Both the position numbers and the translations under genes were made by a program. A stretch of DNA of 40,940 nucleotides from a virus. The stretch is from the IMG/VR virus record IMGVR_UViG_3300042566_000212, positions 1 through 40,940 of that record. One strand, 5' to 3'. Position 1 is the stretch's first letter. Each line of letters starts with the position of its first letter. This document shows positions 1-40,940 of the stretch, piece after piece. A model generated the notes under the pieces. That model was not told the DNA's origin. It made no database searches and saw nothing but the letters and a program-made list of their open reading frames with translations.

Positions 1-47
1 CCGTCAAGCAAAGTAACTGTCTTTGCCTCTTTTACGGTTGTTGCCAT
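1..47 (-). CDS. 5' end of a gene running off the window (tail gene, unknown)
   Basis: Only the first 15 codons are present; the protein begins MATTVKEAKTVTLLD. A strong Shine-Dalgarno (AAAGGAGGA) precedes the ATG at 47, and a TGt-TATAAT element lies at 75-83. Its place directly after the chaperone-like gene suggests a second chaperone product or a tape-measure-proximal gene, but the fragment is too short to tell. Confidence 0.6.
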   Translation of the reverse strand, partial: MATTVKEAKTVTLLD

Positions 48-74
48 GTGTTTCCTCCTTTAAAGGTCTATATT

Positions 75-83
75 ATTATAACA
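75..83 (-). promoter_or_regulatory. Late extended -10 promoter before the gene at 47
   Basis: On the minus strand this reads TGt-TATAAT, with no recognisable -35. It leaves a leader of about 20 nt with a strong Shine-Dalgarno. Confidence 0.5.
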
Positions 84-100
84 TAAACACATAATCTTAA

Positions 101-787
101 TTATAGTTTTTCATATGACAAGCCCATTCCAATACCGAAGCCAGCCTTTTGAGCCTTTAGACCTCTTAGCGATGTTACATCGTTTGGGTCTCCACCTTTA
201 TTAAATACCTTGTTTTTCATTTTCTCCCAGGCATTCTCTTCTTCTTTTTTGCTACCGCCGTCAATATCAATGCCCTTTAGTGCTGCTAGGAACTTTCTTT
301 CGTTATAAGATTCTTCTCTTTTGGCATTAAGGGTTTCAGATAGTTCTGGCATTGACAATGATGACTCTAGTTCTTCATAGTCTTTCCAGATACCTAGCAA
401 AAATACCTCAGACTCTAGTTTGGCTAAGTCCATAGTTTCCCAGGTAGCGTTTTCTTGGTTATTGGCTTGTTTGGAAATGCTCTCTCCTGTGTCTTCTGGG
501 TCTTTGATTGAGATACCTGCAGCAATTTCTAGAACTTTGTATAGGCTTGGTAGGTCGAAGGAATCTTCAATTTGTTCTATAGTCTTGATTTCTGGCTTAT
601 ATTGCATCATTGCTATCAGTGCACATTTAGACACAAACTCAAAGGCATCCGAATCATCTGTTGCTTTACGAACATTTTCAAACTGTTCCATAAACAATCT
701 AAGATATTTAATCTTTAGTGGGGTAAGGTATACGCCCTCACCATCTATGGTGTAGATCATTGCCGAGTTATATACTTTAGTAGCCAT
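101..787 (-). CDS. Tail assembly chaperone-like protein
   Basis: A 228-residue, mostly helical, acidic protein directly downstream of the major tail protein, the usual place of the tail assembly chaperone that escorts the tape measure during tail polymerisation. The assignment rests mainly on position and general character; no diagnostic motif is seen. The start at 787 follows TGg-TACAAT by only 6 nt and has no Shine-Dalgarno, so the mRNA is probably leaderless. Chaperone genes normally make a second product by frameshift. Here the -1 frame closes about 14 codons past the slip region and no standard slippery heptamer is in phase, so the next gene at 47 looks separately initiated. Confidence 0.5.
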   Translation of the reverse strand: MATKVYNSAMIYTIDGEGVYLTPLKIKYLRLFMEQFENVRKATDDSDAFEFVSKCALIAMMQYKPEIKTIEQIEDSFDLPSLYKVLEIAAGISIKDPEDTGESISKQANNQENATWETMDLAKLESEVFLLGIWKDYEELESSLSMPELSETLNAKREESYNERKFLAALKGIDIDGGSKKEEENAWEKMKNKVFNKGGDPNDVTSLRGLKAQKAGFGIGMGLSYEKL

Positions 788-793
788 CTATCT

Positions 794-802
794 ATTGTAC
801 CA
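794..802 (-). promoter_or_regulatory. Late extended -10 promoter, leaderless gene 787
   Basis: Minus strand TGg-TACAAT with 6 nt to the ATG at 787. It sits inside the T-tract side of the preceding terminator, so the two transcription units abut. Confidence 0.5.
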
Positions 803-836
803 AAAAGAAAACCGCCTAGAGTTAACTAGACGGTTT
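801..836 (-). terminator. Intrinsic terminator after the major tail protein gene
   Basis: Minus-strand RNA forms an 11-bp stem (AAACCGTCTAG pairing with CTAGGCGGTTT, one U-G pair) with a 6-nt loop, followed by TTCTTTTT. It lies 20 nt past the stop of the major tail protein gene, as expected for a highly expressed single-gene transcript. Confidence 0.85.
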
Positions 837-855
837 CCTACAATATTAAGTTATA

Positions 856-1524
856 TTACGATGCTGCTGGGATGGTGCGATCTACGATCTTACCATATGA
901 AGCGTCGTTGTTTGGAAGCATTCTGAACGATACTTCGAACATTGTTGCCTCGTCACGCTTTGCTGATACTGTAACATTCTCAATTGAGAGTGCACGGTAA
1001 CCAACGTAGATACGCTCAATCTGCTCTGCTGGAGAGCAGTCTCCTGTACCTGGACCAACTGCAACGATTCCTCGCTCAATCGGACATTCACCCAAGTTAC
1101 CTGCTGATAGGTTCAAAACTGATAGGTCTGGGTCGGTTACTCCGTTGTCCCAGTCAGTCTCTGTTCCTGCAGTAGCGTAAAGAAGGTTTTCTAGAGTTGC
1201 TTCAGCGAATGATGTGTTCAGGTTAACCTGCATTCCCTGCTTGTACAACTTAGCAACGTCAAGAAGTTGGTCAACCTGTACTTCACCGAAGTCTGGCTGG
1301 AATTGTAGTTCTAGACCATTGCTGGTGTAACCTACGTTCTTAAAGTTTGCTGCCTTTGTTGCATCTGCAGATCCCTGACCAGTGTATCCAGATAGCGAGT
1401 CACGGAAAGAATATCCGTCATCGTAACCTGGAAGGTCAGCGTCTGTTAGTTCTCCGTCCTTGAAGACGAAGAGGGCTGCTGCACCAACGATGATGTTGGT
1501 GTTATTACCTCTGCTGTATGCCAT
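856..1524 (-). CDS. Major tail protein (tail tube)
   Basis: 222 residues, starting MAYSRGNNTN. It has beta-rich composition, a siphovirus major-tail-like length, and a place between the tail completion genes and the chaperone-like gene. It has its own promoter upstream (1579-1587) and a strong terminator downstream, fitting a protein needed in hundreds of copies. The start at 1524 is preferred over an in-frame GTG three codons upstream because AGAGGTG lies at Shine-Dalgarno distance from this ATG. Function is inferred from position and character. Confidence 0.7.
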   Translation of the reverse strand: MAYSRGNNTNIIVGAAALFVFKDGELTDADLPGYDDGYSFRDSLSGYTGQGSADATKAANFKNVGYTSNGLELQFQPDFGEVQVDQLLDVAKLYKQGMQVNLNTSFAEATLENLLYATAGTETDWDNGVTDPDLSVLNLSAGNLGECPIERGIVAVGPGTGDCSPAEQIERIYVGYRALSIENVTVSAKRDEATMFEVSFRMLPNNDASYGKIVDRTIPAAS

Positions 1525-1578
1525 AATTTTCACCTCTTATTTCTTTATGGAATTTTGGGCGATGTTTCCTCACCACTA

Positions 1579-1587
1579 AGTATACCA
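1579..1587 (-). promoter_or_regulatory. Late extended -10 promoter for the major tail gene
   Basis: Minus strand TGg-TATACT about 54 nt upstream of the start codon, lying just upstream of the end of the preceding gene's 3' flank. No clear -35. Confidence 0.45.
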
Positions 1588-1593
1588 GCCTTT

Positions 1594-2124
1594 TTAGACA
1601 ACCTGGTGATAGTCATAGTCAATGATTATCTTATTGCCAGCATAGGTTCTGGCTGTTCCAAAGTCTACAATGTCTCTGGTTTCTTCTAATTGATACATCT
1701 TCATTTTGTGGAAAAATACAGGGTGGAACTCAGTTGGGTCGTTGCCAAATGAGATTGTTCCATTAGCGTTCCTTGGCAAAGCCCTGACCCACTCGTTTAG
1801 TTCTTGGGCTGACTCGTCTTCACGGTCTAGAAGATCATAGGCTTTTTGAGATACTTCCATCATGAGTTCAGAATCTCCCTGCATTTTATAGAAATAGTAA
1901 AGTAGTTGTTCTGATTTAATGTGTGGGAATGGTTGTCTTCTATACTTAAACATTCTGTCGTATACTGCAAAGGTTCCGTTGCTGAGTGGAAATGTCTCAG
2001 TTAGGGCATCGATGTCCGTGGGTAGTGTTGGAAAAAATGGCAGTGTAAAGTTACCATCGAACTGCTCTGATACCTTCTCAGCCAAGTACTTGTTAATAAA
2101 AATTGGTGGGTATGACATTGCCAT
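1594..2124 (-). CDS. Tail terminator / tail completion-like protein
   Basis: 176 residues, starting MAMSYPPIFINKYLAEK. It is the last connector gene before the major tail protein, the slot usually held by the tail terminator that caps the tail tube. Its ATG overlaps the preceding stop (TAATG), so it is translationally coupled. No diagnostic motif is seen; the call is positional. Confidence 0.45.
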   Translation of the reverse strand: MAMSYPPIFINKYLAEKVSEQFDGNFTLPFFPTLPTDIDALTETFPLSNGTFAVYDRMFKYRRQPFPHIKSEQLLYYFYKMQGDSELMMEVSQKAYDLLDREDESAQELNEWVRALPRNANGTISFGNDPTEFHPVFFHKMKMYQLEETRDIVDFGTARTYAGNKIIIDYDYHQVV

Positions 2125-2789
2125 TATTCTTTACCTGCTTTCAACATCCAACTATATCCTGTTGCCAGACCTAATGCTCTACCGCCACGCTTTGCTGAAG
2201 CAAACTTTGCATCAAAGTCGCTTCCCTGGTTTAGTTTTGCTATAATGCCTGTTTGATTTAAAAAGGACTGCTTTAAGTATACATCAAAAAATAGATTAAA
2301 TACTCTTTCGTACTCTCCCTGTGTCTGACCACCTGGATTTCGAACTGTAACTGCGTTTGGCGTAAACACTGTTTCTCCATCTACTTCAAACACCAACTTT
2401 GTCCTAGGAACAATCGTTACAGGAATTCCATTTTCCATAATTCTAGCCTTGTCATAGAATGGCACTCTGGACCCAGACTTAATGCTTCTAGACTGACTGA
2501 ATGAAGAAGATATTGTTAGTCCACCACCTGTGACGACATAACTAATATCGAATAGTCTTGCGTTTGGACTTCCTGTCTGATACCATTCATATACGTGATG
2601 AAGTGCTTCTGGATTTACCCTGGCATTTGAGTCAATAAAGTTTTTAAGCATTTCTGACATTCTTGCTCCAAGCAGTTGCAAAAGCAATGGCTTTGCCCTT
2701 TCGGCACCCTCTAAGAATCCATTAGAGTAAGCCATAATGTGCTTCATATCTCTGTTAAACTTTGATAAGTCTACGCTCATTGTCAGCAT
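2124..2789 (-). CDS. Head-tail joining / minor structural protein (HK97 gp10-like position)
   Basis: 221 residues. The N-terminus has amphipathic helices; the middle is rich in beta-type residues. It lies between the putative head closure protein and the putative tail terminator, the position of HK97 gp10-type neck proteins. The start ATG overlaps the upstream stop by one base (TAATG); an alternative ATG lies three codons further in (MSVDLSKFN). Position-based call. Confidence 0.45.
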   Translation of the reverse strand: MLTMSVDLSKFNRDMKHIMAYSNGFLEGAERAKPLLLQLLGARMSEMLKNFIDSNARVNPEALHHVYEWYQTGSPNARLFDISYVVTGGGLTISSSFSQSRSIKSGSRVPFYDKARIMENGIPVTIVPRTKLVFEVDGETVFTPNAVTVRNPGGQTQGEYERVFNLFFDVYLKQSFLNQTGIIAKLNQGSDFDAKFASAKRGGRALGLATGYSWMLKAGKE

Positions 2790-3238
2790 TAAACATCAGT
2801 CCCCTGGTTCTCAGATCTACGTAGGACTACCTTGTAATACTCTATTGAGCCAAATGGGTTAATAAATGGCTCATTTGTAGCAACCTCAAAAAGGGTTGAC
2901 TTTCCAGATCTTGGTCCAGATGTTTCTACATAAATTTCATTGCCGTTAGTATCTCTAATATTCGTAATCAGGATATTAGTTATTGCATTTCTTGCATCTG
3001 TGCTAGAAAGTCTAATATCTGATCTGAATCTTCCTAATAGAATTACTTCTTTTGTGATGTTAACATTTGGCTTTACGTCCTCTGCCATTGCAGATCCTGC
3101 AGTAGTCAAACTGCAAGACAGGGTCTTGTCATGAATCCATTGTTTTTTGATACTGCCTAATGCAGTTTGTTCTACAATTGGATAGTGTATGTCTGCAAGT
3201 AGTGGGAATGTAAAACTTGTGGTTTCGCAGGTAGGCAT
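2789..3238 (-). CDS. Head closure (stopper)-like connector protein
   Basis: 149 residues, ending NQGTDV. It follows the adaptor-like gene with an overlapping start and stop and precedes the gp10-like gene. Size and place fit a head-tail stopper, a small beta-barrel that seals the packaged head. No family motif is recognised. Confidence 0.4.
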   Translation of the reverse strand: MPTCETTSFTFPLLADIHYPIVEQTALGSIKKQWIHDKTLSCSLTTAGSAMAEDVKPNVNITKEVILLGRFRSDIRLSSTDARNAITNILITNIRDTNGNEIYVETSGPRSGKSTLFEVATNEPFINPFGSIEYYKVVLRRSENQGTDV

Positions 3239-4362
3239 TATAGCACCCCAACTTTAGTAATAGACTTCATATACTTATCAAGCATTTTGTCTACTAGTAA
3301 ATTACCTGTTCCTTCTAGCATCTTCTTATCAAACTGAATTCTATACTGATCTGTATTGTATGATGTTACATACTTCTGGTAGTAGTCAAGTCTTCCACAC
3401 TTAAGGTCGTCAATCAGCATTACCGTTGCTTTTTCAACATCTGCTGGAATTGCACGATATCCCTCGTCAAGAACAAATAGGTAGTCTGCATTGTTTGTAA
3501 ACGTTCCGTAATTTCTTCCGTCATAGGCGTAATCGCCTCTTGCAACAGGAAGTTTTGGATAGTTTGTAGATATGATATTGGTATAGCCTGTGAACTCTTT
3601 GACAATCGCAGAATTATCTAGGGTAACTTTGAATGCATATGCCCAAACTCTTTTAACTGTTTCAAGTCCATTGAGTGTTGGTTCTGCCATTGTCGTAATT
3701 CTAAACTCTGTTGAAGAAATAATTTCTTGAACCGAATAAGTTGTATTATATGTTGTATCGGTAAATCCTGCAAGTGTAACTGAATCTCCAACAGAATAGC
3801 CGTGAGACTTATCTGTTTCTATTACAGTATCTGATCCTGTTGTCTGAAAGTCTGTGATTAGAATTGTAGTGTCTTCACCATTGTATATCATGGCATTATT
3901 TTCATATACCTTTAAGACACGGTTTGCGTCACGCCATACTGGCATGTAGTCTAGTCCATTGCCGAGCACCTGATAAATTGACTTGTGATTATAGAATCCA
4001 ATCCCTGTATATGTATCAATGATTGACCTTGCGATAAGTTCGTACTTTTTAAATTCCGAAATTTCTGTAGCCGTTGTGCCTAGACTGGATGGGTCAACAT
4101 AAGGTCTAATAATGTCTAGATTAGATTCGTAAATAATGTGTTCTTGTTCTGCATCATAAAAGCGGATAAGAAATGATCTGTCAAACTGTACCTTTTCTAG
4201 TGGCAAAACATATACTAGTTTGCCATTTGCGTCGGAGGTTACAGTTGACGTTTCAAATGAGTGATCCACCAAATCCTCAATATAGACGGTATAGTCATAA
4301 TTGGCATCTGGCAAGTTCCAGGTGGTTGAAATTGGATATGGTGGAACTCTCAAAATTTCCAT
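3238..4362 (-). CDS. Head-to-tail adaptor-like protein with N-terminal extension
   Basis: 374 residues, larger than usual adaptors of 100-200. The N-terminal 100 residues look beta-rich (Ig-like). The central part from about residue 105 has helices with an aromatic GIGFYNHKSIYQVLG stretch. The C-terminus is helical (DVEKATVMLIDDLKCG and onward), as in gp6-type adaptors. A beta-rich insert lies near residues 165-230. It starts one base after the stop of the 117-residue gene and is part of the capsid-to-tail operon. Inferred role: ring below the portal. Confidence 0.45.
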   Translation of the reverse strand: MEILRVPPYPISTTWNLPDANYDYTVYIEDLVDHSFETSTVTSDANGKLVYVLPLEKVQFDRSFLIRFYDAEQEHIIYESNLDIIRPYVDPSSLGTTATEISEFKKYELIARSIIDTYTGIGFYNHKSIYQVLGNGLDYMPVWRDANRVLKVYENNAMIYNGEDTTILITDFQTTGSDTVIETDKSHGYSVGDSVTLAGFTDTTYNTTYSVQEIISSTEFRITTMAEPTLNGLETVKRVWAYAFKVTLDNSAIVKEFTGYTNIISTNYPKLPVARGDYAYDGRNYGTFTNNADYLFVLDEGYRAIPADVEKATVMLIDDLKCGRLDYYQKYVTSYNTDQYRIQFDKKMLEGTGNLLVDKMLDKYMKSITKVGVL

Positions 4363-4716
4363 TTATAGACCATACCCCTTGGCAACATCTTCTGGAGTTG
4401 CTAGTGTGATGTGGTTGCGAGTAAGCCACTTTTCAGCCTGCTCTTCAGTTACGATGTTGTAGCCTACTTCTACCTTACCAACACCGTTCCAACTTACGTT
4501 TCTTGTTGACAATAGTGCAACTGTTTTTTCTGCAGTCTTCTTCTCAACCTTTGCTGGCTTTGCTGGCTTTTCTTCTGCTACTGGAGCAACCTTTTCGACG
4601 ACAGGAACCTCTGGTTCATCCAAAACAACAGCCTCTTCTTTTGCTGCTAGTTCTTCTGCCTCTTCCTGCAACAATGCTAGGAATTGCTCTTCTTCGTTAA
4701 TTAGTTCATCTGACAT
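4363..4716 (-). CDS. Small capsid-region protein with Pro/Ala/Lys/Glu-rich linker
   Basis: 117 residues. An acidic helical N-terminus is followed by a low-complexity stretch of alternating E, V, P, A and K (residues about 30-68) and a compact C-terminal segment (SWNGVGKVEVGYNIVTEEQ). The Shine-Dalgarno TAGGAGGT precedes the ATG. Its place immediately after the capsid gene suggests a head decoration or connector function; I cannot identify the family. Confidence 0.6.
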   Translation of the reverse strand: MSDELINEEEQFLALLQEEAEELAAKEEAVVLDEPEVPVVEKVAPVAEEKPAKPAKVEKKTAEKTVALLSTRNVSWNGVGKVEVGYNIVTEEQAEKWLTRNHITLATPEDVAKGYGL

Positions 4717-4735
4717 AATTACCTCCTAAATAATA

Positions 4736-4744
4736 ATTATAGCA
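4736..4744 (-). promoter_or_regulatory. Late extended -10 promoter for the connector operon
   Basis: Minus strand TGc-TATAAT, 19 nt upstream of the ATG at 4716 and just downstream of the capsid terminator. It would restart transcription for the connector genes. Confidence 0.5.
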
Positions 4745-4754
4745 GAATAAATAT

Positions 4755-4795
4755 AAAAAGAGGGCAGAGCCGAAGCCCTGCCCCCCTCTTAAAGG
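4755..4795 (-). terminator. Intrinsic terminator after the major capsid gene
   Basis: Minus-strand RNA folds into a long GC-rich stem (GGGCAGGGC / GCTCTGCCC with flanking GAGG / CCTC pairs) closed by a UUCG tetraloop and followed by TTTTT. It lies directly after the capsid stop codon. Confidence 0.9.
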
Positions 4796-4806
4796 GTGGT
4801 TACAGA

Positions 4807-5943
4807 CTATGAGTCTGCTCCTGCATCAGCGAACGCAATTGCGTCCTCTTCTTCCCACTGTACACCAAAGCGGACGAATACTGTGTATTCAATTGTGTCC
4901 TTCTTTGGCTTGTACTCACGGTTGACAGTGATGTCTCTCTGGAAACCCCAAATACGGTTCTGAGGGAATGTAAGGTCTACATAACCTGCAGGGTAGTAAG
5001 GAACTTCCTGTACATCAATTCCGAGAACACGAGTAGTACGTGCTCCACCGAATGTCTGACCTGTACCGTCTAGGTATGCCTGGCGGTTTGCAGATGTACC
5101 TGCTGGAGTACCAGCAAATGCCTCAGCAATAGCGTCAGCCAAAGTACCGTTGTGCTTGATGATACCCTGGAATGCGTCTGTACCTGCGTAGAACTTTAGG
5201 TTGTTCTTTAGTGCACGGTACTTACGAGGCATAGCCAAGATAATGTTCTGCATAACGTCTGGAGTCCAAGCGTTGTCTGTTACGGTCACTACTGACTCGT
5301 GTGCATCGCCGTTCTCCTTTGCCTTGTTGACAAAACCTTCCATGATACCGAGGAATGCACCATCGCCACTGTCGCCAGTACCGTTGATTGCAAGGTCCTC
5401 AATGTCGTTTGCGAATGCATTTGTCATTAGACGTACTAGGTGATCCTCTAGAGCACCACCTTCAATACCGTCTTCAAGTGCTTCTGCTGATACTTCCCAG
5501 TCCAAGCGAATCTTCTTGGTGGTTAGTTCAACCTTTGTGAATGCAGCACCAGCGTTGGTGTAGTCACCATTTGCCTGTGCAGCAGCACGGATAACACGCT
5601 CACCTACGTTAACCTTTTCAAGTTCCATTGTGTTGGCTCTCATGGTTACACGGCGACCATCCTTGGCGAGAACTGTAGCATCCCATACGTAGTCAATAAA
5701 ACGACGTGCCTGCTCTGGGCGTAGGATACCGCTACCTGCCTCACCAGAAGGGTTTACTGCGTTTGGACCTGTTGTAAGTCCAGTCAGTGCGGTAGGAATG
5801 TTACCAATGGCACCACCAGTTGCGTAGTTACCAGGAACGTTATTACCTGCATCTGAACCTGAAGCGAATGCACCTTCTCCGTTAAATAGACCAGAGTCGT
5901 TGCCTCCTGCGTCAGGGTTATTCTTCTTAATTTCTTCCGACAT
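4807..5943 (-). CDS. Major capsid protein, HK97 fold
   Basis: 378 residues. The N-terminal Gly/Asn/Ala-rich arm (to about residue 60) resembles a flexible segment that the prohead protease could trim. The body has a phage-capsid-type course: VELTTKKIRLDWEVSAEALED, a spine helix with NAFANDIEDLAINGTG, the MPRKYR region, and a C-terminal GVQWEEEDAIAFADAG segment. The start at 5943 is preferred over an in-frame GTG three codons upstream because GGAGGTG sits at the right distance. A dedicated terminator follows. It lies between protease/scaffold and connector genes. Confidence 0.9.
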   Translation of the reverse strand: MSEEIKKNNPDAGGNDSGLFNGEGAFASGSDAGNNVPGNYATGGAIGNIPTALTGLTTGPNAVNPSGEAGSGILRPEQARRFIDYVWDATVLAKDGRRVTMRANTMELEKVNVGERVIRAAAQANGDYTNAGAAFTKVELTTKKIRLDWEVSAEALEDGIEGGALEDHLVRLMTNAFANDIEDLAINGTGDSGDGAFLGIMEGFVNKAKENGDAHESVVTVTDNAWTPDVMQNIILAMPRKYRALKNNLKFYAGTDAFQGIIKHNGTLADAIAEAFAGTPAGTSANRQAYLDGTGQTFGGARTTRVLGIDVQEVPYYPAGYVDLTFPQNRIWGFQRDITVNREYKPKKDTIEYTVFVRFGVQWEEEDAIAFADAGADS

Positions 5944-5973
5944 ATTGTTCACCTCCTGAGTGATTTTTATTTT

Positions 5974-6558
5974 TTATCTAAATAGATCGGCAGTTTTGAG
6001 GAAACGTCCGCCCCATAGGGATTTCTGAACCTGTTCTGGTTCATTTTCCTGTACGATCTCGCCTAGATCGCCAGATTTGCGGAAAGCGGTGTCTGCCTCA
6101 ACAGCGTCTACCCTCTTTCCAAACTCATTAAAAATCTGCTTCGACTCGGTTACCTCATTTTTTACCGAGTTTAGAGATTTGTTTAGTTCATCGACCTGAG
6201 TCTGTAGTGACTTGATTGTCGATGCTAGATCGCTAAAGGCTGATGTTAGAGTGTCTTTGATCTCTGCTACTGATTCAGCAACAGCATCTGTTTTTGATAC
6301 CTCTTCAGTAGTTTCAGTCTTGCCTAGTTCTTCCTTGTCGTCTTCTTCGCCAGACATATCGTCTGACTCTTCTGTGACCTCTGTACCAGGAACGTCATCT
6401 TCGTCAGCATCTGCTGACTTCTCTACTGATTCATCAGTAACCGAGTCTTCAACGTTTGGAGCCTCTTCTACTGTGGCATCTGCCTCTGGAGCGACCTGTG
6501 CTGCTTCAACAACGGTAGTTTCTTCAACTACCTCTGCATTTGTGTTGTCTTCAGTCAT
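5974..6558 (-). CDS. Nested in-frame scaffolding protein (internal start in the protease gene)
   Basis: An ATG at codon 253 of the protease frame (protein beginning MTEDNTNAEVVEE) is preceded on the minus strand by AAGGAGG at ideal spacing, far stronger than expected by chance. The product would be 194 residues: acidic N-terminal part, then coiled coil. This parallels the lambda C/Nu3 arrangement, where an internal start makes the scaffold in excess over the protease. Inference from the ribosome binding site and domain boundary. Confidence 0.55.
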   Translation of the reverse strand: MTEDNTNAEVVEETTVVEAAQVAPEADATVEEAPNVEDSVTDESVEKSADADEDDVPGTEVTEESDDMSGEEDDKEELGKTETTEEVSKTDAVAESVAEIKDTLTSAFSDLASTIKSLQTQVDELNKSLNSVKNEVTESKQIFNEFGKRVDAVEADTAFRKSGDLGEIVQENEPEQVQKSLWGGRFLKTADLFR

Positions 6559-7314
6559 AGGACTTGCCTCCTTAATCATCTTAGTATTAATGCCTTTAGC
6601 ACTATCAACTAAGAACTTTACCATGTCAAGTTTGTCATTATCTGACTTCTCAACAAAACCTATATTTTGCATTGGTGTGCCTGTGGTTGGGCTTACCTCT
6701 ACTTCATTTTCAGAAATCTTTACAACGCCAGATTCTGGATCCCAGAATACGTTTTCAATTTCTACGTCAACTGCGTCGCCCTTAACTACATCTAGACCAT
6801 TTACTTTTTGAACAGATAGAATATTTGCAAATTGGTTTGCTGGGGTATCAACTAGGGAGAGTTCCATCAGGTCATACTCTTTAATAATACGAATAGGGCT
6901 ATCCATCTTTTCGTCATAGGCATCTTCGTACTTGTTCATTCTACCGCCGATGGAAAAACCAGATAGGGTGCCATCTAGAACCTTTTCCCAAGTGTCTTGA
7001 GCACCCTTTGAAACATATGCAGAAACATATACTCCAGAATAAAACTTCTTTGACTCTGGGTCAAAGTACTTGTCCTCTTTGAACGCCACCATCTTGCCAA
7101 CAGCAATTGGTTGATGCATCTCACGGATGTTGCCACGAAACTTCTCAAAAGCCTTCATAGATGCTTCTGCAGTAACGATGTCCTTTTGACGGTCAACGTT
7201 ATCAAGGGTGGCAAAGCCAGAAACGATTCTTCGTTCCTTATCTACTTTACTGAACGGCATCGATAGACGAACGTTGTCGCCTTCGGTATCCCAGTGCACT
7301 TTAGAAATAGTCAT
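5974..7314 (-). CDS. Prohead protease (HK97/U35-type) fused to scaffold-like C-terminal region
   Basis: 446 residues. Residues about 1-165 are an HK97-type prohead protease: start of the fold at RIVSGFATLDNVDRQKDIV, catalytic candidates His67 (EMHQPI), Ser121 (SGFSIGG) and Glu151 (LMELSLVDTPANQ). The C-terminal half is highly acidic (residues about 255-345, D/E/T/V-rich) and then a coiled coil (about 350-415), typical of a scaffold. It acts in head assembly, cleaving scaffold and the capsid arm. The length exceeds stand-alone proteases, consistent with fusion. A strong internal start at 6558 suggests that a separate scaffold is also made. Confidence 0.85.
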   Translation of the reverse strand: MTISKVHWDTEGDNVRLSMPFSKVDKERRIVSGFATLDNVDRQKDIVTAEASMKAFEKFRGNIREMHQPIAVGKMVAFKEDKYFDPESKKFYSGVYVSAYVSKGAQDTWEKVLDGTLSGFSIGGRMNKYEDAYDEKMDSPIRIIKEYDLMELSLVDTPANQFANILSVQKVNGLDVVKGDAVDVEIENVFWDPESGVVKISENEVEVSPTTGTPMQNIGFVEKSDNDKLDMVKFLVDSAKGINTKMIKEASPMTEDNTNAEVVEETTVVEAAQVAPEADATVEEAPNVEDSVTDESVEKSADADEDDVPGTEVTEESDDMSGEEDDKEELGKTETTEEVSKTDAVAESVAEIKDTLTSAFSDLASTIKSLQTQVDELNKSLNSVKNEVTESKQIFNEFGKRVDAVEADTAFRKSGDLGEIVQENEPEQVQKSLWGGRFLKTADLFR

Positions 7315-7355
7315 AGTATCTTAATTATAGAGCCTTTTTTAAACTTTATTACTAA

Positions 7356-7364
7356 ATTATAACA
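7356..7364 (-). promoter_or_regulatory. Late extended -10 promoter for protease/capsid genes
   Basis: Minus strand TGt-TATAAT about 41 nt upstream of the ATG at 7314. A second TATAAT lies at 7324-7329, only 9 nt from the ATG, but lacks the TGn extension. Confidence 0.45.
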
Positions 7365-7366
7365 CA

Positions 7367-9010
7367 TTATTGAACAGAACGTCCTTCACCCTTTGGATTT
7401 CTACCTGCAACTGTTGCGGTATTGTCCGAAGAGTTTGAACTTCTTTCTGCATCTCTAGTACGAGTCTGTTGGGTGTTTGCGGTGGCATCTGCTGCCTGAC
7501 GAGCGTTCAGTTCAAGAAAGTCGTCTGCCTCTTCCATCTGTGGAAGCCCAAGTGTCTCACGTGCTTCATTTCTAGTCATAACTTGGTTTCTAACATAACG
7601 CTCAATAATCTGTGACTGAGCAATTTCGTCAGTAAGGGTTAGTTCATTAAACTTAAGTTCGACCATGTCGGTCTTTTCGCTAATGATCTTATTGATAACT
7701 TTTTCAAGATTACGCTGGGCTGGTCTTGCTACCTGCTCCTTGAAGGTACGGTCCTGTGCTAGTGCAGCAGCAATAGCAGCAGAGTCGCCACCACCAATCT
7801 TAGATAGTGGAACTTGGTGAGCAACCAGAATGTCGTCACGGTTGCGAATTCGGTATTCGTTGAACGATGCCTCTTGTGTACCGCTCTCAACAGCCTCCAT
7901 CTTAAACTCAACCTTGTTGGTGTCGGAGTCTCCTGGTAGTGGAATGTAAAGGGTTCTGTGGTTTTGACCCTTTAGGCTTGTCTGTAGGAATCGGAACATC
8001 TTATCCTCTGCCTCTTCTGACAACTTTGCACCCTTGAGAGTAACGATATAACGAGGAACGCCCTTATTAGTGAAGTAATCAATGTTGTACTGTGAAGCCA
8101 AAGCGTCACCCTGTAGAGCACCTACAGCAGATAGAATATCTGGAACACCATAGAACGAGTTTAGTGGAGAGTATTGCTTGATGTGAATAATCTCATTTGG
8201 GCGAGGATCGTTGGTAATTGGGTTTACATTCTTTGCACCGAAGTTACGGAAGTAAACAACTTTGTTTCCAATAATCTGAATATATCCGTCACGCATTCTG
8301 CGAACTCTCATAGTTGTTGCAGGAATGTGTCCAACATAGCCAATCTCGCCAGTTACGGTTCTACCAATTTCAAGGTATCCATTTCCAGTAGACTCGTAGT
8401 CTGTCCAAACCTTCATAAATGTAGATGTCATTGACTCTTCATTATTTAGTGACTCAAACCATTCCTTGACTTCTACCTTTGCTCTTTCAACACGCTTACG
8501 AGCCTTGTCTACAGCACTTGCATTATCAGATGCCTCAAGAGCCATGAGGACTCTCTGGGTAGCCTGGAGTTCGTATCCAAGACCTACAATGTTCTCCACC
8601 TTTGCGTCAATAGCAGCGTGGTTAGCAAATGATGTGTCATAGTAGTTAGCCAATTCATATAGATTCCATGGTGGAGTAATTACGTCAAATAGACCGTATC
8701 CATTACGGTAAACCTTACCAGGATTGATCTCTTTAGAGTATGCTCCATTGATACCGCTGTTGATTGCTAGAGCACTATCTTGGTATCCAGGGTTGTTAAC
8801 GTCTACATTGTTGTATTGTAGCGTTGTCTCTACAAGAGGATCATTATTAGCCTTTTCAAGCCTGTCTGTTCTACGCTTAAAGTTTTTCTCAATGCCAGAA
8901 TACGACTTGAGTTCTTCCCATGATTTATTGAATGGGTCCTGAGCCTTAAACTTATCGGTTTGCTGCTCAAGTTCGTCTAGGTTGATATCCCTGATGTAAT
9001 ACTCTTCCAT
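7367..9010 (-). CDS. Portal protein
   Basis: 547 residues. It shows the usual portal course: N-terminal helical part, clip/stem region with EIIHIKQYSPLNSFYGVPD, the wing/stem segment GDALASQYNIDYFTNKGVPR, and the crown-side helical segment with HQVPLSKIGGGDSAAIAAAL and AQDRTFKEQVARPAQRNLEK. It ends in a polar, disordered tail. The start overlaps the upstream stop (TAATG) with GGAGATG as ribosome binding site. It forms the dodecameric DNA channel at the capsid vertex. The terminase that normally precedes it is not found in the window. Confidence 0.92.
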   Translation of the reverse strand: MEEYYIRDINLDELEQQTDKFKAQDPFNKSWEELKSYSGIEKNFKRRTDRLEKANNDPLVETTLQYNNVDVNNPGYQDSALAINSGINGAYSKEINPGKVYRNGYGLFDVITPPWNLYELANYYDTSFANHAAIDAKVENIVGLGYELQATQRVLMALEASDNASAVDKARKRVERAKVEVKEWFESLNNEESMTSTFMKVWTDYESTGNGYLEIGRTVTGEIGYVGHIPATTMRVRRMRDGYIQIIGNKVVYFRNFGAKNVNPITNDPRPNEIIHIKQYSPLNSFYGVPDILSAVGALQGDALASQYNIDYFTNKGVPRYIVTLKGAKLSEEAEDKMFRFLQTSLKGQNHRTLYIPLPGDSDTNKVEFKMEAVESGTQEASFNEYRIRNRDDILVAHQVPLSKIGGGDSAAIAAALAQDRTFKEQVARPAQRNLEKVINKIISEKTDMVELKFNELTLTDEIAQSQIIERYVRNQVMTRNEARETLGLPQMEEADDFLELNARQAADATANTQQTRTRDAERSSNSSDNTATVAGRNPKGEGRSVQ

Positions 9011-9387
9011 TACTGTTCATCTCCATACAAAGCAATTGTATCCTTGGCAGCCTGCACAGCACCAAGGTCATTAAGGTTTGGAATTAGACCTTGCTTCATG
9101 CGATCTACCTGCTCTGAGTATTCTTCCTCAGAGATTCTTTCCATACCTGGATAAAATTCAGCATGACCGTCTCCCTGCCCAAGATAGGTCGCTTCTTTTT
9201 TTAGTTTTTCAATTTGAAGGGCATCTCCCTTGTGTGATGGAATATTTAGAACGCTGCCGTGACCATCTGTAAATGGCTTTCCGTTCGCTTTAATCCATAC
9301 ATAGATACCCCAAGGGTAATCTTTTTGCAAAACTGTTACTTTAGAGTCACCAATTTGACCAGGAAAGCGTGGATTTTCGTTATTCAT
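9010..9387 (-). CDS. Hypothetical protein upstream of the portal gene
   Basis: 125 residues, starting MNNENPRFPGQIGD. It shows a small beta-rich N-terminal half (VTVLQKDYPWGIYVWIKANG) and a helical C-terminal half. No family is recognised. The ATG at 9387 lies 7 nt from TGg-TATACT, so the transcript may be leaderless; an in-frame GTG two codons earlier is an alternative. It is coupled to the portal gene by a TAATG overlap. Confidence 0.65.
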   Translation of the reverse strand: MNNENPRFPGQIGDSKVTVLQKDYPWGIYVWIKANGKPFTDGHGSVLNIPSHKGDALQIEKLKKEATYLGQGDGHAEFYPGMERISEEEYSEQVDRMKQGLIPNLNDLGAVQAAKDTIALYGDEQ

Positions 9388-9394
9388 AACCACT

Positions 9395-9403
9395 AGTATA
9401 CCA
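9395..9403 (-). promoter_or_regulatory. Late extended -10 promoter for the portal operon
   Basis: Minus strand TGg-TATACT with 7 nt to the ATG at 9387; no Shine-Dalgarno fits in the gap. Confidence 0.5.
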
Positions 9404-9405
9404 TA

Positions 9406-12400
9406 CTATGATGGTTTCTTAGTAAACGTGACAGGCGTAACTCTCTTATATGTTCTAAATCTATAGTTTGACAACGATACACCACTGGCATCATCAAAGA
9501 TAATCTTGTTAGTTCCTACGTATGACTTGAAAATCTCTGGCAAACTAATTCCTAGTGAATTTGACTGACCAATAATAAGGACATTGTTCCAAGTATATGT
9601 TTCTGGGCTTGTACCACTGCCCTTCCAAAAATTCCAAAATAGTGTTTCATTGGTCAACGTTTCCTTGACCCTATCCCAAATCCTAAAGGTTGTGTAGATC
9701 TTTTCCTGAAGTCCTGTGGACTGATAGTATGATAAGTGATTTACCATAATTGGACCATTTAGCCTAAAGGCACCAGCATAGTTGTTTAAGTTTAATTTGG
9801 CTGCGAAGGATATTCCCAGCATTGACCATTCTTTAATAGAGATGGTTGGACTCTTTACAAGTTTTCCATTAATATAAAATGCCACACCATTTTCTTCGGC
9901 ACCTGTATTTGCATTAATTGCGTAGATCTTTGCTCTCTGCCCAGTTGGGTGAGTAGCCACAAGATAGAACTTAATATAAGCGTCTTTCGACTGTATCTCA
10001 AAAATTGGAGTTGACGAATATGGGAAGAAGTCCTTATTGTACTTTAGAAGTATTTGAATTGCTGCGACATCAAATTTTGATGATACCTGCGAGTTTAGGG
10101 GAAGTGTCAAACCCCTATTTGTCAATGGCTCATAATCTCCAACCAACTCAATTCCAGAGTTTCTGCTCAGGAATAAATATGGCGTACTTCTCTTATAGAT
10201 CTTAAACGGATTGGTCTTTTTGTAATTAAAGTAGATTCCGCTCTTTGTATAGGGATAAAGGGGAATGCCGAACTTAGTTCCAATTGGTGTTGGGGTCTTA
10301 ACGTCTAGAGCCTGAGAAGCCAGTTCGATGCTATATACAGAGACTGGCTTGGTCTGAACACCATTTGCAATCATGTCCACGTGAACTACTATTGCTAGAT
10401 CAGAGAACTTAATTGATTTGGGTGGGTAGATTACTGTGTTGTCAATTACCTCATATTTTGTATTTACCCATTCATCGCCAGCCTTAATTAGATTGTTATT
10501 GCTTACGCTTTCGGTGTTGGTATAATTCTCTATCGGGGTGTTTGCTCCACCACTGACATACTGAAAAGTAATATATGTTTTTACAGAATACTCGGTTGTG
10601 TCGTATACATATTGAGTTTTAGTTCTATTTTTCAAATCTGCATATGATGCATATCCACTAAAAAGTTCGTTATCTAGTTCGGCATAGGTATATTGAACTG
10701 GACTTAAATATTCAGCCTGAAGTTCACCATACGTCCAACTATCAGTTTCTGTTTTTTGCTCCAAGAACTTTCCTGGTGATGGATATCCAATGTTAAACTG
10801 TATAAAGTCAAGGTCGTAATAACTTCCAGACTCTGCGTCTTTGACATACTTAGCAAAGTGCGAAAGTGGAACATAGTCTTCCCAAGTTGAATGTGTAGAA
10901 ACATCCAGCACAAAGTTTCCTAGGAATACGGATGGTGTCATCCTATAAGTTGCTACGTGTGCATAGAACCTGTCTGATAGCAATGCATATGGATCTCCAC
11001 CGTCAAGTACCTCTGACCAGTACTCTGGGTCGTTTCCAAAATAAGTATATCCTGCATCATAGATTACGTTTTGGAAGGAATCCTTGTCCATGGCTATTCC
11101 ATCTTCAGCAAACATGTAGGCTACCACTTTTGAATTTCTGGTTGTGGCAAGCGAAAAGTTATAGATGTTTCCTAAATATGTGTTTTCAAATGTGGTGTCT
11201 CCAGCAATAAAGATTTCAAGGTTATTTCTATTTGCAAAGAACTGAATAAGTTCTCCTCCGTAGTATGAAGAGACTATGTCTAGATCAAATCCAGCAATAA
11301 ACATTTCTCCAACAATGTTAATTGGAACAGTTTTTATTGTTTCACTGGTGGCTCCATTATAAAACTTATAGAGAATATCCTGTCCATTTGCAACAACACT
11401 AAAGAACTTGCCAGAACTCTTATCTCTAATCTTAATCAATAATTCATCATACTCTGAGTACGATACCGTCTTAAAAATACCGTAAATACTCTTAAGGTTG
11501 TTTGAAATAAATGAAATATCTTCTAGGTATAGATATCCGCTGACATCGTCCCAGTTTCCATTTGGCTTCATTTTAATATATGTTTCAGCCTCATAGTTAT
11601 TTAGGATCTGATCATTTAGCCAGGCTGCTTCATCTCCAGACTGCAAAACAATGTCTGGTAGTGGATGTTGTGGTGCCGATATAGAGTTTTTGGTAAAACT
11701 AATGTTATCTGAAATACCTGCTGACCAAGCACTGTTTTTAGGAAAAACAAAGTTTCCTGCATAGTTTGAACTAGGATAGTCAATTACAACTGCCTTGCCG
11801 TCATATGAGGAGTTTAGATTTTCTGGATATTCGACATTTTGACCATATACCCATCGTCTTTTTGCAATGGTCTTATCGATATCATATGGGTATATTGCAA
11901 CGCAATCTAAGTCAACAGATACGTCATCTGCAGAATAGAATCCTAGCCAGTCCTGATCCTTACCTGAAGCACTGTATTGCTCTGGCAAGTATATGCTATT
12001 TGCATCTATTTCAATACTGATAATCTCTTCTGCGTTAACAACTAGAGACACCCTTCCTGGAGTATACTTAAGGTGAACAAGCATTGGCTTACCCCACTCA
12101 GAGATAATTCCTGCCTTAACATTATCAGAAATCTTTAGATAGAAGCGTTCATGATCAACATAAACTCCGTCTTCAGATGATACTGGTCCAAAAACTTTGT
12201 GCATTTCCGTAGAAATAGAGTCTACTCGCATCCAAGCCTCAAAGGTATATACTGAGTGTTTTCCAGTAGCATTTAAAAATCCCTTGCCAGGAACTATTAG
12301 CGATGGCAATGCATAGTTATAGACTAAACGTGTAACGTTGCTTGCTCCAAACACCAATGGCATTCCAGCATTTTTTGCAAATAGTTTATTTACTGATGCT

Positions 12401-13158
12401 AGGTAGTATCCGTCTAACTCTTGTAGACCGTAAGCCTTGGCTACCACAGCCTTTTCTGCACCGTCTACTGCAATATTTGACGGAAAGTCTACAATTTCAC
12501 CAGTCTGATCTTCTTTGTATATAAGACCCAATGACTCTGACTGGAATTCTTCTGACCACTGACCAAGACTAAGACCATTGATGTAGAACGTATACTCTGT
12601 ATTTGGATCTTCACTATCGTAGTACTCAATGTCAATAAATAGATTTACGTCGCTAGTAAAGTTTGGAATGTCGAAGGTTTCTGCTATATAAGTCCAGTTT
12701 TTATAAACTGTTGTGTCAAACTTTTTAGATACCCGAACAAGTTGTTGCGTAATCTCTTCGGTATATGTGAAGCCAATAGTGATTGCATTTATATACTCTG
12801 TATCTGAATAGAAGTAGGTGCCAATAGAAAATGTTGCTAAGGCTGGGTCCATATCTTCAAAATTAAATACTACTGGGCTTGTCAGCCTAGCCTTGCCAAC
12901 AAAGTCTGAACCAGACCACTTAGTGGAAACAATTTCGTACAGCCCTCCAGGTAGGTACTGACCCAAATTTATAAAGGTTTCTGATATTTGAACATCATCA
13001 CTAACGTCTACATCTTCTGGAACTGTCCAACCATTTGTCAGGTCTCTATCTGAATCTTGTAGGTACGATACGTAGTCTAGTTTATCATCAAGTGCCCACA
13101 TGGCAATTGGATGTTCGCTATAGGCTTTTTCAGCATAAATGTTAGATGGACTGGGCAT
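9406..13158 (-). CDS. Large minor tail / appendage protein with LamG-like domains
   Basis: 1250 residues, the largest gene here. It opens MPSPSNIYAEKAYSEHPIAM, an opening that looks familiar from large phage adhesion proteins. A concanavalin/LamG-like sandwich is visible at about residues 300-440 (YTFEAWMRVDSIS, LHLKY-type strand VHLKYTPGRVSLVVN, WLGFYSADDVSVD), and similar laminin-like segments recur near 520-680 and 1060-1200. Such domains bind polysaccharide or surface glycans, so a receptor-binding role at the tail tip is likely. The Shine-Dalgarno TAGGAGA precedes the start. Its location upstream of portal rather than after the tape measure is unusual. Confidence 0.7.
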   Translation of the reverse strand: MPSPSNIYAEKAYSEHPIAMWALDDKLDYVSYLQDSDRDLTNGWTVPEDVDVSDDVQISETFINLGQYLPGGLYEIVSTKWSGSDFVGKARLTSPVVFNFEDMDPALATFSIGTYFYSDTEYINAITIGFTYTEEITQQLVRVSKKFDTTVYKNWTYIAETFDIPNFTSDVNLFIDIEYYDSEDPNTEYTFYINGLSLGQWSEEFQSESLGLIYKEDQTGEIVDFPSNIAVDGAEKAVVAKAYGLQELDGYYLASVNKLFAKNAGMPLVFGASNVTRLVYNYALPSLIVPGKGFLNATGKHSVYTFEAWMRVDSISTEMHKVFGPVSSEDGVYVDHERFYLKISDNVKAGIISEWGKPMLVHLKYTPGRVSLVVNAEEIISIEIDANSIYLPEQYSASGKDQDWLGFYSADDVSVDLDCVAIYPYDIDKTIAKRRWVYGQNVEYPENLNSSYDGKAVVIDYPSSNYAGNFVFPKNSAWSAGISDNISFTKNSISAPQHPLPDIVLQSGDEAAWLNDQILNNYEAETYIKMKPNGNWDDVSGYLYLEDISFISNNLKSIYGIFKTVSYSEYDELLIKIRDKSSGKFFSVVANGQDILYKFYNGATSETIKTVPINIVGEMFIAGFDLDIVSSYYGGELIQFFANRNNLEIFIAGDTTFENTYLGNIYNFSLATTRNSKVVAYMFAEDGIAMDKDSFQNVIYDAGYTYFGNDPEYWSEVLDGGDPYALLSDRFYAHVATYRMTPSVFLGNFVLDVSTHSTWEDYVPLSHFAKYVKDAESGSYYDLDFIQFNIGYPSPGKFLEQKTETDSWTYGELQAEYLSPVQYTYAELDNELFSGYASYADLKNRTKTQYVYDTTEYSVKTYITFQYVSGGANTPIENYTNTESVSNNNLIKAGDEWVNTKYEVIDNTVIYPPKSIKFSDLAIVVHVDMIANGVQTKPVSVYSIELASQALDVKTPTPIGTKFGIPLYPYTKSGIYFNYKKTNPFKIYKRSTPYLFLSRNSGIELVGDYEPLTNRGLTLPLNSQVSSKFDVAAIQILLKYNKDFFPYSSTPIFEIQSKDAYIKFYLVATHPTGQRAKIYAINANTGAEENGVAFYINGKLVKSPTISIKEWSMLGISFAAKLNLNNYAGAFRLNGPIMVNHLSYYQSTGLQEKIYTTFRIWDRVKETLTNETLFWNFWKGSGTSPETYTWNNVLIIGQSNSLGISLPEIFKSYVGTNKIIFDDASGVSLSNYRFRTYKRVTPVTFTKKPS

Positions 13159-13173
13159 AAAATCTCCTAGTCC

Positions 13174-13182
13174 ATTTTATCA
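13174..13182 (-). promoter_or_regulatory. Late extended -10 promoter for the 1250-residue protein gene
   Basis: Minus strand TGa-TAAAAT, 15 nt upstream of the ATG with a Shine-Dalgarno in between. Confidence 0.45.
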
Positions 13183-13192
13183 TAATTAGTAC

Positions 13193-13843
13193 TTACTTAT
13201 ATGACTTTCGTTCCCAAAAGTTTTTCTTATAAAAACCAAATGGTGGATTGTGCATAATAGAGGCAAACCATGGCTGTTTGTATGGTTTTTTATCTTCTAC
13301 CTCGGACTTCCAGTTTTCCCTTTTAAATGGAAGTGCCTGAATAATTGGCGTTCCTGCTGGAATCATACCGACGAAGTCCTTTTTAACAAAGAATGGAAAG
13401 TTTACTGCAATTGGAAACTTGTCTGTTTCGACTATGCCAGACAATGAATAAAATGGTAGATCTATTCTGTTGAGTGGGTGTGTAAATAGTGTGCTGTATC
13501 CTCTTGGTGTCTTGGTTACAAAAAAGTTAATCCATTTATATGGTTGGGGATCGTACTCTTTAGGAACATCAAATGTCTCAATTTGGGTTTTTAGGTGAGT
13601 TGTAATTTGCTCTGTTTTTGAAATTTGTTGAAATCCATTTTCATCAAAGTATACGTCAGACGCTAGCACTATGATATACCCAGATGTCATAGTATCTAAG
13701 AATGGAACACATTTCTTGATTGTCTCAATTCCGCTGTTTACACCTGGTAATTTTCTAAACCATTCTGGCACAAATTTTGATGCTGGTCTTGGATGTGGAA
13801 ACTCAATAGCAACATCTACAGACTGAAATTTAATCTTTTTCAT
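13193..13843 (-). CDS. Unknown protein, paralogue of the product at 14207-14896
   Basis: 216 residues. It shares with the 229-residue product the ordered motifs P-W-[FY]-R, K[KR]CVPF, SGY, THPLNR.DLPF / VHPLNRHDLPF, PFF[VI]K.DFVG, IPAGTP, and a terminal K-[KN][KN]-FW-[QE]-RK-Y. The family is not one whose function I know. The start at 13843 is chosen because GGAGAAG lies 7 nt upstream; it overlaps the preceding gene by 14 nt. Clustering with tail appendage genes suggests a virion-associated or late role. Confidence 0.65.
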   Translation of the reverse strand: MKKIKFQSVDVAIEFPHPRPASKFVPEWFRKLPGVNSGIETIKKCVPFLDTMTSGYIIVLASDVYFDENGFQQISKTEQITTHLKTQIETFDVPKEYDPQPYKWINFFVTKTPRGYSTLFTHPLNRIDLPFYSLSGIVETDKFPIAVNFPFFVKKDFVGMIPAGTPIIQALPFKRENWKSEVEDKKPYKQPWFASIMHNPPFGFYKKNFWERKSYK

Positions 13844-14207
13844 TTGTATCTTCTCCAACAAACTGTCCATCAACAAACTTCATTCCCTTTTTAACCTTTA
13901 TTTCAGTTGGTGTAAAAGGAACAAACTTAACCCCTCTACTCTGCAGCAATTTTGATGTTTCAGAATTTACTCTAATCATTTCTACTACCTTGTTGCCCTT
14001 GACCACTGCTAGATACTCTAGTTCAGTGTATGGTCCAGATTCTACTGGTAGCCTAAACTTAGCGTCTTCTGGGACAAATGAATCCTTTGCCCTTCTAAGT
14101 TCTACAAACTTTGCGTAAAGAATGTTAAATATTAACGACTTGATCGTAGGCTTAAACTCATTAACCAGATCCCCATAAAGCATTCTGCTTTTTGATTTAA
14201 ATGGCAT
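13830..14207 (-). CDS. Unknown protein between two paralogues
   Basis: 125 residues, starting MPFKSKSRMLYGDLVNEF. A basic helical N-terminus is followed by a beta-rich part. Its start overlaps the stop of the upstream paralogue (TAATG) and its end overlaps the next gene, so the three are coupled. No family recognised. Confidence 0.6.
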   Translation of the reverse strand: MPFKSKSRMLYGDLVNEFKPTIKSLIFNILYAKFVELRRAKDSFVPEDAKFRLPVESGPYTELEYLAVVKGNKVVEMIRVNSETSKLLQSRGVKFVPFTPTEIKVKKGMKFVDGQFVGEDTNEKD

Positions 14208-14896
14208 TAGTTGTATTCCTTTCGTTGCCAAAAGTATTTCTTATAACTTTTACCAGGAAGCCTAACAAAAGTACCCTGGAGGTTTTCAAGGTATTGGATT
14301 CCTTGATCATTTTTAATTGATGACCATTTTGCTCTCTTGATTGGAATTAGTTGAGCAAATGGAGTTCCTGCTGGAATTACTCCAACAAAATCTTCCTTAA
14401 TAAAAAATGGTATATTTCCAGAAGTAGAATACTTATCACTATCCATAATACCAGATGTGATTGTAAATGGCAAGTCGTGCCTATTTAATGGATGTACTAC
14501 AAGAAGGCTCCAGTTCTTTGGAGTTTTAATTCCCCAAAATCCCCTAAATGCCAAGTGATTTGGCATGTGACCTGCTGGTCTTGGCATCTTTTCACCGAGT
14601 GCTTTTGGTCTTTCTGAAATAAAGTCTTGAAAAATTTCTGGAGAATTCCAACGAATATTTAAAGAGCCATCCTCGTTTTTAGATACAAAAATATCTACTG
14701 GAGTTAACAGTGCATAGCCACTCAGCATTGCCTCCATAAACGGAACGCATCTTTTAAGTCCAGAAACTTCTTCGTTTTCTTGATTAACAAACGTTGTTTC
14801 TGATTCTCTGTACCATGTTGGCAACAATTTTTTAATTGGCGTTGGTTGTCCCAAATTAAAATATTCTTTTTTAGAAAAAAATCTAATTATTTTCAT
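14207..14896 (-). CDS. Unknown protein, paralogue of the product at 13193-13843
   Basis: 229 residues. It carries the same motif series as its paralogue (LPTWYRE, LKRCVPF, MLSGYALL, VVHPLNRHDLPF, IPFFIKEDFVGVIPAGTP, KKYFWQRKEY). The highly conserved GVIPAGTP and HPLNR segments look like a structural or catalytic core but no catalytic signature is clear. The start codon has little Shine-Dalgarno. It is first of a three-gene coupled set. Confidence 0.65.
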   Translation of the reverse strand: MKIIRFFSKKEYFNLGQPTPIKKLLPTWYRESETTFVNQENEEVSGLKRCVPFMEAMLSGYALLTPVDIFVSKNEDGSLNIRWNSPEIFQDFISERPKALGEKMPRPAGHMPNHLAFRGFWGIKTPKNWSLLVVHPLNRHDLPFTITSGIMDSDKYSTSGNIPFFIKEDFVGVIPAGTPFAQLIPIKRAKWSSIKNDQGIQYLENLQGTFVRLPGKSYKKYFWQRKEYN

Positions 14897-14910
14897 TTTA
14901 TACCCATCTA

Positions 14911-16011
14911 CTAGTTTCTAGTAATTTCTACCGATGAACCAATTATACCATTTGCTGGGGCGGTAGTGTATGCAGTTGGGGATACTGCGATTCCAAATCT
15001 AGTGTTTACCGTGGCACCAGTAGCCGTATAGACTAGGTCTGAGCCTAACTGGGTAACAAAATTATCGTCAGAATAAGCCTTTGCTGTAATTTGATTACCA
15101 GTCAGAGATACCAATAGCGATTTGGCGGTAGTTGCTGCTGACACAATTGACGATGTGATTGTGCTAACGGTACCGCCAACAGATTGTCGAATTCTTAAAA
15201 TCTGGGAATATGCATAAGTTGTAGCATTTGTAAAACTAAAAGTAAAGTATGTTCCACCACCAGTAAAGTAGAAATAGGTCACAGAGTTCCAAGCATAACT
15301 AGTATTTGCTGGATAATAGTAATAATTTGTTGCTACGTAGTAGTTGGTAGTCCATGTCCATGCATATGATGTATTTCCTCCACCATATGAAACGTTGTAA
15401 GATGTGGCAGACTTATATTGTGGTGGACCAAAGGTAAAAAATGGACCAGAATATGTCGTTTTGGCAGAATAGGTAGCGTTATATGCATTTGTAAAAGAAA
15501 ACTGAACTTGGCTAGAGCCTGTAGTATACCAGTTTGATGCTGCTGGTCCTGCATAGTTTGTAAAAGAAAATTGATTTGATGAATTCTGACCCTGCTCTGT
15601 TGTATAAGCATTTTGAGAATAGGCATACCCAGTGTTTCCTGGAATAGTGTTATATTCTGCATCAATGCCTACCATCCACCAGTCAGCAGAACTTTGCACC
15701 CAGATTGCTGCAGCAGCACCCTCTTCAACCTTAGACATCTTGATTGTGTTATTTTGAGTAGGCATTACGACTGTTGCCATTGGATAGGTGTTTCCAGAAC
15801 CGCCACTATTTGGGATAGACGTTGCTTGTGCAACGTTTGGCTGTCCACCTACATTAGAAGCAGTGACTGCAATTGTTCCGCTAGTTGCGTCCCATTTAGA
15901 GCCGTCGGTTGCTGTGCCAAGTGAACCAGAAGTTGTAGACCTATTACCAAAGTTATCTACAAACTTTTTTCTAACTGATGATGCTACTTGACTAAAGAAA
16001 TTTACTGGCAT
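14911..16011 (-). CDS. Tail appendage protein with Tyr/Thr/Asn/Ser-rich central tract
   Basis: 366 residues, start at 16011 overlapping the preceding stop (TAATG). The N-terminal 100 residues (KKFVDNFGNRSTTSG, GSKWDATSG) and C-terminal 120 residues look like one beta-sandwich split by an insert. Residues about 125-265 are an aromatic low-complexity tract with repeated SYAW, TNYY and FSFTN. Such a tract could form a fibrous or sticky surface. Inferred structural protein, possibly glycan-binding. Confidence 0.6.
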   Translation of the reverse strand: MPVNFFSQVASSVRKKFVDNFGNRSTTSGSLGTATDGSKWDATSGTIAVTASNVGGQPNVAQATSIPNSGGSGNTYPMATVVMPTQNNTIKMSKVEEGAAAAIWVQSSADWWMVGIDAEYNTIPGNTGYAYSQNAYTTEQGQNSSNQFSFTNYAGPAASNWYTTGSSQVQFSFTNAYNATYSAKTTYSGPFFTFGPPQYKSATSYNVSYGGGNTSYAWTWTTNYYVATNYYYYPANTSYAWNSVTYFYFTGGGTYFTFSFTNATTYAYSQILRIRQSVGGTVSTITSSIVSAATTAKSLLVSLTGNQITAKAYSDDNFVTQLGSDLVYTATGATVNTRFGIAVSPTAYTTAPANGIIGSSVEITRN

Positions 16012-17627
16012 TATGCTGTAAGGTCTCCGATCAGCACCCATGTGTCAGTAGCACGTTTTAGAAGGGTGGCTGAAGACCATTGGGCACGTAGTTTAGTTCC
16101 AGGGGTAGCATTCAAAGTACCGCCTGATGGACCAGATACAGTAATCTGACCAGCACCAGTTTGAAGAATTGTAATTTGAGTTCCTACTGGATATGCTACG
16201 GAAGCATTTGTAGGAATGGTTACAGTGATAGAAGAAGCATTGTCTACCTCAATAATTTTACCAGCATCTCCAAGAACGAGAGTATAGGTGGTTCCTGTCT
16301 GAGCATTAGTAAGCGTTGGGATTGATGCAACATACTTGTTAACCCATGCAGTTCCATTATAGTATACAACGTCATTAGTTGTAGACGAAGTTAGGGTAAC
16401 GTCTGTCAGGTCGTCAAATGCAGGCGTAGCGTTAATAGTTGCCCAAGAAGCAGTTGACCCATCTGTAGTTAAGTACTTTCCATTGTTACCAGTTTGAGAT
16501 GGTAGTGCGTCAATACCAGTTACGGTTGCTCCTGTAAAATCAACATCTCCTGTCGCTGTAATGTCTACTGTTTCTAGTGCTCCGATTGCCAGGGTGTCTA
16601 GAGAACCCTGTGTAAAGTTAACTGTTGTAGTTGGTTCGTCGGTCACTCCCTTAAAGAGTTTCCACTTTCCTGCTGAAGCGTCACGAACAAGACCTGTGTG
16701 TTGATATGTTCCATCGTCAAACGATGCAACCAGACCTAGGTCTGAAGCATTTGCCGAATTTCCTTCACCAATATAGATTAGTGGGTCTGTGATGCTAAGG
16801 TCTGTTGCGTTAACAGTTGTAGTAGTTCCATTAACTGTAAAGTCACCAGTAATAATAAGGTCTCCACCAACATACATGTCTTTGGCAATACCAGCACCAC
16901 CAGAAACAACTAGAGATCCAGTTGTAGTGCTGGTAGATTCAGTTGTATCTGATGCTGTTACTTGACCTGTAAATGTAGGAGTTGCTGTTGGAGCCTTGGT
17001 ATCAATTTGTGCCTGAATTGAAGATGTTACGCCATCTACATAGTTAAGTTCTGTTGTTGATAGAGTTGCTCCATCAAGGATGTTTAGTTCGCTTGCAGAT
17101 GCAGTTATGCCATCCAAAGTATTTAGTTCTGCGGTACTTAGTGTTGCACCGTCAAGAATGTTTAGTTCTGCTGCTGAGGCAGTAATACCAACCAGTGTAT
17201 TGAGTTCTGCCGTAGAGGCTAGGAGACCGTCTAAGCGATTAATTTCTGAAGCATCTGCTGTTACACCATCTAGGATGTTAAGTTCGTTTGTAGAGGCTGT
17301 GATGCCGTCTAGAGTGTTTAGTTCTGAGGTAGTTGCAGTAAGTCCATCTAGAACTGCAATCTCTGACTGTGATACAGAACCAATAACTGTTGTGGTTGGA
17401 AGAACTACGTTACCAGTAAATGTGGGAGATGCAAGTGGTGCCTTGGCATCGATATTAAGATCGATTGTATCTTTAAAATATGGTAGCGAGTTCCAGGCAG
17501 TAGTTCCATCACCAATCTTAAACTGACCAGTATCAGTCTCTACACCAAACTCACCTGCTGCTAAAACAGTGTTGGCAGAGGTCCACTGCGATGCAGTTCC
17601 TCTTCTCTGTAGCATTCTTTGTGCCAT
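16011..17627 (-). CDS. Tail fibre protein with nine 13-residue repeats
   Basis: 538 residues. The N-terminus (QRRGTASQWTSANTVLAAGE, then KIGDGTTAW) is the common head of phage fibre proteins with a hyaluronidase-like or collar anchor. Residues 89-205 are nine exact-length 13-residue units of form ELNxLDGxTASxx. A central Gly/Thr-rich shaft follows (YVGGDLIITGDFTVNGTTTT). The last 110 residues share a domain with the 219-residue protein at 23555-24214, both ending DTWVLIGDL. AGGAGA lies upstream of the start. Role: trimeric fibre for host contact. Confidence 0.75.
   Translation of the reverse strand: MAQRMLQRRGTASQWTSANTVLAAGEFGVETDTGQFKIGDGTTAWNSLPYFKDTIDLNIDAKAPLASPTFTGNVVLPTTTVIGSVSQSEIAVLDGLTATTSELNTLDGITASTNELNILDGVTADASEINRLDGLLASTAELNTLVGITASAAELNILDGATLSTAELNTLDGITASASELNILDGATLSTTELNYVDGVTSSIQAQIDTKAPTATPTFTGQVTASDTTESTSTTTGSLVVSGGAGIAKDMYVGGDLIITGDFTVNGTTTTVNATDLSITDPLIYIGEGNSANASDLGLVASFDDGTYQHTGLVRDASAGKWKLFKGVTDEPTTTVNFTQGSLDTLAIGALETVDITATGDVDFTGATVTGIDALPSQTGNNGKYLTTDGSTASWATINATPAFDDLTDVTLTSSTTNDVVYYNGTAWVNKYVASIPTLTNAQTGTTYTLVLGDAGKIIEVDNASSITVTIPTNASVAYPVGTQITILQTGAGQITVSGPSGGTLNATPGTKLRAQWSSATLLKRATDTWVLIGDLTA
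17016..17363 (-). repeat. Tandem 39-bp coding repeats (nine units)
   Basis: Encodes nine consecutive 13-residue ELNxLDGxTASxx units inside the fibre gene. The units are diverged at DNA level, so they are old, and each keeps the reading frame. Confidence 0.75.
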
Positions 17628-17672
17628 ATTTAAAAATCTCCTAGTGGGTTCTACCCAAGCCTATCTAGATTA

Positions 17673-17681
17673 ATTATAACA
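17673..17681 (-). promoter_or_regulatory. Late extended -10 promoter for the fibre gene
   Basis: Minus strand TGt-TATAAT, 45 nt upstream of the ATG. The leader contains a small hairpin TGGGT-AGA-ACCCA and then the AGGAGA ribosome site. Confidence 0.45.
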
Positions 17682-17694
17682 TATATTGATATAA

Positions 17695-17919
17695 CTAAGG
17701 CGTTCCACCATCTACAACAAAGCCCCAAGCGTCTGTGGTGGGTGTTCCACCGTCTAACTCTTCTAATCCTGTTGCTGCAGCCACATCATCTAAATATTGT
17801 TTTGTTACTGCATGGTCTGGGTCTGTAGGAGTTCCAACAACGACTGGTCCACCGAATGTACCGCTACCAGTAACGGCAATGCCATTCTTAACCTTAAAGT
17901 CTTTGTTTGTTGTTGTCAA
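17695..17919 (-). CDS. Short fibre-type protein sharing the FKVKNG head
   Basis: 74 residues with a TTG start at 17919 (TAGGAGA upstream). The opening NKDFKVKNGIAVTGSG matches the opening of the 503-residue fibre (DKNFKVKNGLIVEGT). The middle HAVTKQYLDD is a typical fibre segment. It ends in a Gly/Thr/Pro tail. It looks like a short or truncated member of the fibre family, or a separate head-only subunit. Confidence 0.6.
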   Translation of the reverse strand: MTTTNKDFKVKNGIAVTGSGTFGGPVVVGTPTDPDHAVTKQYLDDVAAATGLEELDGGTPTTDAWGFVVDGGTP

Positions 17920-17937
17920 GGTATCTCCTAAGTTTTA

Positions 17938-17946
17938 ATTATACCA
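17938..17946 (-). promoter_or_regulatory. Late extended -10 promoter for the 74-residue fibre-type gene
   Basis: Minus strand TGg-TATAAT, directly after the terminator at 17958-17983; leader of about 18 nt with a ribosome site. Confidence 0.5.
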
Positions 17947-17955
17947 TTAATTAGA

Positions 17956-17985
17956 AATACCCCCCAATATTTCATGGGGGGTACT
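17956..17985 (-). terminator. Likely intrinsic terminator after the 503-residue fibre gene
   Basis: Perfect 8-bp stem TACCCCCC/GGGGGGTA with a 10-nt loop; on the minus strand it is followed by TATTTCTAATT. The T-tract is imperfect but position after a stop codon and before a new promoter supports termination. Confidence 0.65.
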
Positions 17986-17998
17986 CTATTAATGCTTA

Positions 17999-19510
17999 TT
18001 AAACAAGCAATGTTCCAACAACGTTAATTGTTGAATCATTTACTGGGTTAACTCGTAGTCTGACATTTGATCCAGAAACGTCTGCGGTAATAGTACCTCT
18101 AGAACCATTTGTGCTAACGATTGCGTATTCTGTAATAGCAATGTTGTCTGACGAATCTAGTGTTAGCAATACTTCGCTTACCTCGTTTTCTGTGCCATTG
18201 TCAATCTTAACAAGGAACTTGGCTGTCTTGTATGACGCTTTAGGGAACTGGTATGCTGTAACTACAACGCTTCCCAAAGATGTTGCTGTTGCTGCTACTT
18301 GCTTTGCAAGAGAATCGATATTTACAGCGGTAAATGCTGTAGTTCCATCCTTTAGGTCGTCTACTAGACCAGTAGCGGTTCCTGCAGCATCGTAGTTTGC
18401 AGCAAGGCTATCTGCATAATCTTCTGCATCTGACAATGCCTGTGCTGCTGCACCGTATGCATCATAGGTGTTTGCTGTTACAGAGATTACAGATGGTGTA
18501 TCGATTGTAATACCTGTACCTGCTGTAAGAGCATCCTGCTTTGCAGCAATTGAGTTGGTAATTGTTGTAGCAAATGACTCGTCATCGTTAATTGCTGCTG
18601 CTAGTTCATTTAGTGTGTCAAGTAGTGCTGGAGCACCATCTACTAGGTTAGATACTGCGGTAGCAATTCTGTCTGTAACAGTGTTGCCTGTGGTTCCGTC
18701 TACTGTAGCATCACCAATTAGGTCATCTGCGTATGCCTTTGCATTTGTTTCTGCTGTAGAAGCAGCACCAGATGCGTCGTATGCCGATGCAGTTGCGTCA
18801 AGTGCACGTTGATTGGTGAAGTAGAGATTAGTTACTCCCTCTTCAATGTCATCTGTGTCAAGTGCATTGATTGCGTTATCTGTGTATGTGTTAGCGTTGG
18901 TTTCTGCTGTAGAAGCAGAGCCTGATGCGTCATAGGCTGAGGATGTTGCGTCCAATGCACGTTGGTTAGTAAAGTAGAGGTTGGTTACACCTTCTTCAAT
19001 ATCGTCTGTGTCTAATGCATCAACGATTCCTTGTGCTGTTCCAGTTGCGTCATATGCTGAAGCAGTTGCATCTAGTGCTCTCTGGTTTGTAAAGTAAAGG
19101 TTTGTAGTACCTTCGGTTAGATCATCAGTGTCAGAGTCTGCTACGCCATTTTCAGCAGTGATGGTAAGACCATTTTCGTTTCCAGTAATAGTGATGTTTG
19201 TTAGAGTTGCGTTTGTTAGCAAGTCTGCTGCATCGCCCTTTGCTCTGGCTGTTGTGTAATACAGATTAGCAACACCTTCTTCGATGTCATCTGTATCTAG
19301 TGCGTCAATTGCTGTTGACACTGCAGATGAAATGTCTCCACCTACTGCATCAAGAGCACGTTGGTTTGTGAAATATAGATTGGTACTACCTTCTGGTAGA
19401 CTATCTGTGGTACTTCCTGTGGTGATGATGTCTTCACCATTTACGGTTGCTGTTGTGCCTTCTACAATCAGACCATTTTTGACTTTAAAGTTTTTGTCAA
19501 CTGTTGCCAT
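17999..19510 (-). CDS. Repeat-rich tail fibre protein
   Basis: 503 residues. Head DKNFKVKNGLIVEGTTATV, then five copies of a unit containing NLY[FY]T(N/T)xRA (residues about 44, 82, 137, 177 and 228), three of which are preceded by an almost identical ALDTDDIEEGVTN. Ala/Asp/Tyr-rich coiled segments (SAYDASGAASTAE) join them. The last 90 residues form a beta domain shared with the 145-residue protein at 19528-19965. AAGGAG precedes the ATG. A structural fibre shaft with a C-terminal tip domain is the likely role. Confidence 0.7.
   Translation of the reverse strand: MATVDKNFKVKNGLIVEGTTATVNGEDIITTGSTTDSLPEGSTNLYFTNQRALDAVGGDISSAVSTAIDALDTDDIEEGVANLYYTTARAKGDAADLLTNATLTNITITGNENGLTITAENGVADSDTDDLTEGTTNLYFTNQRALDATASAYDATGTAQGIVDALDTDDIEEGVTNLYFTNQRALDATSSAYDASGSASTAETNANTYTDNAINALDTDDIEEGVTNLYFTNQRALDATASAYDASGAASTAETNAKAYADDLIGDATVDGTTGNTVTDRIATAVSNLVDGAPALLDTLNELAAAINDDESFATTITNSIAAKQDALTAGTGITIDTPSVISVTANTYDAYGAAAQALSDAEDYADSLAANYDAAGTATGLVDDLKDGTTAFTAVNIDSLAKQVAATATSLGSVVVTAYQFPKASYKTAKFLVKIDNGTENEVSEVLLTLDSSDNIAITEYAIVSTNGSRGTITADVSGSNVRLRVNPVNDSTINVVGTLLV
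18780..19110 (-). repeat. Near-identical DNA repeats inside the fibre gene
   Basis: Copies of the segment encoding EEGVTNLYFTNQRALDAT lie near 18785-18850, 18935-19010 and 19055-19120, with mostly synonymous differences. They could recombine and change fibre length. Confidence 0.6.
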
Positions 19511-19527
19511 TTTATATCTCCTTTAAG

Positions 19528-19965
19528 TTATGCCTTAAGTCCCATACGAGCAAATCGTACAGTGACTGGCGTAATTGCTCCAGGAGTTACAATAAGGGAT
19601 ACCGTATCTCCTGTTTTAGAGACGCTAATGGTTCCAATATCCCCATTGGTGTCTAGTGTGCCATACTCAGTGACGTTTATGTTTGTACCATCAAAAAGTA
19701 TAGAAATTTCTGTGGCATAGAACTGATTTGTTGATGCCTTGGAAATTGTAACCATATACTTTACAAATCTCCAGGTTGAGGCACTATAAGAGTCAACTGT
19801 TGTAACATTCTCAATACCGTTTACAGTATTTTCGTTATTTCCAGCGGTACCCAGATCAGTAGCCTGTTGGACAAGTGTGTCAATAAGATCTAGATAGTCA
19901 GCCTGAGAGGGTCTGTCTCCAGATTCAAACTTAGATTTTACTTGTGCAAGGGTCGTTCTAGCCAT
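19528..19965 (-). CDS. Fibre tip-type protein with a shared C-terminal domain
   Basis: 145 residues. A short helical head (ARTTLAQVKSKFESGDRPSQ) is followed by a beta domain matching the end of the 503-residue fibre in order: F-x-K-x-V-x-I, EI-x-x-x-DG/DSSDNI, ITEY, TNGDIGTI / TNGSRGTI, and L-x-V-x-P. It may be a stand-alone tip. The ATG is 7 nt from TGa-TATAAT, with no ribosome site: probably leaderless. Confidence 0.6.
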   Translation of the reverse strand: MARTTLAQVKSKFESGDRPSQADYLDLIDTLVQQATDLGTAGNNENTVNGIENVTTVDSYSASTWRFVKYMVTISKASTNQFYATEISILFDGTNINVTEYGTLDTNGDIGTISVSKTGDTVSLIVTPGAITPVTVRFARMGLKA

Positions 19966-19972
19966 ATTAACA

Positions 19973-19981
19973 ATTATATCA
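19973..19981 (-). promoter_or_regulatory. Late extended -10 promoter, leaderless gene 19965
   Basis: Minus strand TGa-TATAAT with 7 nt to the ATG. Confidence 0.5.
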
Positions 19982-19985
19982 GTTA

Positions 19986-20213
19986 TTAAAGAATATAATT
20001 ATTAACGCCGATGATGGCGATACCTAGTGGGGCTGGTGAATCTGAATTGTATGCAGAAATGATGCCAGGCAAAAACTTAATTCTAAATGGAAGATCGTCG
20101 TTAATCTTGACCTTAATCTTCTTTTCTGATATTTTTACTTTTCTTGGATATTCAGACTGGACAATCTTTTTAACAACAGGATAGTCTGTCTGCGTAAGAT
20201 TGACTCTTGGCAT
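19986..20213 (-). CDS. Small basic protein of unknown function
   Basis: 75 residues, starting MPRVNLTQTDYPVVKK, with alternating hydrophobic/basic strands (KVKISEKKIKVKIND). The start overlaps the stop of the RGDT-motif gene upstream, so the pair is coupled. A 28-residue gene at 25642 has the same relation to another RGDT gene, suggesting a repeated two-gene module. Confidence 0.6.
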   Translation of the reverse strand: MPRVNLTQTDYPVVKKIVQSEYPRKVKISEKKIKVKINDDLPFRIKFLPGIISAYNSDSPAPLGIAIIGVNNYIL

Positions 20214-20569
20214 TAGTCTGTTACATCCTCAATAATCTTCATCTTGCCCTGGGCTACAGTCCAAACATAAGCATCGCTAGAAAGTTGGATATCGAAAACA
20301 TCGTCTGTCTCAAGAAGTTCTGACTCTGTGTCAAGTAGTGATACCGTGAACTCTCCTTCGCCATCTGTATCTTTTTGTTCTGGGGTAAGAGAAACAATAA
20401 CCGTTCCATTACGCTTAATGTCTGCTTTTATGGTCCACTCTGCAATTAGTAGTGGTAATTTGGCATCATCTGTTACATATACCCGAAAAGATGCGGTGTC
20501 TCCACGGACAACCGTCCACACGATTTGTGGTGGTACCGTTCCAAGGTCATATACATTTGATCTAGCCAT
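20213..20569 (-). CDS. RGDT-motif structural protein (BppU-like N-terminal fold)
   Basis: 118 residues. Residues 18-40 (WTVVRGDTASFRVYV) match two other proteins in the window, at 25229 and 25728. The pattern RGDT plus alternating hydrophobics resembles the N-terminal domain of baseplate upper proteins (BppU family). It would be a small beta-sandwich adaptor holding a fibre. The ATG lies 6 nt from TGg-TATAAT: probably leaderless. Confidence 0.55.
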   Translation of the reverse strand: MARSNVYDLGTVPPQIVWTVVRGDTASFRVYVTDDAKLPLLIAEWTIKADIKRNGTVIVSLTPEQKDTDGEGEFTVSLLDTESELLETDDVFDIQLSSDAYVWTVAQGKMKIIEDVTD

Positions 20570-20575
20570 AATAAA

Positions 20576-20584
20576 ATTATACCA
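20576..20584 (-). promoter_or_regulatory. Late extended -10 promoter, leaderless gene 20569
   Basis: Minus strand TGg-TATAAT with 6 nt to the ATG. Confidence 0.5.
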
Positions 20585-20593
20585 CCAATTGCT

Positions 20594-21106
20594 TTAAAGA
20601 CCAGATTTGAGAGAAGCCCAAGTTGGTGCACCCTTAGCACCAATAATTACAATTCCGTTAGTTGGATCAGAGAATGCGTTAATTGCTACCGCAGGGCTTC
20701 CACCTGTTGGTGCTGGATGTACGAGACCGCCGTTTTCACCAACGTAAAGCGTGTCTCCTTCTGCAAATGCTGATGTGTTTATTCCAGAAAGAATTCCAGT
20801 AATAACAGAAACACCAACAGAGTTGTCCGTAGTAGATGATTTAATCAGTCCTAGGATTGGGTTTGTTAATTCTGGTGTAAAGATGTCCACCTCTACGTGT
20901 GTGCCATCGTGACCAATAACAAATACTGGAGTGCCTGCAGCGAGGGTAGAACCACTCTTGTTAATAACAGGAATTTCGACATAAGATGCTGATGGTAGAA
21001 CAATGTCAAGTTTGTCTACAAGGGTCTTAATATCACCGTGTACGTTTACTGGGTCTGACTCCAAAGGATATGGGAGTTCTAGATTTAATGATTCACCTGA
21101 TGCCAT
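20594..21106 (-). CDS. Structural decoration-type protein
   Basis: 170 residues from the ATG at 21106. The core (PVINKSGSTLAAGTPVFVIG, ILGLIKSSTTDNSVGVSVITG, GDTLYVGENGGLVHPAPTGG) has the look of small beta-rich capsid or fibre decoration domains that repeat in phage structural proteins. A longer frame opens 14 codons earlier, but the 21106 start is favoured because TGa-TATAAT ends 7 nt before it. No closer assignment. Confidence 0.55.
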   Translation of the reverse strand: MASGESLNLELPYPLESDPVNVHGDIKTLVDKLDIVLPSASYVEIPVINKSGSTLAAGTPVFVIGHDGTHVEVDIFTPELTNPILGLIKSSTTDNSVGVSVITGILSGINTSAFAEGDTLYVGENGGLVHPAPTGGSPAVAINAFSDPTNGIVIIGAKGAPTWASLKSGL

Positions 21107-21113
21107 AAGGTTA

Positions 21114-21122
21114 ATTATATCA
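21114..21122 (-). promoter_or_regulatory. Late extended -10 promoter, leaderless gene 21106
   Basis: Minus strand TGa-TATAAT, 7 nt from the ATG; divergent from the sigma70-type promoter at 21133. Confidence 0.5.
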
Positions 21123-21132
21123 CGATTCTTGG

Positions 21133-21161
21133 TTGGCTTTTTGCTCAAATCGTGGTATAAT
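21133..21161 (+). promoter_or_regulatory. Sigma70-type promoter for the NlpC/P60 gene
   Basis: TTGGCT, 17-nt spacer, TATAAT, with an extended TGg. It differs from both phage-type promoter classes in the window and could be read by unmodified host polymerase. Confidence 0.65.
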
Positions 21162-21169
21162 TTTTAGAT

Positions 21170-21196
21170 AACTTCCCCTCAAAAGGAAGTTTTTCC
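21170..21196 (+). terminator. Attenuator-like hairpin at the 5' end of the NlpC/P60 transcript
   Basis: AACTTCC, 8-nt loop, GGAAGTT followed by TTTT. It begins almost at the predicted transcription start, so most transcripts could stop here unless it is disrupted. Confidence 0.45.
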
Positions 21197-21209
21197 GTTA
21201 AGGAGGAAT

Positions 21210-21281
21210 ATGATGAAACAGAGTAACAACAAAGTGACAATCGTGACAATCCAAGACAGTTTATTTTTGCTATCGCTGTAA
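21210..21281 (+). CDS. 23-residue leader peptide
   Basis: The frame begins ATGATGAAACAG after a strong AAGGAGGA and encodes MMKQSNNKVTIVTIQDSLFL plus three residues. It lies between the attenuator-like hairpin and the NlpC/P60 gene, where a second small hairpin (GAACC/GGTTC near 21296-21316) follows. A regulatory leader is plausible; no function is known. Confidence 0.45.
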   Translation: MMKQSNNKVTIVTIQDSLFLLSL

Positions 21282-21343
21282 AAATAATGTCGCCAGGAAC
21301 CAGTGACAGTGGTTCGCAACTACATGAAAAATAAGGAGGTAGC

Positions 21344-21910
21344 ATGTATAAAAAATTTGCTGCAATAGGTCTTACGACCTTACTAGTTACTGGTTGTGTT
21401 GCACCAGCAGAATCTGAGATTCTAAAAGTTAACACCGTAGTTATGAATACAGAACCAACAACCCCATTACTTCAACAGATTGCTGAGAATCGACAAATCT
21501 CAATGGAAAATTTGAGACTGTTGACCAATTCTAAAAGGCTTGAGGCTGCTCTTGATTCTTTAGACAATCATGTTGGAAAAACCTGGTACGTATTCTCTGG
21601 AAATACCCCATCTGGTTGGGACTGTTCTGGATTAACAATGTGGTTTTATTCACAATTGGGATTTGAGTTAGAGCATAGAGCATCCAAGCAAGAAAATGCT
21701 GGAACTCTTGTAACTCAGCCAAAGCCAGGAGATCTTGTTGTATTTAAATATAGCAAATCAAAGTCTGCATACCATGTTGGTGTTTACATTGGTAATGGCA
21801 AAATGATTCATGCCCCACGAAAAGGTGAGGTAACTAGAATAGAGAGCGTCAAGCAATTTGGTGGCAACTATTCTAAAGTTTCATATGTTAGGTTCTTAGA
21901 AACTTCGTAA
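21344..21910 (+). CDS. NlpC/P60-family peptidoglycan hydrolase, predicted lipoprotein
   Basis: 188 residues. The N-terminal signal peptide ends in a lipobox (LVTGC, lipidated Cys18), followed by a polar linker and an NlpC/P60 papain-like domain from about residue 68. Catalytic candidates are Cys94 (GWDCSG), His144 (YHVGVYIG) and His156 (MIHAPRKG). The family cleaves D-gamma-glutamyl-meso-DAP or related bonds in peptidoglycan. AAGGAGGTAGC precedes the ATG. It is the only plus-strand gene inside the late minus-strand block and has its own promoter and leader. A lipid-anchored hydrolase could serve lysis, wall remodelling or superinfection exclusion; the sequence does not say which. Confidence 0.85.
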   Translation: MYKKFAAIGLTTLLVTGCVAPAESEILKVNTVVMNTEPTTPLLQQIAENRQISMENLRLLTNSKRLEAALDSLDNHVGKTWYVFSGNTPSGWDCSGLTMWFYSQLGFELEHRASKQENAGTLVTQPKPGDLVVFKYSKSKSAYHVGVYIGNGKMIHAPRKGEVTRIESVKQFGGNYSKVSYVRFLETS

Positions 21911-22141
21911 TTACCACTTATGCAATGGGCAACTAGCCTTTGCGAGTTTTGTTTTTGCATTCATAAAGCAACCACATTCCTTGCACTGGTTAGTTGCCTT
22001 TAGCAGTCTTGGACATGCCTTACATATTTCAAATCTTCTGGCTGCTTCATCTTCTGACACACGCTCTGCATTTGGATCAAGCATGTCCCATGGTCGTGTT
22101 TCTCCAAGTTTCTTTTTATATTCTTGCCATGGGCTAGTCAT
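21911..22141 (-). CDS. Small zinc-binding protein, paralogue of the product at 27959-28171
   Basis: 76 residues. The C-terminal half holds CKAC, CKECGCFM and a CPLHKW end, giving six cysteines suited to one zinc ribbon or knuckle. The plus-strand 70-residue product has the same CxxC...CxQCGCFMxxKT...CPLGHW order. Such small proteins occur in phages but I do not know their task. The start overlaps the upstream stop (TAATG). It converges tail-to-tail with the NlpC/P60 gene with no spacer. Confidence 0.7.
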   Translation of the reverse strand: MTSPWQEYKKKLGETRPWDMLDPNAERVSEDEAARRFEICKACPRLLKATNQCKECGCFMNAKTKLAKASCPLHKW

Positions 22142-22473
22142 TAGACTTCCTCAAAAATTGGATTGCTAGAGAATGCAGCAATTAAAAGTTCGTTAGAATA
22201 TTCAATCTCTGTGGCAAATAGGGCAACGTTGTTTTTAATAAATACAAATCTTGCCATTCCTGGGGAGTACTTAACAGGCACAAGACTTCCGTTTCTTGTA
22301 AATACCTGAGTATCTATGTCATATATATCACCAATAGCAACGTCAAAGGTATCCTGACGAACAACGTCTGGATTTTGGATTAGGGCATTATAAAATGGAT
22401 TAACATCATCCTGAAAATTAATGGTTGTAGCAAGTTCATCTTCTACAATAACAAGTACTCTTTTTGCGATCAT
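22141..22473 (-). CDS. Unknown late protein
   Basis: 110 residues, starting MIAKRVLVIVEDELATT; mixed alpha/beta with a Tyr/Asp-rich middle. No family recognised. The ATG lies 6 nt from a TATAAT (22480-22485) that lacks the TGn extension; probably leaderless. Confidence 0.6.
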   Translation of the reverse strand: MIAKRVLVIVEDELATTINFQDDVNPFYNALIQNPDVVRQDTFDVAIGDIYDIDTQVFTRNGSLVPVKYSPGMARFVFIKNNVALFATEIEYSNELLIAAFSSNPIFEEV

Positions 22474-22492
22474 TGTATTATTATACTACAAC

Positions 22493-23542
22493 TTAGGTCT
22501 GGCAGCAAAGCCAATAATATGTTCCTGGAGCAAAGGCATATATTGACTGACTTCCACAAAGTCCTGCATTTACAGTAAGTGTAATACCGCTACTTCCATT
22601 AGAAGATACGCTACCACTAGAAGTAGTTGTTCCAGAACAGGATAGGTCTCCAGTACCTCCATAAGATGAGTCGAATGTATATGTTGGTGTTCCACCACCA
22701 CTTTGAGTGGTTGCAGATGATGAAGCACTTGCACCACCTCCAGAGGCAGTAACTTGTGCCGTTTGTCCTGCAGAAAGACCAGTTACCGTAAAGTTTTGAT
22801 CTGTAACTGATGGACTTCCTGGTCCGCTATATCCACCAGCAACAAATGATGTTGGCGAAATTGATCCAGCAGTTGTTGACAGACTAATAGAGTATGTTGC
22901 ACCAGTGTTATTAATAAATGATGCTGTTCCAGACAAAGACGTTTGAGATGTTACCGCATTAAATGTAACGCTAACCGATGTTAGTGAGCCAGATGGTGCC
23001 TGAACGGTTCCACAGTATGATCCAGAATCAACATATCCGCCAGAGTTATAAGCCCTAATCTTAAATGAGTATTCCTGTCCTGCACTTGTTGGTGTTCCAG
23101 ACAAAACTCCTGAACCGCTATCTAATGTAACACCCTGTACCCAATATGTTGAAAGAACATTTCCAAAACATGTATTATCTTGAATTATTTGATATGATGC
23201 ACCATTCGTTGCAGACACAGAGTCAGAATATGCTGTTCCTTGTGTAAATGAATTGCTAATTGTAGAGTCTATCCAAGATGGTGGGCTTACTGGTGGGGTA
23301 TAGGAATAGGTTGTATAGTTTACAGTTGTTCCTCTTTCAACATCTGCCCCAGAAGCAACAGACTGGCTAGCAACGTATCCATTATTTTCAGATGTGGCAC
23401 CAGATGAAGTAGAGCCTGTGCTTGTTCCAAGAACTAGTCCAGCAGTAGATAATGCTGACGAGGCAGCCGAGGTAGAAAGGTCAACGATGTTTGGGACTAT
23501 TACCCTAGAACCAGATGAAGCAACATATCCAATAGATCTCAA
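22493..23542 (-). CDS. Tail/appendage protein with PASTA and Ig-like domains
   Basis: 349 residues with a TTG start (AGGAGGG 8 nt upstream). Residues about 14-78 form a PASTA domain: VPNIVDLSTSAASSALSTAG and GYVASQSVASGADVERGTTV. PASTA domains bind peptidoglycan stem or uncrosslinked wall in serine/threonine kinases and PBPs. Residues about 85-185 resemble a putative-Ig (He_PIG) domain with SGVLSGTPTSAGQEYSFKI. The remainder is Ser/Gly/Thr-rich, with Cys near the end. Role inferred: cell wall binding by the virion. Confidence 0.75.
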   Translation of the reverse strand: MRSIGYVASSGSRVIVPNIVDLSTSAASSALSTAGLVLGTSTGSTSSGATSENNGYVASQSVASGADVERGTTVNYTTYSYTPPVSPPSWIDSTISNSFTQGTAYSDSVSATNGASYQIIQDNTCFGNVLSTYWVQGVTLDSGSGVLSGTPTSAGQEYSFKIRAYNSGGYVDSGSYCGTVQAPSGSLTSVSVTFNAVTSQTSLSGTASFINNTGATYSISLSTTAGSISPTSFVAGGYSGPGSPSVTDQNFTVTGLSAGQTAQVTASGGGASASSSATTQSGGGTPTYTFDSSYGGTGDLSCSGTTTSSGSVSSNGSSGITLTVNAGLCGSQSIYAFAPGTYYWLCCQT

Positions 23543-23554
23543 TACTTCACCCTC

Positions 23555-24214
23555 CTACGACTTCAGATCACCAATCAATACCCATGTATTCGTATCAATT
23601 TTAATAATAGTGGCACCAGAGTACTGAGAGCCAATCTTGACCCAAGAGTTTTTGCTGTTAATTGTAACGTTGCTGGCTGGACCAAACTGTACGGTACCGC
23701 TGCCAAGACCAATAAAGTCGATTTTTGTTCCTATTGCAAATGGAACGGTTGCGTTTGCTGGAACTGTAATTGTAACCGTAGAGCCAGAGTTTACAGTAAT
23801 TGTCTTTCCAGAGTCAGCAAGAGCAATTGTGTAATCTGATGTCTTTGCAACAAATGAGGTATCCATGTAGTTTACCCAAACACCAGATGGTGCAGTTCCA
23901 GAATAATACTGAATCTGATTTGCTGTGTTTACACCATTAACTGTTTTTACAAAAACTACAGTTCCGTGGTCTGGTGCAGGAAGTGCAAGATCACGTGCAG
24001 ACTCGTCAACAAAGTTATTTACTCCAGCCTGAGCCTTTACTACCTCTTCAAAGGTTACTGAGTTATCCTCAAATGCGTGTGTGCCCTTCCAGGTATAGTC
24101 TGCTTCAGTACTGGCAATACCAATAATTGGGTGCCAAGTACCATTTCCTGGGGTAGGCGAAGATTCTTTATAAATATAGGCTACTCTTGACTCATTGCTT
24201 TTAGTTGCTGCCAT
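23555..24214 (-). CDS. Fibre protein with shared DTWVLIGDL C-terminal domain
   Basis: 219 residues. The C-terminal 105 residues (GKTITVNSGSTVTITVPANA, IGTKIDFIGLGSGTV, DTNTWVLIGDL) match the end of the 538-residue fibre at 16011. The N-terminal half includes WKGTHAFEDNSVTFEE and a segment typical of fibre shafts (GVWVNYMDTSFV). The start overlaps the preceding stop (TAATG). It probably provides an alternative tip or adaptor. Confidence 0.65.
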   Translation of the reverse strand: MAATKSNESRVAYIYKESSPTPGNGTWHPIIGIASTEADYTWKGTHAFEDNSVTFEEVVKAQAGVNNFVDESARDLALPAPDHGTVVFVKTVNGVNTANQIQYYSGTAPSGVWVNYMDTSFVAKTSDYTIALADSGKTITVNSGSTVTITVPANATVPFAIGTKIDFIGLGSGTVQFGPASNVTINSKNSWVKIGSQYSGATIIKIDTNTWVLIGDLKS

Positions 24215-24642
24215 TATACAATCACCTTCCAGGTAGTACCGTCATAAACTTTTAGGGATAGGGCACTTGTGTTTGTGCTGTCTACCCACAAACTTCCAAG
24301 TACAGGGTTTGATGGGGCTGATGTTTGATATGCTGCTACAAGACCTGGTTGTGCACCAAGAGATTGGTTTTCATCTACCCAGATATAGCCATCTGCCACA
24401 CCAGTAGTTGGCATAGTGTCAGAATATACGCTTCCAAATCCAGCATCTTGAATATCCGAGATGTCTGCCTGTATGTCGCTAATATATTTAGCAATAGATT
24501 GATCATTTAGATCTGCTACATCTGTATTCTCTGGGTCATACGCTTCACCATAGTGGTATAGTCGTAAAGCAGCCTGAATGTCTGCGTTCTCTGTCAGAGA
24601 CGGTATTGAGGTAGGAATTAAACTTCCAATAGGTTCAGCCAT
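24214..24642 (-). CDS. Fibre-associated protein with WVD...DGTTW motifs
   Basis: 142 residues. Two short units, DGYIWVDENQS and GSLWVDSTNTS, and a terminal LKVYDGTTWKVIV are common phage fibre elements. A helical part (IQADISDIQDAGFG) precedes them. The -10 TGg-TATAAT overlaps the stop codon of the upstream gene. Confidence 0.6.
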   Translation of the reverse strand: MAEPIGSLIPTSIPSLTENADIQAALRLYHYGEAYDPENTDVADLNDQSIAKYISDIQADISDIQDAGFGSVYSDTMPTTGVADGYIWVDENQSLGAQPGLVAAYQTSAPSNPVLGSLWVDSTNTSALSLKVYDGTTWKVIV

Positions 24643-24659
24643 AATTAATCACCAAATAG

Positions 24660-24668
24660 ATTATACCA
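24660..24668 (-). promoter_or_regulatory. Late extended -10 promoter overlapping a stop codon
   Basis: Minus strand TGg-TATAAT; its TAA is the stop of the gene at 24661-25227. Leader of 17 nt. Confidence 0.45.
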
Positions 24669-25227
24669 CAGTAATCAAAAGATGTACTGTCTTTGATCCA
24701 GACAAGTCACTCCATGTAGTTCCATCAAATTCGCTTCCGTACAATGTAATTGGAAGTGCCCCAGCACTTGGATTTGATACTGAAATAGACGAAGCAATTG
24801 GGGCAGAGCCAACAATTGAATACTGAACATTGAAGTTTGCTGCGGTAAGTCCAGAAGTACTTCCAGTGTCAACAATGTTTGCAATCAGAATATCAGAGAT
24901 TGTTGCTTCTCCGTCTGAGAATGTGACTGCCTTATTTACGCTATAAGTGTTTGGAATTAAAGATAGAACTTCTACCCAGGTCAATAAGCCACCGTCACCA
25001 GCAACGTATTGGTACATCTTTTTGTTTTGAGTATTGATGTACATGTCAAATGCTTGAACAGTTATGCCAGAAATGACGTTGTCTTCTGTAATAGAGTTAG
25101 GTTCAGACGAGTCAACCACAAAAATTGAACCTCTGTCTCCATCTGGTCCAAGATCAACTTGAACGGCAACTTGAGATGGTCCACCAAGTACAATAAGTTC
25201 TTCTGAATCTAATACAATGTCAACCAT
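24661..25227 (-). CDS. Structural protein of the appendage cluster
   Basis: 188 residues. It has a short collagen-like spot (GPDGDRGS), then beta-rich Ser/Thr/Ile segments (YQYVAGDGGLLTWVEVL, FNVQYSIVGSAPIASSISVS). It starts one base after the upstream gene's stop. Likely a fibre or baseplate piece; no specific family. Confidence 0.55.
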   Translation of the reverse strand: MVDIVLDSEELIVLGGPSQVAVQVDLGPDGDRGSIFVVDSSEPNSITEDNVISGITVQAFDMYINTQNKKMYQYVAGDGGLLTWVEVLSLIPNTYSVNKAVTFSDGEATISDILIANIVDTGSTSGLTAANFNVQYSIVGSAPIASSISVSNPSAGALPITLYGSEFDGTTWSDLSGSKTVHLLITVV

Positions 25228-25228
25228 G

Positions 25229-25609
25229 TTATGGAGCCACCGTTCCAGATACGTGATCTGTTACCGTAATTGTTCCTGTCAATAGTGTGTGAACTTGGTT
25301 ATATGAACCAGATACGGTCTTTGAGACCTCAACGTCATATACGTAGGTAGTTCCTGCTACTAGAGCAAGACCACCAGAAGTGGTTGGAGCAATTGCACAT
25401 TGAACGTACGAGTAGTCAGATGAAATTGTGGCAACGCCTTCAATTCTTGACGAGTATCCTGCGTTACCTCTTTGTGTTTGAATCCAAAACTTTGCGGTAC
25501 CATAGCCAGAAAGTGAAAATGTGTTGCCATTTGCATCTTTTGGATAGATACGAAATTCTAGGGTGTCTCCCCTATAATAGTTAATGTTATATGTGCCTGG
25601 AAATGCCAT
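25229..25609 (-). CDS. RGDT-motif structural protein (BppU-like N-terminal fold)
   Basis: 126 residues from the ATG at 25609 (GGAGG at 25613-25617). RGDT is at residues 13-16, followed by LEFRIYPKDANG and a two-sheet beta pattern. It is the clearest of three RGDT proteins in the window and was probably an adaptor for fibre attachment. A longer frame starts eight codons earlier but lacks a ribosome site. Confidence 0.55.
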   Translation of the reverse strand: MAFPGTYNINYYRGDTLEFRIYPKDANGNTFSLSGYGTAKFWIQTQRGNAGYSSRIEGVATISSDYSYVQCAIAPTTSGGLALVAGTTYVYDVEVSKTVSGSYNQVHTLLTGTITVTDHVSGTVAP

Positions 25610-25624
25610 AATTCCTCCAAGATT

Positions 25625-25632
25625 ATTATACA
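25625..25632 (-). promoter_or_regulatory. Late promoter-like TATAAT for gene 25609
   Basis: Minus strand TG directly followed by TATAAT (no spacer base), 15 nt from the ATG with a ribosome site between. Confidence 0.35.
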
Positions 25633-25641
25633 CTACAAAAC

Positions 25642-25728
25642 TTATTTATTTGTTTTATAAATTTTGTTAGCGATTCGAATAACTGGGGGTATGTTAGGAA
25701 GGACTGTAGAAACTTTAATAACAGCCAT
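25642..25728 (-). CDS. 28-residue protein coupled to an RGDT gene
   Basis: Frame MAVIKVSTVLPNIPPVIRIA and eight more residues. GGAGG lies 6 nt upstream of the ATG, which overlaps the preceding stop (TAATG), so real translation is likely. It resembles in position the 75-residue gene after the RGDT gene at 20213. Function unknown. Confidence 0.55.
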   Translation of the reverse strand: MAVIKVSTVLPNIPPVIRIANKIYKTNK

Positions 25729-26099
25729 TATAGACCTCCAGTTACATCAGCAGCAACTACGATTGTTCCAATAATCGGTGTCCAGATTTCGTTATCAACA
25801 ATTACCTCAAGGTCAAATGCTAGTTCTGCTACTACTGAAGAGAATCCTACTCCCCAGTTTTCAGTGATATCTGATGGGGCGACGATTTCTACATACCCAG
25901 TAAATTTGTCTACCTCTAGTTCGTCAAGAACCTCGCCTTTGGTATCATATGAAGATGAAGCAAATGTCCAATCAGAGATATCAAAGTATGTGGACTCGTC
26001 GTTTTCCAGGAACTCTACTTTGAGTTTGGCGGTATCACCACGAACAACGTTCCACTTTAAATTAATAGGTTTTGCCCCAAATAGATCTTGCATACTCAT
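25728..26099 (-). CDS. RGDT-motif structural protein (BppU-like N-terminal fold)
   Basis: 123 residues, first gene of the main late block. RGDT at residues 20-23 (LKWNVVRGDTAKLKVEFLEN) matches WTVVRGDT of the product at 20213. The body is a beta-sandwich-like pattern ending in a Val/Ala/Gly tail. The ATG lies 6 nt from TGa-TATAAT: probably leaderless. Confidence 0.55.
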   Translation of the reverse strand: MSMQDLFGAKPINLKWNVVRGDTAKLKVEFLENDESTYFDISDWTFASSSYDTKGEVLDELEVDKFTGYVEIVAPSDITENWGVGFSSVVAELAFDLEVIVDNEIWTPIIGTIVVAADVTGGL

Positions 26100-26105
26100 A
26101 TCTTA

Positions 26106-26114
26106 ATTATATCA
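26106..26114 (-). promoter_or_regulatory. Late extended -10 promoter at the head of the appendage block
   Basis: Minus strand TGa-TATAAT, immediately after the T-tract of the terminator at 26115-26176. Confidence 0.55.
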
Positions 26115-26176
26115 GCAAAAATAAAAATACTAGTGCCCAAGGCGGTGGGTATGAGAGACGACCCTGGGCACCAGTA
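26115..26176 (-). terminator. Long hairpin terminator after the holin-like gene
   Basis: Arms 26128-26139 and 26165-26176 pair over 12 bp with one mismatch (TGGGCAC/GTGCCCA core), loop 25 nt. On the minus strand the hairpin is followed by TATTTTTATTTTT, a good intrinsic terminator. On the plus strand no T-run follows. Confidence 0.7.
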
Positions 26177-26359
26177 CCTAAATTATATCATAATTCATAT
26201 GTTAAGAAATCGTTATAAAAAATTTACATAAAAAACACTTGACAAGATTCGAATATGTGTATAATATATAGATATATATAAGATATAGTAAATATATAAG
26301 ATATTAAGATATATCCTAATAAGAGATATATTATATATTAAATAATAATAATCGACAAG
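26177..26359. other. AT-rich intergenic switch region
   Basis: 183 nt without a convincing gene. From 26262 to 26355 it is almost pure A/T with repeated ATATAAGATAT-type words, easy to melt. It contains one good plus-strand promoter (26239-26267). Candidate for a replication or transcription switch site; nothing more can be shown. Confidence 0.5.
26239..26267 (+). promoter_or_regulatory. Sigma70-type promoter reading right, antisense to the holin-like gene
   Basis: TTGACA, 17 nt, TAATAT (or TATAAT with 15 nt). It has the best -35 outside the small-gene array. Transcripts would cross the holin-like gene in antisense and reach the plus-strand operon at 26711. Confidence 0.5.
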
Positions 26360-26644
26360 TTACTTTCTTGACCTAGGGGTTTTACTTTGATTTGCAAAGA
26401 ATTCTAAAAGTAGGTCGTACATGTGATCGATTTTTTCAGACATTTCTTTTCTTTTTACTTCTGCTTCTTTTATATCTTTTTCAAGTCTATTAACCTGATC
26501 TTTTAGGCTTGATCCACTATTAGGTTTTAATTCTGCCTTGATCTCGTCAAAATAATGCTTGACTAGCCACTTGACACCAAGACCTATAGATGTTATGATT
26601 GTTGAGATACCGACTATGATACCTATCCAGGATTCTAAAGACAT
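26360..26644 (-). CDS. Holin-like or membrane-anchored coiled-coil protein
   Basis: 94 residues from the ATG at 26644. One N-terminal membrane helix (WIGIIVGISTIITSIGLGV) is followed by a charged coiled coil (LKDQVNRLEKDIKEAEVKRK) and a basic end. The layout fits small phage holin-like proteins in actinophages; no lysis partner is adjacent. A longer frame is open to 26839 but would overlap the divergent gene and lacks sense. TATAAT lies 9 nt upstream, without a ribosome site. Confidence 0.6.
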   Translation of the reverse strand: MSLESWIGIIVGISTIITSIGLGVKWLVKHYFDEIKAELKPNSGSSLKDQVNRLEKDIKEAEVKRKEMSEKIDHMYDLLLEFFANQSKTPRSRK

Positions 26645-26710
26645 AATAAAATAATTATAAACTATGTTTTGTCTTTTTATGATAAACTTTACAAGAGAGA
26701 TCGGATTTAA

Positions 26711-27184
26711 ATGCCTAAGATACCGCTGACGCTGGGTAAAAAGAATACACGCTCGTGCGATGGATGCACGAAGTGCTGCGAGGGCTATCTGATTGCCGAA
26801 ATACACGGCGAAATGATGTATCCAGGCAAAGCATGTCAATTTTGTAAAGTTGGCGAGGGCTGCAGCATCTACAAAGACAGACCAAAGGACCCATGCAAGA
26901 ACTATATGTGCATGTGGAGAGCCGAAGACGTTGTTCCAATTGAATTTAAGCCATCAGAAGTTAACTCACTAATTACTCGCAATGAGATTAATGGAATGCC
27001 GTTTTTAACCCTTTTAGAGGCAGGCGAGAAAATGAGGGCAGAAGTCGTAGCATGGTTTATTGTGTTCGTATCCAGCAAGGGTATTAATGCAGAGTGGCAA
27101 ATTGACGGCAAGGCATACTACTCTGGTCATCCAAAATTCCTAGAAGCAATTAATATTCGTAATCAGCAAATGAATCAAGGTTAA
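26711..27184 (+). CDS. YkgJ-type cysteine cluster protein
   Basis: 157 residues. The N-terminal region has CDGCTKCCEG, CQFCKVGEGCSIYKDRP and CKNYMCMW, the layout of the YkgJ/CxxCxxCC family that probably binds zinc or an Fe-S cluster. The molecular task is unknown. It starts a tight plus-strand group with the DHH-like and zinc proteins. A possible -10 is TGa-TAAACT at 26683-26688. Confidence 0.75.
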   Translation: MPKIPLTLGKKNTRSCDGCTKCCEGYLIAEIHGEMMYPGKACQFCKVGEGCSIYKDRPKDPCKNYMCMWRAEDVVPIEFKPSEVNSLITRNEINGMPFLTLLEAGEKMRAEVVAWFIVFVSSKGINAEWQIDGKAYYSGHPKFLEAINIRNQQMNQG

Positions 27185-27194
27185 CAATATTAAT

Positions 27195-27965
27195 ATGCAA
27201 AAGCAAATTCTAGATACATTGTCACACTCAAACAAGATCATCATTTCTCCAGATATCGACGGAATGACCTCTGCACGGCTCCTGGAGGCTTTTAACGGTT
27301 CGGTGGTGGTCGGAACCTACGATAAGAATGTTTTGGTCACAGCGGACGGTATAGACCCGAAAGAGTGTCTGTTTGTTGATTGCGACATGAACAGTTCGGA
27401 TTTAGTTTCGATCGGCAATCACCAGCGACTAAGTTCGGGTGACAACATGTCCTCAAAGTCTTTCAATCCAAATGTTTATTACGATATCAATAAATATACC
27501 GATAAATATCCGTTCGCTACGGCGTTTTTAATTTCGTTCGCAACAAGAGTAACCACATCCGAAACAATCCAGGCATACATGTCATATGCTGACTCTACCT
27601 ATAAGAATTTAGTTAATTACAGCGAAAACATGCATAACTGGTGGGAACGGATGAGGCATCTTGAACTTGACCAGGTTTTTAATCCATCTCCAGAAGTTGC
27701 AAAGGTTCTACAGTCTCTAGAGACCGCAGCAACGCCACAAGGCTTTGTTTCCAAGCGGTATGGCAAAAAGCGGTACATTGAGGAAATGAACAATACTTTA
27801 ATTAAACACAATATACCCCATATGACACTAACATCTGGGAAAAAGTATTTAACAGACCGAGTAGGCAGAAATACCGTGATAAAATATAACCAGGACATAA
27901 TCTCATATGCCGAAGTATTTGGTGGTGAGTATTCCGTTACATATAATGAGGAGATAGATTGGTAA
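27195..27965 (+). CDS. DHH-superfamily-like phosphoesterase
   Basis: 256 residues. IIISPDIDGMTSARLLEAF matches DHH motif I (D-x-D-G-x-[TS]-[SA]), and LFVDCDMN and IGNHQR could be motifs II and III in altered form (NHQ instead of DHH). Members cleave phosphodiester bonds in nucleotides or short nucleic acids. The substitution of the central DHH motif means activity is uncertain. A C-terminal basic segment (KRYGKKRYIEE) could bind nucleic acid. It lies 10 nt after the YkgJ-type gene and overlaps the following zinc gene. Confidence 0.55.
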   Translation: MQKQILDTLSHSNKIIISPDIDGMTSARLLEAFNGSVVVGTYDKNVLVTADGIDPKECLFVDCDMNSSDLVSIGNHQRLSSGDNMSSKSFNPNVYYDINKYTDKYPFATAFLISFATRVTTSETIQAYMSYADSTYKNLVNYSENMHNWWERMRHLELDQVFNPSPEVAKVLQSLETAATPQGFVSKRYGKKRYIEEMNNTLIKHNIPHMTLTSGKKYLTDRVGRNTVIKYNQDIISYAEVFGGEYSVTYNEEIDW

Positions 27966-28171
27966 GAGAACCTGCTAAGGATGTTACGTTCTTTGATCTA
28001 TTTGACCCATCAGAGCCGAGATCAGACAGAGAGTTGATCGAATTTCGCCTATCAAAATGTAATGAATGCCCATTTTTCAACAAAAGATCAAAGAGATGCA
28101 ACCAGTGTGGATGTTTTATGAAGTTAAAGACTACACTAGAGAATGCTAAGTGTCCTTTGGGTCATTGGTGA
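27959..28171 (+). CDS. Small zinc-binding protein, paralogue of the product at 21911-22141
   Basis: 70 residues, TTG start at 27959 with GAGGAG upstream, overlapping the end of the DHH-like gene by 7 nt. Motifs CNECPFF, CNQCGCFM and CPLGHW match the minus-strand paralogue. Probably one zinc knuckle. Function unknown. Confidence 0.7.
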   Translation: MVREPAKDVTFFDLFDPSEPRSDRELIEFRLSKCNECPFFNKRSKRCNQCGCFMKLKTTLENAKCPLGHW

Positions 28172-28205
28172 TGGCTTCGCCATTGTTATACCGCCAAATT
28201 TTTGA

Positions 28206-28211
28206 TACAAT
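28206..28211 (+). promoter_or_regulatory. Promoter for the 40-residue membrane protein
   Basis: TACAAT preceded by TGa, with TTGTTA 17 nt upstream (28183-28188), 6 nt before the ATG. It lacks the ATGTC box seen further right. Confidence 0.5.
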
Positions 28212-28217
28212 ACTAGT

Positions 28218-28340
28218 ATGAAATCTCCAAATAACCAAATTCTGAAAAAATTTTTATATGTCCTAGGTGGATCTGTCTTATGCCTTGCCTGGATGTATAC
28301 ATTTATGTCTGTTATTAAGTTCTTTATTGGTCAGGATTAG
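28218..28340 (+). CDS. 40-residue single-pass membrane protein
   Basis: Basic N-terminus (KSPNNQILKK) and a hydrophobic helix (FLYVLGGSVLCLAWMYTFMS) give a single membrane span with the N-terminus inside. The transcript looks leaderless. Could be a small lysis or exclusion factor; no family known. Confidence 0.55.
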   Translation: MKSPNNQILKKFLYVLGGSVLCLAWMYTFMSVIKFFIGQD

Positions 28341-28574
28341 TCTTATACCGCCGAAAAATCTATATTTGTATCATTTTCGTTACCAAAATGTTATATTAAT
28401 ATCCTGCAGATCTGAAAAAATTTTTAAATTTGCAATAAACGGATGTTAATTTTCGTTTTATGAAAAATCTGAATATTTTGAAAAGATGTACGATACACGT
28501 ATATAAAAAATATTCTATTCTAATATAGTGAGCACACAATGTCAAGTACTGGTGCCACCCTTTTGTTTACCCCT

Positions 28575-28629
28575 GGTGCGCCCTCGTTATCAAATTGTTA
28601 TCAAAAGTACCCCGATCATCGGCGTGTCG
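28575..28629 (+). repeat. Composite intergenic element 1
   Basis: GGTGCGCCC core, GTTATCAAA repeated with 11-nt period, and GGCGTGTCG arm; followed by a boxed promoter. Confidence 0.55.
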
Positions 28630-28631
28630 AT

Positions 28632-28660
28632 TTGACTTTGTCATACCCATACACTAATCT
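28632..28660 (+). promoter_or_regulatory. Boxed promoter 1 (for 28704)
   Basis: TTGACT, then TTGTC (box variant) at 28638, 12 nt, TAATCT. The leader shares AATAGTAGATAAAGAAA with promoters near 29130, 29713 and 30481. Confidence 0.5.
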
Positions 28661-28703
28661 AATAGTAGATAAAGAAATAGAAATAAAAAGAAAGGAGTTC
28701 CAA

Positions 28704-28814
28704 ATGTTTTCAGTTTGTGAACTATGTGATGTAGTAGTAGAAAAGGTCTTCGTAGAGGAGGCTGACGAGTATGGTTGCGAAATCTGCTGGTCAGAGTATG
28801 GAGAAATCCACTAA
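28704..28814 (+). CDS. 36-residue zinc microprotein
   Basis: Starts MFSVCELCDVV with AAAGGAG upstream. CxxC twice (CELC, CEIC) gives a minimal zinc knuckle. A longer frame opens at 28539 but runs through the composite element and promoter, so the shorter form is chosen. Confidence 0.6.
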   Translation: MFSVCELCDVVVEKVFVEEADEYGCEICWSEYGEIH

Positions 28815-28841
28815 GACAATGTCAGTGGCTCTAGTTATACT
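28813..28841 (+). promoter_or_regulatory. Boxed promoter 2 (for 28886)
   Basis: Box ATGTCAGTGG at 28819, 12 nt after ATGTC, TATACT at 28836. Confidence 0.55.
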
Positions 28842-28875
28842 TATCTTGTTAGTAATCGTTCTAATCAATCAGTAA
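28819..28875 (+). CDS. Tentative 18-residue hydrophobic peptide
   Basis: The box of boxed promoter 2 (ATGTCAGTGG) opens a frame encoding MSVALVILILLVIVLINQ, a near-perfect membrane helix. The ribosome site is weak and the stretch is also the promoter for 28886, so the match may be chance or dual use. Confidence 0.3.
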   Translation: MSVALVILILLVIVLINQ

Positions 28876-28885
28876 AGGAAACCAA

Positions 28886-29044
28886 ATGGGATTTGGATTG
28901 GCTCACATCACTCGTGCTGTAATGGCTAAGGTAGCATTGCGTAATTTTCCTAAGATAAGCGTATTGGCTTGTCAGTCTTGTAATACCCTCGCTGCTGTCA
29001 AGGTATTCAAAGACCACATCGAAATCGTTAGGTGTAAGTGCTAA
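28886..29044 (+). CDS. 52-residue zinc microprotein
   Basis: Basic helical N-terminus (ITRAVMAKVALRNF), CQSC in the middle, CKC at the very end. AAAGGA upstream of the ATG. Unknown function; fits a single zinc site. Confidence 0.6.
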   Translation: MGFGLAHITRAVMAKVALRNFPKISVLACQSCNTLAAVKVFKDHIEIVRCKC

Positions 29045-29103
29045 CGACACGCCCGAGAGAGGCGCACCTCGTTATCAATTTGTTATATATATACGGCGTG
29101 TCG
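29045..29103 (+). repeat. Composite intergenic element 2
   Basis: CGACACGCC at 29045 and its perfect inverse GGCGTGTCG at 29095, with GGCGCACC and a GTTATCAATTTGTTAT word between. Confidence 0.7.
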
Positions 29104-29106
29104 GGC

Positions 29107-29135
29107 TTGACAATGTCGTACCCCTATGCTAGTGT
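29107..29135 (+). promoter_or_regulatory. Boxed promoter 3 (for 29162)
   Basis: TTGACA, box ATGTCGTACC at 29113, TAGTGT at 29130. One of few copies with a consensus -35. Confidence 0.6.
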
Positions 29136-29161
29136 AATAGTAGATAAAGAAAGGAAAGCAA

Positions 29162-29305
29162 ATGATTGCTAAACTAACAAATGGAACTCTTATCCCTCTA
29201 CACTGGGATGACCGCTACTACATTGCTAACTGCCCTGAGTGTAGTGAAGAGGTCTGGGCTAAGACCTCTAACGACATAGCAGAGATTCTAGAAATCCACT
29301 GCTAA
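29162..29305 (+). CDS. 47-residue small protein with CPEC motif
   Basis: Starts MIAKLTNGTLIPLHWDD; CPEC in the middle and a terminal HC could form one zinc site. The stop TAA directly abuts the next box (TAAATGTCAGTGG). No family known. Confidence 0.6.
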   Translation: MIAKLTNGTLIPLHWDDRYYIANCPECSEEVWAKTSNDIAEILEIHC

Positions 29306-29328
29306 ATGTCAGTGGCATAACCTATAAT
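29300..29328 (+). promoter_or_regulatory. Boxed promoter 4 (for 29356)
   Basis: Box ATGTCAGTGG at 29306, TATAAT at 29323; the -35 position holds the previous stop codon. Confidence 0.65.
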
Positions 29329-29355
29329 AAAACTATCAAAAGAAAAGGACATCAA

Positions 29356-29529
29356 ATGAAGGTAACAGTAAACCTACTAGACGGCAAGCAGATTCACCCA
29401 GTATTCGCACCTGACCACACTGAAACAGTAAAGTCATTCTATGCTGACCTATTCACTAAGGGCGAGATTGCTGGCTATGTAATCTTGTTTGACAATGGCA
29501 ATGTGATAGCACAAGGTGAGGTTATCTAA
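29356..29529 (+). CDS. 57-residue hypothetical protein
   Basis: Beta-rich with alternating hydrophobics (MKVTVNLLDGKQI, GYVILFDNGNVIAQGEVI). AAAAGGAC ribosome site. Unknown function. The next gene overlaps by one base. Confidence 0.6.
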   Translation: MKVTVNLLDGKQIHPVFAPDHTETVKSFYADLFTKGEIAGYVILFDNGNVIAQGEVI

Positions 29530-29615
29530 TGGACACACAAGAACTAGAGTACCTTATCGGGCTGTGTGACATAATGCTAATGGATGAAGAGGATCCCTTC
29601 GGTACCCCCCAGTAG
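29529..29615 (+). CDS. 28-residue acidic peptide
   Basis: Frame MDTQELEYLIGLCDIML and eleven more residues, start overlapping the preceding stop (TAATG), so coupled translation is likely. Function unknown. Confidence 0.5.
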   Translation: MDTQELEYLIGLCDIMLMDEEDPFGTPQ

Positions 29616-29686
29616 CGACACGCTCGAAAGGGTGCGCCCCCTGTTACCAAACCGTTATAATTAATTTAGCAAAATACGGCGTGTCG
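29616..29686 (+). repeat. Composite intergenic element 3
   Basis: CGACACGC at 29616, GGTGCGCCCCC, GTTACCAAACCGTTAT, and GGCGTGTCG at 29678; boxed promoter follows. Confidence 0.65.
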
Positions 29687-29689
29687 ATT

Positions 29690-29718
29690 AGGTAAATGTC
29701 GGTAGCCTATGCTAATGT
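29690..29718 (+). promoter_or_regulatory. Boxed promoter 5 (for 29745)
   Basis: Box ATGTCGGTAG at 29696, TAATGT at 29713, leader with AATAGTAGATA. Confidence 0.55.
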
Positions 29719-29744
29719 AAATAGTAGATAGGAAAGGTCAAAGA

Positions 29745-29909
29745 ATGACACTAGAAGAAATGATGAATGACGCAGACGCAAAAGCGTTTCTTGCGGAAAT
29801 GGCAGAACTAGACGCTATGCCACTAATCAAGGGTGGCTACTGCCCACAATGCGAGTGGACTGCTAACAACTGCCACTGCGTAGAGTATGGACTACCACTG
29901 CCAGAGTAA
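29745..29909 (+). CDS. 54-residue zinc microprotein
   Basis: Acidic Met/Ala-rich helical half, then CPQC and CHC in the C-terminal half. GGAAAGG upstream. The stop TAA is part of TAATGTCGG of the next promoter. Confidence 0.6.
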   Translation: MTLEEMMNDADAKAFLAEMAELDAMPLIKGGYCPQCEWTANNCHCVEYGLPLPE

Positions 29910-29931
29910 TGTCGGTGGTATGTGCTAACTT
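29903..29931 (+). promoter_or_regulatory. Boxed promoter 6 (for 29952)
   Basis: Box ATGTCGGTGG at 29909, TAACTT at 29926; box overlaps the previous stop. Confidence 0.55.
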
Positions 29932-29951
29932 ATTCTTAGAAAGGAAATGAA

Positions 29952-30101
29952 ATGACTACATTCACAAACCAAACTCAAAAAGACCGCCGTGCTTACAGCG
30001 ACTATTGGGGAATTGAGATTGCTGATGTCTACTACTGCGACGACTGCGGTTATTGGACACACCTAGACGAAGACGAGTTGCCTATCTGTAAATGTCGGTA
30101 G
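29952..30101 (+). CDS. 49-residue zinc microprotein
   Basis: CDDCGYW and terminal CKCR form a zinc ribbon-like set. The gene reads through the next promoter box: AAATGTCGGTAG encodes its last residues K-C-R and the stop. AAAGGAAATG precedes the start. Confidence 0.6.
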   Translation: MTTFTNQTQKDRRAYSDYWGIEIADVYYCDDCGYWTHLDEDELPICKCR

Positions 30102-30114
30102 GCTACGCTAAAAT
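30086..30114 (+). promoter_or_regulatory. Boxed promoter 7 (for 30141)
   Basis: Box ATGTCGGTAG at 30092, within the end of the preceding gene; TAAAAT at 30109. Confidence 0.6.
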
Positions 30115-30140
30115 AAAACTAACAAAAGAAAGGACAACTA

Positions 30141-30347
30141 ATGTTCAGAGTAACAAACAATGGATACCTAGTGGAATGCTCCACTTGCGGTAACGAGGAG
30201 ATTGCTTCTAATCTCCGTATGGCTAAGTCTGCTTTCGACTTTCACGAATGTTCAGACAAGCCTAACAAGGTGTTTGACTACACTTTGGTTGAGGCTTCTG
30301 ACCCTGTAGAATTGGTCAAGCCTATGTTCTCAACTAGCCTCTACTAG
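30141..30347 (+). CDS. 68-residue hypothetical protein with CSTC motif
   Basis: Starts MFRVTNNGYLVECSTCGNEE; later HEC could complete a zinc site. AAAGGAC upstream. Function unknown. Confidence 0.65.
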   Translation: MFRVTNNGYLVECSTCGNEEIASNLRMAKSAFDFHECSDKPNKVFDYTLVEASDPVELVKPMFSTSLY

Positions 30348-30361
30348 TTTGAGAACCAGGG

Positions 30362-30463
30362 CGACACGCCCGAATGAGGCGCATCGATCGTGCGCCCCCT
30401 GTAGGAAACCTACAAAAAATTGCCTAAAAGTTTGTAACGAAACACCCCTAAAAAGGGTAATAA
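30362..30463 (+). repeat. Composite intergenic element 4
   Basis: CGACACGCC at 30362; hairpin GGCGCA-TCGATCG-TGCGCC at 30378-30396 followed by CCCC. The rest to 30463 is A-rich with CCCC words. Confidence 0.6.
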
Positions 30464-30486
30464 ATGTCAGACCCCCCTGTTACTGT
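30458..30486 (+). promoter_or_regulatory. Boxed promoter 8 (for 30516)
   Basis: Box ATGTCAGACC at 30464, TACTGT at 30481, leader AATAGTAGATAAAAAGAAAGG. Confidence 0.55.
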
Positions 30487-30515
30487 AATAGTAGATAAAA
30501 AGAAAGGAAGTCAAA

Positions 30516-30797
30516 ATGACTGAACTAAAAGTAACAAAGGAAAACTTCGACAAGATTCGTGAAGAAGGAATTGGTAACGGATTCAAAGTTATCAACCCTG
30601 CTGATGGTTACCGCAAGGATAACCGCCTATGGTTTGGAAACTGCTCACTATGCGGTGAGCGTGTAACTAACTCTTCACTAACAGGAAAGGGTTGGGAACA
30701 CGAACTAATCCTAGAAGAAAAACTAAACGAAAATGGGTTTAGGGTTTACTCTCACTCAAGGTTGGTAGACTACTGCCCTGCTCCATACGAAAGTTAG
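30516..30797 (+). CDS. 93-residue hypothetical protein with CSLC motif
   Basis: Starts MTELKVTKENFDKIREEG; CSLC near residue 45 and a Cys at residue 89. The helix-strand layout and WEHELILEEKLNENGF segment suggest a compact fold. AAAGGAAG upstream. No family known. Confidence 0.65.
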   Translation: MTELKVTKENFDKIREEGIGNGFKVINPADGYRKDNRLWFGNCSLCGERVTNSSLTGKGWEHELILEEKLNENGFRVYSHSRLVDYCPAPYES

Positions 30798-30801
30798 GAG
30801 T

Positions 30802-30942
30802 AGGCAAGTCGCCTTGACATACCGCAAAAAATGTGCGCCCCCCGACACGCCCGAGATGCAAATTTCGATCAAATTCACAGGAAAAATTAACCTAATGAAT
30901 TCTTTTGAGAAAATGGCAAAACACCCCCTAAAATGCCTATAA
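30802..30942 (+). repeat. Composite intergenic element 5
   Basis: Begins with hairpin AGGC-AAGTC-GCCT, then GTGCGCCCCCCGACACGCCCGA (core and arm fused); A-rich tail with CCCCC before the promoter. Confidence 0.55.
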
Positions 30943-30965
30943 ATGTCATACCCCTATGCTAATGT
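30937..30965 (+). promoter_or_regulatory. Boxed promoter 9 (for 30992)
   Basis: Box ATGTCATACC at 30943, TAATGT at 30960. Confidence 0.55.
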
Positions 30966-30991
30966 AGTAAGTAAGAAGAAAGGAAAACTAA

Positions 30992-31174
30992 ATGAACAGA
31001 TACCTAAACCCTAGCGAGTTTCTCACTATGTCGCTAACCGAGATTGAGCGTTATCTCGAAACTGCCCTACAACTAGCCGAGGCTAGCGATTGGGACATCA
31101 CGCCAGAGTTTGAGCGTGAATTGACTATGCTCACCAACCTAGCAAAAGCCAAAGGCTCAACTCGCCGTTGGTAA
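30992..31174 (+). CDS. 60-residue helical protein
   Basis: Two amphipathic helices (SLTEIERYLETALQLAEA and FERELTMLTNLAKAKG). AAAGGAAAACTA precedes the ATG. Unknown function; a helical hairpin may bind a partner protein. Confidence 0.65.
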   Translation: MNRYLNPSEFLTMSLTEIERYLETALQLAEASDWDITPEFERELTMLTNLAKAKGSTRRW

Positions 31175-31196
31175 TGTCGGTGGGTAGTTGTAAAAT
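31168..31196 (+). promoter_or_regulatory. Boxed promoter 10 (for 31278)
   Basis: Box ATGTCGGTGG at 31174 overlapping the stop of the previous gene, TAAAAT at 31191. The leader is unusually long, about 80 nt. Confidence 0.6.
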
Positions 31197-31211
31197 AAAA
31201 TAAATGGGAAT

Positions 31212-31253
31212 GAGCCTCAGCAAATAATCCGCAAGGTGAGCCTGAGCAAATAA
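31212..31253 (+). repeat. Direct repeat in a long 5' leader
   Basis: GAGCCTCAGCAAATAA (31212-31227) and GAGCCTGAGCAAATAA (31238-31253), differing at one base, 26 nt apart, between promoter and gene 31278. Possible binding site or remnant of duplication. Confidence 0.6.
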
Positions 31254-31277
31254 GTCCCCGATAGAAAGGAAAACTAA

Positions 31278-31445
31278 ATGTCAATGACAACCTATGATGT
31301 CGCTTGCGACAAATGCGAACGTGGATTCGCAATCGATGATGTGTTCAATGTTGAATACAATGACGGCACGATGAACGTGCTATGCGAAAATTGCGTTGGT
31401 GAAACAATCAAGGCATTCGATGATGTAGCGAGTGTATGGCAGTAA
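31278..31445 (+). CDS. 55-residue zinc ribbon-like protein
   Basis: CDKCERGF and CENC 30 residues apart form a four-cysteine site; acidic overall. AAAGGAAAACTA upstream. Stop shared with the next box (TAATGTC). Confidence 0.65.
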   Translation: MSMTTYDVACDKCERGFAIDDVFNVEYNDGTMNVLCENCVGETIKAFDDVASVWQ

Positions 31446-31467
31446 TGTCATACCCTTATGCTACAAT
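31439..31467 (+). promoter_or_regulatory. Boxed promoter 11 (for 31493)
   Basis: Box ATGTCATACC at 31445, TACAAT at 31462. Confidence 0.6.
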
Positions 31468-31492
31468 CTAACTAACTAAGAAAGGCAAACTA

Positions 31493-31663
31493 ATGAACGA
31501 AAAAATCAACTTGCTAAACCGCAACCTTGCTCGCCACAACATCATCATCGCCCTAATGAACCAAAAGTTAGAGTGTGATGAAACTGAGAAAGAGTGTGAT
31601 GTATGCGTTGGCTTAGACTACGCTATCGAATACGCTCAGGGACAACTAGAACCCGAAAACTAA
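31493..31663 (+). CDS. 56-residue helical protein with three cysteines
   Basis: Helix (NLLNRNLARHNIIIALMN), then CDETEKECDVC and a second helix. Could bind one metal. Ribosome site AAAGGC. The stop abuts the next box. Confidence 0.6.
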   Translation: MNEKINLLNRNLARHNIIIALMNQKLECDETEKECDVCVGLDYAIEYAQGQLEPEN

Positions 31664-31686
31664 ATGTCATAGGGTTGCTGTAAAAT
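31658..31686 (+). promoter_or_regulatory. Boxed promoter 12 (for 31711)
   Basis: Box ATGTCATAGG at 31664, TAAAAT at 31681. Confidence 0.6.
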
Positions 31687-31710
31687 AAAATCAAATGAAA
31701 GGAAAACTAA

Positions 31711-31902
31711 ATGACTAAGTATGAATTGGAATTGCGATTCAAAGAGTTGGCTCTTGACGCTTACAACAAAAACAACGCTGAACCTGTTTCGGCAACTAGC
31801 GTTGGATTCACCGCTTACCTTGAAGCAATTATTTTTGGAATGATTCCAAGAGAAGAGTTTGAATCTTGGATTGAATACTACGAGAGAAAGTTGGCTGAGT
31901 AA
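31711..31902 (+). CDS. 63-residue helical protein
   Basis: Helices ELELRFKELALDAYNKNN and FESWIEYYERKLAE flank a short hydrophobic segment. AAAGGAAAACTAA upstream. It resembles in length and style the product at 32652 (both short, helical). Unknown function. Confidence 0.65.
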   Translation: MTKYELELRFKELALDAYNKNNAEPVSATSVGFTAYLEAIIFGMIPREEFESWIEYYERKLAE

Positions 31903-32022
31903 ATGATGTTCTATAACGGCTTCAATTTGCTAATCGACATTGTGTTAGTTTATTTTGCGTATCGCTTAGGCAAGACTTGGGGATACCGCCAGGGTGAAGC
32001 AGACAACGCTCCGCCATTCTAA
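31903..32022 (+). CDS. 39-residue membrane protein ending PPF
   Basis: Hydrophobic segment FNLLIDIVLVYFAYRLG, then a polar tail ending APPF. The ATGATG start follows the preceding stop directly, so coupling is likely. The 47-residue membrane protein at 33055 has the same QPPF end, which may mark shared ancestry or a partner-binding tail. Confidence 0.55.
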   Translation: MMFYNGFNLLIDIVLVYFAYRLGKTWGYRQGEADNAPPF

Positions 32023-32064
32023 AATCGATCGCCCCACAACCCTTATAAATAAAGGGATGTCGGA

Positions 32065-32147
32065 GGCGTGTGCGCCCCCCTGTGGATAACTCTGTGGATA
32101 ACTAGATCAGATTCGTTATAATTCCGTTATCTAATTTGGGCGTGTCG
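32065..32147 (+). repeat. Composite intergenic element 6 with DnaA boxes
   Basis: GGCGTGTGCGCCCCCC, two DnaA boxes, CGTTATAATTCCGTTAT and GGCGTGTCG at 32139; boxed promoter follows. Confidence 0.65.
32081..32101 (+). promoter_or_regulatory. Two tandem perfect DnaA boxes
   Basis: TGTGGATAA at 32081-32089 and 32093-32101, the complement of consensus TTATCCACA, same orientation, 12-nt period. Suggests host DnaA binding for replication or promoter control. Confidence 0.65.
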
Positions 32148-32150
32148 TGC

Positions 32151-32179
32151 CTATAAATGTCGGTGGTGTGTGTAATAAT
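32151..32179 (+). promoter_or_regulatory. Boxed promoter 13 (for 32206)
   Basis: Box ATGTCGGTGG at 32157; -10 TAATAA at 32173 or AATAAT at 32174. Confidence 0.5.
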
Positions 32180-32205
32180 GAGAGAGTAGAAAGAAAGGCT
32201 AACTA

Positions 32206-32385
32206 ATGAGAAAACCAAGAATGACTAAGAGCGAAAAGGCTTTTGTAGAGCGTGTTTCGTCTATCGTATTCGCTACCCCTGAAATTCGCAACGGACAGCG
32301 ATACCTTGACCGCAAGACTTTTGCCTTGCTCTCACCTGAAACACGAGACCGCTACCTGACCCTGCTAGTGTCTAAGACCCGATAA
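32206..32385 (+). CDS. 59-residue basic protein
   Basis: Starts MRKPRMTKSEKAFVERV; Arg-rich, helical. AAAGGC upstream. Could bind nucleic acid, but no motif proves it. Stop abuts the next box. Confidence 0.65.
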   Translation: MRKPRMTKSEKAFVERVSSIVFATPEIRNGQRYLDRKTFALLSPETRDRYLTLLVSKTR

Positions 32386-32408
32386 ATGTCGGTGGCATAG
32401 GCTAAACT
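32380..32408 (+). promoter_or_regulatory. Boxed promoter 14 (for 32434)
   Basis: Box ATGTCGGTGG at 32386, TAAACT at 32403. Confidence 0.6.
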
Positions 32409-32433
32409 AAAAACAACTAAGAAAGGAAAACTA

Positions 32434-32598
32434 ATGAAACTAATGTGTGTATTTTGCGAGAGCGTGTTCGACGGCAACATTCAGGTTTGCCCTGAGTGTA
32501 ATGACTACAAGGGACTAATGACCCTCGGCAGTGCTATCACTTACCTAGAATTAGACCCTATCGAATGGGCAGACTATCTAGGCGACGGCTACCGCTAA
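32434..32598 (+). CDS. 54-residue zinc ribbon protein
   Basis: CVFCESVF and CPECNDYKG make a clear four-cysteine zinc ribbon in the first half; the second half is acidic helical. AAAGGAAAACTA upstream. Confidence 0.7.
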   Translation: MKLMCVFCESVFDGNIQVCPECNDYKGLMTLGSAITYLELDPIEWADYLGDGYR

Positions 32599-32622
32599 AA
32601 TGTCGGTGGCTACTGATACAAT
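32594..32622 (+). promoter_or_regulatory. Boxed promoter 15 (for 32652)
   Basis: Box ATGTCGGTGG at 32600, TACAAT at 32617. Confidence 0.6.
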
Positions 32623-32651
32623 CTAAATAACTAAGAATAGGAAATAAAAAA

Positions 32652-32861
32652 ATGGAAAACATCGAATACCGCTCCCCTTACTTTAACAACACCGACGCTC
32701 TTCGCAAGGCGTATCAGTTGCTATACCCTAACTATGACTACGATATGATTTCAGTGCTAATCGTAGGTGCTCTGTCTGTCTATGTGCCAGCAGAAAAGTT
32801 TGATGACCTTGTTGCTAGAACAATGTCTGAGGCTACTGCTAAACTTGTAAGCAACAACTAA
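32652..32861 (+). CDS. 69-residue helical hypothetical protein
   Basis: Starts MENIEYRSPYFNNTDAL; three helices suggested (DALRKAYQLLYPNYD, MISVLIVGALSVYV, LVARTMSEATAKLV). Weak ribosome site GGAAATAA. Unknown function. Confidence 0.65.
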   Translation: MENIEYRSPYFNNTDALRKAYQLLYPNYDYDMISVLIVGALSVYVPAEKFDDLVARTMSEATAKLVSNN

Positions 32862-32878
32862 GAAAGGTAAAAACTAAA

Positions 32879-33055
32879 ATGATGACTAGAAAAGACTACA
32901 TCGAAACCGCAAGCATTCTAAATTCAGTTGCTGATGAAATTGACTTCATCACTCTCGCAAACATCGCTGAGAAATTTGCTGAGATGTTTGGCAACGACAA
33001 CCCACGCTTTGACCACGCTAAATTTATTGACGCTGTAATGAAAGAGAGCAACTAG
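32879..33055 (+). CDS. 58-residue helical protein of a common phage small-gene type
   Basis: RKDYIETASILNSVADEID, EKFAEMFGNDNPRFDHAKF. Proteins of this style (RxDYxxxA...NPRFD...F) are common in phages, function unknown. It has no promoter of its own and follows 32861 with AAAGG: second gene of a transcript. Confidence 0.65.
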   Translation: MMTRKDYIETASILNSVADEIDFITLANIAEKFAEMFGNDNPRFDHAKFIDAVMKESN

Positions 33056-33198
33056 TGAACGAACTATTTTTTATTTTCGCAATCTTCGCTTTTGCTAGTT
33101 TGGTAATGGTGCTAAGTCTAACCGCAACCGTTGTTGTGTTGCTAAAAAACATTCGTGAACTAGAAGAAGAAAATCAAGGCTTACAGCCACCATTCTAA
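33055..33198 (+). CDS. 47-residue membrane protein ending PPF
   Basis: GTG start overlapping the previous stop. One long membrane helix (FFIFAIFAFASLVMVLSLTA and on) followed by a charged coil (IRELEEENQG) and QPPF. Topology and end resemble the 39-residue protein at 31903; a phage spanin- or exclusion-like role is possible but unproven. Confidence 0.6.
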   Translation: MNELFFIFAIFAFASLVMVLSLTATVVVLLKNIRELEEENQGLQPPF

Positions 33199-33199
33199 G

Positions 33200-33316
33200 C
33201 GACACGCCAGCCCGATCGACTTGACAAAGTCGTGAGGGTGTGCGCCCCCCCTGATCCAATTCGTTTACGATTGAATTAAGATTTTCCCCGAATTTTTCCC
33301 AAAATTTTTCTTTACA
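33200..33316 (+). repeat. Composite intergenic element 7
   Basis: CGACACGCC at 33200, TTGACAAAGTCG, GGGTGTGCGCCCCCCC, GTTTACGA, then TTTTCCCCGAATTTTTCCC before the promoter. Confidence 0.6.
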
Positions 33317-33339
33317 ATGTCGGTGGGTCTATGTATAAT
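33311..33339 (+). promoter_or_regulatory. Boxed promoter 16, leaderless gene 33346
   Basis: Box ATGTCGGTGG at 33317, TATAAT at 33334, 6 nt to ATG. Confidence 0.65.
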
Positions 33340-33345
33340 TGTCCT

Positions 33346-33540
33346 ATGAATGAAAAAGCACAGGCACTAATCGACGCAATTCTCGCTACCAAGAACGAAT
33401 TGGAAGCAGAGCACTTTAACGGCTCTACCGAAGACGAAAACCCAGACCCTCGCCTAATTGAGATGATGAACAACCTACTCATTTTGGAAGTGTTCTATTT
33501 CCAAGACTACAAGACATTGGTGAATACGCATTTCGCATAA
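33346..33540 (+). CDS. 64-residue acidic helical protein
   Basis: From MNEKAQALIDAILATKNELE; helical with an acidic middle (GSTEDENPDPR). Start at 33346 is 6 nt past the -10, so leaderless. An upstream ATG (33331) lies inside the promoter and is rejected. Confidence 0.65.
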   Translation: MNEKAQALIDAILATKNELEAEHFNGSTEDENPDPRLIEMMNNLLILEVFYFQDYKTLVNTHFA

Positions 33541-33562
33541 TGTCAGTAGTCCCTGCTACAAT
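33534..33562 (+). promoter_or_regulatory. Boxed promoter 17 (for 33588)
   Basis: Box ATGTCAGTAG at 33540 overlapping the stop, TACAAT at 33557. Confidence 0.6.
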
Positions 33563-33587
33563 CGCAACATCAACGAAAGGAAAACCA

Positions 33588-33827
33588 ATGACCTACCTAT
33601 CTTTTGGCACTCTTGAAGAGATTGCTGGCTTCGACTACGAGGCTTTAGCCAAGGCTCTCTTTGCTGTTGCTCACGACACTCAGATTCAGGCTGTTGCCGA
33701 AGCAATTGAGGCTGCGTCTGAAGATTCATCCGAGGAGGATGGCGACTGGATGGATGGCGATGCCCTCGCCTCTGCTGGTTGGGGAACTGACGAGGACTAT
33801 GGTGGCTACGGTGGTGAGGACTGGTAG
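33588..33827 (+). CDS. 79-residue acidic protein with Gly/Tyr/Asp tail
   Basis: Helical Ala-rich first half; second half very acidic (EDSSEEDGDW) and ending in Gly-Tyr-Asp repeats (DEDYGGYGGEDW). Strong negative charge suggests a DNA mimic or protein binder, but this is only suggestive. AAAGGAAAACCA precedes the start. Confidence 0.6.
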   Translation: MTYLSFGTLEEIAGFDYEALAKALFAVAHDTQIQAVAEAIEAASEDSSEEDGDWMDGDALASAGWGTDEDYGGYGGEDW

Positions 33828-33885
33828 GCGGTGCGCCCCCCCCAGGATCGATCTCAATTACGACACACCGAAACAAATCCCCAAA
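33828..33885 (+). repeat. Composite intergenic element 8
   Basis: GGTGCGCCCCCCCC, GATCGATC, ATTACGACAC and AAATCCCCAAA before the promoter. Confidence 0.6.
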
Positions 33886-33908
33886 ATGTCGTAGGTATGG
33901 TGTAAAAT
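33880..33908 (+). promoter_or_regulatory. Boxed promoter 18, leaderless gene 33915
   Basis: Box ATGTCGTAGG at 33886, TAAAAT at 33903, 6 nt to ATG. Confidence 0.6.
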
Positions 33909-33914
33909 AAGACT

Positions 33915-34085
33915 ATGAAGAAAAGAAAGAAGCCACTAAACAAAGTGAATGAAGCCGTTCGCAAGGCACACTCAGCAGAACTATTCCGTTCGCTGATGTT
34001 GTCGCCACACCTAGTAGAAACACCTGCTACTCGCAAGGGTAGCCGTCAGTCTAACAAGCGTAAGGCAATTGCCGAACACCTATAA
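33915..34085 (+). CDS. 56-residue very basic protein
   Basis: Lys/Arg-rich ends (KKRKKPLNK, RKGSRQSNKRKAIAE) around a short helical middle. Likely nucleic acid binding by charge. Leaderless start. Confidence 0.6.
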   Translation: MKKRKKPLNKVNEAVRKAHSAELFRSLMLSPHLVETPATRKGSRQSNKRKAIAEHL

Positions 34086-34107
34086 TGTCGGTGGCACACC
34101 CTATAAT
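34079..34107 (+). promoter_or_regulatory. Boxed promoter 19 (for 34132)
   Basis: Box ATGTCGGTGG at 34085 overlapping the stop, TATAAT at 34102. Drives three overlapping genes. Confidence 0.65.
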
Positions 34108-34131
34108 GTAAGTATCTAAGAAAGGATAACT

Positions 34132-34317
34132 ATGGACAAGCGTGAGCAAGAATTCTGGAAATACTACGACCCTATTCAGGAGTTGGCAGACAAGCACGAC
34201 ACAAGCATTTACACAATTGTAAATTTCCGTCAAATCTTCGACTACGCCTATGCGTGTGGCAAGGCAGACGGAGCAGCAGAGATGTTGGCAGCATACAAGG
34301 GAGAAACTAATGACTAA
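34132..34317 (+). CDS. 61-residue hypothetical protein
   Basis: Starts MDKREQEFWKYYDPIQEL; helical, ending KADGAAEMLAAYKGE. First of three overlapping genes. No family known. Confidence 0.65.
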   Translation: MDKREQEFWKYYDPIQELADKHDTSIYTIVNFRQIFDYAYACGKADGAAEMLAAYKGETND

Positions 34318-34699
34318 CTTTGATAATGTAGAAGTAGCAATTCACTACGCTAAGGGAATTGCTTGGGACACCTGCCACAAAATCTATCTCTTGATGGATG
34401 ATGAGCAAGTAGCAAAAATGCGTGAGTATGGTTATGGCGATGAACCTGACCCCGACAGCCTAATTACCCGAGAGCAGATGACAGCAGATGAAATGCTAGA
34501 AACTGTAAAGAAGTGGTTTGACCAGTCTTGCGGTTTGCGTTTTGTTCAGTCTGTCGAAACTAATCACGAAGACCCGAATGAAGGCTTTATTTCTCTCATT
34601 GGTCAGTTTGAGTATGACGAGTGTGATGACTGTGGCGAAGTTGGATGTCAGGGAGTTTGTAATGACTACGAAGATGAAGAAGACGAGGAAGACAACTAA
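34310..34699 (+). CDS. 129-residue acidic protein with cysteine pair near the end
   Basis: From MTNFDNVEVAIHYAKG. The C-terminal part has CDDCGEVGCQGVC, then an Asp/Glu tail. ATG at 34310 overlaps the previous gene by 8 nt. A zinc site next to an acidic tail; function unknown. Confidence 0.65.
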   Translation: MTNFDNVEVAIHYAKGIAWDTCHKIYLLMDDEQVAKMREYGYGDEPDPDSLITREQMTADEMLETVKKWFDQSCGLRFVQSVETNHEDPNEGFISLIGQFEYDECDDCGEVGCQGVCNDYEDEEDEEDN

Positions 34700-35028
34700 T
34701 GGGAATGTTTAACGCAATGGCAATGACTGAAACTGAAACAACTCTTGAGCAGCAAATCTCTTGGCACCTATCGGGTAATCACTATCCACCAATTCCACAG
34801 GTGATGGTGCCAGTTTGTATTCAGGCAATTGACGCACTAAAAGATGGCGATGCTAATCGTGAGATTCCAATGCCGTTCGATGGCGTAGACAGAAATGGTG
34901 AGCCGTTTCAAATTACTTGGCGTGGACAAACAACCGCACCTGCTTGGGCAATTGCTGAACACGCACACCTTGACGCTTGGCTAATGATTAGCGACGGCGA
35001 CCTTTATTGGGATGAAGAAGACGAGTAG
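34699..35028 (+). CDS. 109-residue hypothetical protein
   Basis: Starts MGMFNAMAMTETETTLEQQI. It contains a beta segment (FDGVDRNGEPFQITWRGQ) and ends DLYWDEEDE. Start overlaps the preceding stop by one base. Unknown. Confidence 0.65.
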   Translation: MGMFNAMAMTETETTLEQQISWHLSGNHYPPIPQVMVPVCIQAIDALKDGDANREIPMPFDGVDRNGEPFQITWRGQTTAPAWAIAEHAHLDAWLMISDGDLYWDEEDE

Positions 35029-35104
35029 TTAGGCTACCCCTTCGGGGGCGCACCCCCCTGCCGAGATCAGTTTACGACACGATTAAGAATTTCCCCAGAT
35101 TACG
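35029..35104 (+). repeat. Composite intergenic element 9
   Basis: CCCC-UUCG-GGGG hairpin with GGGGGCGCACCCCCC, then TTTACGACACG and ATTTCCCC. Confidence 0.6.
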
Positions 35105-35133
35105 TTGACAATGTCTGACCCCAATGCTAAAAT
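35105..35133 (+). promoter_or_regulatory. Boxed promoter 20 (for 35159)
   Basis: TTGACA, box ATGTCTGACC at 35111, TAAAAT at 35128. Confidence 0.6.
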
Positions 35134-35158
35134 AGACAAGTAAAGAAAGGCAACCCCA

Positions 35159-35875
35159 ATGCTCATTCGCTCAAAAGACCGTAAGGTCGCTAATCAAGTA
35201 AACAAGTCTGGCACTCAGGCTGCTATGGCTAATACCTTTGGACTGCCTAGCGGTAAGGCTTACTCTTGCCCTGGAGCAACATCGGTATGTGAAACTATCT
35301 GCTACGCTGGCAAACTTGAAAAGGTATTCAAGGGTGTTCGTGAAAACCTAATCAAGAATTGGGAGCAAGTAAAAGACGCTGACTATCTCACTATGTATAA
35401 TCTTATTGACGAGATGATTAGTGAGTTTGTCGCTGAATGTGACAAGCGTAACGCTGAAAAGTTATTCCGCATTCACTGGGACGGTGACTTCTTCAATGTT
35501 GACTACACTAACGCTTGGGCAGATGTTATTCGCAAATACCCTACCGTTCAATTTTGGGCATACACCCGAAGCGATTTTGCTATTCCGCTACTAATCAACA
35601 TCGAAAACCTATCGCTGTATTTCTCAACCGATGAAGCGAACAAGGACTTAGGCTTTGAGTTGAAGCAACAGTATGATGTCAAGTTAGCGTATCTTGCTAA
35701 GGACTTTGCTACTGGTAAGGCAGACTTCAAAACTATTCAAGATAAGTCTGCTATCCCTTGCCCTGAAAACAATCGCAAGTTGCCACTAATCTCAACTAAC
35801 GGCTCTGCTTGTGTTGCTTGCTCGCAGTGTGTTTTTGCTCGCAACGACATTTTATTTAGTGCTAGTAAAAAATAG
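35159..35875 (+). CDS. GP88-like protein
   Basis: 238 residues. FGLPSGKAYSCPGATSVCET, then CYAGKLEKVFKGVRENLIKN and IHWDGDFFNVDYTNAWADV, with CVACSQCVF near the end, match the layout of the actinophage gene product 88 family (cysteine cluster after a LP-x-G-x-x-CPGA motif). The family's function is not established; the cysteines suggest metal or cluster binding. AAAGGCA precedes the ATG. Confidence 0.7.
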   Translation: MLIRSKDRKVANQVNKSGTQAAMANTFGLPSGKAYSCPGATSVCETICYAGKLEKVFKGVRENLIKNWEQVKDADYLTMYNLIDEMISEFVAECDKRNAEKLFRIHWDGDFFNVDYTNAWADVIRKYPTVQFWAYTRSDFAIPLLINIENLSLYFSTDEANKDLGFELKQQYDVKLAYLAKDFATGKADFKTIQDKSAIPCPENNRKLPLISTNGSACVACSQCVFARNDILFSASKK

Positions 35876-35897
35876 GAGAGTATGGGATAATTGATAG

Positions 35898-35960
35898 ATG
35901 GATACATTCATTGGAATAATACTGACCGCAATTCTAATCTGGTTTATCATTAGGCAATAA
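35898..35960 (+). CDS. 20-residue membrane peptide
   Basis: Frame MDTFIGIILTAILIWFIIRQ, one membrane helix with a short basic end. A GATAAT lies 6 nt before the ATG, so leaderless initiation is possible. Too short for certainty. Confidence 0.4.
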   Translation: MDTFIGIILTAILIWFIIRQ

Positions 35961-36058
35961 GCCACCTCGCTACCCTTCGAAAGGAGGGTGGCAGGGCGCA
36001 CGATCTGGATGCGCCCCCTTTTACGACACGAAAAGATTTTTCCCCGAAATGCTTGATA
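35961..36058 (+). repeat. Composite intergenic element 10
   Basis: Stem GCCACC/GGTGGC around CCTT-CGA-AAGG, then GGGCGCA/TGCGCCC hairpin, TTTACGACACG and TTTTTCCCCGAAAT. Confidence 0.65.
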
Positions 36059-36081
36059 ATGTCAGTGGTGTCCTGTAAAAT
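36053..36081 (+). promoter_or_regulatory. Boxed promoter 21 (for 36108)
   Basis: Box ATGTCAGTGG at 36059, TAAAAT at 36076. Confidence 0.65.
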
Positions 36082-36107
36082 AGACACATAACAAAGAAAG
36101 GAAACTA

Positions 36108-36335
36108 ATGGCAATTTTTATCGCAAACGAGAATGGCGATTGGTGGCGTTTTGAGACCAAGCGTTCTCTATTTGTTCTAGACACTGACGACCTACCCGAA
36201 GAGATTGCTAAGGAATGGGGATACCTAGACGAAGAGGGCAACCCTAGCGACGAAGGCGATTGGGCAGACGAAAGCCTTATCTGGGAGTATGGCAGAGAAG
36301 TCCCACAAGACATTCTTCTAGACTACAAGCCATAA
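36108..36335 (+). CDS. 75-residue acidic hypothetical protein
   Basis: Starts MAIFIANENGDWWRFETK, a beta opening, then acidic (DTDDLPEEIAKEWG, GNPSDEGDWADE). AAAGGAAACTA upstream. Unknown. Confidence 0.65.
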   Translation: MAIFIANENGDWWRFETKRSLFVLDTDDLPEEIAKEWGYLDEEGNPSDEGDWADESLIWEYGREVPQDILLDYKP

Positions 36336-36357
36336 TGTCGGTGGCTACCCCTATAAT
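36329..36357 (+). promoter_or_regulatory. Boxed promoter 22 (for 36385)
   Basis: Box ATGTCGGTGG at 36335 overlapping the stop, TATAAT at 36352. Confidence 0.65.
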
Positions 36358-36384
36358 AGATTTATCAAACAAAGAAAGAAGAAA

Positions 36385-36843
36385 ATGAACGAATACGAAA
36401 ACGAATACGGCTCTGTTGAGTTCGACATCACCCCTGCTACTACTGAAAGCACTCACCCTGTTCTTACCAAGTTGTATGAGCAGATTGCTGACCTAACCGC
36501 AAAACTAGACAAGGCAAATGAACTTGATAAAGAGCGTGTCCAGCGTATCAACGATGTGCGTAATGAGAAGTGGAAGTATGAGTCAAAAGTTGAGCAGGTT
36601 CTAAAAGAGGCTTGGGAAGACTACGACCACGACACTATCAAGCACATCGCTAGTGAGTTGGACATTTCTCTAACTATCACTAAGAACTTTGAGGTAAATG
36701 TTCTATTCACCATCGAAGTTGAGTGCGACATTGACGACATTGATAACGGCAACATTGACCCAGAGTGGTTTGAGTATGCTGTGAACGATAGTCAAGTTAG
36801 CGATTACTCAACCGATGTAATCACCTGTAAAGAAATTTCGTAG
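36385..36843 (+). CDS. 152-residue coiled-coil protein
   Basis: A coiled coil at about residues 27-75 (LYEQIADLTAKLDKANELDK) is followed by a beta domain (NVLFTIEVECDIDDIDNGNI). Such helical-plus-beta small proteins occur next to DUF932-type genes in phages but the function is unknown. Confidence 0.65.
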   Translation: MNEYENEYGSVEFDITPATTESTHPVLTKLYEQIADLTAKLDKANELDKERVQRINDVRNEKWKYESKVEQVLKEAWEDYDHDTIKHIASELDISLTITKNFEVNVLFTIEVECDIDDIDNGNIDPEWFEYAVNDSQVSDYSTDVITCKEIS

Positions 36844-36881
36844 GGTTCTTATCCTTTCTTTTCCCCTGCGAAAAACGACCT

Positions 36882-36904
36882 GAGTATGTCTAAGTAAACT
36901 GCTC
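36882..36904 (+). ncRNA. Post-gene hairpin A
   Basis: GAGTA/TGCTC stem (one U-G pair), loop ending TAAAC, 38 nt after a stop codon; one of four similar hairpins (36882, 37339, 37903, 39192). Confidence 0.4.
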
Positions 36905-36984
36905 CCCTTTTGGGTGCGCCCCCCACCACCGACACCAGGATTTTCACGAGATCTTTTTACGACACGCCGTTGGAAATCCCCAAA
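36905..36984 (+). repeat. Composite intergenic element 11
   Basis: GGGTGCGCCCCCC, CCGACACC, TTTTTACGACACGCCG, AAATCCCCAAA. Confidence 0.6.
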
Positions 36985-37007
36985 ATGTCGGTGGTATCCC
37001 TTATACT
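36979..37007 (+). promoter_or_regulatory. Boxed promoter 23
   Basis: Box ATGTCGGTGG at 36985, TATACT at 37002. The nearest gene start is 37158, so the leader would exceed 140 nt and contain a second promoter. Confidence 0.55.
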
Positions 37008-37062
37008 GTTAGTAGTTGGAAATGAGCAAGAAAAAATAATCGAAAAAAGTTTGAGAAAATGC

Positions 37063-37091
37063 TTGACTTACACTCCCAACTGCTGTAAAAT
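37063..37091 (+). promoter_or_regulatory. Sigma70-type promoter without box (for 37158)
   Basis: TTGACT, 17 nt, TAAAAT; the spacer lacks ATGTC. Its leader holds a 12-codon frame (37116-37154) and a GTGTC-GCAA-GACAC hairpin. Confidence 0.6.
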
Positions 37092-37157
37092 AGACTTATC
37101 AACAAATCCGTTGGTATGAAAAATGAAGCGTGTCGCAAGACACAGAAAGGTTAGATT

Positions 37158-37313
37158 ATGTCTAACGCAATCGCACCACAGGTTGGCTCACCATTCACTA
37201 CCGCTGTAAGCAAGGTGTCTGGCATTGTTCAGGAAGTAGTTGCTAACAAGAACGGCACTTTCCGTGTTCGTCTTGATGTAAATGGCACAGACCGCTGGAC
37301 TACCATTCGCTAA
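37158..37313 (+). CDS. 51-residue beta-type small protein
   Basis: Starts MSNAIAPQVGSPFTTAVSKV; strands VQEVVANKNGTFRVRLDVN. AAAGG at 37147. The upstream 12-codon frame MKNEACRKTQKG ends 3 nt before the ATG and could couple translation. Possibly abundant, given a strong promoter. Unknown function. Confidence 0.65.
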   Translation: MSNAIAPQVGSPFTTAVSKVSGIVQEVVANKNGTFRVRLDVNGTDRWTTIR

Positions 37314-37338
37314 CTCGCAGGAGAATAAACTGCTTGCT

Positions 37339-37359
37339 GGGTATCAAGTAAAACTGCCC
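37339..37359 (+). ncRNA. Post-gene hairpin B
   Basis: GGGTA/TGCCC stem, loop TCAAGTAAAAC; member of the four-hairpin family. Confidence 0.4.
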
Positions 37360-37361
37360 AC

Positions 37362-37390
37362 TACTCAATGTCTTACCCCCCTGCTATAAT
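37362..37390 (+). promoter_or_regulatory. Boxed promoter 24 (for 37431)
   Basis: Box ATGTCTTACC at 37368, TATAAT at 37385. Confidence 0.6.
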
Positions 37391-37430
37391 GGACACATAA
37401 CAAACAACCCCTAACAGAAAGAAGACAACT

Positions 37431-37877
37431 ATGGCAAGAGCACTAGCCGTCAAAGTTCCAACCGCATCTCTAATTACTTTGGTAGAAGAGAAGATTGCTA
37501 CTATCAAGGCACAGGTTGCTTCATACCCTGCTGATGTAAAGCAGTATGAGACAGACTACGCTAACTACCAGAAGTCATTGGTAGCATTGGCAATCAAGGC
37601 ACTTACCAACAACCCTGAGTTGATTGGTGATGGCTACGAGAAGCCAATTCGTGTTTCACTTGGATACAACGGAAGCGTTGATGTTCGCCTTGACGCAAAC
37701 GCACTCGGTTTCCCTACCGCACCAAAGAAGCCAAGCGACCCAAACTCGTCTCGCTCATTTGGTCGTGAATACACAACTCCGTTGGAAATGTTAGAGAAGA
37801 CCTTGCGTGTTCTCAAACTGACCGCACAGGAAGAAGTAAATGCTTCGACCTACTCGTCTGTAATGGACTTGCTATAA
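37431..37877 (+). CDS. 148-residue hypothetical protein
   Basis: Long helical N-terminus (SLITLVEEKIATIKAQVA, DYANYQKSLVALAIKALT), then a beta part with VSLGYNGSVDVRLDANALG, a Pro/Ser/Lys loop and a C-terminal helix. No family recognised. AGAAAGAAGACAACT precedes the ATG. It ends 96 nt before a strong terminator. Confidence 0.65.
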   Translation: MARALAVKVPTASLITLVEEKIATIKAQVASYPADVKQYETDYANYQKSLVALAIKALTNNPELIGDGYEKPIRVSLGYNGSVDVRLDANALGFPTAPKKPSDPNSSRSFGREYTTPLEMLEKTLRVLKLTAQEEVNASTYSSVMDLL

Positions 37878-38002
37878 ACCATTGGCGTAAGCCATAACAC
37901 CTGAGCAAGTGTCTAAAAGGCTCTAACCTTGGGCTGGTGTGGCAAGGTGAAAACCACTATGGCTACCAGAGAGACCCCTCCTTGTAATTCGGGAGGGGTT
38001 TT
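37878..38002 (+). ncRNA. Candidate structured RNA or 3' UTR ending in a terminator
   Basis: About 95 nt between stop codon and terminator with several possible helices: TGGC-GTAA-GCCA, GAGC...GCTC (hairpin C at 37903-37923), GCC/ACACC pairing with GGTGTGGC, and CCTTG/CAAGG. No known family is recognised. Confidence 0.35.
37974..38002 (+). terminator. Intrinsic terminator
   Basis: ACCCCTCC/GGAGGGGT stem with 10-nt loop, then TTTTC. The best terminator in the plus-strand region. Confidence 0.8.
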
Positions 38003-38009
38003 CTAGTTG

Positions 38010-38095
38010 CCTGGGGATCGATCGGGTGCGCCCCCCTGGGGGATCGGGCTTTACGAAGGCAATTACGACACGCTCAAAAATTTTCTCAAATAGTA
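38010..38095 (+). repeat. Composite intergenic element 12
   Basis: GGGGATCGATCGGGTGCGCCCCCC, CTTTACGA, ATTACGACACGC, then AAATTTTCTC. Confidence 0.6.
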
Positions 38096-38124
38096 TTGAC
38101 AATGTCGGTGGCTTCCTGTAAAAT
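38096..38124 (+). promoter_or_regulatory. Boxed promoter 25 (for 38164), best match
   Basis: TTGACA, ATGTCGGTGG box at 38102, 17-nt total spacer, TAAAAT at 38119. Confidence 0.75.
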
Positions 38125-38163
38125 AGAACTATCACAAATCCCTACTAATAGAAAGTTGAGACT

Positions 38164-39180
38164 ATGGCTCACGAACTAGAAATTGGAGCAAACGGCGAGA
38201 CCGCTTTTGCTTCACTACGCCAACCTGCTTGGCACAACCTTGGCACTGTATTTGAAGACGAGGTCAATACTGCCGAGATGTTGAAACTCGCACACCTTGA
38301 CAATTGGAATGTTCGCTTGGAAGATGTAGCAATTCCAGACGGCTTTTCAAGCGACAAGTCTTACTCATTCGTATCACGCACTAACCCATTCGACAACTCA
38401 CAGACCGATGTTCTTGGCGTTGTTGGTGAGCGTTATGTTCCGCTACAAAATGAAGACCTATTCTCGTTTGGTGATAACCTACTAGACGGCGGTGGTCGTT
38501 GGGAAACTGCTGGCTCTATTCGTGGCGGTCGTGTTGTATTCGGTTCGATTGCTCTACAAGACAGCATTACCCTAGACCCTAATGGTCGTGCTGACAAGAT
38601 TGACAACTATCTGCTAATCAACACTTCTCACGATGGTTCGATTGCTATTCAGGCAAGTATCACACCTGTTCGTGTTGTATGTGCTAACACTCTCAACCTT
38701 GCTCTATCAAACTTCAAGGGCAAGAAAGATGTCAAGCAAACTTTCAAAATTCGACACACTCAAACTGCCGAGGGTAAGATTGCCGTTGCTCGTGAAGCAT
38801 TGGGACTTGCTCACAAATACATTGACGAATTCTCACTTATGGCTAACGCTATGATTGAAAAGGAAATCACAGACGCTCAGTTTGCTAAGATTGTCGAACT
38901 CGCTTACCCTGCCCCAGAAAAAGATGCTAAGGGTTCGCAAAAGAAATACGACAGCAAGATTGACTTGCTACACGACATTTATGTTGGACAATTCAACAAC
39001 ACCATTTCGGGAACTGCTTGGGGAGCATACAACGCTCTAACCGAACGCTTGGATTGGTATCGCAATTCTCGTGGCGGAAACAACGAAAGCATTTATGCTT
39101 CGGCTTCTGGCTTTGACCCTGTAATCAACGCTGAGAAGAACCGCCTGATGAAGATTGTTCAATCTGTCGTAATGGCATAA
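38164..39180 (+). CDS. DUF932 / phage-plasmid-like TIGR03299 protein
   Basis: 338 residues. AFASLRQPAWHNLGTVFEDE, then GVVGERYVPLQNEDLFSFGD, LLINTSHDGSIAIQASITPV and RVVCANTLNLAL are the hallmark order of DUF932 proteins found in phages and plasmids. The biochemical role is unknown; suggestions in the field centre on DNA metabolism or regulation. It has the strongest boxed promoter here and follows a terminator, so it is its own unit. AGAAAGTTGAG precedes the ATG. Confidence 0.85.
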   Translation: MAHELEIGANGETAFASLRQPAWHNLGTVFEDEVNTAEMLKLAHLDNWNVRLEDVAIPDGFSSDKSYSFVSRTNPFDNSQTDVLGVVGERYVPLQNEDLFSFGDNLLDGGGRWETAGSIRGGRVVFGSIALQDSITLDPNGRADKIDNYLLINTSHDGSIAIQASITPVRVVCANTLNLALSNFKGKKDVKQTFKIRHTQTAEGKIAVAREALGLAHKYIDEFSLMANAMIEKEITDAQFAKIVELAYPAPEKDAKGSQKKYDSKIDLLHDIYVGQFNNTISGTAWGAYNALTERLDWYRNSRGGNNESIYASASGFDPVINAEKNRLMKIVQSVVMA

Positions 39181-39191
39181 TCCATAGACCT

Positions 39192-39212
39192 AGGCAAGTC
39201 TCTAAACTGCCT
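39192..39212 (+). ncRNA. Post-gene hairpin D
   Basis: AGGCA/TGCCT stem, loop AGTCTCTAAAC, 12 nt after the DUF932 stop. Confidence 0.45.
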
Positions 39213-39219
39213 GCCCACC

Positions 39220-39323
39220 AGGGTTGATCGGGGGCGCACCACCTAACATAATATAGACAATCATAAAAAAGTAATTACGAACACCAGATCTTTTTTCCCA
39301 AATCTCGGCGTGTCCTATTTACA
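39220..39323 (+). repeat. Composite intergenic element 13
   Basis: GATCGGGGGCGCACC, ATTACGAACACC, TTTTTTCCCAAAT, GGCGTGTCC; then a promoter. Confidence 0.55.
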
Positions 39324-39346
39324 ATGTCGTAGGGTATCTGTATAAT
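39318..39346 (+). promoter_or_regulatory. Boxed promoter 26 (for the 39375-40581 operon)
   Basis: Box ATGTCGTAGG at 39324, TATAAT at 39341. At least six overlapping genes follow without another boxed promoter. Confidence 0.6.
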
Positions 39347-39374
39347 GGATACATAAACCCCCAAAGGAGAAAAA

Positions 39375-39767
39375 ATGCCAAGACCAGAACGAATCCGTGG
39401 AACTGTCCTACACCTGCTAGACCCAGAGAAGACTACCGAGTTTCTTAAGAATAGACTAAACAACGATACTGTCAAATCAGAGCCTATGGTTGTAGCCAAT
39501 GGCAACAAGGGTATCGCTACTATCTGTGGCGAGGGCGTAGGCTGGTTTGTAGATGACAATGGTGTATTGCCTATCAACTATTATGTAGGTGAGTATGGTA
39601 GTGGCTACCTTGACATTACCCCCGAAGAACTGATGCCTCTAATCTCTACTAAGACTATTGACCTTGCTGATTTTGTGAGGGCATTTGGAGACCGCCTTGA
39701 GAACAACTTTTACCTATGGGTGAACTATGCTAAGGGACACGACCAGACGATTGGAGTTGCAGCGTGA
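39375..39767 (+). CDS. 130-residue hypothetical protein
   Basis: Starts MPRPERIRGTVLHLLDPEK; alpha/beta with VANGNKGIATICGEGVGWFV. AAAGGAG ribosome site. First gene of an operon. Unknown. Confidence 0.65.
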   Translation: MPRPERIRGTVLHLLDPEKTTEFLKNRLNNDTVKSEPMVVANGNKGIATICGEGVGWFVDDNGVLPINYYVGEYGSGYLDITPEELMPLISTKTIDLADFVRAFGDRLENNFYLWVNYAKGHDQTIGVAA

Positions 39768-39871
39768 TTGAGGACTACCGCAAACTACTAGACCTTATAT
39801 TGTCAGAGGGTCTTGCTACAATAGAAGCACTATCAGACGAACAACTAAGAGAGGTAATGGCTGATGAATAA
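39764..39871 (+). CDS. 35-residue helical protein
   Basis: GTG start overlapping the previous stop; two short helices (YRKLLDLILSEGLATI, LSDEQLREVMADE). Tight overlap on both sides supports translation. Confidence 0.55.
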   Translation: MIEDYRKLLDLILSEGLATIEALSDEQLREVMADE

Positions 39872-40064
39872 CCCCACAATGACCAATGAGCAGATTATAG
39901 ATTATCTAATGAAAGACATTCCTGCCTTGCTAGAAGAAAAAGAGCCATTGGACATCAATGATGGCTTTGGTGATTACCTTGAGGGTATCATTACCAGAAG
40001 CCAAACTATCCTACGAATGATGGGTGTTCCAGAAGACCAGATTCCTAGCGATGGTTCTTGCTAA
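39864..40064 (+). CDS. 66-residue helical protein
   Basis: NEQIIDYLMKDIPALLEEKE and TRSQTILRMMGVPEDQIPSD. Overlaps the previous gene by 8 nt. Unknown function. Confidence 0.65.
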   Translation: MNNPTMTNEQIIDYLMKDIPALLEEKEPLDINDGFGDYLEGIITRSQTILRMMGVPEDQIPSDGSC

Positions 40065-40234
40065 TGCTATGTCTAAATACTGAACACGAATCTATCGTAT
40101 GCCCCCGACACGAGGGAGCATTTGACTGTAATCCGTTCTGCGACATTTGCGAGGCAGAGCAAGAGTATTGCCCAACTTGCCAACCATGGGAACACGAACA
40201 AGCAAACAACTATCTAAGGATGATAAATGGGTAA
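40064..40234 (+). CDS. 56-residue cysteine-rich zinc protein
   Basis: Start overlaps the preceding stop. CPRHEGAFDC, CDICEAEQEYC and CPTCQPWEH provide eight Cys/His ligands, enough for two zinc sites. Function unknown. Confidence 0.6.
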   Translation: MLCLNTEHESIVCPRHEGAFDCNPFCDICEAEQEYCPTCQPWEHEQANNYLRMING

Positions 40235-40418
40235 TGTGGTGAGAGTCAGTATTAGTTTTGATTACTATCCTGACGAAGACGAACTAATTCTAGAAAACAA
40301 TTTCACAGAGGAAGAGTTGATTGACTACTATAAGTCTGCTTATGTAGATGACATCTATTCTTTTGTAAAGTATAACGAACTGTATGACGCTGTAAACGTG
40401 GAGGTAATAAATGAATAA
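40227..40418 (+). CDS. 63-residue acidic alpha/beta protein
   Basis: VVRVSISFDYYPDEDE, then EEELIDYYKSAYVDDIYSF. AAGGATG upstream, 8-nt overlap with the previous gene. Unknown. Confidence 0.65.
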   Translation: MGNVVRVSISFDYYPDEDELILENNFTEEELIDYYKSAYVDDIYSFVKYNELYDAVNVEVINE

Positions 40419-40581
40419 CTATGTAGATGAAGACACTATCGCAGAGTATCTAGTAGAATACCAGGGCTTAGAGACTGCTATCGCTACCCTGGAGGAACGC
40501 CAGGCGACGATCGATTTGATTCTACGCCACGAACACAATTTCGCAATTGGCAAAGACCGACTAATCAATGTCGGTGGGTAA
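40411..40581 (+). CDS. 56-residue helical protein whose end encodes a promoter box
   Basis: Helix DTIAEYLVEYQGLETAIATL and on to LILRHEHNF. The last codons AAT-GTC-GGT-GGG-TAA are the box of promoter 27. GGAGG near 40400 serves as ribosome site. Confidence 0.6.
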   Translation: MNNYVDEDTIAEYLVEYQGLETAIATLEERQATIDLILRHEHNFAIGKDRLINVGG

Positions 40582-40590
40582 GGATACAAT
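40562..40590 (+). promoter_or_regulatory. Boxed promoter 27, leaderless gene 40597
   Basis: Box ATGTCGGTGG at 40568 inside the preceding gene, TACAAT at 40585, 6 nt to ATG. Confidence 0.6.
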
Positions 40591-40596
40591 AGACCT

Positions 40597-40752
40597 ATGA
40601 AAAAATACAGAGTAGATTACACAGCAAGTTATTGGGTAGAAGCAGAAGATGAAGACGAGGCTATCGACCTCGGTATTCAGGAGCACTTCGAACTACCTGA
40701 CGGCGATTGGGAAGCAGTAGAAATAGTGGAGGGTAGCAATGCTGAAGCATAA
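40597..40752 (+). CDS. 51-residue acidic protein
   Basis: Starts MKKYRVDYTASYWVEAEDED, a beta strand pair then acidic helix. Similar short YRVxYxASYWVEAEDEDEA proteins are common in phages and are of unknown function. Leaderless. Confidence 0.65.
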   Translation: MKKYRVDYTASYWVEAEDEDEAIDLGIQEHFELPDGDWEAVEIVEGSNAEA

Positions 40753-40940
40753 GAAGATTGCTAAGTATGCTCAGATGTGTAGCCGAGAGGGACACGAAGA
40801 GTGGATGAACTATACAGGTGGTGAACTAGCCTATTACTACAAGGACATCCTGTCAGAGATGATTGACAAGTTTGATTACATTGAGGCTATGGCAAATGAC
40901 AATTGGTATCGTAAGTTAGTTAGGAAGGTAAAGTATGGAA
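40739..40940 (+). CDS. Gene running off the right end
   Basis: 67 codons visible from MLKHKKIAKYAQMCSREG; no stop before the edge. Start overlaps the preceding gene by 14 nt with GGAGGG upstream. Helical; no family recognised. Confidence 0.6.
   Translation, partial: MLKHKKIAKYAQMCSREGHEEWMNYTGGELAYYYKDILSEMIDKFDYIEAMANDNWYRKLVRKVKYG

Follow-up and report, generated by a model that had tools for sequence, protein, structure and literature searches.

Late promoters of phage P1 (Lpa) combine a good -10 and no -35 with a phage element, an inverted repeat, at about -22. Cluster A mycobacteriophages carry stoperators, repressor sites that occur in many asymmetric copies and are not tied to a -10, and the repressors of these phages act at many sites. 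The WhiA motif GACAC sits upstream of the -35, and the known contacts of Wbl proteins lie there as well. Wbl proteins bind region 4 of sigma-A (PMC10245118). In the middle promoters of phage T4, a box near -30 replaces the -35 and is located 12 +/- 1 bp from the -10, with a TGn in about half of the promoters (PMC2988021).

We analyzed an IMG/VR record of 40,940 bases, referred to here as the window, which is probably a fragment of a larger phage genome and whose hosts are probably freshwater actinobacteria. It contains an array of promoters with an ATGTC box that share with T4 middle promoters a host -10, the lack of a -35, an asymmetric box near -30, a 12-bp spacing and the service of many small genes. 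The extended -10 TGn is present in 12 of 28 window sites, compared with about half of those in T4. The two classes differ in the box itself (wwwTGCTTtA for MotA and AATGTC-R-G-W-SS here), in the actinobacterial host, and in the distance from box to -10, which is stricter here. The original prediction had likened the array to MotA-type promoters. This comparison is borne out by the architecture but not by the box sequence, and no Pfam MotA or AsiA family was found among the 91 small proteins of the scanned near-complete relative G001, although distant homologues could escape such a search. By analogy, it is plausible that the box promoters work like T4 middle promoters, and they may represent a new form of activator-dependent phage promoter with T4-like architecture.

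As in P1 late promoters, a good -10 is present without a -35, but the ATGTC box is not palindromic, unlike the P1 element. Stoperators have the letters TGTC and GGTGG in common with the box, but the order of these parts differs; moreover, stoperators are free of the -10, whereas every box site here is a promoter at fixed phase. WhiB-like activators bind sigma-A region 4 and one is encoded by the phages that carry the box, but such proteins are also found in box-less phages. Little is known about gene timing in lytic actinobacterial phages, and functions have yet to be assigned to most of these early genes. The hundreds of natural variants of this promoter class offer a direct route to its regulator and to the coexpressed genes. 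If an unrelated activator converged on the geometry of T4 middle promoters, this would show how readily the contact between sigma and the -35 is taken over.

An array of box promoters at fixed phase

The plus strand of positions 28638-40590 holds 28 exact [AT]TGTC-N12-TAnnnT sites, and a 29th at 32157 (+) has its -10 shifted by one base, so that the 12-nt spacing applies to 28/29 sites. Shuffling positions 28601-40940 300 times with dinucleotides preserved yielded a mean of 0.33 sites and a maximum of 3, and the minus strand of the whole window contains two. When box-to--10 spacings from 4 to 29 were compared, none besides 12 exceeded 8 sites. The median distance from a box promoter to the downstream gene start is 49 nt. 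The fixed-phase box put forward in the original prediction was recovered, including its off-by-one promoter 13 (32157). Its count of 27 rose to 29, however, and where it listed a single TTGTC we counted two (28638 and 39800). Four promoters that it had set apart as lacking the box, at 21133, 26239, 28183, and 37063, do lack it. The 29 sites are best explained as one promoter class that serves the small genes clustered in the early region of the phage. They are listed below together with one of the contrasting promoters.

28638..28660, +, box promoter 1: TTGTC, TAATCT; TTGACT at -35; first of the array
28819..28841, +, box promoter 2: ATGTC, TATACT
29113..29135, +, box promoter 3: ATGTC, TAGTGT; with TTGACA
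29306..29328, +, box promoter 4: ATGTC, TATAAT
29696..29718, +, box promoter 5: ATGTC, TAATGT
29909..29931, +, box promoter 6: ATGTC, TAACTT
30092..30114, +, box promoter 7: ATGTC, TAAAAT
30464..30486, +, box promoter 8: ATGTC-AGACC variant, TACTGT
30943..30965, +, box promoter 9: ATGTC-ATACC variant, TAATGT
31174..31196, +, box promoter 10: ATGTCGGTGG, TAAAAT
31445..31467, +, box promoter 11: ATGTC-ATACC variant, TACAAT
31664..31686, +, box promoter 12: ATGTC, TAAAAT
32157..32179, +, box promoter 13: ATGTCGGTGG, -10 displaced by one base
32386..32408, +, box promoter 14: ATGTCGGTGG, TAAACT
32600..32622, +, box promoter 15: ATGTCGGTGG, TACAAT
32823..32845, +, box promoter 16: ATGTC, TAAACT
33317..33339, +, box promoter 17: ATGTCGGTGG, TATAAT
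33540..33562, +, box promoter 18: ATGTC, TACAAT
33886..33908, +, box promoter 19: ATGTCGTAGG, TAAAAT
34085..34107, +, box promoter 20: ATGTCGGTGG, TATAAT
35111..35133, +, box promoter 21: ATGTC, TAAAAT; with TTGACA; precedes GP88-family gene
36059..36081, +, box promoter 22: ATGTC, TAAAAT
36335..36357, +, box promoter 23: ATGTCGGTGG, TATAAT
36985..37007, +, box promoter 24: ATGTCGGTGG, TATACT
37368..37390, +, box promoter 25: ATGTC-TTACC variant, TATAAT
38102..38124, +, box promoter 26: ATGTCGGTGG, TAAAAT; with TTGACA; precedes DUF932 gene
39324..39346, +, box promoter 27: ATGTCGTAGG, TATAAT
39800..39822, +, box promoter 28: TTGTC, TACAAT; within a gene
40568..40590, +, box promoter 29: ATGTCGGTGG, TACAAT
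37063..37092, +, contrast promoter without box: ordinary TTGACT...TAAAAT

The core of the box in the window is AATGTC, followed in most cases by RGTGG or by a five-base variant with CC at its end, such as ATACC. The GGTGG continuation that had been proposed is present, but merely as one of several, [AG]GTGG or [TG]ACCC-type sequences being usual. At the -35 position of 28 window sites, TTGAC matched in full in four and at 4/5 positions in three, with about 0.5 expected by chance for both together; the remaining 21/28 match at three or fewer positions and count as lacking it.

A collection of 796 distinct sites was obtained from 80 loci, with TGTC, GG or CC, and TAnnnT fixed by selection. Among the freely varying columns, AA before TGTC, the G at the sixth position, and A and A of the -10 are conserved, as is the unselected T(-1)A(+1) at the start. 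The -35 hexamer, likewise unselected, hardly departs from background (T.37, T.29, G.20, A.40), and the -10 is host-like, resembling TAnAAT. With the conserved A as +1, ATGTC occupies -29 to -25 and is followed by the downstream half at -24 to -20, and the consensus, wAAATGTC-R-G-W-(GG or CC), spans about -31 to -20. Promoter-like sites without a -35 more often have the extended -10 TG (48% versus 34%, P = 0.004) and A at the start of the box (80% versus 62%, P = 3e-5), which would be expected if the elements sum to promoter strength; the loci share ancestry, so that site counts and P values are not independent and the P values are indicative only. Box positions 5 to 9 of the 796 sites have GG or CC at one place with linked changes before it (GTGG, TAGG, GACC, and TACC). 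Some phages use one form nearly exclusively, with G002 having mostly CC and G012 mostly AGTGG.

Conservation and distribution of the box among phages

The portal of the window is 47-49% identical to those of Streptomyces phages, and a second gene also served for phage placement.

38164..39180, +, DUF932 protein gene: 55% identity to Streptomyces phage Navo gp2

Wherever a record names a family, the Streptomyces phages matching the portal and the DUF932 protein are Stanwilliamsviridae, and the replication proteins of the window's relatives match Navo. Judged by the similarity of portal, DUF932, and replication proteins to their counterparts in Streptomyces BE-type phages, the window belongs with Stanwilliamsviridae.

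The box promoter class is real and strongly conserved. Of the 404 DUF932 relatives detected among viral contigs, 80 were kept. When 5-mers were counted by their distance upstream of TAnnnT-like hexamers, with no motif supplied, ATGTC at 12 or overlapping words emerged de novo in most of 79 related loci. A matrix built from the window sites alone gave 10-30 matches in each of nine near-complete relatives, compared with 0-5 in reversed sequence, and in most of the nine nearly all matches clustered in a single block of a single strand, roughly 50 nt ahead of gene starts. The original prediction would have fallen had related genomes conserved the box to no greater degree than the sequence around it; it withstood this test. 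A scan of viral contigs by DNA pattern returned at least 56 loci that each have four or more sites on the same strand, and among those listed nearly all share proteins with the window's phage family. Five contigs (L157, L158, L177, L198, and L199) were discarded as box-less relatives, because their DUF932 gene lies near the contig end and an array would be off the contig. Among papers on actinophage promoter motifs, a search that fell short of most subscription literature found none on the ATGTC box.

The box is also carried by G013, G015, and G018 of a second phage group, and the 102-kb G427 of that group has several box-like sites, which are fewer and weaker. G013 and G018 have portal, terminase, and major head proteins of other families than the window's relatives do. 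The terminase of G018 is 77% identical to that of lake phage DSL-LC01, from which the box array is absent, and 12 further second-group contigs contain the GG form 0-7 times. Use of the box therefore varies within the group. DSL-LC01 (L333, OQ999401.1) has a different array at 22607-43303 (+), where CTAAAGATG-T-TATA[AG]T occurs in 17 copies and in none on the other strand. These CTAAAGATG copies stand before small genes, usually with GATT ahead and with no obvious -35.

In five Boydwoodruffvirinae-type Streptomyces phages, the corresponding small-gene promoters read TTG, then TGTCCC, then TAGACT, and the start A is invariant in 58/58 aligned promoters. TGTC lies 12 nt before the -10 in 11/67 distinct promoters of the Streptomyces relatives, compared with 0-2 at the other spacings tested. 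The box is probably ancestral in the subfamily and weaker in Streptomyces hosts, where TTG is kept. A degenerate box in culturable Streptomyces phages makes the idea testable at the bench.

Proposed mechanism and alternatives

Recurrence of the box in phage relatives but not in sampled hosts suggests a switch, made by the virus, that diverts host RNA polymerase. We infer activation, a phage-encoded factor, its timing, and any remodeling of sigma. The box would mostly stand in for the -35 element, and transcription would start at the A seven bases downstream of the host-type -10. That a phage-encoded activator reads the box and substitutes for the contact between sigma-A and the -35 has, in our estimate, a probability of roughly 0.58. 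This DNA-binding protein would recognize the box beside or on region 4 of sigma-A in host RNA polymerase and, like MotA in T4 middle promoters, stand in for the -35 contact. A helper protein may occupy or remodel sigma-A region 4, and the conserved phage Wbl is a candidate for this role.

The box might instead be an operator, at which a phage repressor bound in the spacer would silence all of the promoters at once, during lysogeny or in the late phase of infection. The multiple copies of a single asymmetric site within the RNA polymerase footprint would suit a repressor, as would the -35-like sequence kept in about a quarter of sites, which is needless if an activator replaces the -35 and therefore counts against the activator. 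However, a repressor does not need an exact fixed distance to the -10, and loss of the -35 in most promoters would be left unexplained. In addition, an extended -10 is commoner where the -35 is weaker, and the number of TTGAC promoters per phage locus falls as that of box promoters rises (Spearman -0.46). Based on the exact spacing, the missing -35s, the reliance on the extended -10, and this correlation, an activator fits better than a repressor, and we consider the operator unlikely.

Recognition by a host transcription factor, or a preference of the host polymerase, that the phages exploit would agree with the presence of the box in two phage groups whose portal and capsid proteins are not related. 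It would also agree with the location of the Streptomyces small-gene block near the genome end, where transcription before phage proteins is possible. Nevertheless, a looser pattern matched only at 12 isolated places in an even sample of 395 Actinomycetes genomes, with no genome above two, and a scan of GTDB contigs yielded 46 single matches from scattered phyla, none of them an array; both scans covered the GTGG form of the box only, and the sampled genomes may not include the true hosts. Within that form and those genomes, these counts argue against a host regulon with the box consensus. DSL-LC01, with its closely related terminase, also does without the box, and we find recognition by the host improbable. 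An identical AATGTCGGTGGTCGAACATATAAT is located just before ATG in Spirillospora albida and Actinomadura harenae (L282 and L299), where it overlaps a possible LexA-like site.

A phage alternative sigma factor recognizing box and -10 together, which the original prediction had allowed, would account for the fixed spacing and could be sought in sigma region 4-like HTH matches of some second-group phages or, as weak matches, of a 50-residue HTH protein, but it is very improbable, as no Sigma70_r2 domain was found at E 0.1 in 18 phage records, 12 nt is shorter than the sigma-70 spacing, the -10 is host-like, and the second-group HTH protein also occurs in box-less Microbacterium phages.

For the preferred phage-encoded activator, several candidates were considered. 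In G001, Pfam at E 0.001 returned 23 families, with WhiB as the sole transcription factor. Wbl is present in all 12 large relatives and in three Streptomyces relatives; it was rejected as the box-specific factor and is not sufficient, since it is also present in box-less DSL-LC01 and A3Wally. A MerR-like HTH protein (phrog_9440) occurs in nine near-complete relatives and is annotated so in several Streptomyces phages, but it was dropped as a universal factor because it was not detected in second-group records, including G427; its AlphaFold model was too poor for use (pLDDT 39). The 50-residue HTH protein is present in all nine relatives and in Navo and was not found in second-group records. 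The second-group protein with two HTHs was set aside for its occurrence in the Microbacterium phages, and the WhiA motif was rejected as the box on account of its position. One further gene lies inside the array.

34699..35028, +, small acidic early protein gene: homologous proteins on numerous contigs with the box, in both phage groups

Its product of about 100 residues has an HYPPVP motif (alignment A2) and a confident predicted fold (pLDDT 88), but it was not retained as a regulator, having matched no PDB fold at E < 1. None of the candidates examined was linked to the box. A wider proposal, that two phage groups share a middle-promoter system resembling sigma appropriation but independent of T4, with its own box and activator and perhaps with Wbl as partner of sigma-A region 4, is offered tentatively and may well not hold.

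Other short sequences recur between the operons. GGCGTGTCG and its reverse complement were found at 28621, 29095, 29678, and 32139 (+) and at 29053, 30370, 30851, 33208, and 36968 (-). Five promoters have a GTGTC located 14-15 nt ahead of the box (28624, 29098, 29681, 32142, and 39310). GTGCGCCCCC occurs ten times between array operons (window 29632-38035 and 35053, 39239), eight times on the plus strand and twice on the minus strand.
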